A stretch of DNA of 64,000 bases from Cliona cf. orientalis (taxonomy: Eukaryota; Porifera; Demospongiae; Clionaida; Clionaidae): the NCBI GenBank assembly GCA_963930775.1, contig OZ005696.1, forward strand, positions 5,952,001 to 6,016,000, given 5' to 3'. Shown here piece by piece: positions 1 to 64,000 of the stretch. Below the pieces are notes generated by a model, which saw only the letters and a program-made list of their open reading frames with translations, searched no databases and was not told where the DNA came from. The translations under genes were made by a program, and so were the position numbers. The first letter of the stretch is position 1; each line of letters begins with the position of its first letter.

Positions 1-1300
1 CACTAAAAGATAATCCGCGGAAAAATCAGTGAAATTTGGAGGTTGGATATCGCTATTACTAGTGCTACAAATCGTGCATTTTCTGTTCAGCATGCCTGTG
101 GTTTATCGACCACACCCACTCTTTTAGTATGCGCATGCGACTGCGCATGCTCAAGCACAGTGTTGGAAAGGGTCGTCACGTCATGAAACAGCTACATGTA
201 TGCCTCAGAGTGTTGCAATACTACGCTACAGTGGCTACAGAGCGCGCGCTACAGAGCTCTAGTTACTTGGTAGTTCTAGCTGCATCTAGCCATGTGAACA
301 TCATTGGGATCTCTGTTCAGGTGTGCGTTGTTTCCATTATGATGCACTTTTGAGGTACGTACACGTAAGTATACAAACAATCAAGATCGGAGCACCTCCC
401 CTGATCTACAGGCGCTCATTCTGGTAATGGCATGGCTCTTCACATCCTTCAGTACTACTATTGCTATCTCAGAAATAGGTCTACAATGAATATGTGGAGT
501 CAGCTATGACTAGCTACTACTGCTGAGTGATCAGAATAGTAACATTCTGCTACTCGGAGACCAATCGATCAAGATAGCCTTGTCCCTCAAAGGGCCTGAC
601 AACATGGCTAGGACTAAGATCTCTAAACTTCACAACAGTTTGTGCATATCATTATAATTAATGCAGCTATCCTCACTCTCTCTTTTTCTGACATTCATTG
701 AACAGTCAGGCACACAGCTTGCCTTGTCAAGGCAAGAACTGGAGGAATAGTACTTGACTGATTACTGTCTAACTAGCAAGTAATGTACACAACTCAGGAG
801 TGACACTATGTGTGTGAAAAATCTGCACCTATGGTAAATGTACATGCATGTACTGTATTTCTTCTAAAATTCAGCCCTTCTAATTATTCAGCACTCTTTA
901 CCAAATGATTGAAATAGTAAAAATTTTTGGCAAAGGTCATCACGTATGTATGCTATAAATGGGAATAGAATGCGTACGTGGATAAAATTTAATGTTGAAT
1001 ATTAACCTCTAGAAATTCAGTAAAGCTGAAGCTATTATTATTTCCATGCTGAATTTTATGGTATATTCCATGGTATACAGGCAACAGTAACTATGGAATA
1101 ACAATTGTAATTCATCCTATGATATCATTGTGGGGGTAAGTGCTTAAGTACAATAAAGGAAATGAGACACCATGGACATCTGAAAATAGAACCATGTGTC
1201 ATTTTTGCGCATGCTCATTGTGTGGATAAGACACATGACATGTGCTCTACAGAGATCTATGTAATAATTATAGTGGTCTTATGCATGTTTATACATGTAC
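1..1300. other. Stretch without a recognised gene
   Basis: No exon with family similarity was found on either strand. The short open frames here have no recognisable motif. Exon C of the left-edge Death-fold gene begins at 1301 and is transcribed leftwards, so this stretch should be intron of that gene. No counterpart of the 42-nt linker exon seen in gene 1 was recognised. Confidence 0.5.
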
Positions 1301-1561
1301 CTTGGACATAAGTGCTCTCCACCTCATCAGCCTGATGGAAAAGGCCAATACTACGGAGTGACCTAGCAACATGCTTCCAACTGGGGTAAGGATGATGAGT
1401 GGCATAGAGGTCAAGGTACGCTTCTCTCCTCTGGAAGGGACTATCATAGCTTATCTTGATTTTATTCACTTTTGATTCTGGTAGTTCAAGCCAATTTCCA
1501 ATATCTTCGTCACCCAATATCTTTGTCAACTCCAGCAACTTTTCTACTGTGATAGTGAGAT
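1301..1561 (-). CDS. Death-fold exon C of left-edge Death-ROCO gene (gene 3, partial)
   Basis: This 261-nt exon (87 codons) has an AG acceptor just above 1561 and a GT donor below 1301, and is phase 1 at both ends. It encodes a helical Death-fold module with the family marks GNWLELPESKV, REAYLDLYATHHP and PSWKHVARSLRSIGL. It matches the exon at 47471-47722 closely, with three extra codons near its start, and the flanking intron is also alike (about 1640-1760 versus 47838-47935). In the family such modules assemble homotypic signalling complexes in the cytosol. The long GTPase exon of this gene would lie left of the window, so whether the gene is intact cannot be judged. Confidence 0.75.
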
Positions 1562-3259
1562 CTGCATTGATAGCAAGTCACAAGTGAATAAAAGAAATCT
1601 ATTCACAATAATTAAATTTTATTATGCTATCTACATGTATAGTGGGCCTCTCACAGATTTTCATTGATTATACTTCACTATGTAAGATCACGCTGGCAAC
1701 TTGTTTTTACGTGCAGGTACATGTAGTTGAATAATCGAGTGAAGGTGCCAATATTTATATCGTTAATGATTCAAAGACGATTATTTCAGAAAATATCGTA
1801 CTTTCGTGAAAAAGGACCCATGAGTGGTACACTTTACATTAGGCTCAAATAGGGGGATAAGTCAACATTCGAGATATCAATAATATTGTGCACTATAAAG
1901 CGCACAATAGTGCTGGACTGTGCTGAATGTACAACCCATTGTAACAATCTTCAACCATGTAAGGAGTTAATTTGTAACACTATTATTATGTTGAAAAAAG
2001 GACACTTCCAAATAACGGACAAAACCTCATGCACCAATTTATCCATTATAAAGAGATTTCACTATATAAAGTATGCACAACAGTGCTGGACTGTGAAAAA
2101 TGCCTGTTTGCACCAATGTTTGGTGCTCTTTCAAGATATTGAGGCAAAACTGGGGGATAGGGGACAATCCATACGGAGTGTTCATTTGCAACACTACGGT
2201 ATTATGGGTAAATGGGGTCTATGCTTACCAAAGGCAGACCAAATTGATTGCTTTACTCCTTGCGCATGCACACTGGATAAATACATGTATGAACTAGACT
2301 GCTACTACATGTACATACATAGCTATCTTACATTTGATTTGGTACTATAGGGCTTCACATTTCAGTCGGCAGCCAAATAGTATAGTGCTATATAGTGTGG
2401 TCACGAGCATTATGTAGGTAGAATATGGAACATGCTGACGATCTTCACCAGTTTATAATATGCTAGGCCACTTAGTTATGCGCATGAGCAGAAAGCATAT
2501 GGCCTAGCTGCATATATATGTATTGAGTTTTGGCACTGTCGATAGGTGTGACTATGGTGGCCAATAAAAAGGTACAATTGTGACGTTTGTGGACCATATC
2601 CATCAATTTGAAGCATACTAAAGTCTGTTACTCGCCAAATTTGACTGATTCGGTGTGTTTACAAGTCGCTCAGGTGCCTAGATCTCGACAACAATACGGT
2701 TGATTACCTTACCCCTTGGGCATATGTACAGGGTAATACGACCAACTTATTGCCCATGCATTCTTTGTGCATGTGTACACTGAATTACATCATAGAAATT
2801 TCATTTGAAAAGAACAGAGTGAAAGACCATCTTTGAATTTGATGTGGGCAAAGAACAGGAAATATTATGTTTAATGGCCTAAGTTATTTCAAATGATTCA
2901 TTGTACGCAGAGATGCTACATGTACTCCTATAATCAAAGTGTTAAACATTGGACCATACCCACCAAATTACTTGCATGTGCACACACATTTTTTTTGTCT
3001 ATACTATTATTATAATAATATTACAGATACAAGGGGTATACAAGTACATTAAGCATGTACATGAATAGCCTTCAGCTAAAACAGATGATGTTATGCAGGT
3101 TATACATAATATTATTATCTGTCTCCACTAAGTGCACGCCTTAGCTTCTACTTTTCATGGTGATACATATTTCACAATGGGTCTATGCAAGAATTTTACA
3201 CTGTGAATATTAATTTTAAGGAGGCAGCCATCATCATCATGATTATACTTCACACTTAC
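1562..3259. repeat. Intron of gene 3 with two dispersed repeats
   Basis: Two repeat families are visible. The segment at about 1808-1890 recurs at 49250-49345 and 46925-47010. The segment at about 2536-2990 recurs at 19708-20140 and, in part, 54470-54940 and 38560-38680. The part at 3040-3259 matches 59040-59284 and belongs to the segmental duplication that carries exon B. No coding similarity was recognised. Confidence 0.55.
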
Positions 3260-3536
3260 CTCTGAGTGGTAGGAATGGTTTTAATTTCTCCACAGCAGCA
3301 AACTCCCCCCATCTGTACAGCCGACTGGCAAGATGTGTCCAGGAAGACAGAGGATGGCAGTGGACATAGTAGAAAGCACACTCATTGGCTGTTTCTCTTT
3401 TAGTGGAGCACCTCTGCTGGATTCCTTTCAGTTGGCTAGGAGGGACTAATACATCAGTATAGTCATGAATACAGTGACTTCCAGTCATTCACTAATTCCA
3501 TAGCTTCAGCAACACTCTCAGTCGTCAAGGTGGGAT
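3260..3536 (-). pseudogene. Death-fold exon B of gene 3, frameshifted
   Basis: The splice sites match the other B exons (AG before ATCCCACC, GT after the codons for PLRG). The exon is 277 nt, whereas intact B exons are 276 nt (12056-12331) and 279 nt (59285-59563), so it is not a multiple of three. Translation reads ELVNDWKSLYS then a stop; the rest (IQQRCSTKRE, ANECAFYYVHCHP, SWTHLASRLY, VEKLKPFLPLRG) is in another frame. One indel in the variable loop after NDW explains this. Skipping the exon would restore frame because both ends are phase 1, so the gene could still make protein without B. An assembly error is the alternative. Confidence 0.7.
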
Positions 3537-3863
3537 CTGAAATGCAGTCAATATCCACAGCTTGGAGCAATTTTACTAAACTAGATGGTATTAAAAATTT
3601 AATTAAGGAAAGCACATGCACATACATACACGTACATGTACACATACACAGATTATGGATAGATTAAGGACTGTCACTAATGAGGTCATGCATTCTAGTC
3701 TGTATGAGATGGTGTGTTGTTGCTTTTTTCTGGAGCAGGGCTAGGAACTCAGAAACCCGTCAATATTATTATTAGTGGTGTATTGTTTGCCCTTGAAATC
3801 CAACCTGGACCACACCGAGTTATTGGCACTGCTGATGGGAAACTTACACTTATGATCACCCAC

Positions 3864-4103
3864 CTTGGATTGGTTCTCCATGGTTCCTAATACGATTGGC
3901 AATTTGATCCTCCCCCACTTCATCTAGTATAAAGATGAGGGCCCTCCATGAGGGGGGCTGGTAGTCACCTCTTCCAAGGAGAAATCCCTCCACTGCATCC
4001 TCAAGGCTGCTTGCTGAGTAAACACCGAAACAATCTCTTAGAAGTGCCAAGTTCTGTACTCCTTTCACTGCCTCTAATACATTTCCTTGAGTGAGGGGTG
4101 GAA
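3864..4103 (-). CDS. Death-fold exon A of gene 3
   Basis: This is a 240-nt (80-codon) symmetric phase-1 exon, with acceptor TTCAG at 4104 upward and donor GTGGGT below 3864. It encodes PPLTQGNVLEAVKGVQN, then SASSLEDAVEGFLLGRGDY, then PPSWRALIFILDEVGE and a closing HGEPIQG. It is a near copy of 61322-61561 and more distant from 11123-11356. No stop is present. The 327-bp intron to exon B matches the intron of gene 2, which there carries a large transposon. A Death-like helical bundle is the best family assignment. No upstream first exon was recognised. Confidence 0.75.
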
Positions 4104-4162
4104 CTGAACGAGAAAAAGATTTATATACACCTTAGAATTAAACTCCACTAATTATTATCAAA

Positions 4163-5023
4163 TACAGTAGAACTTCCGAATAAGGCCAGTGTTAGTTGTA
4201 AACGTGTTTCTGGTCACCCGCCCGCATGCTATTTTGGAGGCAGCCTGTTTTGGCCATTATTGCCATTATTTGGCACTGCGCATGCTCAGTTCAATTACCA
4301 AAATTAATGTCACCATCCTGTCTGTGGTTTGTCCAGGAAATGTTCAAATTGTACAGGATATGCTGAGGTAAAATAATGGAATAATGAATAATGATAACCG
4401 CCCGCCCGCATGGCTAAGTGAACTCTGATGTGACCAGAAACACGTTTACAACAAACAGTGGCCTAACGGACACATTGGGAGCAGGCCTTTTGTCCTTTAT
4501 ATGGAGGTTGTCCTTTTATAGAAGTGGAGACAATTTACATAATTATAGTCTACACATGTATAGCTAGCTAGTTAGCGTTTGCAGAGGTGACTCCATGGAG
4601 AAGGAAAGAAGGATATGAGCTGGATATGAGTCTACTTCAATAATTATTTAAGTACTGTGTATGTATACACCACACTTGAATTGTATCATGCAATGCATTG
4701 GTCTCGTGATCGTCCCTTCAAGATAGCGCCCCTCCTACGAAGGGGGAAGGGTCTGGCCAGGATCATGGCGCCAGCAATTACGTCACTGGCCGCGAAAAGG
4801 GGCGTGGCGTCCTGGCTGTCCACTATTTAGAAGTAAAAATTATACTGAGAGGTTCAATCGGGACTGAACAATCCGTCCATTATAGTGAATTGAGAGGTTG
4901 TCCGCTCCTCGGAGGTTCGTAATGTACTAAGTCTATGGCAAATTCAATCCGTTCCATAGCGGTTGTCTGTTATATATTGGATGGTTGCTCCTGGGAGGGT
5001 CCGTTATGAGTAGTTCCACTGTA
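4163..5023. mobile_element. pogo/Tigger-like MITE with TACAGTRGAAC ends
   Basis: The ends are inverted: TACAGTAGAACTTCCG on the left and the complement of TACAGTGGAACTACTC on the right, flanked by TA. Similar ends are at 59941-60931 and a lone one is near 49339. A nested inverted repeat around CGTGTTTCTGGTCAC lies at 4190-4470. There is no transposase, so the element is non-autonomous. It lies upstream of exon A of gene 3 (coding on -). Assignment to the pogo group rests on the TA flanks and the CAGTGGAACC-type terminus. Confidence 0.55.
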
Positions 5024-5832
5024 GTATATTGACACAATTTAAATCCACCTCTTGATGAAGGAGGTTGAACTTGTGACCCTCACTATAATAGAGTGCTACA
5101 TGTACCATAGTGTCCTGGGTAAGCGCCCATGCAGCATGGGTGCTTAAACATAATTCAATATTATGGCCTGCATAGGTGCTTACCCAGAATATATGAACTG
5201 GCATAGAAGCTGCTATATTGACCCCTTGAAATGCGGTACATAGGTGCTTACCCGGGAGTGGGCACTTGCCCGGGACACTATGGTACGTGTACGTAGTTTC
5301 ATCCATCTCTATCTAATAGTCAACAGTACGAGAAAATCCCTATACTTATATGTACTTATGAAAGGAGATCAGTACGTAACAGCATTATATGTAGCAATAT
5401 GCATGTCTACTGATTGCATTTCCCCTAAAGATAACAAGATTATTGGCTTATTAATTTTAAATGTACCATCACTCTTGACCCCCAAATACTAATCAAATTA
5501 AATTTTGGTCAACCCCCTTGATAATGAGGTCCCTCACTCTCAATAATGACCTAGTCTAAGGATGCCACTAATTGCCAGCCTATCACCCTCAACATGCTGG
5601 ATCCAATTAAAATTCACCCAAAACAACCGAAGATGCCATGAATATCTTCCATGGCGGGACCCTCACTGAAAGTAATCCGGGGTACTAGTCTAGCCCCTTC
5701 GGCTAGTCCCCCAGACTGCACTGAAACAGTGAAAGCGTCTGGGGACGAGCCTATAGATTTACCAGGGACCACATTATGAAAGATAATGTATAGTCCCAGC
5801 TAGCTAGCTGATACTACGAGAGCTCATACAAA
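5024..5832. other. Intergenic, with GGTGCTTACCC direct repeats
   Basis: Variants of GGTGCTTACCC occur at about 5115, 5168 and 5240, and an inverted stretch with TGTCCTGGGTAAGCG near 5105 pairs with CTTGCCCGGGACA near 5265. The part from about 5640 resembles 6385 onward and begins a local direct duplication. No gene was recognised. Confidence 0.4.
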
Positions 5833-5841
5833 CCGAGGCTG

Positions 5842-5895
5842 TAGTCTGGGTGCCAGCCCCTTCACAAGAGGAGGAAGGGGCTGGCACCCAGACTA
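5842..5895. mobile_element. 54-bp fold-back element with 9-bp target duplication
   Basis: The two arms (from TAGTCTGGGTGCCAGCC and its complement) are perfect complements with a short loop. The element is flanked on both sides by CCGAGGCTG (5833-5841 and 5896-5904). The duplicated copy of this locus has a single CCGAGGCTG at 6452-6460 with no hairpin, an empty site. A 9-bp duplication is typical of Mutator-like transposition. The ends TAG...CTA match the elements at 12419, 31754 and 22746. Confidence 0.8.
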
Positions 5896-5898
5896 CCG

Positions 5899-6790
5899 AG
5901 GCTGGAGCTCAGCATAGACTCGCTGCATGCACTAGATCTAGTCTAGGGACAAGGGTAAACAATTTTTTAAACCTTTCTTTGGTGGAACTGCTCCGGCTAT
6001 ATAGATCCTCCATCATAGATCACAGCCACGCCCTCCTACTTTCCGCATTAATTGGTAGGAATTTCCCCTTGAGCATGATGAGTGGCTCCAGCTGATCATG
6101 ACAAAGGTCATTCTCCGTTTCCAAGCTCGGAAGAGCCATCTACGGATTGCTCCTCTACCTGGGATCCTATCTGCTACTAGGTGACTACGTGTAGGTTATG
6201 ATGGTGTCATCTGTGCTAGTCCTGATCATGAGTGCGTACTAGTCTGGCGTAGCCGACCCTCGCAGGAAGAGGGTCGGCTACACCAGACTAACCGACTCTA
6301 TGATAGATTATATAGCTTCTATGCTGAGACTAATGATAATCATAAATTATAATATATCATACATGTTAAATCAAAACTATATTCCATGGCCGGAAACCTC
6401 ACTGCTGGGGACGATCGAGCCTATAATAAACATTATTTGTGCTCAAACAAGCCGAGGCTGGAGCTCGAGCTCAGCCTAGACTCGCTGCATGCCCTAGATC
6501 TAGTCTGGGGACAAGGGTAACTTATGTACGGGTTTTAAACCTTTCTTTGGTGGAATTGCTCTGGCTAGGTCCTCCATTTTAAGTCACGATCCCAGGCTGG
6601 ATTACCACGCCCTCTGCTGTTAATTGGTAGGAATTCCCCTTGAGATGGTGGTGGCTCCAGCTCATTCTCCGTTTCCCAGCTCAGAAAGAGCCATATACGG
6701 GTGTGCCCTCTACCTGGGATCCTATCTGCTACTAGGCTAGGTGACTACGTGTAGATGTGATGATGATCATTAGCTGTGCTAGTCCTCTAA
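5899..6790 (+). repeat. Local direct duplication (about 340-bp units)
   Basis: About 5899-6235 and 6453-6790 are direct copies about 555 bp apart. Both contain AGACTCGCTGCATGC, a CTAGATCTAGTCT block, TTTAAACCTTTCTTTGGTGG and a closing GGTGACTACGTGTAG. The second copy continues into sequence (about 6780-6900) that recurs at 22340-22500, so the region belongs to a larger duplication with the 22-27 kb segment. Confidence 0.65.
6240..6290. mobile_element. 51-bp fold-back hairpin, same terminal motif
   Basis: The arms begin TAGTCTGG and read through GTAGCCGACCCTC to the complement on the other side of a short loop. The TAG...CTA ends match the fold-back family at 5842, but the flanks differ (AGTGCGTAC versus ACCGACTCT), so no target duplication survives. 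It is probably an older insertion. Confidence 0.5.
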
Positions 6791-7261
6791 TAGTGGGTAC
6801 TAGCCCCTTCATCTTCATCTCTGTGAGCTGGTACGCATAGTTTGACCAGCCTACATGTAGATACTCTATGCTGTACCTTATTGCAAATTGTAGTCAGAAC
6901 TTCATATTTATTCCCTCTTCAATCTATTGTTGAGTCTATTGGGTTCTATAGAGCAGGCGTTGTGTGTTGATTTCACCTTGACTCAGTGAAGATGTCACCC
7001 CGGAGAGCTGTGTGCATTCCTCATGCATGTGGTTGGTTGTCATAGGCAACAAACCTATGGAGTGAAACCATGACACACATAATATCAAGAGTATAATTTG
7101 CATACATGTACATGTATTATACATGTCCCTCACATGTATACACCAGGTCCTGCATGTATATGTACTCAATCCCAGGGTCGATCTGGCGTGTGAGGAATCT
7201 TGTCGAGTATAAAATTAATATGACATTGTACTGTTTGGAGTACTCCATAAATACTTTTAAG

Positions 7262-8695
7262 AAGCATGTATTTGAGCAGGCCTCCAACCATCCCTTCTTA
7301 GTCGGACTACACTCCTGTTTCCAGACAGACAGCAGGTGGGTTTGCATTACATGATATGCAGTGAATACACGTGAAAGGTGAAAGAGAAGAAATAATATGA
7401 GAGACTAGGGGAGAGATTTAACAAGAGAGACAGAGAGAGATTTAACGAGAGATAGAAAAAGAGAGAGTATATTATGTAAGGGAGAGAGAGAGAGAGAGAT
7501 TGATCGAGACATCTATCCTTTTCCCCCTCCAGGCTATTCTTTGTAATAGAGTATGTGAATGGTGGTGATCTGATGTTTCACATGCAACGACATTGCCGTC
7601 TCCCTGAGGAGCATGCTCGCTTCTACTCGGCAGAAATCTCGTTAGCACTCAGCTTCCTCCATGAGAGAGGTATGTAAACCCAGACTACAGTCCATGTGTT
7701 ATTATATTACTACAGCTCCATTATTAATTATTATCATGTACAAAGATTTTTCATGGAATGTTTGAATTAGGAGCTATATTATCTCCCCAGTAGCAATTTA
7801 CTTTTCTGTGGTTATGAGGTAATTATAGTGTAATTATGATGAAACCTATGGTGTAATCTCTTAGGTAATCTATGAGGTAATTATGAGAAAATTTAGGGCC
7901 TCGCTGGGGCCTTTCTGAGACTTGAAAATCAGTAAATATGTAGAGTATCTTACGCGTGTATCCAGCGAATAGATTATAAGCTGAGCGTTACTTTCTCTGA
8001 GAAGTACTGTTGGTTGAACTTCACATGTTTTCTTGGCTTACGTAATGCCATGGATAAATAAAGCTAGCCTTGCGCTATATATAGCACGCATCACTGAAGG
8101 GGCTGGCCCGCGCGCGACTGCAGCAGCCTGACCAACCTGAACTTCGGAAGGAATACTGTGTTGTCGAGTTCGTCTCTGTGATTGAAGCATCGAAACTTGT
8201 CGCTATCAAGGTTGAGAGTCGATCTTAGACGCCATCTTCATGATTTCTGGGGCCAGCATCGATCGATGTGTACGCATTCTATTGACGACCTTTTACCACA
8301 TGCACCATTACACTGTGCAGCTACTGGGGAGATGGTCAAGTGTTCATTTACATAAGCTTATACTACAGTTACCTGTTTAATTTTTTTTGTTTCAGCTTCG
8401 GCAGTGACAGATGAACCCTCCCTACAAACCAAGAATTGACTCGATCCTCAATTTGTAGTTGAGCCGCTTGACTTCACCCCTGATGACAGGTGAGACATAC
8501 ACTAGTTACCCAACACCAGATCCATACTACGATTGAAATTCACTCTCTCCCTCCATTTCTCTCTCCCCTTTCCACCCTTCTCTCCCTCTCTCCTCCCTCA
8601 CATGCAGTGATGTTCTTCAAGCCATTGATTAGTCTGAGTTTGAAGGTTTTGAGTACGTCAATTCTCTGCTGATGTCCAAGGTGGACGATGTGTGA
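7262..8695 (+). pseudogene. Atypical protein kinase C, copy 1 (internally deleted pseudogene)
   Basis: Exon 7262-7335 encodes [20 protein letters not shown] and ends in DSR at a GT donor. Exon 7533-7669 continues [19 protein letters not shown] to the HERG codons. These are N-lobe/hinge segments of the PKC zeta/iota catalytic domain. The loop with the catalytic DLKLDN motif and the C-lobe exons present in copy 2 are missing. Sequence then resumes at the turn-motif exon (8396-8489, NPPYKPRI), which has an in-frame TGA and about 22 bp deleted, and the last exon (8608-8695, SEFEGFEYVN hydrophobic motif), which has an in-frame TAG. The intron holds a MITE. This copy cannot encode an active kinase. 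Confidence 0.85.
7780..8333. mobile_element. MITE with CCCCAGTAGC ends, copy 1
   Basis: The terminal inverted repeats are TCTCCCCAGTAGC and GCTACTGGGGAGA. The interior (GGTAATTATGAGAAAATT, AATAAAGCTAGCCTTGCGCT, TTATTGACGACCTTTTACC-like blocks) is shared with 39766-40285 and, inverted, with 59623-61088. The equivalent intron in the second aPKC copy (about 26815-26825) lacks it, which shows insertion after the duplication. No coding capacity was seen. Confidence 0.7.
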
Positions 8696-9528
8696 TGGCT
8701 GTGTGGCTCACGGTGACAATCTAGGCTCTCTCCTTTAGACTTAATGTGATCAATCATTGCATGTACCACTAGCTACATGTATAAAGTTATTGTATTGTTA
8801 TCAGACAAACCCTGTTGTGGTATACACATCATCAGGCACTGCTCTTGATGTTTATCAGATCATATGCATTTTTATCAAATAGCTACATGTATAGTCTATT
8901 TTGGATTCTAGCAATTTTTTTGTGAAAATAACCTATTCTCTACATCTATAATCCATAATACGCGTGCCTACCATGTGACATCTGATATATATCCTGATTG
9001 GTCAGTTTCTTAGTGTTTGTGTTTAGATGGTAGGAAATCGTTGGCTGGCATATTTTTAGTGCAGTGCACTATAGTGTTCACAGGGGATTATAATTGCCTG
9101 AGGGAGGTCAATATTTTAGTTATAACACCCCTGTTACCTAGGATACAAGGGTGAATCAGGATATATAATAATAATATTATCCATAACTTTAATTAGCAGC
9201 AAGCCTTTTATAAATTTAAGGAAGGGGGGGGGGGGGAAGTTCCCTAATCCAAAGTCGATCATATTGATATTACAATGAGGCTCTCTTAAAGAAGATTCAG
9301 AGTAGATTTCAGCTAGCCCGGCCTTGTCATTAGATAGTGTCTACAGGTCCTTCCAGACGACAGGCCTTCTATGAAGAACGTTATTGCTAGACTATCAGTT
9401 TGATTTTAACCATACCATGCAATCATGATGATGTGTCCCTAAACCCGGAACTATAAATGCTAGCGCTTGCGCACATGATCCCAATCCTGCCACGCCCAAG
9501 TGCTACCTAAGCTACTGCTATTAAAAAG
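8696..9528. other. Downstream of the kinase pseudogene, no gene
   Basis: The first 200 bp match 27156-27370 (3' flank of the second kinase copy). A poly-G run lies at about 9226-9238. No exon was recognised. Confidence 0.5.
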
Positions 9529-9568
9529 ATGGCGGAGATAAGCAATGAAGCAGGAGCACTGAACAGAG
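9529..9568 (+). CDS. Candidate first coding exon of gene 1
   Basis: ATG at 9529 starts MAEISNEAGALNR followed by a GT donor (GTATAA) at 9569. The exon ends in phase 1, the phase that exon A at 11123 requires. The start lies in AAAGATGGCGGAG, which resembles the YY1-type element often found at animal start codons. I see no transcript evidence, and other exons may lie between this one and 11123. It could also be chance. Confidence 0.35.
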
Positions 9569-9690
9569 GTATAACGCATGTATCACACTAGCTACCATAG
9601 TAGCGATTTAACGGACCTCCCAGTTTTTTCGCGGAATTCTCCCAGTGGGATATCAATGTTCTGGAGGTAGCTCTCCACATGTCTCCATGA

Positions 9691-10099
9691 GGCCATTCCA
9701 AATTGATAAGTTGTTTATCGGGCTAATACCTTCTCAAAAACTTAGGGTCGGTCGGTCGGCTTAAAAAAGAAAACGAAAGTATGAATATCATTATAAAAGG
9801 ATATGATGTCATACATAATACATATAAAACGTGACCCAGCTCATGCAGCTTCTCCAACAAGGCACGAAAGTTGTCACTCCAATCGTATTTTACGATAGTT
9901 CGCCTATTCGCTACCATATCTCACCTATAAACCACCACACTGGGCCACACAAAACTGCTAGCGGCAGCCATCTCTCCTTTCTCTTAGGCACGTCCTTGAA
10001 ACCATAATATTATTACCCGAAAATTTTCATTTGTAAATTGAAATACCAAAAGTTAGGGTCGGTTGGGCCCGATAAACAAGCAATCAATTTGGAGTGGCC
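9691..10099. mobile_element. Harbinger-like MITE with TGA duplication
   Basis: The ends are GGCCATTCCAAATTGAT and the near-complement ATCAATTTGGAGTGGCC. The 3-bp flank TGA is repeated at 9688-9690 and 10100-10102. Inner copies of TTAGGGTCGGT lie near each end. The TIR resembles GGCCATACCAA at 36606 and 60100, and 3-bp duplications are usual for PIF/Harbinger. A short frame inside on - (9723-9917) has no recognised motif. Confidence 0.65.
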
Positions 10100-11122
10100 T
10101 GAGCTCTATCATAGATTAATATTAATATATCTATGGTTCTATCCACGGCGTTTGGGATCAAGCGGCACCGCGAAAATTTTTAACCATAGAAGATACTGGT
10201 GACCTAAAACCCTATCACAATAGAACGCGAAAGTTTGGGTACCATATCAATATTATGCCACCAGGGACTCGGGATACATTATCTACTGGAAACGCTCATT
10301 ATTACGCTCGTGAAAATTCTACAATCATCGTTACAGCCGGAAGTGTACCCGGAAATGTCTGACAGTACTGCTACTATACTGTACCGTAATACTAGGGTGC
10401 CACAACATTCAATATGGCCGTCTAGTACTTCTATGAAGGCTTGCATGGCTTGTAGGAAACTCTTAGATAATGTTTAGCACACCAAATGTTGTTTACCCAG
10501 TGAAGCAATGGGCAAACTTACTTTTGACGTTTGAATAATATTTGTGTCTATTTTAGTTTGTGAGCCTTTGTAGCTTCTTACTGCTTGCGATATTTTTTAC
10601 TCGTAACGATGATTGCAGAAACAGAAATGTGTACTTTGTAGTAGGGCGGCGCACGCGTTTCTAGTCCATCTGAAAGATAATGTATAGTCCGTGATGCTAC
10701 TTGACCCGGTGTTTGTAACGCTAACGCGATTGCATTACGAAGCCAAGCCCACCCAAACTTCTCCATAGGCAAAAATGGAGTGAGTGGCGATTACGTGCCA
10801 CTGATTTGCAAGGTTAAGGACTCAATAGATAGCCTTTTCATTGAGCTATCTAGTGTAATTTGTTTTCATAAAGTACTCCTAGCCAGAGCCGAGATATTCA
10901 CGATCTACTGGAGGCCCTTGGAGGTCAGTAATTGCTAACCATAGCCATAATTCTATTGTCCGAGTTGAATGATTAGGCATGATATTGATGTACCCTAATC
11001 TTAATCCGTAGTACAATGGGCGTGTCTGTTTGTGTGGAATAATGATAAAGCTAAAATGTCATGAATGGCAGTCTGCTTTAATTTGATGTACCCTAAAATA
11101 TGCCTTTATGCTCTCTCACCAG
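10100..11122. other. Gap before exon A of gene 1
   Basis: No exon with family similarity. A frame at 10235-10477 (+) and one at 10578-10772 (-) have no motif I recognise. A possible exon ending SRDIHDLLEALG at a GT donor near 10919 was noted but its acceptor phase is not convincing. Confidence 0.4.
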
Positions 11123-11356
11123 CCCCACCCCTAACGGTGGGAAATACTTTGAAGGCATTGGAGGGAGTGGAGGACTGGGGAGAGGTGGCCAGCTGGCTTG
11201 GTACATACAGTAGCAGCCTCAAGGAAGCTGTGGAGCTGTTTCTCCAGGGACGAGGTCACTTTCAGCCCTCATGGAGGGCAGTCATCTTTGCTCTTGATGA
11301 AGCAGGAGAGACTCCTATTGCCAGTTGTATTAGGAGCTATGGAGAACCAGTCCAGG
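11123..11356 (+). CDS. Death-fold exon A of gene 1
   Basis: This 234-nt (78-codon) exon has a CACCAG acceptor and a GTAGAT donor, phase 1 at both ends. It reads PPLTVGNTLKALEGVEDWG, SSLKEAVELFLQGRGHF, PSWRAVIFALDEAGE and closes with YGEPVQG, matching exon A of genes 2 and 3 over its length but with many substitutions. The alternating hydrophobic pattern and the W in PSWR fit a Death-superfamily six-helix module. Exon B follows after 699 bp. Gene 1 is the most diverged of the three for this exon. Confidence 0.75.
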
Positions 11357-11643
11357 GTAGATACACACATCCAAGCAAAACTATACACACTCATGCCATA
11401 TCACGGCATGTGTACCATCACAGTAGTGTAGAGTGCAGCACCGGTCATAATGTGAACAGGCGATATTTTTTGTCAATCTTACCACTTTCTCTCATTGGGG
11501 AAAATTTCTAATCACACTATCAGTAATATTGCATAGAGGATATGGTGATCCTTACCACTTTGGCGAAATTTATTGCATCAAATTTTTATGCAATACGAAG
11601 GTAGCATAGGTTCACAAAAATTTAATACTTTGTCCAACATGTA

Positions 11644-11783
11644 TACGGTATAATTTCATTGTTAAAATATTTTTGGACAGCCTGGCTTATGTGAAATTAA
11701 ACTTACGTAATATTAACAATAATGCAGTACAGGGTCATTAATGTGAAAAATTATCACACAATATATATTCACGATTTATGGTA
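11644..11783. mobile_element. TA-flanked MITE (TACNGTA ends), degraded copy
   Basis: This is the same family as 34129-34322. They share TTCATTGTTAAAATATTTTT, GGACAGCCTGGCTT and a terminal TTCACGATTTATGGTA. It lies in the A-B intron of gene 1. Confidence 0.6.
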
Positions 11784-12055
11784 TAAGAGTTCAAGTAGGT
11801 GTACAAAATACCTAAATCTCGAGGTGAGGCAGCCAATTTTGTAGTTGGTGAATGCATTACCACTACAATGGTGGCTACTAAATTTTGCATACATGCATGT
11901 AGTCTGTATATGTTAGTGAGCAGTAGCATCACCAGGGGGGTGCACGTGGGTCCAGTTAAACAATTACCTAGAGATGCCACTGTTTGTGAGATTTGTCTGT
12001 AGGTGGATGCTCTTAAAGTCTGTATGGATATTAATAGCTATGCTCTCCATTTCAG

Positions 12056-12331
12056 ACCCCACCTTGACGACCGACAGTGTGGCTCAAGTCATGGAGTTGG
12101 TGAATGACTGGAACTCACTTCACGTTGCTTATTATAAAGAAGTAGTCCCTCTCAGCCGACTCACTGAGATCCAGCAGAGGTGCTCCACTGAGAGAGAAAT
12201 AGCCAATGAGTGTGCCTCCTACTATGTCCACTGCCATCCTCAGTCTTCCTGGACACATCTTGCCACTCATCTGTACAGGGAGGGGGAGTTTGCTGCTGTG
12301 GAGAAATTAAAACCATTCCTACCACTCAGGG
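12056..12331 (+). CDS. Death-fold exon B of gene 1
   Basis: This 276-nt exon (92 codons) lies between TTTCAG and GTAAGT, phase 1-1. It starts DPTLTTDSVAQVMELVNDW and carries EIQQRCSTEREIANECASYY, VHCHPQSSWTHLATHLY and FAAVEKLKPFLPLRG. It aligns with the B exons at 59285 and 3260, differing mainly in the loop after NDW. It is open throughout. The C-rich helix (ECASYYVHCHP) is a B-specific mark. It probably acts as a protein-protein docking module rather than an enzyme. Confidence 0.75.
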
Positions 12332-12418
12332 GTAAGTGCCAGGCTATCAGTAAGTAAACTATGTACCCCATACCTACTGTGCCTTTGTGTATGTGCTTTG
12401 ATGGTTGTTGCCTAGATG

Positions 12419-12510
12419 TAGCCTCGTCCCCAGGCCACTCCCACGTTTTCAATGTTACACGCAGAAACGTGTAACATTGAAAACGTGGGAGTGGCCTGGG
12501 GACGAGGCTA
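12419..12510. mobile_element. 92-bp fold-back element with 9-bp duplication
   Basis: Two nearly perfect 43-bp arms start TAGCCTCGTCCCCAGG and meet at a 6-nt loop. The flanks are GCCTAGATG at 12410-12418 and again at 12511-12519. It sits in the B-C intron of gene 1. The same ends without a clear duplication occur at 22746-22823. Confidence 0.8.
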
Positions 12511-13021
12511 GCCTAGATGCACAAAATAGGCTTGCCCATGTAAGATTAACTTATTTTTCCAGCAAGGATAAACCTTGTTTACTGTTGTCATCTTTGTTGT
12601 CCACCCTACATTTCAAGTTTTATGCATCTTAGCGAGTGGTGCATGAGTGTTGTGAAAATGTCAAGAATAGTGAAAAGTTACTATCCTTACTAAATTTAAG
12701 CACAGGCTGGTAATGGTCAGCAATGTAACATGTAACAAGGTATGGATTTTGATTTGCAATGTCCATTGCATCAACTACACCCTCTATATGACATTGTGTG
12801 TAACGTGATGCTGGACATTACTACCTACACATGCTCACAGCTAAGTATGTGTATGCAGATGGCTGGGCTGCACAAGTGCACACATTTAGATTATAGTTTA
12901 CCATATTATATTGCATGCTGTGAACTTTGTTGCAAGTATTTACATTGTGTTTATGGATAATTAGTATTTAACTAAAGCAATAGACACATAACATTAATAT
13001 TTTGGTTTGCTGTCACCATAG

Positions 13022-13285
13022 ATCTCACTATCACAACAGAGAAACTGGTGGAGCTGTTTGTAACAGTGAGGAGTGATTATGGTTTAGAGGAACGGTTAGA
13101 TGTACCAGAGTCTAAGATTGCTGAAATGCAGAGGAACCTCCGTAGCCCCTCCCAGAGAAAAGAAGCGTACCTTGACCTCTATGCCACTGGCCATCCCTGT
13201 CCAAATTGGAGGCAGGTTACTGGGGCACTCAGTTATGTTGGCCTTTACTATCAGGCTAGGACAGTGGAGAGGACTTATGTTCAAG
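13022..13285 (+). CDS. Death-fold exon C of gene 1
   Basis: This 264-nt exon (88 codons), with acceptor CATAG and donor GTATTG, is phase 1-1. It reads DLTITTEKLVELFVTVRSDY, then LDVPESKIAEMQRNLRSPSQ, RKEAYLDLYATGHPCPNW and ends with TYVQG. The exon aligns with 47471-47722 and 1301-1561; REAYLDLYAT and P-x-W are shared. The helix order is typical of the Death superfamily. It follows B by 690 bp and precedes a 42-nt linker exon. Confidence 0.8.
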
Positions 13286-13389
13286 GTATTGATACTAATG
13301 CACACATTGTCTGTGATAGTCATTGTATATGGCCAAGGAAAGGAACTTCCCAGTTACGTTAATGATTATTGTGTGTGTCAATTTGAAAG

Positions 13390-13431
13390 CTGGAGCTGAC
13401 ACAGTCTGCCTGGGAGTAGGAGTGTACCTCT
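13390..13431 (+). CDS. 42-nt linker exon of gene 1
   Basis: Bounded by GAAAG and GTAAGT, this 42-nt block reads AGADTVCLGVGVYL once joined in phase 1 to exon C, and leaves phase 1 for the GTPase exon at 14669. Splice sites and phase agree on both sides, which is the evidence for it. No counterpart was recognised in genes 2 and 3, so it may be optional or spurious. Confidence 0.5.
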
Positions 13432-14168
13432 GTAAGTTCCATATTGTAGTCAGGGTCTGTTTTTTCTATCGCCTCACATACGGATAAGCATTCAAATACA
13501 AATATACAGTATGTAGTGATTGCAAGCATAATAATATTATTATGATTGGCCCGGTACTATAATTAGTGGAATAATAATTATAATAGTTTTATACTTAGAG
13601 CATTCTATTTATATGCACCAGATGCTGCTAATAATATTTTTTAATAATTTACTTTGCCATCATTAGCGGGAAACTTTGACAATTTGGCAATTTGATGAAT
13701 TCAAACTCACCAATTTAGCACACGCACCCATGACAGTCGGTATAATATAATGTTTTTGTGCTCCACGTTTTGTGTACAAAACCACACTGCACTTAGCTCT
13801 TAGCTATGAAGGTACTGCAAGCTTTCTTTTATGGCCATGCATTGGTCTTGACCTTGGGTATTGTCTGTAAGCACTGCACCATGAAAGGAACATTCCAGAA
13901 ATATAATATTACAAGGAGTGAGCTCGCTTCGCTCGCTCACTCCTTTATCCCTATGCTACTATTGTGCATGTGTGGTCGACGACCTTTACCTACATATTTG
14001 TGCGCATGCGCAGCGAGCAAGCTAGCACACGTGCACATCCTGCCTAATCATGTGACTTTGTCAATCACCTAGCTAAAGAATTCGTTACTTGTCTTGCAGC
14101 TTCGCTCGCAAGGGATCCCAAGAGAAGACGCTTAGAATAGAATCGCCTCCCTCTGCAAAGCATCTAAT
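13432..14168. other. Intron of gene 1 and possible internal promoter region
   Basis: It contains a short hairpin at 13914-13943 (GGAGTGAGC pairing with GCTCACTCC) and NRF1-like TGCGCATGCGCA near 13999-14010. No exon was recognised until the ATG at 14169. Confidence 0.4.
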
Positions 14169-14223
14169 ATGGGCAACATCAACTCCAGAATGTCACCCTT
14201 TCGCATTCTCCAGACCGCCATAT
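14169..14223 (+). CDS. Candidate alternative first exon with myristoylation-type start
   Basis: ATG at 14169 (A at -3, G at +4) begins MGNINSRMSPFRILQTAI and runs into a GTAAGT donor after one more base, phase 1. That is exactly the phase accepted by the long exon at 14669 (first codon completed as TTG, then SERAQ). Gly2 and Ser6 fit the N-myristoylation consensus, so this exon would give a short, Death-exon-free, possibly membrane-bound GTPase form. The start is inferred from sequence only; no transcript was available. Confidence 0.45.
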
Positions 14224-14668
14224 GTAAGTGTACAGTTCAGTCTAATTCTGTCCTGCCGTTTTTTGAAGCAGCTCACTTTAGTGGCTGCTGGGCCATAGCC
14301 AGCCGCCATTAGTTGGCTGTCTGCTGTATCGTCCCAAGTCCAGTGACGCCCAGAAAGAAAACTTTTTAGCTTGGGTCAAATCGCTTCCGGTCACCTCCCG
14401 CTCGGACGGACGCACGGACAACTATAATCTTAGTATAATGATGGGTATAGTATGGTAATGGTTGACAATTATTTGAGCGCTATGTTCATTTCAAATGCTC
14501 GCTCCACTCACTTATAGCTAATCATTTTAGAGTGAGGAATGGCATGCACATGCAGTAATATTGGTATAGTACACATGAACATGATGATCTATACATGGCC
14601 TGGCTATATGGTTGCATGGTTTATGATGTAAATATACACAGATGTTTCCACTTTATGTATGGATATAG

Positions 14669-16775
14669 TGAGTGAAAGGGCACAGCTCAACTTTGATGAA
14701 GCCATGAAGGAGGGAGGATCCAACTTCCGGAGTGGTAGTTCGTTCCTGATGGGGGCTGGAGGGTCTGGGAAGACCCACGTTCTTCACGCTTTCCTTAAGG
14801 AGAAACCTCCACCCGTACGACAAAGCACACAGTGTGTTAAGAATCCAGTGAGGGCAATAGCTCAGTGCAAGCTTGGCGTCAGCAAGGAGACAGCTGGTGA
14901 GACTCACTTTACCAGGATCACCGACCAACAGTACTCTGACATGCTCTGTGAGTCAGCCAAGCATTTTCAACTATTGCATACAGGCAAGCGACTGCCACAA
15001 CCACACACCAGACGACTAGAGGGAGATGAAGCAGCTGTAGCTCATATCTCAGCTGGAGATTTCAATGTCTTACCTCCAGTACAAGACGTGGAATCTGCTG
15101 TCACTGATATTACTAAGATTTTAAAGCATAGTGGGTTAGAGAGTGAGCTTGTTGTTCGAATGCATGCTGGATCAAAGGCAGCCGGTCAACTGGATGACCA
15201 GGATGTGATTGACATGGGCGATTCTGGTGGGCAGCCAACATATCACGAAATACTTCCAGTTTTTGTCTCCAACACCATGTTTGGCATGCTCGTGGTGAAG
15301 CTCAACGAGCCTCTTGACAGTCACCCATTAGTTGAGTATTATACTAATGGGAAACCCATTGGAAAGCCTTTCAAATCTCCTTTCACACACCTGCAGACCT
15401 TTCGCCACTGCATGCGAGTCCTTCAGTCGACTTGTGAAAGTGGCAAATGCCCTAAGATTGCCTTCATAGGGACGCACAAGGATCTTGAAGATGAATGCAA
15501 GGACGAGAACAGAGCAGAAAAGGAACGAAAGCTGCTCAGCATCATCCCTCCAAACATGATGGATCATGTCATCTTTTGTGATGAAGAGTCTCAGAGGCTA
15601 ATATTTGCCATCAATGCCAAATGCCCAGGGGATGATGATCAGGCAGTCCTTGCTGATTTGAGATACCTCATGTTGCGTGAGCTACAGAAGCTCCAACGTG
15701 TCAGAATCCCACATCGATACTTTGCTTTGGAGATGGCTTTCAAACGGTTCGCAAAGTACCAAAAGAAGGCAATTCTGAGCAAGGAAGAATGTTTCAAGGA
15801 AGCAACCAAATTCCACTTTACGAGAGAATCTTTTGAAGATGCTTTGAAATACCTCACAGCCCACAAGCTTGTCATGCATTATAGTGAGGTCCTTCCAGAG
15901 GTAGTGTTCATAAATTCTCAGGTCGTCCTTGACAAGATCACAGAGCTTGTAGAGCATAGCCTAACACTGCGTGCAAAGCTGCCTACCCAGGTTCGAGCAG
16001 CTAGAAGTGTTCGTGGTTCTCGAGAGTTTAAGTTATGTGGTATAATCACACGAGACATTCTCTCACAGTTTGAATCAGGCTACATTCCAATGCTTTTTGA
16101 GGAAGATCACCTAATCTTGCTTTTCAAGCATCTTCTGATTGTTGCTGAGGTAGGTGAAGGTAAGTACCTGATGGCGTGCCTCCTTGAGGAAGAAGCCATA
16201 CCTCATCCCTTGTCACTCCCAGCCCCTCAGGTTGCCGCTTCTCTTCTCTTCTACTTTGGTCCAGATGGTCCCAAGCTAGGAGTCTACTGCTGTCTTCTTT
16301 CCACACTAATCACAGATTCCAAATGGGAACTTCTTATGGAGGGTGGCAACCCTGTCCAGCTTTCACGAAACAAAGCTCGCTTCAAAGTTCCAGGGAAGAA
16401 CCCTGGTTTCATCACAATAACGGATATAACGGATTCTTTTACTACCTTCTTCCATATCGAGGTCACCTTTCCTTCTGATATTAGCCAAGCAAAAACACTT
16501 GAAGTGTGTGAAAAGGTCTGCCCATTGATCCACGAGACTGTCCTCACAGGAATTCGCAAAGCATCGCGACGATTGAACTACAACAATTCGATTCCTGAGA
16601 TAGCTTTTCTCTGCTCTAGTTCCAAGCACCAAGACACCACACTGCATGCAGCTACCATTTCTAGTAGTTGCCTTTTGACCTGTACCACTAACCCATGCAG
16701 CCTCCGTATTCAGTGAGTTGACTGAGGAACACAAGATCTGGTTCGGCAAAGATGCACCTTTCTCATCTGATGCAG
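14669..16775 (+). CDS. Roc-COR type GTPase exon of gene 1, frameshifted near its end
   Basis: This long exon begins SERAQLNFDEAMK. It carries a P-loop GAGGSGKTH about 20 residues on, a switch-like DMGDSGGQP (15211-15237) and a THKD base-recognition motif (from 15472): the G1, G3 and G4 marks of a Roc-type small GTPase. A COR-like region follows from about 15700 (RIPHRYFALEMAFKR, then winged-helix-like stretches) to about 16560. Roc-COR proteins are GTP-controlled signalling scaffolds. The exon is 2107 nt, one more than a multiple of three. Relative to gene 2, about 4 bp are extra near 16690 (TGTACCACTAACCCATG), giving a stop at 16714-16716. Downstream codons (SELTEEHKIWFGK) are open in the shifted frame up to the donor. 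As read, the protein ends before Death exon D. Confidence 0.85.
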
Positions 16776-16847
16776 GTAGCTATATTATAGTGTTTTTAAA
16801 AAAATATTTAACTGTACTTTTATAGATCTACCTTTACACACATGCAG

Positions 16848-17125
16848 GTGTACTTACCATCAAAGACCTTCGTAAGGTTCAGAGAGCCACTTGGGAAGCC
16901 AGGGTGAAGTGGTACAACATTGGTCTGGAGCTGGAGATTGATCCAGGAACATTAGACACTATCAAGACTGATAATGAGAACAGTGATGATCGATTTCGAA
17001 CCATGCTCACGACTTGGCTGAAGATGGTCCAACCTAAACCCACTTTAGCAGCATTAGCTGAGGCCCTCCAGTCCCCCACTGTTGAATTTGGACATCTAAC
17101 AGAGCAAGTCCAAGCACTGAAATGA
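16848..17125 (+). CDS. C-terminal Death-fold exon D of gene 1
   Basis: Acceptor ATGCAG is followed in phase 1 by GVLTIKDLRKVQ, then ARVKWYNIGLELEIDPGTLD, DDRFRTMLTTWLKM and a C-terminal LTEQVQALK with TGA at 17123-17125. W-x-x-I-G-x-x-L, the D/N-rich turn and the closing WL are typical of a canonical Death domain. The 72-bp intron before it is of the usual short size. It is reached in frame only if the frameshift in the preceding exon is not real. Its partner at 27857-28134 is clearly orthologous. Confidence 0.8.
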
Positions 17126-17438
17126 ATTGTTTTTGGTTTTTTTGTGTGTGTGTGTGTGTGATAAATTTTTATTTGTGTATCTGTTATCACATTTTCAATT
17201 TTTGGCATATCACCTATATCAAGAGTAAATAACAATCTTGCCAATATTTTCATTCACTACCTTTTGAAATGCCACTGCAAAGAGCTGCACTTTCTCGTTT
17301 TGTGAGTAGCTACAATCGAGGAGAATTAAAATGTTTATGTTTTAATTATCCGTGCTACAATAATAATATTATTAATAATTTGCGATTAGTACGCTACAGG
17401 ATCGACACACAGCACTGAGGATCTTTTCCAATCCAATA

Positions 17439-18760
17439 ATGTGGCCTGGTCCAGTCCACCAGGCTGCGGTGATCGGTGTGATAGGCACACACAATCTGCG
17501 AGCTGCCGTCTTCCGCGACAATCGAGTTGAGCTGATCAAGGATGAACTGGGCAACGACTCGACTCCCGCCTTTGTTGGCTTCATCCTCCAATCAGAGTCT
17601 GCTGACAACTTGGCTCGCTATACCACCGTCCTCGGTCGACATGCCTATGATCTGGCGCAAAGAAACCTCTCTCACCCCGTGTATGGGCTGAAGAAGCTGC
17701 TGGGGAGGAAGCCAGATGACCATATAAATTTTAGCGAGAGAGGGAACTGGCCTTTTGAAATAGCAGCTGATCAAGATAGGCTTGCTGCAGTCAGCATTCC
17801 TGCCACTAAAATTAATCATCCAACAGCGGCAAGCTCAAGCTCTACAAACCAGAGGAGTTACTGTCAATGGTGCTTTGAAAGGTGGTCGAGAAGGTTGATG
17901 TGCACCTAGGAGTTCCCATCAAGGAGGCTGTTGCAACTGTACCCGCTTGTTTTGGCTTCATGGATCGAGTGCGTATCACACAGCTTTGCGATGCAGCTGG
18001 GATTAAAGTGAACCGATTTATTAACGAGGCATGGGCGGCTGCAGTTGCTCATGGATTTGAGACTGATAGCAAAGATGCAATGAATGTTATTGTCATCAAC
18101 GTTGGTGCTGGTTTCATTGATATTTGCTGCATCATGATAGATGTCAACATGATATGATCTACGAAGTCCGTTCTTCATATATTATGGCTATCCCCTCACA
18201 CCCGATACTCAGAAGGAGTTTAGTTTATGAAATTTTCAGAGCTTAGAAAATGCGTCAGAAGCGTTCAGCTACAAGCATGAGCAAAAATTGACCAAATTTT
18301 GCTATGTGGGGGATCATTGAGTCTTCCTGAAATTCTAAGAGCTTTTTGTAATCTCTTTGTTGGGGTGGCCCTGTGATTATTACCGATCCGTCCACAGCTG
18401 CTGTTAGAGGTGCAGCTGTCTATGCCGCACTCTTGGGTGGAGATAGGAACAAATGATTCGAAGATTTCATCGCTTTGTCGGCTACAAATTTTGCGCTTGG
18501 TATCAAGGTCATAGACAGTAGTGTCAAGACTGTACTACAGCAAAACCTGCCCTGCCCTGCGAGAGTGACTAGGCAGTTCACCACTAGCATAGATGACCAA
18601 ACGATGGTTGTTTTTGAAGTGTATGAGACGGGAGAACAAGAAGGTGTGCGTGAAGATATGCTGCATTTCTTGGTGAAATTGTTCTGAGTGGTATCCTTCC
18701 TCTGCCCAAGGGAAGGCTGGTGCTGGACATAACAGTCAACGTTAAAACTAACCATTGAAT
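17439..18760 (+). pseudogene. HSP70-like gene, broken
   Basis: Stretches in three frames align with the HSP70 ATPase domain: VELIKDELGNDSTPAFVGF and VYGLKKLLGRKPDDHINF, then TVPACFGFMDRVRITQLCDA with INEAWAAAVAHGF, then YVGGSLSLPEI and RGAAVYAALLGGD. The substrate-domain start follows (FALGIKV, FEVYETGEQEGVRED, GILPLPKGRLVLDITV). The first phosphate loop is altered: the usual DLGTT is GVIGTH. Several frame changes and an in-frame TGA after GGDRNK show it is not translatable as a whole. No introns are needed in the aligned part, so an old retrocopy or a decayed intron-poor gene is possible. Confidence 0.8.
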
Positions 18761-18997
18761 TGCAGTTAAAGTGGGTTATGCATAACTGAACATGGAGAAA
18801 GGTTTCACCGTATCTAAGGTAATGACTGAAACAGCCTCCTAAGTGCTTTAGGTGCCTTAGATCTTCTGTTGAGTTAGGCAAATACTGTTGTCGATCTGCA
18901 GTTGCACTTTTGGTATATATAATATTATTATACCTATATACTTTTTATGAAAAGCCAAAGTTAGCTAATCTAAACTATGAATTCCTCTTTTTTACAG

Positions 18998-19120
18998 GAC
19001 ACATCTGAAGTGAAGAGAACTGAGAGGCCAGAACTGATGCCCTCCTGGTATGAACCACCAAAGCCCAAGAGTCATAATCACCAGGGACATATTCACTCCT
19101 GCCCACACCACCACCACTGA
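18998..19120 (+). CDS. Possible terminal exon ending in a histidine-rich tail
   Basis: After a pyrimidine-rich TTTTTTACAG acceptor, 40 codons in phase 0 run to TGA: DTSEVKRTERPELMPSWYEP, then a His-rich end with HHHH. I do not recognise the family. Its position suggests it was the last exon of the HSP70-like gene, but no such tail is usual in that family. The His-rich end could bind metal. Confidence 0.35.
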   Translation, partial: DTSEVKRTERPELMPSWYEPPKPKSHNHQGHIHSCPHHHH

Positions 19121-19386
19121 CCATTGTTGGTCTAGCTTAGTTCACACAGACAGCTCTTTGGTATAGATCAGACGATGTGTACATGTCACTCATGATGATA
19201 TGATACTTTTATTATTGAAATTTTTAAATCAAAATTGGACAAAAAATTAAATGGTGATAATGCTGAGAAGTGATCAATGGTGGCATTTATTAATGACATT
19301 GTGAATTTGATACTGCTAATAACATTTTGCAGTTTGATTGAGTTGGTAATTAAGCTATAATACACCAGAGATACTGCATGTACAAC

Positions 19387-19519
19387 TTAATTGTTACTGA
19401 ACTGTAGCCAGCATTCGGCTAAAAGGTTGAACAGTTCATCGTCCTGAACTGTCACCGCATCCAGCTTGTTTTGCAGTTCCTCCAGTAGATCCCTCACCCC
19501 GATGGAGATCAACCTATCC
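19387..19519 (-). CDS. Possible C-terminal exon, unknown protein
   Basis: On the - strand, after an ACACAG acceptor, 44 codons run in phase 1 to TAA. They begin DRLISIGVRDLLEELQNKLD, continue AVTVQDDELFNLLAEC and end WLQFSNN. The codon pattern and amphipathic helices look protein-coding, but I cannot name the family and did not find upstream exons. A frame just upstream (IAIAGYLGDAEG) may be related. Confidence 0.35.
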
Positions 19520-19707
19520 CTGTGTCAACGTACCTTCAGCATCACCAAGATAACCTGCTATGGCAATCCAAACGTGAAAAATTATCAAAATTCAAATTCA
19601 AGGGTGTAAAAGTACAAATTTTGCATATGGAAGGGTGCAAAAGGTCGAAGCTGCGAACATGGTATGGACGGTATATTGCCTATTAATGTACTCCTGCTAG
19701 TATTGAG

Positions 19708-20140
19708 TAAGCACGGTCGATAGGTGTGGTTATGGTGGCCAACAAAACTGCACCGTTTGTGACGCTCGTAGATCGATTTGAAGCATACTGAAGCCAGTTG
19801 TTTGCCAATGATTTGGTGTGTTTACAAATCGCTCAAGTGCCTAACAATGACAACAAAACAGCTGATTACCTTACCCCTTGGCCATATGCGCAGGGTAAGA
19901 ATGACTAATTTATTGCCCACGCATTCTTTGCACATGTGTACACTAAATTACATCATAGAAAATTTCGTTTGAAAAGGATAGAGTGAAAGACCATCTTTGA
20001 ATTTGATGTGGGCAAGGAATAGGAAAATTTTAGTGGCCTGAGTGATTTCAAATGATTTATTGTACACAGAAGTGCTACATGTACTCCTATAATCAAAGTG
20101 TTAAACATTGGACCACACCCACCAAAATACTTGTGCACAC
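19708..20140. repeat. Dispersed repeat also at 2536-2990
   Basis: Shared blocks in the same order include CGATAGGTGTG, TTACCTTACCCCTTGG, CATTCTTTG, TACATCATAGAAA and AAAGACCATCTTTGAATTTG. A third, partial copy is at 54470-54940. Ends could not be fixed and there is no coding sequence. Confidence 0.6.
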
Positions 20141-20431
20141 ACGTTTTTTTTATTTATTATACTACCGTATTTCTTCTAAAAATTTCGACCTTTCTAATTA
20201 TTCAGCACCCTTTACTGAATGATGCATACCCCAACCAGTTTATCATTAATATCAATTCATCAAGTTTATCATAAATAATCTCTGAAGAAACTTGACATGC
20301 ATACTGAAAGGAGAGGCTTCCAAGTCCATGTATATTATGTGCGTATGAACGTTGATGATCATTACCAACTTAATTTTTGTCTGACGACCATTTCCAACAC
20401 AATCAGGCCATATTAACCATAGATTTTCCCC

Positions 20432-20776
20432 TATAGACCCATTGCACGTACAAGAAAAATCCGTAAAACTCCGTAAATTGTCCTCCAACGGCCGCCATGT
20501 TGGAGTACAAGCGTCTATGTAAACTTGTACTAGCAAGCGCTAAATGGTGCTGTTGCTCTATCGATGTGCATGGACGCCAAACAACTAACTGATATTTCAA
20601 AGCACGCTGTGGTTAGTCTAACATACTGCAACCATGAGAAAAACGGATGCTTACCTTCTTTGCAAACGAGCGGCAAAGGCAGCCTCTGTACATTTTCGCC
20701 ATAGAAAACGGCTCCAGTTGTCCTCCAGGGCGGCCCACTGCGCGCGCCCCGTGACGTCACGTGCAATGGGTCTATA
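20432..20776. mobile_element. MITE with TATAGACCCATTGCACGT ends, just upstream of TMEM19
   Basis: The termini TATAGACCCATTGCACGT and ACGTGCAATGGGTCTATA are perfect inverted repeats. Its inner end is 22 bp before the TMEM19 start codon. A related terminal block (GGGTCTATA) occurs at about 32500. It has no transposase. Confidence 0.7.
20752..20759. promoter_or_regulatory. CRE/E-box pair inside the MITE upstream of TMEM19
   Basis: GTGACGTCACGTG holds a full CRE palindrome (TGACGTCA) overlapping an E-box (CACGTG), about 40 bp before the ATG at 20799. These sites bind bZIP and bHLH factors in animals. Their use as promoter elements here is inferred from position only. Confidence 0.4.
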
Positions 20777-20798
20777 ATAATATGATCTATGCCATAAC

Positions 20799-21792
20799 AT
20801 GGAGTTGTTTGGGGCACGCCTTGAGTGGCCTCGTTTCGGATGCGCTCTAGGCCTCTCGCTTCTCATTTCATTGTACGGATGGAAAAAGCGGTCGTTGAGT
20901 CTCTCGGGTGCTGTGGCGGCCGTTGTTGTGGGATTTGTGCTGACCGCGGCCAGTGCTTGCTTTAGTGTCACTCTTTTGGTGTTCTTCTTTACTTCATCTC
21001 GGCTGACCAAGTGGAGAGGCAACGAGAAACGAAAGTTGGAGGAGGACTTCAAAGAAGGTAGCCCTAGCATAGATATTAAAGTTAATTGATTTGACGATCT
21101 TTATCTATCCAGGGGGACAAAGGGACTGGGTTCAAGTCCTTTGCAATGGAGGCGTGGCAACTGCTTCAGCTGAAATCTACATCCGTGATGTAGGTTATGG
21201 TGAACATGCATGCCTTGAACCTGTGGGCCAAGTACTGCGAGCCATTCGCAACCACATTCTTTGTTCTCTTTGTCGTGTCATCGCTGGCTTGCTGCTGTGG
21301 GGATACATGGGCGTCTGAAATTGGGTCTGTTATTGGGGGAACCCCTAGACTAATCACTACTTGGAGACGTGTGCCTAAGGGAACAAACGGCGGTGTGACG
21401 TTAATCGGAACGCTGTGCAGTATTGCAGGTGGACTGGTGGTTGGGATTGCATACTGGATCACAGAGACAGTGTTTCAAGTGTCTTTGTGAGTGGTGACAG
21501 TGGCAATATTATATCTCCATGGTCGCAGTACCCCTATGCTATCATTGGAGCCGCTTCTGGTCTGTTTGGATCTCTTGTCGATTCAATTCTGGGAGCCACT
21601 CTCCAGTATTCGGGCTACTCTGAGAAGCTGGACAAGGTAGTGAACTCGCCTGATGAAGGAGTCAAGCACATCTCTGGACTCAACATACTCGACAATCACA
21701 GTGTCAACTTTCTGTCCTCACTCATAACAGCACTGGTGGTACCCCTTACCTGGCATGAACTTGTTACAACCTATGTCCTTCCAATTTGCTGA
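20799..21792 (+). pseudogene. TMEM19: TMEM19 homologue (DUF92 membrane protein), two apparent frameshifts
   Basis: ATG at 20799 opens exon 1 (to 21057) with two membrane segments and RLTKWRGNEKRKLEEDFKEG. After a 55-bp intron, exon 2 (from 21113) continues GGQRDWVQVLCNGG. The family signatures GDTWASEIGSVIGG, PRLITTWRRVPKGTNGG, LVDSILGATLQYSGY and ILDNHSVNFLSS follow in order, ending at TGA 21790-21792. The reading frame changes twice, near 21200 and near 21475, so one uninterrupted protein is not obtained. Coding similarity is strong on both sides, so sequencing errors or a recent pseudogene are both possible. In animals it is a small multipass membrane protein of poorly known function. Confidence 0.8.
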
Positions 21793-22370
21793 TGAATCCT
21801 ACATCGTTGTACAGAGCATTCTTAATTTTTCTTGGTGTCCTCTTCAGATTGTGACCATTATATTAATTTTGTTTGTATGTAGTCTACGTACATCATATTG
21901 CACAGAGTAGCCATTACAATGCATCAATTTTTGTGCCCTAGCTCCTCAGTCATGTGGCAAACACATGCCCTTGCATTGGTAGGGTCTGGCCTTAGAGCAC
22001 AAAATTAATTCTAGATCTTAAAATTTCCAAGTTGTACCATGAGCAAGATGGTAAATTATAATTGTTATGAAAATGGCAAATACTGCTCCAACTAAGATTT
22101 CAGCCACCAATTCTTATTTTCCTCTAACTGATTTGCTGTGATAGCTAAGTAATAACTGAGAAAACACCAAGATTTATCGAGAAGAGAGATTCCAGAATAA
22201 GTTAAACCAGTTGTTGTAAACTCTTCTCTTAATGAACAGCCGGCAGACTGGTGGCCAAGTACTTAGTAGTAGTTAGCAAAATAATTTATGATACCATCAT
22301 ATTATGATGGTATCATAAATAATTATTAAGTAGCTAACTGTGCTAGTCCCTTAATATTTTATAGTGCATG
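21793..22370. other. Intergenic with AT-rich palindrome
   Basis: A near-perfect palindrome at about 22286-22321 is centred on CATATTATG and has repeated AAATAATT at its edges. It may be another fold-back insertion, but the AT-rich flanks make the duplication uncertain. From about 22335 the sequence matches 6780-6900. Confidence 0.45.
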
Positions 22371-22379
22371 GGTACCAGC

Positions 22380-22407
22380 AGGAGCTTATGAGCGCTCATA
22401 AGCTCCT
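22380..22407. mobile_element. 28-bp perfect palindrome with 9-bp target duplication
   Basis: AGGAGCTTATGAGC and its exact complement meet without a loop. GGTACCAGC lies on both sides (22371-22379 and 22408-22416). The duplicated locus near 6798 (GGGTACTAGCCCC) has no palindrome. The 9-bp duplication links it to the fold-back family, although the ends are AGG...CCT rather than TAG...CTA. Confidence 0.65.
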
Positions 22408-22745
22408 GGTACCAGCTAGCCCCTTCATCTCTGTGAGCTGATGCGCATAATTTGACCAGATGCTCTATGCTACCTTAACTGACAGTAATGGTTCCACTTG
22501 GGCACCATGATTTAAAGTTTATCGCCTTGATTTGTACTCTACAATAAATTGTTTTTCTGCTGTGGGCTTTTCTTCCAAATGAGTAGCTGAATTTCATGGG
22601 GGGGATTCATGTACTTTCCTCAAAAGTGAGTCTCGTACATAATTCATGCATCAATAATATTATAGTTTTGCATAAAAGTAGATTGCCATATTTGGGGCCA
22701 CGCCACATTAGAATTTGAGTTATCGGGCCTAATATGCAATGATAC

Positions 22746-22823
22746 TAGCCTCGTCCCCAGTCCACTCCCACATTTTCAATGTTATGATTATTGAAAACGT
22801 GGGAGTGGCCTGGGATGAGGTTA
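22746..22823. mobile_element. 78-bp fold-back element, copy of the 12419 type
   Basis: The arms start TAGCCTCGTCCCCAG and share CACTCCCAC, TTTTCAATGTTA and GGGAGTGGCCTGGG with 12419-12510. The flanking 9-mers CAATGATAC and CAGTATTAT do not match well, so the insertion is old or rearranged. Confidence 0.6.
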
Positions 22824-23160
22824 CAGTATTATCGTGATACTGGTACTTTTCTCTTCCCATACTGGTAGAGCAACCCCATCAGAGTCCTCACCCTAACCCA
22901 AACCTATGTTGCCATCCTAGAGCTATTAAAGCAAGTCGGACTTTCTGTTGCTATTTGACTTACATAATGCATCTTCTAGCCCGTTGCTATGTAGTTACTA
23001 AGGTATACAAGGTACTGTATATGTGATACAGTCCCTCCTTGTAGGGCTCATGTCCATATGTTTACTATTATACAGTTCCTGAGGGCCAGGGCAAACATTC
23101 ATACAGTTCTTGGGGGCTAAAAACATGTTTATTGTATCCATGGAAACAGTGGGCTAGAAA

Positions 23161-23280
23161 ATAGTTATTGACCAATCCCTCGCTTTGTATGCAGTATAGA
23201 AGCACTCATCCCTCGGGCTTTGCCCTCGGGATTTGTGCTTCTATACTGCATACAAACCTCGGGAGTTGGTCAATAACTAT
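23161..23280. repeat. 120-bp inverted repeat hairpin
   Basis: The left arm (ATAGTTATTGACCAA, TTTGTATGCAGTATAGAAGC, CCCTCGGGC) pairs with the right arm over about 57 bp with a few mismatches. No target duplication was seen beyond TA-rich flanks. It is probably a fold-back MITE of another family. Confidence 0.55.
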
Positions 23281-23571
23281 TACATAATATTTTATATAGA
23301 TGCTTACATGACATTGTATATAATTATACGCTGTGTCTACAGTGCCGGTACCGGCACCGCAATTTAAGCGTTATAGTGCTGGTAAGTCCATATAAAATAC
23401 TGTACTGTTACGTAGCCCAAGTCCCCGCCCCCTCCTGCATATGGCAATATAAATTGTACATAAATTTGCCGGCACTCTAGACACTGCAATAATCATATTA
23501 TTACTATACTATGCGCATGGTTAATTTGATCGAAACCTGGGCATAGGCCAAAAGTCTCTTTGTGCACAGAG

Positions 23572-23727
23572 CCACTCTATCAGTGGCATGTCCCTGCCCC
23601 CTACTGCAGGTACTGGTCAGTGGCAGTGCCAGCCTATCTCTGTGTGGGGTTTGTTGTCTTCCTACTGGTCTACAGTGGACTCAACTTCCTACTGGTGCCA
23701 GATATCAATGATCCCAGGAATATCGAG
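23572..23727 (+). pseudogene. Isolated PIG-P exon
   Basis: After GTGCACAG the frame reads YQWHVPAPYCRYWSVAVPAY then a hydrophobic segment ending FLLVPDINDPRNIE at a GTAACA donor. This matches the second half of PIG-P (subunit of the GPI-GlcNAc transferase in the ER membrane), where Y-W-A-V-A-L-P leads into the second membrane helix. Neither the first-helix exon nor the C-terminal exon was found nearby. It is either a gene fragment or a gene with exons I could not recognise. Confidence 0.5.
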
Positions 23728-24118
23728 GTAACATACATACTACTGAATTTGCACCCCCCCCCTCTTCAGCATAATGCTGTATAGCTGAAATTATGGACTC
23801 AACTTCCTACCAACTTATTTTACCTAACTTACTACCATAAGATTTGCAATTAGCAGCCTGATCCCTCCCTCTCCTTGCAGCGTAATGCTATATAGCTGAA
23901 AATTTGCCAAATCTAATGTTGTACAGAACATCATAAATCAATAACACTGTCAAGGCAAGTGGTCACTGCATCATCTGTGTAATCCTTGACGTAGGAACAG
24001 ATACTTTTCGCCAACAAGGCTGGGTGGGGGATCGAATTAGTTCTGTTCCAGCTTCACAGAATTATTTTATACATGACATTAATTGTTACGGCCAGGCGGC
24101 AGAGTAAGGATTGTTATT

Positions 24119-27100
24119 CACATGCAACGACATCGCCGCCTTCCTGAAGAGCATGCTCGCTTCTACTCGGCAGAACTCTCGTTAGCACTCAGCTTCCTCC
24201 ATGAGAGAGGTTATGTACACCCAGACTACAGCTAATTTGTTATTGTATTCCCTTGTATATTATTATTGTTAAGCCCCACTCTATTATACTTGATTCTTTC
24301 ATGTGGGAGTTGGTCAAGTATCCACAGATTTAATGGTAACAGAAAGACTAATGCTGTAAGAAAGTAGGATCAGCCCCTTGGGTGCACCTTTATGGATGCT
24401 CCCTCTGGTACACACATTGATAATAGAATTTACACTCACATGCATGGCCCAACTCACACACACACACTACACACACAAAGGTATCATTACTTTATTGTGA
24501 CCTGAAGCTCGACAATGTTCTCCTGGATCAGGATGGTCACATTAAGGTACCATTTAATTGCGTGGGCGTGAGCGTCAGGAATGGCTAATTCAATTAGCGA
24601 ATCGTGAAGGGGCGTGGCCGAAGAGGCCATACGAGTGCTTTTGGTCGAAGGTGGGCGTGTCCAGAATCGGCCAGGGATGATTATGCGCGTGTAATTAGCG
24701 ACCGGAAGTGGCCCCTGAAGAAAAGGCCGGTAATTGCCCACATCAAAGCAAGATCAAAGCATTCTTTCTTAACTATTAACCGCAACGACTTAAAAATTAT
24801 ACACTAAGTAGAAAAAAAAAGCAAATTTAAATAAATAATCTAATTCATGGGGGGTTTGGGAGTACTTGGGGGGACAATTTTTACATGGGCACGCAGAATG
24901 GGTCGAAACTAGAGATTTGACCGGACAGATTTTTGATTCACGCCTTAGAATTAAAGTTACGGCCCTTTGAAGTTTCCCCATATGTTTGTACAGGGAAGCC
25001 ATGCGTTTGCAATGTTTTCCGCCCACGCGCTACGTGAGGGGCGGGGCCACGCGCGCACATAAATGTGACGACCTTTACCAGATTTGGTCAAAATTGGAGT
25101 AAAGGCTGCCTGCTTGCATTGTATGGCTCTACTAAGCATCCATCTCAACTATGTGGTGGTTTCTGGACAATTTTTTTTCTGCTTAGTGTTCTGGTCTCCT
25201 TGAAAAAAAAAAAAAAGAAAAAAAAAAGCTTATTAGGCCTAATTAAGCATGTGGGCGTGTTCCTGGCACTGTGTGGAGTGTGTGCGTGTGCGTTAATGCA
25301 GGTTTAATTTTATTGCTTCCGATTGGGCGTGGCTTCACGGGCCAGTGCTTGGACATCGGCGCCTGGGACTTGGCCTCGGCGATAGGTGGGCGTGTCCCGG
25401 AAGCGGTGGTGACCTTTGAACCCCGCGAGGAGGCTTTGGGGGCGTGGCAGGAGGTCAAAGGTGAGGCCATGTCTGTTAATGAGGCACTGTACGGCGGTGC
25501 GATCGAGGGGCCCGTACGGCTGGACGGAAGCTGACGATGGTTTGAAGCGGATGTGGTTGCGATGACGTGTTGTTACTCCGCCCACACAGGAAATGAGGTG
25601 AGCTCTTGCGTGGGCGGTGTGGCAGAACGGCCTCCAAGTGTTTGTGTGTGTTTTGGCCTTGAGGAAGCTGTGTGTTTTAATTGGGATTGATTGTGGGCTT
25701 CCGGTGGACATCCGGTGGTTAGTAGGCACTTGATTGAGAATGGTGGTCCTTGGGGAACAGGGTGGGGCTGTTTTGGGCGTGGCCTGGCCCCTCCCTTCCG
25801 GCTCGGCTTCCGGTCCATGGAGGATATTAAATGAACACTTCCGGCTCTAGCAGCCACACCCCTGAGACCTGTGCAATTAAAAGGGCGTGGTTACACAACA
25901 TGCACCTCACTAATGACTTTGATGTGGTTTAGGTGTCATATCCCCCACCTCACGCCCACGCAATTTAATGGTACCTTAAGCTGACTGACTACGGTATGTG
26001 CAAGGAGGGCCTGCACCGAAATGTTCTGGTTATTAAAACCTTTGCAGTGCTACGATAAGTTCAATAACGTTGCCATACTAACAACGTAGCAATGAAACTC
26101 TATGATATTACACACACTACAGTTGCCAAGAAAGCGCCATTTAGTGCATGTAACACTTATATGCCACACGCACACATACATGTGCCCGCACAACCACAGG
26201 TTTCTCTGTGGACTGGTGGGCCTTGGGTGTGCTGTTGTATGAGATGCTGGCAGGGAAGTCTCCATTTGACATTGGAGGCCATGACATGCCAGACCAAAAT
26301 TTTAAGCACAGAAGACTACCTCTTCCAAGGTACAGTGAAACTGAACACGTGTGTAGGGTATAACTCATTGTGTCTGTTATCCCATGACATACTGTGTCTT
26401 CTGGCCCATCAACATTACAGTTGTATACTTGTCTTGCTTTGTGCTACAGTTATTCTTGAAAAGACGGTCCGTATCCCTCGCTCTCTCTCCGTCAAGGCAG
26501 CCCAGGTGCTCAAGGGTTTCCTCAACAAGGTACACGACACACGTACATCTGGGATTTGTCTCATGGTTGATAGACTTATTGGTGCCTATATAGCTATTAT
26601 TATTACGAGTGTGATTTCTTCTTTTCCTCTGCCCACCCACCAATAAACACATAGAACCCGAGTGAGCGTCTTGGCTGCCATCCTCAGACAGGGTTCCAGG
26701 ACATTGTCTCATGCATTCTACAGAACCATTGAGTGGGAACTAGTAAGTCAAACCACAGCGTTATTTATATTACCATGTACAAAGGTTTTTCATGGAATGT
26801 TTGAATTAGGAGCTATACATAAGCTTATACTACAGTTACCTGTTTAATTTTTTTGTTTCAGCTTCGACAGCGACAGATGAACCCTCCCTACAAACCAAGA
26901 ATCGACTCTGACAGAGACCCCTCCAATTTCGACCCTCAATTTGTAGTTGAGCCTCTTGACTTCACCCCTGATGACAGGTGAGACATACACTAGGTATATA
27001 CCCACAGATCCGTACTATAAAAATTCACCCCCTCCCTCCATTTCTCTCTCCCTCTCCCCCCTTCCAGTGATGTTCTTCAAGCCATTGATCAGTCTGAGTT

Positions 27101-27155
27101 TGAGCGTTTTGAGTACGTCAATCCTCTGCTGATGTCCAAGGTGGATGATGTGTGA
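24119..27155 (+). pseudogene. Atypical protein kinase C, copy 2, split by a transposon
   Basis: It begins inside the hinge exon ([20 protein letters not shown]). Next is the catalytic-loop exon DLKLDNVLLDQDGHIK (24481-24545), cut by a TTAA element and resumed after it with LTDYGMCKEGL. Exon 26200-26329 has [20 protein letters not shown]. Exon 26450-26529 has VILEKTVRIPRSLSVKAAQV. Exon 26655-26742 has NPSERLGCHPQTGFQDI. Exon 26862-26977 has NPPYKPRIDSDRDPSNFDPQ (turn-motif region). Exon 27068-27155 ends SEFERFEYVNPLLMS...DDV with TGA. Extra bases near 24490, about 4 extra bases near 26301 and a shift near 26695 break the frame, and the part with the PNYIAPE activation segment is missing. It is not a working kinase as sequenced. 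Confidence 0.85.
24546..25975. mobile_element. TTAA-flanked element in the kinase exon (copy 1, 1430 bp)
   Basis: TTAA is present at 24542-24545 and 25976-25979. The ends are GGTACCATTTAATTGCGTGG and its near-complement. Removing the element with one TTAA restores the codons for GHIKLTDYG, so the target site is exact. TTAA duplication is the hallmark of piggyBac-type transposition, but no piggyBac transposase is present. The body is GC-rich with about ten GGGCGTGG-like boxes. Compared with 50148-51155 it has about 420 extra bp at 24795-25215, next to poly-A tracts. Confidence 0.85.
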
Positions 27156-27856
27156 TGGCTGTGTGGCTCACAGTGACAATCTAGGCTCTCTCCTTTAGAC
27201 TTAATGTGATCAATCATTGCATGTACGACTACATATCATGACATTGTACAAAATTATTGTATTGTTATCAGACAAACCTTGTTGTGGTATACACAGCATT
27301 AGGCACTGCTCTTGATGTTTGTTAAATATCAGATCATTATTTTTTTTATCAAACTAGTTTATTTTCAATTCTATATAGTGAGACATTCTTTCAAAATAAC
27401 CTATTGTACACTGATGTGCACTATTATTATTTTTAGGAATTATTGCCATAAGTAATGTGGATCATGACTGTATATATTACTATGGGAATTCCACACCATG
27501 TTTAGCTGCATGTCCTTTAATTATTGGCTACCTATTCATGGGTATTACACAAAAAAATTGGAAGCATACAGTTCAGAATCAGCATGATACATAATTGTAC
27601 ATTACATTGTGCACAGGAGAACATCAATTCATGCAAGTTGATTATGATATTATACCGATCCACTCGTGCTTTGAGGACGTACGTGGCTCATGTCATTTAG
27701 CAGCAAGCCTACACATAGCATTATAAACTTGTATTATAGCAGCAGATTTATGAGATTTGAGCAAAAAAACTCAACATGAGTACTCAGTCATCACTGTAAA
27801 TTTTCAATTGAAAAAGAATAAAATTTAATGGATATCACAAAAACATTTCAAACATG
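27156..27856. other. Between kinase pseudogene and gene 2
   Basis: The first part matches the 3' flank of the first kinase copy (8696-8900). The rest shows no gene. Exon D of gene 2 ends at 27857, so its polyadenylation signal should lie here; an AATAAA is not obvious on the - strand close to the stop. Confidence 0.4.
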
Positions 27857-28134
27857 TTATTTCAGTGCTTGGACCTGCTCTGCCAGATGTCTGAATCCAA
27901 CAGTGGGGGACTGGAGGGCCTTGACTAATGCTGCTAACGTGGGTTGAGGTTGGTCCATCTTCAGCCAAGTTGTCAACATGGCTCGAAAACAATCGTCAAT
28001 GTCTCTATTGTTCCCTTGAATAACATCCAACGTTCCTGGAGCAATGTCCAGCTCCAGACCGATGTTGTACCACTTTGCTCTAGCATCCCAAGCTACTCTC
28101 TGGACCTTACAAAGATCGTTGATGTCAAGTGAAC
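27857..28134 (-). CDS. C-terminal Death-fold exon D of gene 2
   Basis: The exon is entered in phase 1 after CTTGTAG, reads GSLDINDLCKVQ, then ARAKWYNIGLELDIAPGTLD, DDCFRAMLTTWLKM and LAEQVQALK, and stops at TAA (27857-27859). Length and motifs match 16848-17125. It follows the GTPase exon after a 98-bp intron. A canonical Death domain here would let the GTPase recruit Death-domain partners, which is inferred from the family. Confidence 0.85.
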
Positions 28135-28232
28135 CTACAAGTATTAAAAAATTACTTCACAATCAAGTACTAGTGCATAATTTCCATAAACTACAAAATC
28201 ATATTCTTAATTGATACTATAGTACAATGTAC

Positions 28233-30311
28233 CTGTAGATGTGCTGATGGAGCCTTTTCCAAGCCACAGTCGGTGTTGTTCTGTCATCTCACTGAACACA
28301 CTAGCAGGGTGGGTAGTACAGGTCAAGTGTCCAAGGCTGGAAATGGTAGCAGGGTGCACTGTTGGCTGATGTTTTGAGCAAAGGAAGGCTGTCTTGGGAA
28401 TTGAATTGTTGTAGTTCAATCGTTGTGAAGCTTTGCGGATCCCACTGAGAATTGTCTCCCGAATTACTGGACAGGCTTCTTTACATATTTCAAGTGCTCT
28501 ATCTGGACTAATGTCAGAAGGAAAAGAGATATCGACACGAATAAACGAAGAAAAGGAATCTGTTATTGTAATGAAACCAGGATGATTTCCTGGAATTGTG
28601 AATCGAGCTTGGTTTCGTGACAGCTGCACGGGATTGCCAACTTCCATGAGAAGCTGCCACTTGGCTTCTGTGATAAGAGCAGAAAGAAGAAAGCAGTAGA
28701 CTCCAAGCTTGGGTCCATCTTCACCAAAGTAGAAGAGAAAAGGAGAAGCAATCTGAGAGGATGGGCCAGGTGAGAGACGAGATAAGTCTTCTTCTCGTAA
28801 CAGGCATGACATCAAGTATTTGCCATCACCTACTTCTGCAACAATCAGTAGATGCTTGAAAAGCAAGATCAGGTGGTCTTCTTCGAAAAGCTTTCGGACG
28901 TAGTGAGACTTAAATTGAGAGAGAATATCTCGCGTGATTATGCCACAAAATTTGAACTCTCGGTAACCACGTACACTTCTAGCTGCTCGGATCTGTGTGG
29001 GCTGATTTGCATGCAATGTTAGGCTATGCTCTACCAACTCTGTGATCTTGTCTAGGATGACTTGAGCATTAATGAAGACAACCTCTGGAAGGACCTCACT
29101 ATAATGCATGACAAACTTGTGATCTCGAAGGTATTGTAGTGCATCTTCAAATGATTCTCTTGTAAAGTGGAATTTGGTTGCTTCCTTGAAGCACTCTTCC
29201 TTGCTCAGTATTGCCTTCTTTTGGTACTTTGCAAGTCGTTGGAAAGCCATCTCCAAAGCAAAGTATCGATGTGGGATTCTGACACGTTGGAGCTTCTGCA
29301 ACTCAAGCAACATGAGGTACCTCAAATCAGCAAGGACTGCCTGATCATCATCCCCTGGGCATTTGGCATTGATGGCAAATATCAGCCTTTGTGACTTTTC
29401 ATCACAAAAGAGGACATGATCCTTCATGCTTGGAGGAATGATACTGAACAGCTTTCTTTCTTTTTCTTCTCTGTTTTCACCCTTGCATTCATGCTCACGG
29501 TCCTTATGTGTCCCTATGAAAACAATCTTAGGACACTTGCCTATTTCTGAAGTTGACTGGAGAACTCGCATGCAGTGGCGAAAGGTCTGCAGGTGTGTGA
29601 AAGGAGATTTGAAAGGATTTCCGATGCGTTTCCCATTAGTATAATACTCAATTAGTGGGTAACTATCAAGAGGCTCGTTTAGCTTCACTACGAGCATGCC
29701 GAACATGGTATTGGAGACAAAAACTGGAAGTATTTCATGATACATTGGCTGCCCACCAGAATCACCCATGTCAATCACGTCCTGGTCATCAAGTTGACTA
29801 GCTGCCTTCGATCCAGCTTGAATTCGAACTATAAGTTCTTTCTTAAAGCCGCCATGCTCCTGGTGCACCCCCTTACTACTTGTAGATTCTGCGGGTTTGG
29901 CTTGTTGCTCTGTAGGTAACGGAATGTATACATGAGCAACAACTGTTGCTTGCTGTCTTAGTCTGGTATGTGATGGTGGCAAGTGTAATCGCTTCCCTGT
30001 GCTAGACTCTAGCATACTCTTGGCTGATTCACACAGCATATCAGAGTACTGCTGGTCAGTGATCCTGTTGAAGCAAGTCTCACCGGTTGTCTGCTCGTGG
30101 ACTCCGACCTTACATTGTGCTACAGCCCTCACTGGATTCTTAACACACCCTGTGCTTTGTCGTACGGGTGGAGGCTTCTCCTTGAGGAAAGCGTGAAGAG
30201 CGTGAGTCTTTCCAGACCCTCCAGCCCCCATCAGGAAGGAACTGCCACTGCGGTAGTTCAGCTCACCATCTTTCATGGCTTCATCGAAGTTATACTGTGC
30301 CCTTTCACTCA
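28233..30311 (-). CDS. Roc-COR type GTPase exon of gene 2 (intact)
   Basis: This 2079-nt exon (693 codons) is open throughout and phase 1-1, from TTACAG to GTACAT. It has the P-loop GAGGSGKTH, DMGDSGGQP, GTHKD and the same COR-like region (RIPHRYFALEMAFQR, KEECFKEATKFHFTRESFED, IRAARSVRGYREF) as gene 1. Most of the protein is closely alike, but the linker between the P-loop part and the switch motif differs (TEQQAKPAESTSSKG here), suggesting relaxed or diversifying change there. The C-terminus runs through EMTEQHRLWLGKG into exon D. It should act as a cytosolic GTP-dependent signalling scaffold, by family. Confidence 0.88.
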
Positions 30312-30345
30312 CTGTAACCATGCATGCATGCATGTGCAAAGAGGA

Positions 30346-30993
30346 TACCGTATAGCTCCAAATTTTCGTGGTTCAAAATTTTCGTGAAATTGCTGAACAT
30401 CCCATTACTGAAAATTTTCGTGATAAAAATTTCGTGATCACCACATTTTTTCGTGAATACCACCGCGCCGCAGCACCCGCGCGGACGGTCGACGCGGATA
30501 ATTCACGTTGTAGCTCCGCCCACAATTACACGTGGCTCGGCGGAATGAAACTAGACAAGACTTATATAAGGGCTCTTTCTGCCTTGAGCGCCTTCTGCTG
30601 TCGTCTATTTGGCCATCTCTTCAACGTGGTTGTTGGCGGATTCGATACTGGCAAGACGAAGGAAGTTATTTAGACAAAGATTCTTGCAGATTTGGTAAGC
30701 AACTTTTGCTCATTTTCTGAAAGTAAGCGTACAGAGATTGTTGGCAGCGATTCAATAAGCGTACAGAGTCTGTACATTGTTAGCAGCAATTTTCAGACAG
30801 TTCACACGTTCACTAGACTAGTATTCGATAATCGCACTTACGCACGATCGCGCTTGCGATGTGCCTGTGCACACAGACGGCGTAGCCATGCCCACAATAA
30901 TACTAAATTTCGTGAGGAAAAATTTCGTGATCAGAAGTCAAATCACGAAATTCACGAAAATATTGTGCCACGAAAATTTGGAGCTATACGGTA
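30346..30993. mobile_element. MITE with TACCGTATAGCTCC ends next to gene 2
   Basis: The termini TACCGTATAGCTCCAAATTT and complement are perfect. CGTGAAAATTT-type boxes repeat near both ends. It starts 35 bp upstream of the GTPase exon acceptor in the intron. The interior carries AACTTATATAAGG-like promoter-looking sequence, but no conserved frame. Confidence 0.7.
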
Positions 30994-31079
30994 TTACAAA
31001 TGCATAGGTGTCGGAAGCAATTGAAAGGTGAGGGGCCAAAGACTGTAACTGCACACACAAAAATTTTAGAGCTGATATA

Positions 31080-32510
31080 GTAAAGTATCACAGGTCATGT
31101 GACCGCCGCCATCTTGGTGTACCACGTGGGGGCGTGTCTATGAGAAAACACATTTAATAGAGTGGGGTTGGCATATTTCAGACAGCTAAGAAAAGACAGC
31201 ATTATATCATAGACAAATGACCAGCACTAGATCGTGAGTATGCAACCACAGATAGGCCCAAACACCACCTACTAAACCGTGGCCCCACCTACTTCTGTTC
31301 GTGTAGGGCGTGCGCACATAGTACCGCTGGTTCCGGAGGTATATAGAGCAGACAGTGTTGACCACTACCGGACAAAGGTGGAAAAAAAAATCGCGGCTGT
31401 GGTTATCAATATAATATGATGGCATCAAATGCATCATGAACAACATCCTTCTTACATCCTGCCTTTAGATTTGAAGATTCATCCATTACATGAATACATA
31501 GAGTAATGAAATATATGCATTGTCCAGAAACTACCTCTGAAAGTTCTTTGCAAAAAATCTGGTTTATGCTTATAATAAGGTCAAAAAATTCCGGAAAAAT
31601 TCTAAAAATTCTCCATGTATGCACATACCAAATGAAAAAATAATTTATCAAAAATTGATGCAGCTGTGTCATGGTAATAATATTTATAAATCTTAGCTAC
31701 CATGAAAAAACAGCTTCTGGAAAAAATGCGAAAAAATTGCAACTGTTTAGAGCTAGTCTCGTGCCCAGCCCCTCCTACGCAAAAAGGGAGAAAGGGTCTG
31801 GTGAAAAGAGTCGCACTGCCGTGGCCAATCAGATTGCAGTAGCATAGTCACATCACTATTGGAATGTAATTATCTGCTGCATGCATGTGCCCGACGTATA
31901 GCTATGCGTGCGCATGGTATGGTTTATTTCTTATTTAACGCACACCAAAATGTCAATTATTGCATTCCGGAGGGACACAGTAGTGCGACGCTTTTCACCA
32001 GACCCTTTCTCCCTCTTTGTGTAGGAGGGGCTGGGCACGAGACTAGTTTAGAGCAGTGTTGTGTGCGTGCAGCTTCTGTATGGATGTACACCACAAGAAA
32101 TGAGATATAGCTAGTACTTACATGGCCCCTACCTCATGGCAAATGGTGAAAGATTACGTAATAACATTGGCCGTATAAATGCAATTATGTGCGAGGCATC
32201 CAGTAACTGCCTCCGTCCAAAAATACCCTACCCTACTCAAGATCGACTTTCAGCTGCTCTTTCTGAGAGGATCACTAACCTGCAACCAGTGAAATTATAG
32301 TATGTTGAATAGTTCCAAGTGAATATTATCCTGGGATACTGCTTAGCTATTTTGTAAAAGACAGAGAGACAGAAAGAAGCGCTCTCCAACGGCTGGTGAG
32401 TACAAACGGCCATAAGCGAGTACGGAGGTGGTACACCAAGATGGTGGTGGGCGTGTGTCCGTGTACGGAGATATCCTATTTAATGACGTTATTGCAAAGG
32501 GTCTATAGCC
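31080..32510. repeat. Duplicated region, partly matched at 53330-53800
   Basis: Blocks such as CATCCTGCCTTTAGATTTGA, AGATTCATCC, ACTACCTCTGAAAG, AATCTTAGCTACCAT and CCTCATGGCAA appear in the same order at 53340-53720. Near the outer ends, CATCTTGGTGTACCAC (about 31112) and its complement TGGTACACCAAGATGG (about 32430) are inverted. I see no gene. The 292-bp element at 31754 is absent from the other copy. Confidence 0.55.
31754..32045. mobile_element. 292-bp inverted-repeat element with 9-bp duplication
   Basis: TAGTCTCGTGCCCAGCCCCT and its complement form long terminal repeats of about 65 bp. GTTTAGAGC occurs on both sides (31745-31753 and 32046-32054). The duplicated locus at about 53590 reads straight through (GCTTAGAGTGG). 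It is a longer member of the TAG...CTA fold-back family. A fragment of the arm (GCCCCTCCTACGAAGG) is at about 4730. Confidence 0.8.
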
Positions 32511-34128
32511 ACGCCCACTAATTAACGGGAAATGAGTTTGTGAATAGCACTGAATTTAGTGAGCAAAAGCGGCAGGGATGACTGTAGGGCAGGTAGAAGC
32601 TGCTGGCAACTCGAGTACCGATAAAAGCGGTCAATTTCCAGGCAAAACGTTCATATAGACAGCTTATTGTACGGCATAATCTGTGATCGGTCTGATGAAA
32701 AGTGGGGTGGGGGGGGGCATAGCCCCACCCCGACCCCCCGGGTGCGATGCCCATGACAAACACAAAGGAAAGCTTATCAAATAGCCGTATTGGCCCATGT
32801 TTTACTATTTCGTACATGATGAACATGGAAAGGCCAAGTTACAAGGCTGGCTACACACTACCTACATATGCAAACGTAAAATCTGCCAAGGATATCGCTA
32901 AGAGTTCCACAATATCAAGTATACACCAGTGTAGCTACGTCTATATCTCCCTTGGATCGGTTTACTATCAGGCCTGGGATACCTCTCTAACTCGGTGACT
33001 GTCCAGGTAACAAGATGTCCGAGGCTTTGTTACTCCACATGCATGCATGTACGAGTGATTTGTTTGTCCACCTATCATTGTCACTGTTATCCATATAAAG
33101 CCAGATTTCAAGATGTACATTGGGCTATTCCAATATACCATAAATTTGGAAACTTCTGTAAAAATAATTACGTAGTCGATGTTGGCAACGAAAATTAATC
33201 CTACGAAAATTAGAGCGCACTAGTAACGCTAATGCGATAAGAGGTCGTTCCTACGAAATTTTTTACACGAAAATTTATCATACGAAAGTTTCTTTACACG
33301 AAAATTTCCAGATCTACGGTATAAAGATACACCCCAGTGCTAATTTTGATTTACCCCCTCAGGAAGCCTAATTGACTTCAACCATCAAGAATCAATTAAA
33401 AAGAGGTCTTGACCCCCCCAAAACTCGTTTAAATGTGACAAGATGCAATGGCATTCTTACCCATCAAGATTTCATTAAAAACCTATTTTTACCTGTCAAG
33501 AACTCATTAAAATGGCGTAAATTTAGACCCCTCAGAAGTAATTATGGCTCTTCTGTGGGGGTGTATCACTATTAAATAGAAAAGCCCATTGTACATGTAG
33601 GCATCCTAGGTGACTGACAATCAATCTTCATTTTCGTTCAGTGGAAAATTGTGAATGCTATAAATTGTACTTTTGATCATATTATTATGCTTATTGACTT
33701 CACTTCACAAGCTCAGCATAGGTAAGGGTCGTCAAGTCAGAAAATGGAGACAGGTGGCTACATGTGCTTCATATTATAGTTCACAGGGTTCCTCCCCCCT
33801 CAACGTCAAAATAAAGAGAAAAGAAGGAAAGGAGAGAGAAAAAGAGAGAGAGGTGGTGGGAGAAGGGGCCGGAGCATGTATTCCTTTTCTGCACTGTGGT
33901 GCAAATAATCGTGTTAGCTAATAATTTAAGAGCAGGGTGCATTCAAATCATTAGTTACTCCATGTTCACATTCCAACATCGGTCACAAAAACTGCGGTGC
34001 CAGAGTGGCTGGACCCTCCCTCCCTCATGCTGGTGATGCAATACATCCGGCAATTTCACTCATCGTGTCCCTTTTCCTCTCAATTAATCGTTGATAATAC
34101 TATGTATTTATGGATATCACTGAGGTAT
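32511..34128. other. Stretch without recognised genes
   Basis: AAATTTTCG-rich sequence at about 33130-33323 ends ATCTACGGTA and resembles a decayed TACNGTA MITE. A short purine-rich tract is at 33815-33870. No exon was recognised. Confidence 0.4.
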
Positions 34129-34322
34129 TACTGTAAATCGTGAATATTATTTCATTGTTAAAATATTTTTGGACAGCCTGGCTTGTGAGAAAATTAAACG
34201 CGCGAAAATACATACGCAATATTAATGATAATGCGGTACAGGGTCGTTTGTCCGAAAATGATTTAACGTGAAAAATTATTGCACGAAATATTTTAGATGG
34301 GAAATATTCACGATTTACGGTA
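34129..34322. mobile_element. TA-flanked MITE, TACTGTAAATCGTGAATATT ends
   Basis: The ends are near-perfect inverted repeats (the other end reads AATATTCACGATTTACGGTA). The family copy at 11644-11783 shares the interior. Non-coding. Confidence 0.75.
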
Positions 34323-35149
34323 CGTGGTTTTATCTAGTGGAGTAGAGGTCAAAGTGTGGTTATCAAAACTTAATTGTACATGTCTAGAGTAAGATCAATG
34401 CACTATCTGTAGACACTGGTGACCACACTACAAGCTGTTATGTGCGTATCCCAGCCGTGTGCATTCCACTGTCACAAAAACTGTGCCAGAGTGCCTCCCT
34501 CCTGCATGCTGCAGGTGGTGATGCCAGTGTTGCGGAGGGAGTGGTCTGGTTGACAAGACTAGGTTCACTCTAAGAAACCTACTGTGGGTGGGCCTGAAAA
34601 TATTGAGCTTGTTCACTCTACATAATACATAATATAGGGCCTGAAATGGACCAAGCCTGAGTTTGGTTACCAGTATGAGATTTGCGGATTAATTTGGGAA
34701 ATTTAATGATGAGCAAGTGAACCAGATGGGTCGCAACAGCAGGAAGACTTGATGATCATAGTAGCTCCAAGTGGGTGGCTTCCGCTCGATGTTCTTGTCT
34801 ATTCTGAGCCTCATTAACCCTCGGCGCATGCACCACAGGGTCACAGCAATCATTCTGTGTGTGTGTCTGTCTATTACAATGAAATATGCTGCCTACCTCG
34901 TTTTGACGTCAAATTTTTTATGGTGTTTTCAAGGTGTGGTTTTCACTGAAAACGCTTTCGTGGTGTCATCTGCTGGGGGTAACCACCACCTTCCTTACTC
35001 CCTGGCGAGCTTTTGATGGACAAATGAGGCAGTGATGGCTTCTTAACTCGATTATGGTTAATCATAGATCCAACAACACGACTGGTTCATCACTGATCGT
35101 AGCATACTGGCAGAGAAACTTTTTTTGTATAGTATAAGATAATTTCTGT
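34323..35149. other. Stretch without recognised genes
   Basis: The sequence CACTGTCACAAAAACTGTGCCAGAGTG (34468 on) partly repeats 33975-34010. No exon or element end was recognised. Confidence 0.35.
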
Positions 35150-35797
35150 TGTGATATACAGAGGTCACATGTGACATGAAACCTAAGGTAGGTAGTATTA
35201 CATGATTAATAAACTTATAGGTTTGATTTGAAAGCAAAAACAGATGGTGAAAAGGCAGTGCTGCAAGGCAGGGTATTCCATTTTGCCATGGTCCTGGGGA
35301 AGAACGAGTTCCAGACTGGAACTGTGAAGTTCTAGTCGCTATGTTTTGGAGCTGCAGAGCATGAGGAAATTTATTTATGATCTGGTATTGGAGAGGTGCC
35401 CCAGAACAGACTGTAAGATCGTTAACTATTTTGAACATATGACTCGACCTAGATTGCTCGCACCTGTCAGAAAGAGCAGGGATTTGACTTTATTGATTAC
35501 GTTCAGAAGACCAATTCTTGAGATACACTCGCAAGGCAAATATCTGAACCTTCTCAAGAGCATCAACATCCCCAGCGATATATGGGTCCCAGATGATGGA
35601 GCTGTACTCAAGGTGGGGGCGGATAAATGACTTGTATAGCACAAGGAGTGGCAGAGTCAGCATGCTTATAAAACTGGCAGTATAAGAGACCTACAAGCTT
35701 TACAGAGTTTAGACACATAAGGAGACCAAGAAAGGTCAGAAATGATTAGAATACCTAGGTACTTCACGGAAGAAACATGTGAAAGGGGAGTACCCTG
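35150..35797 (-). pseudogene. Non-LTR retrotransposon reverse-transcriptase remnant
   Basis: Read on -, the sequence encodes VSSVKYLGILIISDLSWSP, then LYKSFIRPHLEYSSIIWDPY, ALEKVQIFALRV and MFKIVNDLTV, the characteristic C-terminal end of jockey/CR1-type LINE reverse transcriptases. Frames change and stops occur. The upstream catalytic core is absent because a repeat is inserted at 35798. It is a dead fragment. Confidence 0.75.
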
Positions 35798-36209
35798 TGT
35801 TACGATGCAAATGCGATCTATCAACACTTAGAAAAATTTGACAGGGAAAAAAAAAATCCAAGTGTACGGCAAGATTTGAACCCGCTCTATTCTGTCCCAT
35901 ACATAAGAGCCCAACCACTCAGCCACCACCGTTGTTGCTGCTGGCAGCCGTTATTTCAATTATTTTATAGACAAACCCTACACAACCCAGCCCCTCCAGT
36001 CTACGTATACGCAAACCCTAGAGACTAACCCTGCTAACCATTCGCAACCCATCCCCAGATCTCCCAGCCCCTTCCACACTAACCCTGCTAACCATTCGCA
36101 ACCCATCCCCTGACCTCCCAGCCCCTCCCATCCATATCGTCCAGCGATCGCGGCGGTGTACGTACCGTGTATCGCGAACGGGTCGGGATCGCATTTGCAT
36201 CGTTACACC
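35798..36209 (-). repeat. TG...CA-ended repeat with a tRNA-like module
   Basis: The termini TGTTACGATGCAAATGCGAT and the complement of TGTAACGATGCAAATGCGAT are inverted, and CCCTG flanks both sides (5-bp duplication). On -, a tRNA-like block holds an A-box-like TGGCTGAGTGG (35916-35926) and a B-box GGTTCAAATC (35872-35881), spaced as in a pol III promoter. Internal 60-bp repeats (CTAACCCTGCTAACCATTCG) occur twice. A second copy is at 40418-40781. SINE, TRIM-like or DNA element are all possible. Confidence 0.55.
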
Positions 36210-36378
36210 CTGAACTAAAAAGAATGGGGGAGGTCTTGGGCTTCTCCTTTAAGCCTAAGGTTTCCAAAGGAAAGAAAGCCCCAAACCAGATGCTTAGTTC
36301 ATCAAAGGGCAACATCAAAAAGATGGACACAGGACAAACCAACAATCAAACGTCTGAATCGACCAGGAGAAATCTACC

Positions 36379-37403
36379 TACCGTGTTTATGCTAATAGAA
36401 CGCATGATCCAATTACCGCAAGAAAATTCAATTCCAGGAATTGTTTGTATTCTATTAGAACGGAAGCGACTGTCTGTAATTATTTTCTATGAATCCAATT
36501 AGCGCAATAATGCTAAGGTGAGGCTATTGCGCATGCTCAAACCGCGTGCTGCACGGTTAAACCACACCTGCTTAGTCATGAACCGTTCTGGAAGCCTCTA
36601 TATTAGGCCATACCAAGTTAATTTTTTGTTTCTCGGATTCGGCGGGTCTGTTTTTGGCTGATTTAAAAAAAAAATAATAAAATTTTAATTATCATTCCTC
36701 ACATTATGATAGTGACAGGCCAGAAGTACTCTTTAGAAAGAGCACTCTTGGTCTACTACTGATAGTACTATAAGCCAAAACGATCATCATAACTGCTCTA
36801 GAATGCAAGTATTCACTACTAAAATGATAGCTGGTAGTCTGTGGACTGGTGTTGCTCACGATTTACTAGGCCACACCTCCTGTTAATTAGTTTTGTTTTT
36901 TTTCATGCCGACCACCCTGGTCTGTTTCCAGCTCCTATTTGTCCGAGAAACAAAACATCAAATTGGTATGGCCTTATATCTCGCTCTGTCTCTCGGACTC
37001 GTTGCTAGCTATAGTTAACCAAATCGCAAGTGTCGTTCATCGTTCATGAGGGTACTAAACTACACTCGGGACTGACCTTAGTTGGAACTGCACTAAGTCC
37101 AGCAGCCAGGGCCTCAGTCTGCGATCAGCACGATTCAGTGGCATCGCTAACCATGCGTCACGGCTGTTAGAAGGCCTTTCTCGGGCTACCCTCGTGATGA
37201 TCGGGGCCAGGGGCACAGGTACGATACCGTCGATAGCCACTATATATTCGTCGTCGCTCAAAGCTATGCTAATTGTTCTATTACAACGCAACATCTAATT
37301 AACGCAAGAAAATTCACTTCCTGGAATTGTTTTGACTCTAATTGTGCGCAAACGAGATTTGAAATTATTTTTTTGCTTACGTTCTATTAGCATAAACACG
37401 GTA
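36379..37403. mobile_element. TA-flanked element with TACCGTGTTTATGC ends, nested
   Basis: TACCGTGTTTATGCTAATAG at 36379 and its complement at 37403 are perfect inverted repeats. Inside, a block AATTCAATTCCAGGAATTG is repeated near the far end (37310 on). A Harbinger-like MITE is inserted at 36606-36973. A frame across the left border (36167-36502, +) has no motif I recognise. Confidence 0.65.
36606..36973. mobile_element. Harbinger-like MITE with TTA duplication
   Basis: The ends GGCCATACCAAGTTAATTTT and the near-complement are flanked by TTA at 36603-36605 and 36974-36976. A related copy is at 60100-60436. Non-coding. Confidence 0.7.
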
Positions 37404-37639
37404 GATATGTTCAAAGCTTCATCAGTCATCACTAGCCCAGCAAACAACTGCTATTGCAATGCCCAGATACTGTGCTTATTCAACATTTCACATTGTTTTA
37501 TCTACACTGAAGGCGGTATTTACGGGCCACCCTGATCATTGTGACCAACAATGCTGTCTATCAGGATGTCATTGTGCTAGCCCTAGTATAGCTACCTACT
37601 CATCAGTGATGTTAAATATCATAATTTGTTAGGCCAAAT

Positions 37640-37952
37640 CAGGCCCGTAGCCAGACTTTTTAAAAGGGGGGTGCACATGTCTATGGGTTTAATTACTATA
37701 ATAATTATTATGTACTCGCAACAAGGGTTAAAATATTTCTTGCTTGCTTTTATGCATGTATTGGTCACAACTGCTTGTTGATTGAGGTGTGATGTTAATT
37801 AGCTGCACTAAGTGTGGTTTTATCAAGCTGATAGAGAGGATAGCACGCAGCCTCAGTCTACTGCTCATGCAATTAAAAACTTACGTGAAATGACATGCAA
37901 TTGTTAGGCTGAAAAAGGGGGGTGCACGTGCACCCCCCTGCCTACGGGCCTG
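37640..37952. mobile_element. MITE with CAGGCCCGTAG ends and 5-bp duplication
   Basis: CAGGCCCGTAGCCAG and the complement of CAGGCCCGTAGGCAG form the termini. CAAAT is duplicated at 37635-37639 and 37953-37957. GGGGGGTGCAC lies just inside each end. It resembles the CAGGGGCGGATC elements in end structure and duplication size. Confidence 0.7.
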
Positions 37953-38889
37953 CAAATATGTAGCATAAAGGCTCTACAGAGAATGCTAGACTACACACTG
38001 CACTTAAAATCCAAAACAGGACTAACCAGTTATATCCCCATACCCAATGCTAGCTGTTTTGAAATGCAATTAACTTAGCTGTCACTGTCTAGTTCACTTC
38101 CCAAAGTTCTCATCAGTTATATCTACAACTCATATCTAGCATTAAAGATAAGACCTTTTTAAAGTGATGCTCTATAATGAAGCTATCTAGAGTTCATAGA
38201 GCATAATATATTATTATACCCTGCGTGCCATGGCAATATCACCCATGGCCATGCCTCTTCTTAGAAGCCTCTATTCTTTGAAGTTTAATCTCTTGCTACT
38301 CACGAACCTTTTTGTTCCCTTCTGAGATCTGATCCATGATCACAAATGACATTAATTTGTACTAGAAGCATGCTGTAGAGAAGCTTGAGCATGCGCAGTA
38401 GACTCCAGAAGCTCGAGCATGCGCAATGGACTTCATATGGTATTAGGTGGGCATGTCTGATGTAGGCATGTCCGACATACTTGCACAATTTGTAGCTTCT
38501 CTGGGTACTGCATACTGCCTAGGATTAAGAATGAGACAGAAGGTGTTTTTTCACTATCTTACCCCATTTATTGACCCTACTTGTTGAGATTTGCCGATTT
38601 TTATGCTGACAGACGACAGATAAACCGATTGCTTTACCCTTTGCTGCGCATGCGCGCACGCGGGGTAATTATATTCAGGGACAAACTCAACTTTGGTGTG
38701 CATACTGAGGAAGTCACTACAGGTTTTTACATAATTACATTATTATGTTCATTTCTGATAAAATTGGGCATTTTATCCATAGTTGAATGCACTAAAGTGC
38801 CAGTCAACTCACATCTCGTTTCCAGTACAAAGCATTGATCTCTCTATGCAGGTATAATTTTTAAATACTGACTGATGCATATAATATGG

Positions 38890-39765
38890 CCATGATATGA
38901 TTACATCCCGATTCCTAATCAAATTTAGCTCTTGCTATGATGAAAATATGATGAAATTTATGATGAAACCTATGATGTAATTGCTGTGAAGACTGTTTTA
39001 AAATGTTTAGCTCAAATGAAAGGCTGTTGAGACCCAGAATTCGAACCTAGCGTACAAGAGATCATGGACTATCGATGATATATGGTGATTTTCTTGGTCC
39101 CTTTCTTCAGTGAGCTCGTACTCTGGGGGATTTCCCTATTCAGTCTAGCACATGGTAGCTCAGGTGAAGGTCACATCCGGGTCAATCGGCTCAAGCCGCA
39201 CGCCCCAATATATGTGTATACGGAGCATGTATAGTTTTCCTACTTCAAATTATGGCTGCGTACAGTAGCGCGTTATAACACTTTTTATGAGGGACAAGGG
39301 ATGTAGTCTAAGTTTTTCATTACATCCCGCAGTCCCAATCAACAAAAAACAATTTGGCTGACCGATGAGGTAATTATGATGAAATATGATGAAATTATGA
39401 CGAAAATGTGGTTAAGACTGTTTCAAAAATTTAATGTTTAGCACACATGAAAGCTTGTTGGGACCCAGAATTCGAACATAGCGTAGAAGAGATCGTGGCC
39501 TATCGATGAGATATGGCGATTCTCTCAGTTCGCTTTCTTTGGCGAGCTCGCACTTGGGGGGATTTCCCTATTCAGTCTAGCACATGCACATGCACATGGC
39601 AGGTAGAGGTCACGTCCGGATCAACCGGCTCAAGCTGCGCGCCCTAATATATGCGTATACAGAGCATGCGCAGTTTGTCGTTAGTTCGAATTATGGCGGC
39701 GTACAGTAGCGGGGTGTAATATTTTTTATGAGGGACGAGGGATGTAGTCTAAGTTCTTTATTACA
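38890..39765 (+). repeat. Two tandem units of about 430 bp
   Basis: Blocks GACCCAGAATTCGAAC, GGGGGATTTCCCTATTCAGT, GGCTCAAGC, and TTATGAGGGAC...GGGATGTAGTCTAAG recur 430 bp apart. Each unit is introduced by ATTACATCCC, as is the MITE that follows at 39766. The units look like duplicated internal parts of a related transposon. No coding sequence. Confidence 0.7.
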
Positions 39766-40285
39766 TCCCCAGTAGCAATTTACTTTTCTGTGGTTACGAG
39801 GTAATTATGGTGTAATGTATGATGAAACTTATGGTGTAATCTCTTAGATAATCTATGAGGTAATTATGAGAAAATTCATGGCCTCAATGGAGCTTTTCTG
39901 AATCTTGAAAATCAGTATGTATGTAGAGTATCTGATGCCTGTATCCACCAAATACATTAAAAGCTGAGTGCTACTTTCTCCAACAAGTACTGCTAGCCGA
40001 ACTTCATGCGTATTCTTGGCTGACGTAATCCTGTGGATAAATAAAGCTAGCCTTGCGCTATAATGTATAGCATGCATCATGCCACGACCGATCTGAAGTT
40101 TGGAAGCTGTACTGCACTGTCGAGTTCATCCCCTGAGTGAAGCATCAAAACTTGTACGTGTCGAGGTCAAGAGTTGATCTCAGACTCCATCTCTGCGATT
40201 GAGGCGCCGGCATCAATGTGGCTTGTACTTTATTGACGACCTTTTACCATATGCACCATTAGAACTATGCAGCTACTGGGGATAT
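39766..40285. mobile_element. MITE with CCCCAGTAGC ends, copy 2
   Basis: The CCCCAGTAGCAATTTACTTT end, interior and GCAGCTACTGGGGATAT end all match the copy in the kinase pseudogene (7780-8333). Confidence 0.75.
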
Positions 40286-40417
40286 GATCAAGTTTTCATA
40301 GTATGTCATACCGTAATACTAATTTTCTAAAAGCATCATCCCATGCACAGATCAATAAGGTGTCCTCATTCAGTCCACACTTCATGTCAAAAATAATTCA
40401 GGAAGGCCTGCCAATAC

Positions 40418-40781
40418 TTAGAAAAAATTCGACAGGAAAAAAGGTCAAAGTGTACAGCAAGATTTGAACCCACTCCATTCCGTTCCACACACAAGAACCC
40501 AAGCACTCGGCCACCGCCACTGCCACTGCTGGCAGCCGTTATTTCAACTATTAAATTTTTATACACAAACCCTACACAACCTAGCCCCTCCCACACTAAA
40601 CCTGAAAACCATTCACAACCCAGCCCCAGCCCCTTCCATCCATACAGTCCACATACACACAAATCCTAGAGACTAACCCTGCTAATGGTTCACAATCCAT
40701 CCCAGCCTGTACCATCTAGCAACCATGATGGTGTATGTACTGGTGTATCGTGATTGGATCGGGATCGCATTTGCTTCGTTA
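40418..40781 (-). repeat. tRNA-like repeat, second copy
   Basis: It parallels 35798-36209. The A-box-like TGGCCGAGTGC and B-box GGTTCAAATC are on -, with the same CCATTC(A/G)CAACCCA blocks and the terminal GATCGCATTTGCTTCGTTACA-type end on the right. The left terminal repeat is missing. Conservation of both boxes in two copies supports a tRNA-derived origin. Confidence 0.55.
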
Positions 40782-40789
40782 CAAGGTTC

Positions 40790-42560
40790 AACCTCTATTT
40801 CTTCATGGTACAAAAGAGTATGTGCACGAATCTGCATGCATGATGTCGTAGAGTCATATGAATTGATAGAAACACATAATGTCATATGCAATGTCACGGG
40901 TTGATATTCAACAATAAGAAATGTTATTGTTTATAATCAATGACTGTGATAACCACTGGACATTATTGGCATAAAGAATTGTATACGTTGGCATTGAAAA
41001 TTAAATTTTTATTATAATATTCAACTGTCATTTCAGGTTATTGACATGCACAATAAGAAGGCTGAGTATTTTGACTCAATACATTGCAACAACCCGAGGT
41101 AATGGGAATGACAGGGTATATACATAACAATAATACCAAATTGTTAATGATGCACCCATAACATATTATATTATTCAAGCTCTTTCCTTAATAATCATGC
41201 TGGAGGAGTGATAGATTGGAATCAGTGTACTTATGTGTTCTGAGAGGTAAAAAATGGTGGATATTATGTGAGTTACAAACCACATAAGTGCTATCTGTGA
41301 CAATCAGGATACCCTCAATGGTTTACATAACCCTTAATATTATTATTATTTAATACCTGGTTGAAAGTGACTGCATCCCCACCGACACGGTACAGTGCAC
41401 ACTATAATTATAGTGCAGTCGATTACATGCATAATTTTTACTTTCCTGACATGCAAAGACACCACAATCGATGCCATTGATTTATTCTGGGGGGCGAGCC
41501 TTCGCTCACAGCATAGATAGACTTAGTAAAGGTTGCCCCTTCTACTATCTTCTATCTAAAGTACAGTAGCTATATCGTCATTCACTGCATGAATAAAATC
41601 TATTGTCGCTATTAAGATCAAGAAATGAGGATAAATCTACAGTTAACAGTTGTGTATCACACTCCCAGTATGTCGGGAGCTTAATTTGGCCCCTACGTGG
41701 CTACAAAATTATCTGATCAATTATAGCTAGCTTGGACTTTGTAGAGCCGATTACACAAGTTAGATCATATTAAATGTATATAGCCCTAGCACCCAGACTA
41801 TAGCCATACTGATTTAGAAACTTTTTGTGTACTGATGCCTTACCTTTTGCTTTTCTAGCCGTCTATTCGAGCTGGATGCGAGCTGCATCTTATGCATCTT
41901 TCGGTGAGCTACACTTAGAATTAATATGCGGCCATCATTCACGATCTTTACCACAATGATTGCTATGAGTTAGTCAGCACGTGGATGACATATCGCTACA
42001 TACATACATACATACTTTTTCTTGTAGTACTGATTAGTGTGGGGTTCACTCAGGCTCGCTCCAATAACAAGTACACATATTAAGAGCTATAGATTCTAAT
42101 TATCACTATCATTAATATTTAGGAACACATGGGATTACTGATGTAGGAGTTGTTGTGTGGACACCTCATGTAAGTAATAGCTACTAATGCACATTCAAAG
42201 ATACAGCTATGGATATTATGTATAGGGCCCACAAGGACAGATTGTGCCTCATTAAAAAACAAAATAACCATGACAAGCTCTGTGATCATGATATCTTCCT
42301 AGAGCCAGCTATGGCACGATCCCTGCATTTACGTACGTGATATGTATACCATCTGATCCAAAAAGACTGTTCAACAGAGTGCGAATCAAGTTTGTTGGAA
42401 GCAGCAAAATTGCTTGAATTTGTTGAAAATATAAATTCCATATTGCAAAGACATGCAAAGCCAACTGTTCACTGTATCTCAAACTTCTTTCTCAGAGAAA
42501 GAATGTAGCTAACAGTTCTCCCTTTCAAGGTCATCAAAATCACTAAAAAAGCAGCCATGC
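40790..42560. other. Stretch without recognised genes
   Basis: No exon with family similarity and no paired element ends were recognised. Short tracts of TACA repeat occur near 42000. Confidence 0.35.
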
Positions 42561-42589
42561 AAGCTCTTCGACTACCAACAAAATTCAAG

Positions 42590-42990
42590 TGAATCAGCAG
42601 CAACAGCAGCCAAGCTCTTCACCTTTCAGCAGCTCTCAACCAAAGCCAGAGCCAAACTCGTCTCCCAACAAAATTGTAGTAAATCAGCAGCAACAGCAGC
42701 CGAATTTCTCACCTTCTCACAGCACTCAAGTAAAGCTAGAGCCAAGCTCATCTCCCAACAAACTCTAGTAAATCAGCAGCAACAGCAGCAGCCGAGTTTC
42801 TCACCTCTTCGAAGCACTCAAGTAAAGTCAGAACCAAGCTCATCTCCCAACAAAACTGTAGTAAATCAGCAGCAGCCGAGTTTCTTATCCCCTAGACCTC
42901 CTAGCAGTACTCAACCAAAGCCAGAGCCAAACTCCTCATCAGGTTCCAATAGAACTCAAGTGAACCAACAGCAACAGCAGCCAAACTTCT
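42590..42990 (+). repeat. Coding minisatellite, NQQQQQP units
   Basis: Five imperfect units of about 60-100 bp repeat AATCAGCAGCAACAGCAGCC followed by codons for SSSPF/NFSP, STQVKxEP and SSSPNK. Most lengths keep the frame, but one junction near 42765 gives a stop. The CAG/CAA mix suggests expansion by slippage within a transposase N-terminus. Confidence 0.65.
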
Positions 42991-43240
42991 CACCTTCCAG
43001 CATGTTTCTGCCTAATTCCCTGCCAACTATACATACGTATTTAAAGACTTCACCCAGCTGGATAGTAACCATGTAGCCTTTGACACAAACTTTCTTGTCA
43101 ATATAAAAACAGAAACGGAAGCCAAACAATGGATATCCAAATTTGAACAAATTACACTGTACGGATAAAAACAATACATAAACGGATTTTGTACAAAATC
43201 ATATGAACTCAAGATATTACTCAAAGGGAAAAAGATAGAC

Positions 43241-43672
43241 TACTGTAAACTCTGGTTATTAAGCGCACCCCGCTATTAAGCGCACATTATTTATTAAGTG
43301 CATGCTCTCTTCTCATAACAAGCCATTGTTTATTAAGCACATGCGCTTAATAGGCGTGGCGTTCTATGAACCTGACCTTGACCAGCTGGAAAGTATGTGG
43401 AGTCCAGATATCTTTGGAGAAATGATGGCCATATCATGCAAGAAGATCGAGTTTCAGACAAATCGCCAGCACTGGTCGTCTTGAACGGCAGTTGTAAACG
43501 CTAAAGCACTCGATCGATCGAGCCAGCTAGCACTAGCGTGAGTGGGCCTCGCATCCATCACGTGCCCAAACGTTTATGAGCGTGGTTATGTGCCATATAA
43601 GCGCATATCCTTTATTAAGCGCATACTGTCGTTCTGTTTATTGCATGCGCTTATTAACCAGATTATACGGTA
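43241..43672. mobile_element. TA-flanked MITE inside the MULE relic
   Basis: TACTGTAAACTCTGGTTATT and the complement of TACCGTATAATCTGGTTAAT are the ends, each followed by AAGCGCA-type repeats inside. Removing the MITE and one TA joins the flanking frame, so it inserted after the MULE had settled. Confidence 0.7.
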
Positions 43673-44786
43673 CCTATGTTGCTACATTTGTACTTCGTGT
43701 TCACAACGGATCAAATTCCAGATCCAACTTCCGTGTATCCCATTCCGTGCGAAATTCTGAATCACCTCTTGTAGCAACATAACCATTCAATCCACTCTGC
43801 TCATGCTCTTACTTTCAAGCTAATAAGTAAGGATACAAAAGAGAAATTCCATGACTACTTTGAACAAGGGTATTCACCCTCAACAGCCAGACATCACCAT
43901 ACTCTGATCTTATATCCATTCAATATGAAGGTGATGAAAAAGGGTTATAGAATGAACTCATGCTGACAGATCAGTCAACCCATTGCCTAAATACCTTCTC
44001 AACAAATGGAGGCAAGAGAGGCATGAAAAGAGAATGGAGAATCAATGTTTGAGGCACTAGAACAAAAGATTCAGACATATAATCATGAAAATGAACAAGA
44101 AGGACGTGGAGCACATGTTCAGGTGTATGTCAGTGAACATGACAGAGTACATAGTTTTCAAACGGCAGTGGCAGTATGCACTCCTATAATGGTCCACGAA
44201 CACCAAATGCTGAGACAATCTGGTGAACTAGTCTATGTTGATGCTACATCTACCTTAGACAGATACGACTGTCCAACGTTTATAATGATTAGCACTTGTA
44301 CTCCAGCTGGTGGGTTTCCACTTGGCGTGGTTATTACTTCAGGTGAGGACGAGACTACCATTACGGAAGCATTAAACTGGCTGAAGTCACAGAATGCTTT
44401 CAACGGTGGAGGCCCACAAGGCCCAGCAATGTGTATTATTGATGACTGTGCTGCTGAACAAGCAGCAGTTCATAGCACATGCATGGTCCAAGACTAAAGT
44501 ATCTTCCACTACCTCCACAGTTGGTGGACCTGATTGTGGGATGGGAAGCAGGAAATTGCCAAGGATGATAGAAAATCAAGAAAATGGTGTTTTCAAAAAG
44601 ATTTCGAAGAGACACACCATTAATGCTTTACAAATGTTACATGCTGATAGCTATGGAAAAAGGTATTCTAATCTAGTTAAGCACTTAGAGGTATTCTGGG
44701 AGATGCGTTCAGAATGGGCTCTATTGTTTCAAACGGAAATAATTTTTCGGAATAAAAACATCTCTCTGCCCTACTCCAGCAATTGA

Positions 44787-46479
44787 TAGTGAGTATACAG
44801 AGTATTATGATAGGTGATAGGCTCAGCCTTGTATGGTTATCTGTAAGAATATATAGGATGCCATTTTATAGTGTCAATGTGCGATTTTGCCTGACAATCA
44901 GTTCCTCTTCATGGTGGATTCATCTAATTTACTAAGTGGACACTCGTACAGGGGACATTTAGCGCTAAAACATCCCCACACCACTGGTAGCTAGTACATA
45001 TATCTGCAAAATTATTATGAGAGGGGAATTGTCACCACTGTAAAGCGTCAATAACCACTGATCCAATGAGAGGAGATTTAGTTACGTCCACCATAAAGTA
45101 GTTGTTAGAAAAGGATTTAGCAATCATTCCTGTGAATGTGTCGGCACCCAATACTATGAGCTAAGCTTATCATTTTCAACTTGCTCTGCTAACAAGAAGC
45201 GTGTGGGCTCAAGGACAATTTGGTAAATACAACAGTGAACTCCGCAGGGACTAGAAGGAGAAGGAAAGGATAACAAAAGGTTCATACCCAGCCCCCCCCC
45301 CCCCCCCCCCCAAGGAAGGCCCCCAAAATGGAAACAGTCCAAGAATTCCATTCCTAATAGGAAAGCAAGAAGGCCAAAATGACCACACTACCTCAGTAAC
45401 AATATATTTCAAGTAAATCGTAGAAACTGATCATGCATTATACTTTATCACCATCATCATACCTTTCTTACAGTGGTGGAATTAATATTCTGCTTTCGTT
45501 CTGTTTTTCCATGTACCTATCAGCTCTACATGTACTACATGCATGGACCTAAATACACTTGGGCATGGAGAGTCTTGATATTGGACATGTAGCACTGCTC
45601 AGTGCATGTGCGCTGAGAGTGTTGCACTATGGTGCTTCATTTCTATGCATGCATGAGTCTAGGATCCTGTATCCTACAAGTACTGCTGACATTCTGTCAT
45701 GATGCTGAAGCACGATTTCTGATATCAATGCATGCATGCAGTTCAGCACCATCAGAGTATAAATTCTCATACAAAATGTAATGATTATACTGTACATTAT
45801 GGAAGCTAAGAAGTGCAATTTAGCTACCGCATGACGCCCATTTACTTTCCGCATGCAGAAGCATCTTCTGCTTGAGCCGTGACCAGGCTCAGACTGAGAG
45901 GGCATAGTAATGCTAATATGCCTACTTTGAAGCTTACGTCAACAAATTAGTATTATTACTAGCATATAATCACGCTATGCTAAAGCTTCAAAATCGATAG
46001 CTAGTTCATCAGTAGCTGCTTATACCTGAATGTTAGTGGAGGAGAGCGGCGTGGCGATTCTTAATAATGCACACCCAATAATATGATGGGTGTGGTCAAT
46101 AAAAGTCGTTGTGGTTGCTTTATAGAGTTGGGCTCCGCCCCATGGATGTAACGACTGTCTCAGAGTCAGAAGCCAGAGAATATGGACGGTAGCTACTATA
46201 TAAGTGTTCAATAGCTACAACTTACAAGTACATGTGTAACATCTAGATTCTCAAATTGTGGCACACTCTGGCTCTCGATTCTGACCGTCGCTGGACCTAG
46301 TCTCACTAGCCACACCCTTCACACCAGGCCTTTCCTCAGTCACAGCTTTGTATAAGTCACAGTGCCTGCTGAAGAGACTTTTCAAGAGGTTAAGCACGCC
46401 AGCTCGACGCTACTATTAATGCTGGTAGGGTAATATGACTAGACTGTGATAATTTAAAAAAAGAGGTCTTCGTACGTCA
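44787..46479. other. Stretch without recognised genes
   Basis: A C-run of about 23 bases lies at 45291-45312. A block around AAGTGCAATTTAGCTACCGC (45809) is inverted relative to GCGGTAGCTAAATTGCACTT (46642), so 45790-46690 may be one inverted-repeat element. No exon was recognised. Confidence 0.45.
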
Positions 46480-46625
46480 AGACAGTACCTCCACATGCAG
46501 AGCAGGGTCTTTGCACGCCGAAAAGATACCTCCACATGCGGAGCTGGGTGTCCGCATGCCAACAAACTGTCTCCGCATGTGGAGCTGGCTCTCTGCACAT
46601 GGAGAAGGTGCCTCCATATGCGGAA
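46480..46625. repeat. Tandem array of short CATG-centred palindromes
   Basis: Four units of about 35-40 bp carry CTCCACATGCAGAG, CTCCACATGCGGAG, CTCCGCATGTGGAG and CTGCACATGGAG, each a near-perfect palindrome, spaced by TCTTTGCACGCC- or GTCCGCATGCC-like linkers. It lies inside the possible inverted-repeat element at 45790-46690. Confidence 0.55.
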
Positions 46626-46919
46626 ATTAAATGGGCATCGTGCGGTAGCTAAATTGCACTTCTCGGCTTCCATAGTACATACATACACATTGAGAAAAAT
46701 TTTAAGGGATTCAAGTTTCACGGATAGGTGATCTCTACTATTTTATTTTCGCGGACGTGTTCAATCATGCCCTATTATATATTGTATAATTATTGCTTTG
46801 TGGGTTTGATTTTCGCAGTTTGTTGAGTAGACATCTGCAAACACCTAAAACTTCATGCTATACTGTATTGCATCATACTATGTCATACTGTTGCATACAT
46901 AAACTAATTATGCATTATG

Positions 46920-47460
46920 CATACACCGTACCCTCATGAAAGAGGGCCCATGGCGGTGTACCTTACATTGGGCCAAGATTGGGGGATGGGCCAATATTCG
47001 AGGTATCAGTATCGCATTTAGACACGAAAGAACGCCCAGGTAAGTTACCCAAGCTATCTTCATAATTCGAATAGTAGCGGCGGCTACCATAATTTCAGCC
47101 TTATTCAAGCATATTTACCAATCAAGAGCGAGGGCGGCCAGCTATCTGGCTGATATTTCACAGTATGTCATTAATGGTAGCCATATTAAGTGGGCGTGGT
47201 TACGATCACTAGCCACACACGATCTTTCGTTTGTGCTGAAATGTGGCATAAAGCTAACTAGGCTTAGTTTTTTGGCTATTTGACAGGTTAGTTATCCATT
47301 CTTATATAGAGTCAGTCCACATAAACCAGCCATTTGAGCTGCGTTTTAAGGGCAGCTACACATGGGCGCATATTGGAGTAAACATTAGACCTTAGCAGGA
47401 AATTGAGCCCAAAGTGGGGGTGGGCCGATATTCCATAGTGGGCCCTCTTTCGTGAGGGTA
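46920..47460. repeat. Copies of the repeat at 1808 around gene 2 exon C
   Basis: About 46925-47010 (GTACCTTACATTGGGC, AATATTCGAGGTATCA) and, inverted, about 47390-47460 (AAAGTGGGGGTGGGCCGATA, GAGGGTATGGTA) suggest a roughly 540-bp element with this sequence at both ends. It adjoins the donor of exon C of gene 2. Confidence 0.5.
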
Positions 47461-47470
47461 TGGTACATAC

Positions 47471-47722
47471 CTTGGACATAAGTGCTCTTCACCTCATCAG
47501 CTTGATGGATAAGGCCAATTCTACGGAGTGACCTAGCAACATGCTTCCAACTGGGGCAAGGGTGATGAGTGGCATAGAGGTCAAGGTACGCTTCTCTTCT
47601 CCGGAAGGGACTATCGTAGTTTGTCTTAATTTCATCTACTCTTGATTCTGGTAGTTCAAGCCAATTTCCAATATCTTTGTCACCCAACAACTCCAGCAAT
47701 TTTTCTACTGTGATAGTGAGAT
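47471..47722 (-). CDS. Death-fold exon C of gene 2
   Basis: This 252-nt exon (84 codons), acceptor AATACAG and donor GTATGT, is phase 1-1. It reads DLTITVEKLLELLGDKDIGN, WLELPESRVDEIKTNYDSPF, RREAYLDLYATHHPCPSWKH and ends TYVQG. It is open and very close to 1301-1561. It is 17 kb upstream of the GTPase exon of gene 2, an interval with several MITEs and retroelements, so membership in the same transcript is inferred from strand, order and phase. Confidence 0.75.
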
Positions 47723-48419
47723 CTGTATTGTTAGCAAATTGCAAGTAAATAAAAAAAATTGTTCACAATAATTTATTATGAAAATTATTTGGTTACAGAT
47801 TCAGGATGCTACTTGAGTCTACCGCCCTCGCCCCGGTGGGCCTCTCACAGCATTATACTTCACTATGTAAGGTCACGCTGGTTACTTGTTTTGCATGCAG
47901 TCACATGTAGTTGAACAGACAGTCAAGTGAAGGTGTCAATAATATGAACACCATCGGTGCCAAACCCGAGCGACACCTCTTGGTGACATTGACACAATAG
48001 ACCCGATTTTCATAACTGAATTTCGAATGTTTGAGATAGACGATCGATAAATAAGCAGCAGAACCAAGCCAAGGACGTTTTCTGCCATGTTTTTGCCTCA
48101 AACTAACGATCATTCATGGCTTGCGATAGTGGCCACGCCCACTTAATTGTATTCATGCATGCATGCGGCTACTATTCGAGGGCGGCTACTATTTCTTTCG
48201 CAGAGCTCCATGTGTGGCTACTAATCGGGGTGCGGCTTCTATTCGAATAAATATGCTATTAACAATTTCATTAGTATTGGTATACAGTGATAATTTGAAT
48301 GAACATTTTGGACACTGCTTGACTGGAGGCATGATTTGATTTTTCAACAGACACTGAAACAAAACTCAATCATATATAATAATGTAAATCTACTAGCTGC
48401 AATATAAGGCCACACAGAA

Positions 48420-48610
48420 TACCGTAGATCGGGATATTTTCGCCAGTAAAATATTTCACTTGTAAATTTTTCGTGTAGTCTGATTTTCGCCGCCAGGCTG
48501 AACTTGGTATAGGTCGTCATACGTTACTAAAATATTTCGCACGTTTAATTTTCGCTACCTAAGCAACTGGCGAAAAATTTTTAACGGTAAAAATTTCCCG
48601 ATCTACGGTA
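48420..48610. mobile_element. TA-flanked MITE, TACCGTAGATCGGG ends
   Basis: TACCGTAGATCGGGATATTT and the complement of TACCGTAGATCGGGAAATTT frame a 191-bp element with TTTTCGCC-type boxes. Non-coding. Confidence 0.75.
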
Positions 48611-48726
48611 AATTGTTTGTTTGAACTAACATGACCACGAAATAGTAGGGTTGGTCGGTCGGGCAGATGATAATTTAACCAAAGAATTTTAATTACAAGT
48701 GTCAGTGTTTCTATATAAACTTGTAG

Positions 48727-48921
48727 TACCATATAGAGGGAAATTTCGAGGGAGAAAACTTTCGTGGATCGGTAGGAAAGGAGAATTTCGCGGAATGTTA
48801 ACACTGGTCGTATAATGGGTGTGTCATGCCAAGAATTTCGTGGAGAAAACTTTCGTGGATGGCTGAAAAATCGCGAAATTCGTGAAAATTTTCTCTCTCA
48901 AAAGTTTCCCGCTATACGGTA
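48727..48921. mobile_element. TA-flanked MITE, TACCRTATAG ends
   Basis: TACCATATAGAGGGAAATTT and the complement of TACCGTATAGCGGGAAACTT are the termini, with AAACTTTCGTGGAT repeated twice inside. Confidence 0.65.
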
Positions 48922-48994
48922 TTCCAGCTGTCTAGATGTTTGTTCTGTGTGGTAGCTTAAAAAATTAATACATTTTTAAGACAGTCCTATTAAA

Positions 48995-50147
48995 AGTCGG
49001 AGTCGGTATCATAGAGTCGGTAGACTCTATAAGTAGGGATGGCACGGATACTCCATATATATAAAATACATTACAAACATCCAAATATCTCAAAACAGGT
49101 AACTTTGTGAGATTTCTAAGTGTCAAAATCAGAATCTACAGCAAATTGTCTATCTAACAAGACCAAGACCATTCATCAATTCAATTGTATATGCCAGAAC
49201 CAGATGTTCAAAAAAATAGCCATTTCTCATTCTTTCTTTCTTTCTTTCTTTGTGAAAAGGGGCCATAAGTGGTGCACCTTACATTAGGCTCAAATAGGGG
49301 GATGAGTCAACATTTGAGGTATCAATATTGTGCACAACAGTGGAACCTCTTATAACGGACACTCCAAATAGCAGATACCTCCGTCTAATGGACATCTATC
49401 CTTTGCACCAGATGATCTTTTTATATAATTAATATAAAATCTATGCCGTGCATCTGCAGCAACAGCGTCCAGGTAACTGGAAACAAAAATGCTGGGTATC
49501 TAGCCTCCACAATCATGAACAAGCATCAGCTATTCCCCAGAAAGACATTCTGAATCAGTGTATGAAGTTAATACTTAACACGTGTCATGTTTCATTGAAT
49601 GTATAACCCAATATAAGGAGATAAATAGTTATACCACGGTCACCATAGATTTATCGCTGATGAACACACCTTGAGTTATGCGGTATTTCTCCATTGTTAT
49701 TATTGCGATGTTGATTCTCCTGCATACCATGTTATTATAGACAAAAACAAGAGCTCTGTAGAGAACATACCCCGTGCGCAATCTGTAGATCTACTTTCGT
49801 GTGCACGGCTATTTTTGTAAAATTAATAATTATTTCAGAATTAGTTAGTAGAAATGGCTGGGTTGTGATGTCAGCCAAAAAAACACTGGTTCTCTCTCTG
49901 CACCAGATCTAAACTAGGAAGATATGAACTGCTATTACATAATATCATAGAGTCGGTAGACTCTATAAGTAGGGATGGCCCGGATATGCCATATATGTAA
50001 TACAAAACAAAAACATTAATAACTCAGAGCAGAAAAATTTTTAAGATTTTTGACGTACATATTCATGATCTACGCCAGAGTATCTATCTATCAAGTCCTG
50101 AACCATCCATGGAAACAATCAGGTATGCCTAAACTAGCTGTTTTTAA
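48995..50147 (+). repeat. Pair of direct repeats (ATAGAGTCGGTAGACTCTAT)
   Basis: The segment at 49010-49130 is repeated at 49945-50060: ATAGAGTCGGTAGACTCTAT, AAGTAGGGATGGC, then ATGTAATACA-type sequence. The second copy is interrupted by the TTAA element at 50148. TTCTCATTCTTTCTTTC occurs both at about 49225 and after the TTAA element (51190), so the element split a repeat unit. Confidence 0.6.
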
Positions 50148-51155
50148 GGTAGCATTAAAGTGCGTGGGCGTGAGCGTCAGGATTGGCTAATTCAATTAGC
50201 GAATCGTGAAGGGGCGTGGCCGAAGAGGCCATACAAGTGCTTTTGGTCGAAGGTGGGCGTGTCTAGAATCGGCCAGGGATGATTATGCGCGTGTAATTAG
50301 GGACCGGAAGTGGCCCCTGAAGAAAACACCGGTAATTGCCCACTTCAAAGCAAGATCAAAGCATTCTTTCTTAACTATTAACCGCAACGACTTAAAAAAA
50401 AAAAAAAAAAAGCCTTATTAGGCCTAATTAAGCATGTGGGCGTGTTCCTGGCACTGTGTGGAGTGTGTGCGTGTGCGTTAATGCAGGTTTTATTGCTTCC
50501 GATTGGGCGTGGCTTCACGGGCCAGTGCTTGGATATCGGCGCCTGGGACTTGGCCTCGGCGATAGGTGGGCGTGTCCCGGAAGCGGTGGTGACCTTTGAA
50601 CCCCGCGAGGAGGCTTTGGGGGCGTGGCAGGATGTCAAAGGTAAGGCCGTGTCTGTTAATGAGGCACTGTACGCCGGTGCGATGGAGGGGACCGTACGGC
50701 TGGACGAAAGCTGACGATGGTTTGAAGCGGATGTGGTTGCGATGACGTGTTGTTACTCCGCCCACACAGGAAATGAGGTGAGCTCTTGCGTGGGCGGTGT
50801 GGCAGAACGGCCTCCAAGTGTTTGTGTGTGTTTTGGCCTTGAGGAAGCTGTGTGTTTTAATTGGGATTGATTGTGGGCTTCCGGTGGACATCCGGTGGTT
50901 AGTAGGCACTTGATTGAGAATGGTGGTCCTTGGGGAACAGGGTGGGGCTGTTTTGGGCGTGGCCTGGCCCCTCCCTTCCGGCTCGGCTTCCGGTCCGTGG
51001 AGGATATTAAATGAACACTTCCGGCTCTAGCAGCCACACCCCTGAGACCTGTGCAATTAAAAGGGCGTGGTTACACAACATGCACCTCACTAATGACTTT
51101 GATGTGGTTTAGGTGTCATATCCCCCACCTCACGCCCACGCACTTTAATGCTACC
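50148..51155. mobile_element. TTAA-flanked element, copy 2 (1008 bp)
   Basis: TTAA flanks at 50144-50147 and 51156-51159. The ends GGTAGCATTAAAGTGCGTGG and complement correspond to those of 24546-25975, and the bodies are nearly identical outside one 420-bp block that is missing here, replaced by a poly-A tract at 50394-50411. It has the same GGGCGTGG-rich body. Frames inside on both strands overlap each other and are not convincing genes. Confidence 0.85.
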
Positions 51156-51159
51156 TTAA

Positions 51160-51906
51160 AATTGTAAAGACTGCATCGGAGTCCGTGCATTTTCTCATTC
51201 TTTCTTTTTCATTACCAGACTCCCTGGGCCGCTCACCTTGGTTCGAATATAAAAATTTTGTAGCGCGCACGTCTGTGGCACGCTAGTTTTGTGGTATCAT
51301 GACAGCGATTTAATCGTGGGTTGAGCATTTTGAGAGTGGGTGTGTCGGATTCGCCATCTTGTAATATAATGCGCATGCCCACAATGTATTGCCATGGTGA
51401 AGTCATGTGACAGGAGTCGGTGGCGCCGCGCGCGTGATGGTGTGCGCGAGCGCTAACGCAGAGAGCTTGAGCTAGAGCGCTAGATCGTGAAAAACTTAGT
51501 CAGTCTTAGAGGCCAGTAAGTTTATTGTTGATAGTAGCTTCTCTGAGTCTGGGAACGAGGATAGTCACTGAGCTGACTGTTCTAGAGCTCAGGGGCCGCG
51601 ATACGATGCTAGATAACGACGAACTAATGAGGGGCGTGGCTACGACTATTACGCGCTCGCTATCCTGGATAGGGTAGAGAAGGAAAGATAGCACTATCAC
51701 CAACAAAACGAGCAGCACTAGATTGCGAATAGTTATGCCACCTATAAGTAAGACAGACTCAAGTACAGCCTACACTGCTACAGAAAGATCCCTTACCCAT
51801 GTCTCCACCCACCTTAGTTAGTGCATGCGGGATGCAAATACCAAGTACATGTACCGGTGTGTATAGCTGGTAGAGAGCGGACAATGGCACAGGCCATCAC
51901 TGGACG
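51160..51906. other. Stretch without recognised genes
   Basis: GC-rich patch around 51415-51460 (GGCGCCGCGCGCGTG) with GCGCATGC at 51369. It could be a promoter-like CpG patch, but no exon follows in either direction. Confidence 0.35.
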
Positions 51907-53020
51907 GGTGTCTGGATTCGGTGGACTGGAACGATGGAATGGAACAGTGGAATGGACTGGACTGGAATGGTGGAATGGAACGGTGGATGATAGAGCACGC
52001 GCATAATTCACAGCTCAAGTCTCAATCGTATTGCAAGCCATGTAAATACATCCTAGTACAGGGGACGCATGCATAAACGAGGAAGTTTATTCCTTTTTAT
52101 GAAGGGGTTGGTTGTGTACATATCAGCACTGTAGCATACACCAGTAGTAGGGGCGCGGCTGATCCAAGCGGTATAAGCGAGTGTAGACCTATATATCCCT
52201 ACTTGTAGTTTTACTACCTTCGGGTGATGTATAATTATAAAAGTTGCCTTGAAACTATGTTTAGCACATGCTTATTATTCATCACACGCCTTGAATATTA
52301 ATATGCCACTCTCATGCATATAAATATTATTATAAACGTTGGTGTGATTGAAAGTTGCTGATCGTCCTACATAACATGGAGCTGCATTTAATTGCTACAC
52401 TTTAGGGCATCTCATTTAATATACTGTAGCTAGTTACTAACTTAGCACATATTAGCTATAATGGTGTACATGGCTGATGTATTGTACTGTCACTTATGTT
52501 ATGCAATCACTTATTATGTTGTGCATTAGAGTATACGTGTTATGTGAGGTGTTATTTCACAATTATTATTTGAATGATCATGTCTGTGTGTAGTCAGTCT
52601 GTAACATGTTGATCCTTGCGTAATAATCTATCTATCATTATTATAAACGTTAAATTAGCTATCTACTAGACTAGTGGGTAAAAAGAGGGATTCAAAACGA
52701 CTATTATTTCCGCATGATCCAACTTGTATGTCACACCCTCGGTCACACCCCAACACTTGATTGCTGTATTACCAAGTGGAGTGAAATAGCTATAAATACC
52801 AGCTGTTGGCTCGTGCCCTGGGCAAAGGAGTGCTCCATGCAATCCCCTCCCCCCTGACAATATCCTAATGATTCAGCACCACAAACCAAGAACTTCAATG
52901 ATATTGCCGTATGGTACCGTATGCGCATGCGCCTTAATACTCCGTTGCTTTCCGCATTCCATTCCATTCCATTCCACCGTTCCATTCCATCGTTCCAGTC
53001 CACCGAATCCAGACACCCTC
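51907..53020. repeat. 1.1-kb segment with inverted GGAAT-rich ends
   Basis: GGTGTCTGGATTCGGTGGAC followed by GGAATGG/GGAACGG pentamer-type repeats (to about 51990) is inverted at 52956-53017 (CCATTCCATTCCACCG up to GTCCACCGAATCCAGACACC). Between them no gene was seen. It is probably an element with pentanucleotide repeats just inside its ends. Confidence 0.6.
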
Positions 53021-53849
53021 ACTGGACGAGGATGATAATTTTATATAAAAAGTACTATAAATGTGGCAGTCCCAGGTAGAAATCAAAGATTATTCCTAGT
53101 CAATTTTGACCACTTTTTTGAATTTGAAGCTTCATAACTCAGGAATGGTAGCATCCCAGAACTTCACATTTAGTTTAGAGATACTACAATCACCTTAGAA
53201 TAGGTATCTAAAATTTGGGACTAAACGATCAAGAGATGTTAAAAATATAATTGATTTAATTAACCCAATTAAAAACGGAATAATATTCGATTTCTACCTG
53301 GGACTGCCACAAATATATGACACATAAATGGCATCTAATACATCATAGAAGGCATTCTCTTTGCATCCTGCTTTTTGATTTGAAGATCCATCTAAAAATT
53401 GTGTGAAGCAGAATATGAATACGCAATACTTACATCGTCCATAACTACCTCTCAAAGATTCAGTCGAATCTGGGTTATGCTTAATTATGATAATCCTTTA
53501 AAAATTGGTGGCTTGGTGTGGTCTGCAAATTATTAGAAATCTTAGCCACCATCAGAAGACAGCTTTTAGATAGACAACAAAACTTTGCAATTGCTTAGAG
53601 TGGTGCTGTGTATATAGCTTCCATGTGGATGCACCCCTGGCCCACCAACTGAATGAGATTCAGAATAGTATACTTAGCTACATTGCCACTGCCTCATGGC
53701 AAGTGGTGAAACACAATTATTTGCGAGGCATCCGTTAACTGCAGCTGCCTCTGTCTGGAAATATCCTACCCTACTACATGAGTTAATGGGAAAACCATGT
53801 CAGACGGTATTGATGCATGAATTATCCTAAAGAGGAATAAAAAAAGAAC
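53021..53849. repeat. Partner copy of the 31.4-32.3 kb region
   Basis: Part of 53330-53800 parallels 31420-32280 but lacks the 292-bp fold-back element; the uninterrupted site is at about 53593. Another block (CCCAGGTAGAAATC at 53071 and GATTTCTACCTGGGACTGCC at about 53290) is inverted and may be a small MITE. Confidence 0.5.
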
Positions 53850-54272
53850 AGAAACAAGCATAAAAAGCAATGTAATTGAAAGATGAAGTAGGAATGGCAG
53901 GGTCAAAAAGTACACAAACAAGATTTGTAGGGATAATCACATCCACTATACATCCCTACGCTTGCTTTTTGAGTAGGTGCGCATGCAGGAATTAAGTTCT
54001 ATAACAACCCAGTCAGTAATGCGATGATCAAAACTGATTATCCTCCACCCCCTATATGAGGATAGTGAATTTCTCCCACATGCATACAAAATCTAAAATT
54101 AGTATAAGGATAGCACCAATGGGTCACCATCGACAGGTGCATGATAAGAGAAAAGCAAGCGTAGGGATGTATAGTGGATGTGATTATCCCTACAAATCAT
54201 GTTTGTGTACTTTTGACCCTGCCATTCCTACTTCATCTTTCAATTACATTGTTTTTTATGCTTGTTATAATA
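53850..54272. mobile_element. MITE with about 110-bp terminal inverted repeats
   Basis: The left end (AACAAGCATAAAAAGCAATG, GAAGTAGGAATGGCAGGGTC, ACATCCCTACGCTTGC) is inverted on the right with hardly any mismatch. A second copy lies at 61786-62074, more diverged. Only about 200 bp separate the arms. No transposase. Confidence 0.75.
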
Positions 54273-54469
54273 ATATTATGACATTGTACATTTTGTTATA
54301 TTATAGTTATCTTATAGGTCAGATTCGGTTCCATAGGGGATAGCAGCCAAACTGTAGAGTATAGTCACGAGTGGAACATGTCGACGATCCTTACCAGTTC
54401 ATATTATAATATAATACTAGGCCAGCATGAGCAGAAAGCTATGCATTATGCATCAGGAGTGTCCATAGG

Positions 54470-54940
54470 CGTGGCACTATTTGTGATGCTCGTGGATTGT
54501 GTCCCTCGATTCGAAGCATACTGAGGCCAGTTTTTCGCCAAATTTGACTGATTCGTTGTGCTAATGAGTCCCTCAGTCCCTAGGTCTCGAGATATGGCGA
54601 CTTTTGTGCTCACGACGATGACGACAACGACATGATCGATTACTTTACCCCCTTGCGAAGGTGCACGGGGTAAAATGTACATGCTGAAATACATATTTTG
54701 CAGAATGTATGTTTCAATCTAATGACATTGTGTTCAGTCCTGAATGTCGAAAAATTTGGATCATAGCCTTGAAATGGTATATGGAGCACCCTTGTTGTGT
54801 ATGGTATGGATATCCAGCTCTTATTGCCCATGTACTCTTTGCACATGTGTATACACTAAAGCATTTAATGGAGTGAAAGCTTATCTTTGAATTTTGATGT
54901 GGGCAGGGAACGGGAAACAATTATGAGGCCTAAGTGATTT
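54470..54940. repeat. Partial copy of the 2536/19708 repeat
   Basis: CGAAGCATACTGAGGCCAG, ATTACTTTACCCCCTTG, CTTATTGCCCATG and ATCTTTGAATTTTGATGTGG follow in the same order as at 2600-2860. Confidence 0.55.
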
Positions 54941-54955
54941 TATACACTAAGGTAC

Positions 54956-56070
54956 TACTAGGTCGGGTTTTAATTTCGAGTATGTATTAATTGCAAATTG
55001 CGAGTTTTTCTACGTTTCGCAATTAATAGATTCGCAAATATAAACGTGCACACATATTACAGTACGGTACGGGGTCGTCCATCACAATTATTGAATTCGC
55101 AATTTGGCCTGACTTGACTTGAACGCAATCATTAAATGAACACCACTGGTGCCAAACCCCTCGGTGCTGTCAGATTTATAGTAATGATATTATACTACAT
55201 AGGTAGCTATAAAGATGATCCAGGGGCGGATCTAGGGGGGGGGTTCAGGGGGTTGCAACCCCCCCAAACGATTTTGAGCAGCCCCTCCCACTTATATACA
55301 AGGCCTACTATAGCTTGGCATAATAGCTGCCACTGTATGCCGTGCGGTTAGCAGCAGACAAGCTGTGTAGTACATAATTGGCATGGTGGTTAGTGGTACA
55401 TCCTGAACATGGCTTCAGCTATGAATAATCTACTATAAACCACAAGAGTCAGCTGTGGTGTGTGGTAAAGCTCTATACCTACAGTGTTACAGTAACTCAG
55501 TGCTAGTGGGTCACCTTGGGGCGCGATTGAGCGGGCATAGGTGATTAAAAGTGGGCGTGGCTCATTAAAAGTGGGCGTGGTCGAAAATTTTCGCGCGCTT
55601 CGCGCGCATTTATATTTACAACCCCACCATACTGAAATTCCTAGATCCGCCCCTGTGATCACATAATATTAGGCTGTGTATAAAATTTAGCGCTTCAAGT
55701 ACCGGCAAACTAGCCCGCTAACCCTCGTGCATGCATATAACTATTAGGGCTGTGCCGTATATAGTGCGACACACCCAGCGTTCTATTTATACGAAAAGTT
55801 AGCTGGCCGAGATAGGAGAAGTCAAGAAGCTGCAGTTAGAATCAGCAAATGACTCCAAAACTAGCAAACAAAGCATTCTCTACGAAATCCACACAAATCA
55901 TGAGTTTGAAACGCCATAAGGAACCTTATAACATCGCAATTTGGACTCGCAAACGAGGTATGTAGCAGTTAGCGTGGTAAGACAGACAGACACACACACA
56001 GAGAACGACTACCGTAACCCTCGCGCATGCGCCGAGGGTTAACTACGCAATTAAAACCCGCCCTACAGTA
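54956..56070. mobile_element. TA-type element with CGGGTTTTAATT ends, nested
   Basis: TACTAGGTCGGGTTTTAATT on the left and the complement of TACTGTAGGGCGGGTTTTAA on the right. A 435-bp CAGGGGCGG element is inserted within it (55221-55655). ATTCGCAAA-type boxes recur inside. Confidence 0.55.
55221..55655. mobile_element. MITE with CAGGGGCGGATC ends and 5-bp duplication
   Basis: CAGGGGCGGATCTAGG and complement bound it, and TGATC is duplicated at 55216-55220 and 55656-55660. A G-run follows the left end, as in 57921-58260. AAAGTGGGCGTGG is tandemly repeated near 55548. Confidence 0.8.
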
Positions 56071-56469
56071 TTTGAAGTGTTGAACATTGGGCCACACCCA
56101 CCAAAATAACTTTGCACATGCATTCTTTGTCTATAATAGCAAGATATGTGGGAGAATCAACATCACAATAACAACGGAGCAAAAGCCATCCACGAAACTT
56201 GGGCCAAGGACATAGATTCCTCCAATAAAGTGGTTTTCTACGTCGGAGCAGATTGCAACATAACTTATCCAAATTACTGATCATTCGTCTAAAAAATGTA
56301 CCCGATTCTGTATACCCTCTTCAAAGAAAGGCAGTGTTTCCCCCAGCATACCTGAATCAGGGTGGGTCACCCGGTTTGACTTTGGGCTAATTAGATAAAC
56401 ATCAAAGCAATGGGTGGAGTTTAAAACTATAACTTAATTAAAGTCCTATGAATATCATTAAGCACCCGG

Positions 56470-56905
56470 TTTGGATTCTGTTCTGGGGGAATCCCTGGAA
56501 AGGTATTTGCAGCTCTCCAACACATGTATCGCTACCATGGCAACAACTACCAGTGGTTAGGGCAGATGACAATGTATACATCCGAGCGGGAAGATTGGAT
56601 GGACTCCTGGGGAGATTGGATCCTAACAGGAAGATATACCTCGGCTGATCTGGTATCAGGAAAAAGCAAGATATTCAGAGACTGCAGCTAAGATCACATG
56701 AGCGCTACTGTATGGGCAGACCTGGAGGGGTGCTGAGCAGAGTAATGCAGTTGCTGCAGAGTAATGCAGTTGCTCCCTACCTTGATGGATGCTTGGATAA
56801 GGTCGAAGCTCACAATCGAATCAGGAAGGGCGTGGCTGGAGAAGTGTTGTTTAATGTAGATGTGGAGCTCGGTAGGTGTATTAGCAGAAGTGTCGGCATA
56901 TAATG
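56470..56905 (+). pseudogene. Chondroitin-synthase-like fragment
   Basis: Reading across frames gives GKVFAALQHMYRYHGNNYQW, VRADDNVYIRAGRLDGLLGR, then ERYCMGRPGGVLSR, VAPYLDGCL and DVELGRCISRSVGI. These match the first glycosyltransferase domain of CHSY/CHPF proteins (Golgi enzymes that build chondroitin chains), including the DDD-type metal motif, seen here as ADDN. One base is missing before RADDN, a TGA follows KIYLG and a TAA follows SVGI. No other exons were seen, so this is a decayed fragment. Confidence 0.65.
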
Positions 56906-57920
56906 TTCTAATTCAGAAGAGGTGGGCAGTAATAAATTTAATGATACTGTAACAGTGTATAATGTAAGATATTTATAATACGGTGGAGCACCTCTATTCC
57001 AGATACTCTTTCAAATTGAGGAGCATTATCACCAATGATAACGTACTAAGAATAACCAGCCATTGAGTCATAGCTTCAGTTTATTCAGCGCATTTCTATC
57101 AATGTAAAGCTTAAAATGCCTGGAAACATTGTAATACTTTTAGCCTCTGCTTTCACGAATAGATTTGTGTCATCATTGTCATCATTCATACATCGCTGTT
57201 CGCAGATCAAAGACTACTTTGTTCCAGACTATAATTCAGTTGCTCTTCATCCAGAAACACTGTGGGGAAAACCTTTATTCCAGTGGCTAATTATCCTTCA
57301 GCAGCCAGCGTACATATACAGCATGCATTTTTACAACACTATGCTTGGTCGTCAAGTAGCACAAAAAAACTCAGTAAAATTGCAGAACAGAGTTGTGTAG
57401 CAAAATTCCCGAGTATTTATTATCACAGAAACTACATATATGCCCCGAGGCAAATAATAATCATCAACATTCCACTAGTATGTTTGGTATGAACAGTATC
57501 ATCTCACTGAGGTGTATGTCAACCATTAGTGCAGTGTGCATGCAGCAGCACGAACTTTGAACTCATTATTGCATAGATCTCACCCTCAATGCAGGTCAAC
57601 AGCAGCTGCTCGAACTCACCACTCCAATGGTGATGTTCTCGCTCTGCTTGAATACCGAATCTACTCGTGACCAGAGCATGACAAAGAACAGACCTCGTCT
57701 CTCGCTACGTTTGAGGCTTGGTGGCCTGCAGGCCTCACAAAACGTATGGCGCTTCGTTCAAGAATGCATCTCTATGGCCACCCTTGTTTGTGCACACAGC
57801 ACTGCAATTCTGACCAATCGTGGGCCTTCTGAACTGGTAGCAGAAGCACATCCTTTATGTCCTCCAGGTAAGGACATGGACTATAAGAAAAATGATCATC
57901 CAAGGGGGATCATTCCCATA

Positions 57921-58260
57921 CAGGGGCGGATCCAGGACATCAGGTTGGGGGGGGGGGGGTCATATGTATAATCGCGCGCAAAGGGCGCACGAAATTTTTG
58001 GCCACGCCCATTTTTGCGAAACCACGCCCACATCGTTGCCGCGAACGAGACAAACAGTCCGAGATGTCAATGGAACCCGACTTTCTCACCGTACAAACAG
58101 GTTTTTAGCTATATTTTGTCAGATCAAGGTTTATTAGTTGAAGGGAGGGTGATAAAGCTGGCTATTTAGCCAAGCACAACAAGCTGGTACAAGATATTCA
58201 GCCCTGGAAGGGGGGGGGGGTCATCTGCCCCCCATGACCCCCACCCTGGATCCGCCCCTG
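57921..58260. mobile_element. MITE with CAGGGGCGGATC ends, copy 2
   Basis: CAGGGGCGGATCCAGG and complement bound it, and CCATA is duplicated at 57916-57920 and 58261-58265. G-runs lie inside both ends. Related to 55221-55655 by ends and duplication size. Confidence 0.8.
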
Positions 58261-58261
58261 C

Positions 58262-58447
58262 CATAGACGCTGTGTCCAGAGCTGCGATTGCGGTCAAGAT
58301 TTTGACCATCCAAAAATGGCTTTGACTGCTTGATCATGGCTGTGTTGGAGATAGGGCCCAGAATACTGCTTGACCGATCCCCAGGAAGTGCCTTGACTGT
58401 TTAATTGCATTTTGACTGCAGTCGCAGCTCTGGACACAGCGCCTATG
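58262..58447. mobile_element. MITE with CGCTGTGTCCAGAGCTGCGA ends
   Basis: CGCTGTGTCCAGAGCTGCGA at 58268 and its near-complement (TCGCAGCTCTGGACACAGCG) bound a 180-bp element with TTGACTG/GGTCAAG repeats inside. It abuts the preceding element directly. Confidence 0.6.
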
Positions 58448-59284
58448 GGAGTGACCACCCCCTTAACATCTGATGAAAAACATTTTTCTTTGCATACAAG
58501 TATGTTTGATGTAATCTAGTGGTAGATTCGATATTTGAGCAGAGCGAGAACGTCGCCATTGCAGTGGGTGAGTTCAAGCAGCTGCTGTTGACCTTGCATC
58601 AAGGAGTGTGATCTACAAAGTAATAGGTTCAAAGTTTGTGCTGCTGCATGCTCACTGTACTAACAGTTGTAGGGAGATAGATTTTCTCCGAGTATGTGAG
58701 CTTACTGTGAACAATTCACGCATATTAGCAACATTATCCCATGATTGTAATCTCAAAGAATAGACCTCGTCTTTTGCCTCACTCGAGGCTCTGAGTCAGT
58801 GGCCTGCTGAGCAGGCCTCTTGAAACGCGTGGTGCTTTGCGCTGTTCACGTTCAAGAATGCATCTCTATGGCCACCCTTGTTTGTGCACATGGCAGTACA
58901 ATTCTGACCAATCGTGGGCCTTCTGAACTTGTAGCAGAGCGCATCTTTTATGCCCTCCAGGTTAAGACACAGACTATAAGAAATACGATTGTCTGAAAAA
59001 TATTTTTCGTTGTAGCTATATAGTATAACATAATAAATTCCTAGACATAGATATATACAGGGGATGTACACGAATAGCCTTCGGCTAAAACAGAACATTT
59101 TATGCATATTACACATGTACTGTCTCCACTAAGTGCACATCTTAGCTTTCTACTTCTCATAATATGGTGACACTGACACATTATACTTCATATGGGTCCA
59201 TGCAGAATTTTATATTGTGACTGTTATTCAATTACTAATTTTAAGGAGACAGCCATCATCATCATAATTATACTTCACACTTAC

Positions 59285-59563
59285 CTCTAAGTGGTAGGAA
59301 TGGTTTTAATTTCTCCACAGCAGCAATCTCCCCCCGTCCGTACAGCCGACTGGCAAGATGTGTCCAGGAAGACAGAGGATGGCAGTGGACATAGTAGGAA
59401 GCACACTCATTGGCTATTTCTTTCTTAGTGGAGCACCTCTGGTGGATCTGTATGTGTTGGCTATTAGGGACTAATATATACGTATCGTTACGAAATATTC
59501 TGCAGCTCCAGTCATTCATTAATTCCATAACTTCAGCAACACTCTCAGTTGTCAAGGTGGGAT
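59285..59563 (-). CDS. Death-fold exon B of gene 2
   Basis: This 279-nt exon (93 codons), phase 1-1, begins DPTLTTESVAEVMELMNDW and continues IHQRCSTKKEIANECASYY, VHCHPLSSWTHLASRLYGRG, AAVEKLKPFLPLRG before a GTAAGT donor. It is open. The loop after NDW (RIFRNDTYILVPNSQ) differs from the other two copies, the main variable part of this module. The flanks match gene 3. Confidence 0.75.
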
Positions 59564-60099
59564 CTGAAATGCAATCAATGTCCACAGCTTAGAGAAATTT
59601 TACTAATTGAAGCACTTGACCATATATCCCCAGTAGCTGCATAGTGTAATGGTGCATACGGTAAAAGATTGTTAATATTATAGTGCGTACACATCGATGC
59701 CGGCGCCAGAAATCATGGAGATGGAGTCTATAAGATTGGCAAGTTGTACAGCTTCCGAACTTCAGGTTGGTTGTACGCCGTAGTCTTGTGGACCAGCCCC
59801 TTCACAAATGATGCGTGCTACATATAGTGCAAGGCTAGTCTTGTTTATCCACAGCATTATGTAAGCCAAAAGAATGTATGAAGTTCGGCCAGCGGTACTT
59901 ATCAGAGAAGGTAATACGCTACTTGTAAGTATTCGCTGGATACAATGGAACCCCGCTTACCAGACACCCCTCAATGGCGGACACCTGCGATAATCACAGA
60001 TAATTCTGAATGTCCGGATTATATTTCCATAGACTTCAATATGATAATTCAAACCCCCTCAACAGCGGACACCCCACTATTCTGTATAACAGACACTTA

Positions 60100-60436
60100 G
60101 GCCATACCAAGTTAATTTTTTTGTTCCTCGGATTCAGCGGGTCTGTTTTGGCTGTTTTTAATTAACACTCCTCACATTATGATAGTGACAGGCCAGGAGT
60201 ACTCTTTAGAAAGAGCACTCTTGGTCGTGCTATGTTAAAGCTAAACGATCATCAAAACTGCTCTAGAATGCAAGTATTCACTACTAATTTAAAAATGATA
60301 GCTGGCTGTCTGTGGACTGGTGATGCTCCACAATTTACTAGGCAACACCTCCTGTTTTTTTTTATTTCATGCCGACCACCCGTGTCTGTTTCCAGTTCCT
60401 GTTTATCTGAGAAACAAAATATCAAATTGATATGGA
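60100..60436. mobile_element. Harbinger-like MITE, copy of 36606
   Basis: GGCCATACCAAGTTAATTTT begins it after TTA (60097-60099). GTGACAGGCCAG, GTACTCTTTAGAAAGAGCAC and CATGCCGACCACCC match 36606-36973 throughout. The right end is slightly decayed (GATATGG). Confidence 0.65.
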
Positions 60437-60552
60437 ATTACTTGGTCCCGTTCGAGCCTGTTCAATAGTGAATAACCTCGCATAATGGCCAGTTAGCCAC
60501 ACCCACTACTAAATTGCTCAGTTTCAGCGACCAGTAGCTATACAGTAAAGCC

Positions 60553-60713
60553 CAAGGGCGTAACTAGAAATTTTTTTATACTTAGGCAGGTAATAAAGAC
60601 TGCGCGTGAAATTTTAGCCACGCCCCTTAGAGTTGAGTATTTTAAGTATATAGCTGGCTGAACTGATGACCGAGGCAGCTGCCTCTGTTGCCTCAATGGT
60701 AGATACGCCCTTG
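60553..60713. mobile_element. 161-bp MITE with CAAGGGCGTA ends and 6-bp duplication
   Basis: CAAGGGCGTAACTAG and the complement of CAAGGGCGTATCTAC bound it; AAAGCC is present at 60547-60552 and 60714-60719. It lies within the pogo-like element, so it is the younger insertion. Confidence 0.75.
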
Positions 60714-61321
60714 AAAGCCTAAAGATGTCTCCAATTCTTGCCTAGGAGCTGTCAGTTGACAGACGTCTCATCAATACTGTCTTTTTGTCGTCCACAGTTG
60801 TACTTTATTATAGCTGGCTGCGATTGTTGGAGAGGCGTGGTCAACCACCAACCCCTGAGCTAAGGACACCTCACTACAGCAGACAAACTTATTGGTCCCA
60901 ATGGTGTCCGTTCTAGAGGGGTTCCACTGTACATACGTAAGATACTCTACATATTTACTGATTATCCAGTCCCAGAAAGGCTCCAGCGAGATCCTGAATT
61001 TTCACATAATTACCTCATAGGTTATATCATAATTTCACCATGATTATACCTCATAACCTCCAGAAAAGTAAATTGCTACTGGGGATATAACTAGATGATT
61101 TTAAAATTAAGTAGAGCATGCACACATAGATGTATGTGTACACAAACATGGATTACGGATAGATTCAGGATTGTCACTAATGAGGTCATACATTCTAGTC
61201 GGTATGAACTGATGTGCTGTGGCATTAATATTGCTCTTTTCTGGAGCAGGGCAGGAACTCACAGAAACTCATCAATATTACTATTAGTGGTGTATTGTTA
61301 GCCCTTGAAATCCAACCTCAC

Positions 61322-61561
61322 CTTGGAGTGGTTCTGCATGGTTCCTAATATCATCGGCAATTTGAGTCTCGTCCATAAGATCTAGTGCAAAGATGACTGC
61401 CCTCCATGAGGGGGGCCGGTAGAGACTATTTCCAAGAAGAAATTCCTCCACTAAATTCTCAAGGCTGCTTGCTGAGAAAACGCCAAAACAACCTTCTAGA
61501 AGTTTCCAGTTCTGTACACCCTTCACTGCCTCTAATACGTTTCCTTGAGTGAGGGGTGGAA
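61322..61561 (-). CDS. Death-fold exon A of gene 2
   Basis: This 240-nt exon (80 codons), phase 1-1, acceptor CATTCAG and donor GTGAGG, encodes PPLTQGNVLEAVKGVQNWKL, SASSLENLVEEFLLGNSLY, PPSWRAVIFALDLMDE and ends HAEPLQG. Open throughout. It is the first recognised exon of gene 2; no start codon exon was found between here and the right edge. The nearest relative is 3864-4103. Confidence 0.75.
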
Positions 61562-61785
61562 CTGAATGAGAAAAAAAAGAAACATACATCCTTGAATAAT
61601 TATGAAGAATAATTCAATTCCACTAATCAATAACAAAATTAATACTGATGTAATGAATTGAACTTGTTGCTATACATGTATGCATAAGTAATGTAGTTTT
61701 GTGTTGTTTGTGTGTATCAGATTATTAATTTTGTACTATTGTTATGTTATTCATGCCTTGATTTATGGTAATCATACTTTACTAT

Positions 61786-62074
61786 GAACAAGTATAAAAA
61801 CAATTGAATAAAATTGAAGAATGAAGTAGGGATGGCAGGATCAAAAAGTACACAAACAAGAGATAATCGCATCTACTATACATCCCTAGCTTGCTTTTCT
61901 CGACTATTGTGCACCTATTAATCATGGTTGACGTGTTTGTTAAGTGCGGTGTGTGGGAGACATTCATGCAGGTTGTTCCCTAGTTGTCATCATGGTTCGG
62001 GTTTATCAGTTTGATTTAATCACATTATTACTGGTTATTTTTGCACCCCTCAAAAGCAAGCGTAGGGATGTACA
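61786..62074. mobile_element. Second copy of the 53850 MITE, right end cut
   Basis: GAAGTAGGGATGGCAGGATC, AAAAAGTACACAAACAAG and CATCCCTAGCTTGC match the 53850 arm. The right arm begins AAGCAAGCGTAGGGATGTA at 62053 and stops at 62074, where CAGCGGTTTTCCATG starts; the transposase element at 62262 may begin there, at a TA. Confidence 0.55.
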
Positions 62075-62261
62075 GCGGTTTTCCATGTTCTTGCAATTTC
62101 GAGGCCAAAGCGGAAATAGATATTCATGTGACCTGTCATGTCGCGTGCGTGTACTGACGTCATGACTTGACATGAATGTGCGCGCGCATGCACGTTGCCC
62201 TCGCTAATCAACTCCCAGGATATTACCGGGAATTTCAAATCGAGCTCGTTTCAAATCAATC

Positions 62262-63243
62262 ATGAAAACCTCGTATGAGCCAAGTCGCTCCAGTGCCTAC
62301 AGTGAGGATTTGAGGTGGAGGATGATCTGGCAAAGGGAAGGGTTAGGCTATACCTATGGGGAAATATCAGTAAACCTTGGTGTGGATGCCTCAACAGTCC
62401 AAAGGACAGTCACCCTTTTTAAAAACACTGGAAGTGTGCATAAACGCCCTTACCCTAAGGATAAAGCAGCCAGAAAGCTTACACCTATTGCTCAGTTGTT
62501 TGTGCTAAATCTTGTTGTCAAGAAACCGGCCATGAAATTCAAAAAGAGCTACAAGTATCACTGCTACTGGAAGTAAGCTTGTCAACCCTATGCAAATTTT
62601 TGCATACTAATGGATTTACTCACAAAAAACTTCGTATAGTTGCTTCACAGCAAGATAAACATCTAAGGGAGAGGTTCACCTCAGTAGTGTCCATATACTC
62701 AACCGATATGTGTATATTTATTGATGAGACTGGTTCAGATGCCAGAAACAAGTTGAGAAAATACAGATATAGCATCAGGGGTATTCCAGCCAAGAATCAA
62801 ACATTATTGGTGCGAGGAGAACGCATTTCAGCCATATTGCATGCATGTCAACTGCTGGGTTAGTGGATGTAAAAACCATACATGGAACAGCAAATGGTGA
62901 AGTGTTCTATAGGTTCATACAGACACATCTCCTACCTCACCTACTACCTTACAATGGAATCAATCCACATTCTGTAGTGGTGTTGGATAATTGTTCTATC
63001 CACCACGTTGCAGAGGTAGTCAAATCAATAAACGATGTGGGAGCTCATGTACTCTTTCTCCCACCCTACTCACCTGACCTCAATCCAATAGAGGAATTAT
63101 TCTCAAAAGTAAAAACGATTTTGAGGTCTGCTGAAGATGCACTGCGTGTTGCTGACCTGGAAACTCTTCTACTACACAGTTTCACATCAGTAACTGAGGA
63201 AGACTGCCAAGCATGGATAGATCACAGTGGTATATATACGTAA
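62262..63243 (+). pseudogene. Tc1/mariner-IS630-type transposase, frameshifted
   Basis: The first part (from MKTSYEPSRSSAYSEDLRWR, with a helix-turn-helix GYTYGEISVNLGVDASTVQR) ends at a stop about 62574. A second open part, LCKFLHTNGFTHKKLRIVAS, carries FIDETGSD. The third, from about 62845, carries VVLDNCSIHH and LPPYSPDLNPIEELFSKVK. These are the three DDE segments of the Tc1/IS630 superfamily (D in IDET, D in LDN, E in NPIEE). Two frame changes (near 62570 and 62850) break it. The catalytic residues are intact, so decay may be recent. A short element end at about 62074 may be its left terminus. Confidence 0.8.
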
Positions 63244-63321
63244 TAACATCAACAAATTATATTTTTTGTATTGTGTATGCATGCCATAATGTCATTTTAT
63301 TATTAGTAGTATGCAGTCATT

Positions 63322-64000
63322 TTAATTTGCGAAGAATATTTCCCTTTTGTTCAGTATACTCTTTCTCATCAAGGATACCATCCTCAAATAGTCGCTGTAG
63401 AAAGCGTAACTGTGATAATTTTTCATTCTCAAGTCAACAGCCTTAGCAGGAGACACAGCTGGTACAGGGTTGCCGAAAGGACTGCCAGCATCATGATCAC
63501 GATCAGGTTGGGTAGAATGTGACTGATCCTTGCTGCCAGACATTGCAGTAGCGAAAGCAACAGCAGGCCCAGCTAAAGCATCACTTAGAGATTCCTTACG
63601 CTTCTTTGGTTCAGGATCCTTAAAAGCTGGAAGATCAGGTGGTTCCTCAAAATCCTTGTGCTGGTCAGAGCAAATACATCTTGCCCAGAGGCGGAGCCGG
63701 GGAGTATCCCACTTTGACCCATGCTTGGATAAAAGCTTCTTATAAGCTTCTTCAACCTCTTTTTCATTCTCTTCTATGTTCTGCTCTGAGTCCCTCTTTC
63801 GCTTGCGAACATTTTCAACCTCCGTTTCATCACATCTTGCATCACACCACAAATTAATGGCACCACCTTGAGGGTACTTTTGGTATATTGTCTTTAAGTC
63901 ATCTGGTACTACCAGCCACATTTTTGCCTGCTGACTGCCTTCAAAATATCCAAAATTAAAATCAATGGTGTTTGGTACACTCTCTCTAAAAGATTCGATG
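63322..64000 (-). CDS. Unknown gene, convergent to the transposase, runs off the window
   Basis: An open - strand frame runs from the right edge (FNFGYFEGSQQAKMWLVVP, then IYQKYPQGGAINLWCDAR) through a charged linker (RKRKRDSEQNIEENEKEVEE), a block SKHGSKWDTPRLRLWARCIC with DFEEPPDLPAFKDPEPKKRK, and ends at the stop 63322-63324. I have seen similar uncharacterised proteins in sponge and cnidarian gene sets but cannot name a function. The basic and acidic stretches suggest a nuclear protein. It may be the second gene of the transposon, or a host gene beside it. Confidence 0.55.
   Translation of the reverse strand, partial: IESFRESVPNTIDFNFGYFEGSQQAKMWLVVPDDLKTIYQKYPQGGAINLWCDARCDETEVENVRKRKRDSEQNIEENEKEVEEAYKKLLSKHGSKWDTPRLRLWARCICSDQHKDFEEPPDLPAFKDPEPKKRKESLSDALAGPAVAFATAMSGSKDQSHSTQPDRDHDAGSPFGNPVPAVSPAKAVDLRMKNYHSYAFYSDYLRMVSLMRKSILNKREIFFAN

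Follow-up and report, generated by a model that had tools for sequence, protein, structure and literature searches.

We found in the sponge Cliona cf. orientalis a tandemly expanded family of genes that we read, with a probability of about one half, as encoding intracellular signalling proteins in which docking by three modules (A, B and C) would act through a Roc-COR switch on a Death-domain output. The A, B and C exons are under diversifying selection, whereas the GTPase exon and the terminal exon D are constrained, and this contrast resembles what one would see in a so far unrecognised protein family for immune or self/non-self recognition. The predicted protein would comprise a short leader, three modules of Death-fold type, a Roc-COR GTPase encoded by one exon and a C-terminal Death domain.

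Gene structure in the window

The window, a stretch of 64,000 nucleotides, is located on chromosome 8 of the 217-Mb sponge assembly. A check of borders and frames found all 13 exons that a sequence-only reading had assigned to three genes in the places it had given them, including the A-B-C-GTPase-D order common to gene 1 (+) and gene 2 (-). Gene 2, on the minus strand, has exons A (61322..61561, 240 nt), B (59285..59563, 279 nt), C (47471..47722, 252 nt), a Roc-COR-like GTPase exon (28233..30311, 2079 nt, open), all in phase 1-1, and the terminal Death-domain exon D (27857..28134). It is open over 1041 residues from A through D, with a single terminal stop. No start exon was established for this gene, the sole candidate being a 37-bp match outside the window.

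Gene 1, on the plus strand, begins with a start exon at 9529..9568 (MAEISNEAGALNR plus one base, with a phase-1 donor) that is kept in paralogues g-h and g-i and leads in frame into A-B-C. Exons A (11123..11356, 234 nt), B (12056..12331, 276 nt) and C (13022..13285, 264 nt) follow in phase 1-1. The Roc-COR-like GTPase exon (14669..16775) has phase-1 borders, a length of 2107 nt (1 mod 3) and three in-frame stops close to its 3' end. Because this frame is broken, gene 1 as read ends after 953 residues, ahead of its terminal Death-domain exon D (16848..17125), which is open in itself but lies past the stop.

For gene 3, on the minus strand, the sequence-only reading was right about the exons A (3864..4103, 240 nt), B (3260..3536) and C (1301..1561, 261 nt), but A-B-C is not the whole gene: the module set is complete, with the GTPase exon (C8:5948693-5950765) and D (C8:5948278-5948550) just left of the window. 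A and C are in phase 1-1, and B (277 nt, 1 mod 3) keeps intact borders around five in-frame stops. The start exon (6541..6577; MEDLARAIPPKK plus one base, phase-1 donor) is kept in neighbouring paralogues and runs in frame into A; like that of gene 1, it is absent from the sequence-only reading. A second copy of it in gene 3, with its ATG at window position 6013, is out of phase and was discarded as unused.

The A, B, C and GTPase exons of the three genes have AG/GT borders with phase 1 on both sides in 11 of 11 cases, and the D exons of genes 1 and 2 (2/2) have a phase-1 start and run to a stop codon. The statement that every such exon is in phase 1 is therefore correct for the borders, but frame-neutrality extends to nine of the 11, whose lengths are divisible by three, the exceptions being gene 3 B and the gene 1 GTPase exon, with phase-1 borders and broken frames. 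Since the introns read are of phase 1, whole modules could be duplicated or skipped without a frameshift.

The cluster and the genome-wide family

Around the window, 12 genes were found in 264 kb, made up of a contiguous 224 kb and another 40 kb further on. The A-B-C-GTPase-D order with phase-1 introns recurs in 11 of them, which is more than chance and bears out the view of modules linked to one GTPase; in the twelfth, paralogue g-g, exon A was not found. Frames are broken in five of the 12 GTPase exons, one B and one D, so that the proposed birth-and-death cluster agrees with what these neighbouring paralogues present. The genome-wide exon count, run for the GTPase exon, gave at least 64 loci.

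B is the only module seen to multiply. One relative has exon B repeated eight times in phase, with phase-1 borders in 8/8 tandem exons, a direct instance of the predicted repetition without change of frame. Exchange among A, B and C, which had also been suggested, was not seen, since their order is fixed in the 12 local genes. Phase was tested independently in the window exons, the 12 local genes and the eight tandem B exons; a further set of 60 exons says nothing independent about phase, because the picker that chose them demanded phase 1 and an open frame.

Conserved blocks were listed for three of the eight minus-strand genes (g-b, g-c and g-f). One such block, between C and the GTPase exon of g-b, was considered as an extra exon and rejected because the same sequence recurs in both orientations at varied positions. 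Prokaryote genomes gave 372 pattern matches, none of which could be confirmed as related to the GTPase exon.

Start exons and cellular location

Nine start exons were read, each encoding 12-20 residues, and no signal peptide was found in any of them. Because they are short and have no signal peptide, the protein is most readily placed inside the cell, and a surface receptor, one sense of the word "receptor" in the sequence-only reading, is rejected on the strength of these nine exons. No start exon was established for g-d, and no exon was recognised between the start exon and A. In g-b, the one gene scanned (on its own strand, starting 2.4 kb upstream of the start exon and reaching D), the 10 further open stretches of at least 60 residues (10/10) had no Pfam match at E≤0.01, which also speaks against a receptor of the surface kind. 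The N-terminal kinase and ankyrin repeats of DAPK type were not found in g-b, the one paralogue checked for them.

Fold of the modules and assignment of the GTPase exon

Exon D matches Pfam Death above the cut-off of 22.6 bits in gene 1 (28.4 bits, 1.8e-6) and gene 2 (24.7 bits, 2.6e-5), and a search of the PDB returned FADD at 0.019. The HMM check thus upheld the Death assignment for D, but no scanned A, B or C exon (n = 21, 20 and 21) reached that cut-off. With moderate confidence, modelling suggests that exon C folds in a Death-like manner: the gene 2 exon gives a six-helix model, and the structure matches listed for the Death-like model include NleB entries with the FADD and RIPK1 Death domains in their titles. 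A PDB search with the C profile returned no Death domain, its rows being unrelated and the best a ribosomal protein at 0.03. Profile comparison (95.8%) indicates that B is homologous to C. For A, which gave 20.8% with C and 5.0% with B, a Death fold is unproven. The C profile gave only 6.4% with D, and A or B gave 0.2%. In each of A, B and C, length varies in codon steps after the first predicted helix.

On sequence grounds, the GTPase exon is Roc-COR-like and is predicted to have GTPase activity. The P-loop GxGGSGKT, DxxGQ and THxD, the last of which we take to be the Roc-type G4 motif, are invariant in 27/27 aligned exons. Pfam Roc matches 25 of the 27 at E≤1 (best 0.0019), all below its cut-off, and the window copies score 13-16 bits against a cut-off of 27. 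COR-A was matched in eight of the 27 (best 1.2e-7), once above the cut-off (35.7 vs 35.3 bits, C11:2211512-2211970) inside a family member 56% identical to gene 2; the Pfam scan did not detect it in the two GTPase copies of the window itself. The earlier label Death-ROCO is hence supported by D in both window genes and by COR-A in these eight members, but Roc stays under its cut-off.

AAA_16 was weakly matched in 21/27 GTPase exons (best 0.0023). NACHT and LRR had no match at E≤1 in the 27 exons, and scans of A, B, C and D exons and of the other open stretches of g-b found neither. A PDB sequence search with the gene 2 exon gave no match at E≤1, and one with the 27-member profile gave weak Ras/Rab rows only (best E 0.39). 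An AlphaFold2 model of the exon, made from the two window sequences, had a pLDDT of 31 and was not used.

Selection on the modules

Selection was compared between paralogues of one haplotype, not between alleles. Whole-exon omega for A, B and C is 0.7-1.5, with a site class at omega 4-7. The comparison of M1a with M2a gave 2dlnL values of 160, 142 and 156 for A, B and C in the "plus" clade (n = 21, 22 and 22) and of 33, 31 and 16 in the "minus" clade (n = 8, 7 and 8), as fitted with our own codon-model script, not PAML, after dropping columns with more than 20% gaps. Null simulations for the plus clade (eight per set and type) stayed at or below 8.8, and at or below 17.5 when the tips were reshuffled in three blocks. 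IQ-TREE omegas (minus/plus) were 1.06/1.42 for A, 1.29/1.46 for B and 0.73/1.53 for C, as against 0.27/0.32 for the GTPase exon and 0.47 for D (minus only). When the gapped patch was removed, five of the six A/B/C sets remained significant and minus-clade exon C lost significance (p 0.13). In one of the clades the GTPase control was itself weakly positive (2dlnL 9.3, p 0.01).

The loci to fetch were chosen by hand among the better search rows, passing over one A row that contained a stop. Of the 20 loci fetched for A, 19 entered the set, without L044 and with L040 shortened by two codons, and g-i, whose match starts one residue late, was left out; the B set used 18 of 20 (L067 and L068 out), as did the C set (L079 and L083 out). 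These five loci were excluded because the exon picker found no conserved ends; alignments A7-A9 are without them and without L040. The GTPase control comprised five of the eight minus-strand genes (two were broken and one lay across a tile edge) and 13 plus-clade copies, and the D control was small, with five of the eight minus-strand genes and three plus-clade sequences.

It could be argued that A, B and C simply drift under relaxed constraint, as in a pseudogene graveyard, given the broken GTPase and B frames in the decaying cluster and the Nei-Gojobori ratios, which are below 1 in five of the six A/B/C sets and pairwise mostly 0.5-0.9. Relaxation, however, predicts omega near 1 and not a site class at 4-7, the GTPase exon and D remain at 0.3-0.5, and the splice borders of A, B and C, with several flanking positions, are near-invariant. 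We consider this explanation very improbable, and as the whole cause of the A/B/C variation relaxed selection is rejected on the codon-model tests, the null simulations and the IQ-TREE omegas.

Selection is concentrated in the loops of A, B and C, as would also be seen if the loops changed to escape pathogens that target Death domains, the partner of each module staying the same and the outcome being evasion, not recognition. The bacterial effector NleB, found in the structure matches with FADD and RIPK1, does act on Death domains, but the conservation of the terminal D, itself a Death domain, is left unexplained by escape on its own, and we regard this reading as decidedly improbable.

Proposed role

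The diversifying selection on A, B and C makes an innate-type role more likely, and the proteins may well act inside the cell, by means of variable Death folds, in immune or non-self recognition. The loops would form a docking surface specific to each paralogue. Its partner would itself change fast, the most likely candidates being microbial or viral products and host proteins modified by them. On docking, the Roc-COR switch would be free to change state and to dimerise, after which the conserved D would recruit a conserved Death-domain adaptor, leading to an inflammatory or cell-death response.

As Death folds commonly take other Death folds as partners, the A, B and C modules of each paralogue might pair with an upstream host receptor of their own, for instance a sponge NLR with Death domains, the loops diverging against cross-talk and the variability tracking host receptors, not microbes. 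The conservation of D fits such insulated adaptors, and Death-NACHT-LRR genes do occur in sponges, as reported in PMC12909245. Insulation alone, however, does not require that a site class at omega 4-7 persist across about 20 paralogues or that lengths change, and we hold this possibility to be unlikely.

Sponges show fusion and rejection, and variable Death-fold faces might decide the death of fused or contacting sponge cells, as in the intracellular incompatibility of fungi. Paralogues that are clustered, diversified, decaying and tied to a Death domain would suit such allorecognition, which seems to us quite unlikely on the single haplotype examined.

Returning to docking by variable modules on a Roc-COR switch, Death-fold-type domains are usually regarded as conserved adaptors, and here the diversifying signal is placed on them and linked to a switch of the LRRK2/DAPK1 kind. 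We tentatively suggest, with the odds somewhat against it, that the Death fold is itself a hypervariable recognition module, present three times per protein (with up to eight copies of B) beside a constrained Roc-COR switch and a constrained Death output. The genes (64 at the least, and probably some 100 or more) would then form a previously undescribed immune or allorecognition family, an animal counterpart of the brown-algal LRR-ROCO receptors in which Death folds take the place of LRRs. For the molecular basis of friend/foe and self/non-self recognition in sponges, the family supplies named loci, exons and individual codons to test.

Comparison with known systems

Like the human ROCO proteins DAPK1, LRRK1, LRRK2 and MASL1, the family has a Roc-COR-type switch by its motifs and COR-A matches, and DAPK1 also ends in a Death domain, according to PMC12365538. 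It differs in its three extra N-terminal modules, in that no kinase, ankyrin or LRR was found in g-b, and in its number of loci, at least 64 against the four human ROCO genes given in PMC3995007. The actiniarian NG1 and NG3 genes likewise join an animal Roc-COR to immune adaptor domains including Death, being reported as Roc/COR with LRR and TIR, or with kinase, Death and TIR; their architectures are other, and the excerpted text describes no A-B-C array or hypervariability (PMC5094078). Sponge NLRs, too, are NTPase-switch proteins that work inside the cell and come in large families, and some have Death domains: 25 among the 126 bona fide NLRs reported for Dysidea avara are Death-NACHT-LRR genes (PMC12909245). 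Their switch is NACHT and their sensor LRR, whereas the Cliona family has a Roc-COR-like switch, and its 27 scanned GTPase exons gave no NACHT or LRR match.

A close parallel is found in brown algae, where LRR-ROCO genes with shuffled same-phase LRR exons and diversifying selection have been proposed as immune receptors (PMC11378527). As in the sponge, an expanded ROCO family carries, beside Roc-COR, modules in separate same-phase exons under diversifying selection. The algal modules, as reported there, are single LRR repeats in phase 2, read as ligand-binding, and undergo alternative splicing (PMC11378527), whereas the sponge modules, known here from genome sequence, are Death-fold-type domains in phase 1, in an animal and with a conserved terminal Death domain. 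If brown algae and a sponge both have same-phase ROCO modules under diversifying selection, the Roc-COR switch may be a recurring base for evolving receptors.

Diversifying selection on the variable modules

The main new result of this work is diversifying selection on exons A, B and C, the variable Death-fold-type modules of the Death-ROCO-like genes. Between paralogues, each module shows a hypervariable patch after its first predicted helix, additional variable positions later on, and whole-codon length changes (234-261 nt in A, 270-300 nt in B and 252-303 nt in C, broken copies aside). In windows of the patch dN exceeded dS, as in columns 25-36 of B (partly gapped), where dN was 0.89 and dS 0.39 in the plus clade, the larger of the two paralogue sets used for the selection tests.

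Site models (M1a vs. M2a, GY94) were fitted with our own script, using rescaled FastTree branch lengths and columns with at most 20% gaps. The resulting 2dlnL was 160.4 for A (n = 21), 142.0 for B (n = 22) and 155.9 for C (n = 22) in the plus clade, and 33.4 (n = 8), 30.6 (n = 7) and 15.7 (n = 8), respectively, in the smaller minus clade, the selected site class having an omega of 4.2-6.8 in these modules under M2a. As controls from the same clades, the Roc-COR-like GTPase exon gave 2dlnL of -0.1 (n = 5) and 9.3 (n = 13, p 0.01), and D, the terminal Death-domain exon, 1.3 (n = 5) and 1.0 (n = 3). When the gapped patch was removed together with all columns containing gaps, five of the six module sets were still significant, the minus-clade C set losing significance (p 0.13). 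In null simulations, eight per plus-clade set, the maximum 2dlnL was 8.8 with a single tree, against 17.5 when the tips were reshuffled across three blocks.

Whole-exon omega estimated with IQ-TREE (minus/plus) was 1.06/1.42 for A, 1.29/1.46 for B and 0.73/1.53 for C, against 0.27/0.32 for the GTPase exon and 0.47 for D (minus only). Pairwise Nei-Gojobori estimates for the modules fell below these values (A 0.68/0.88, B 0.87/0.92, C 0.50/1.29), yet the contrast with the GTPase exon (0.19/0.20) and D (0.35/0.32) was kept.

Possible function and comparison with known systems

The suspicion raised by the sequence-only reading, that these genes may form an innate-type cluster, finds strong evolutionary support in this selection contrast. 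The constrained Roc-COR and Death part would work as a switch with its output, and the variable A, B and C would provide the surface for contact with a partner that itself changes. As Death folds mostly bind other Death folds, this partner may be a microbial, viral or diversified host protein. Since the sequenced specimen is reported to have also given Symbiodiniaceae sequences (PMC12639293), symbiont control may be a further context.

The closest published parallel found is the brown-algal LRR-ROCO family, described as having same-phase LRR exons, shuffling and diversifying selection, and proposed to encode immune receptors (PMC11378527). In contrast, the sponge module is a Death-fold-type domain with phase-1 borders, and the genes belong to an animal and end in a Death domain. 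"AP-GTPases" of the Roc type that carry COR have already been assigned, according to published accounts, to bacterial and animal immune/conflict systems (PMC8195603, PMC7159879). Searches of the openly licensed literature listed no sponge or animal Death-ROCO expansion or variable Death domain that we recognised, from titles and the first lines of abstracts, as this family. The motifs, as well as COR in relatives, mark the genes as probable ROCO proteins, with Pfam Roc scores below the cut-off. Membership of the NLRs was rejected on defining features, and that of the DAPKs in the one paralogue checked (g-b, a neighbour on the same contig, C8).

Gene structure in the window and in neighbouring paralogues

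The assembly searched comprised 216,785,154 bases in 149 contigs, the window being C8:5952001-6016000. Cliona cf. orientalis assembly odCliOrie1.1 is described as 217.17 Mb in 19 chromosomes, obtained with PacBio HiFi at QV 58 (PMC12639293). The described gene structure was confirmed: exons A, B, C and GTPase lie where they had been placed, each flanked by AG/GT borders in phase 1, and D is the last exon. The claim that every such exon is frame-neutral did not hold, as two of the 11 A, B, C and GTPase exons, B of gene 3 (277 nt) and GTPase of gene 1 (2107 nt), are 1 mod 3 in length and have internal stops. Given the assembly accuracy (QV 58), genuine frame breaks are more probable here than sequencing errors. 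Gene 3, previously read as A-B-C, does contain these exons, but its GTPase and D sit just outside the window, so that it has the full exon set. Gene 2 is open from A to D (1041 residues), and its introns of ~12 kb (B-C) and ~17 kb (C-GTPase) are longer than those of its neighbours.

Start exons, absent from the sequence-only reading, were also located. An ATG exon with a short leader occurs in six of the eight minus-strand genes, none being established for gene 2 and the neighbouring paralogue g-d. The leaders of gene 3 (MEDLARAIPPKK, window 6541-6577, minus strand) and gene 1 (MAEISNEAGALNR, window 9529-9568, plus strand) read in frame into A. The latter has 13 residues, as in paralogues g-h and g-i, and nine leaders span 12-20 residues; by eye, no signal peptide was apparent in any of the nine. 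In g-b, over a region reaching from 2.4 kb upstream of the start exon to D, none of the ten other open stretches of at least 60 residues had a Pfam domain (E<=0.01).

The surveyed neighbourhood (C8:5912001-6136000, 224 kb contiguous, plus 6160001-6200000, 40 kb) contains 12 genes, 11 of them with A-B-C-GTPase-D on one strand and in that order; in the paralogue g-g, A was not found there. Phase-1 donors were seen in all copies of A (11), B (12) and C (12), and phase-1 acceptors were called by script in 10/11, 11/12 and 12/12, the remaining two fitting when the flank was read, since the match starts one residue late. All 12 GTPase acceptors fit; of the nine GTPase donors covered by the tally, seven were flagged, and those of gene 1 and, as read by eye, gene 3 fit as well. 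D acceptors fit in 11/12, the match of g-e beginning late. The frame is broken in five of 12 GTPase exons (gene 1, g-d, g-e, g-g and g-h), one of 12 B (gene 3) and one of 12 D (g-g). An interspersed repeat of ~240 bp is found in both orientations at L011:6430-6670, in one fetched locus, and at many other cluster sites.

Family size and multiplication of B exons

Genome searches scored the best candidates, and the family counts are lower bounds. The GTPase exon had at least 66 matches at no fewer than 64 loci (best 64 of 554 candidates), and 52 of 64 loci among the matches listed are on C8. Exon A had at least 111 matches (138/138 candidates scored). At least 150 matches each were obtained for C-like (down to 29% identity; best 150 of 536 candidates), B-like (best 150 of 590), D-like (best 150 of 668) and COR-A (best 150 of 290) sequences, of which the weaker C, B and D matches and those to COR-A will include other gene families. 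There are probably several further large ROCO-type families besides that of A-B-C-GTPase-D.

A run of eight B-type exons is found on a single strand at C8:7642054-7647657, spaced start to start by 542-580 bases in six of seven steps. Every one of the eight has phase-1 borders and an open frame, and seven look near-identical; a C exon is downstream and A-type exons are upstream. Another relative has four B exons between C and A (C8:7665756-7669661). Judging by order and strand, either set would form part of a single gene. Such in-phase arrays indicate that symmetric exons have been duplicated in phase. Rearrangement of the order of A, B and C was not observed.

In some relatives, at C8:8663367-8665811 and C8:7548952-7551309, GTPase and D share a single open frame of ~820 residues, which suggests that these may lack the last intron. 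Of the COR-A matches, on contigs C2, C7, C14, C16 and others, many fall within open frames 700-900 residues long, and further ones within frames of at least 1400.

Other features near the genes

An HSP70-like open stretch (17379-17906, plus strand; Pfam HSP70 7.3e-9) lies a few hundred bases 3' of D of gene 1. Further open stretches at 20781-21792 (plus strand) are TMEM19-like, and one of them, 21194-21487, has a DUF92 match (9.9e-30). On either side of gene 1, at 7577-8771 and 24117-27231 (plus strand), lie two groups of pieces that are 89-95% identical to each other and, by motif, resemble an atypical PKC-type kinase; the two 31-residue pieces had no Pfam match. Pieces of a Tc1/mariner-type transposase (HTH_23, DDE_3) were found at 62208-63240 (plus strand). 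Repeat pieces at 24542-25607 and 50144-50787, ~25 kb apart, are 96-97% identical and have long open stretches on both strands.
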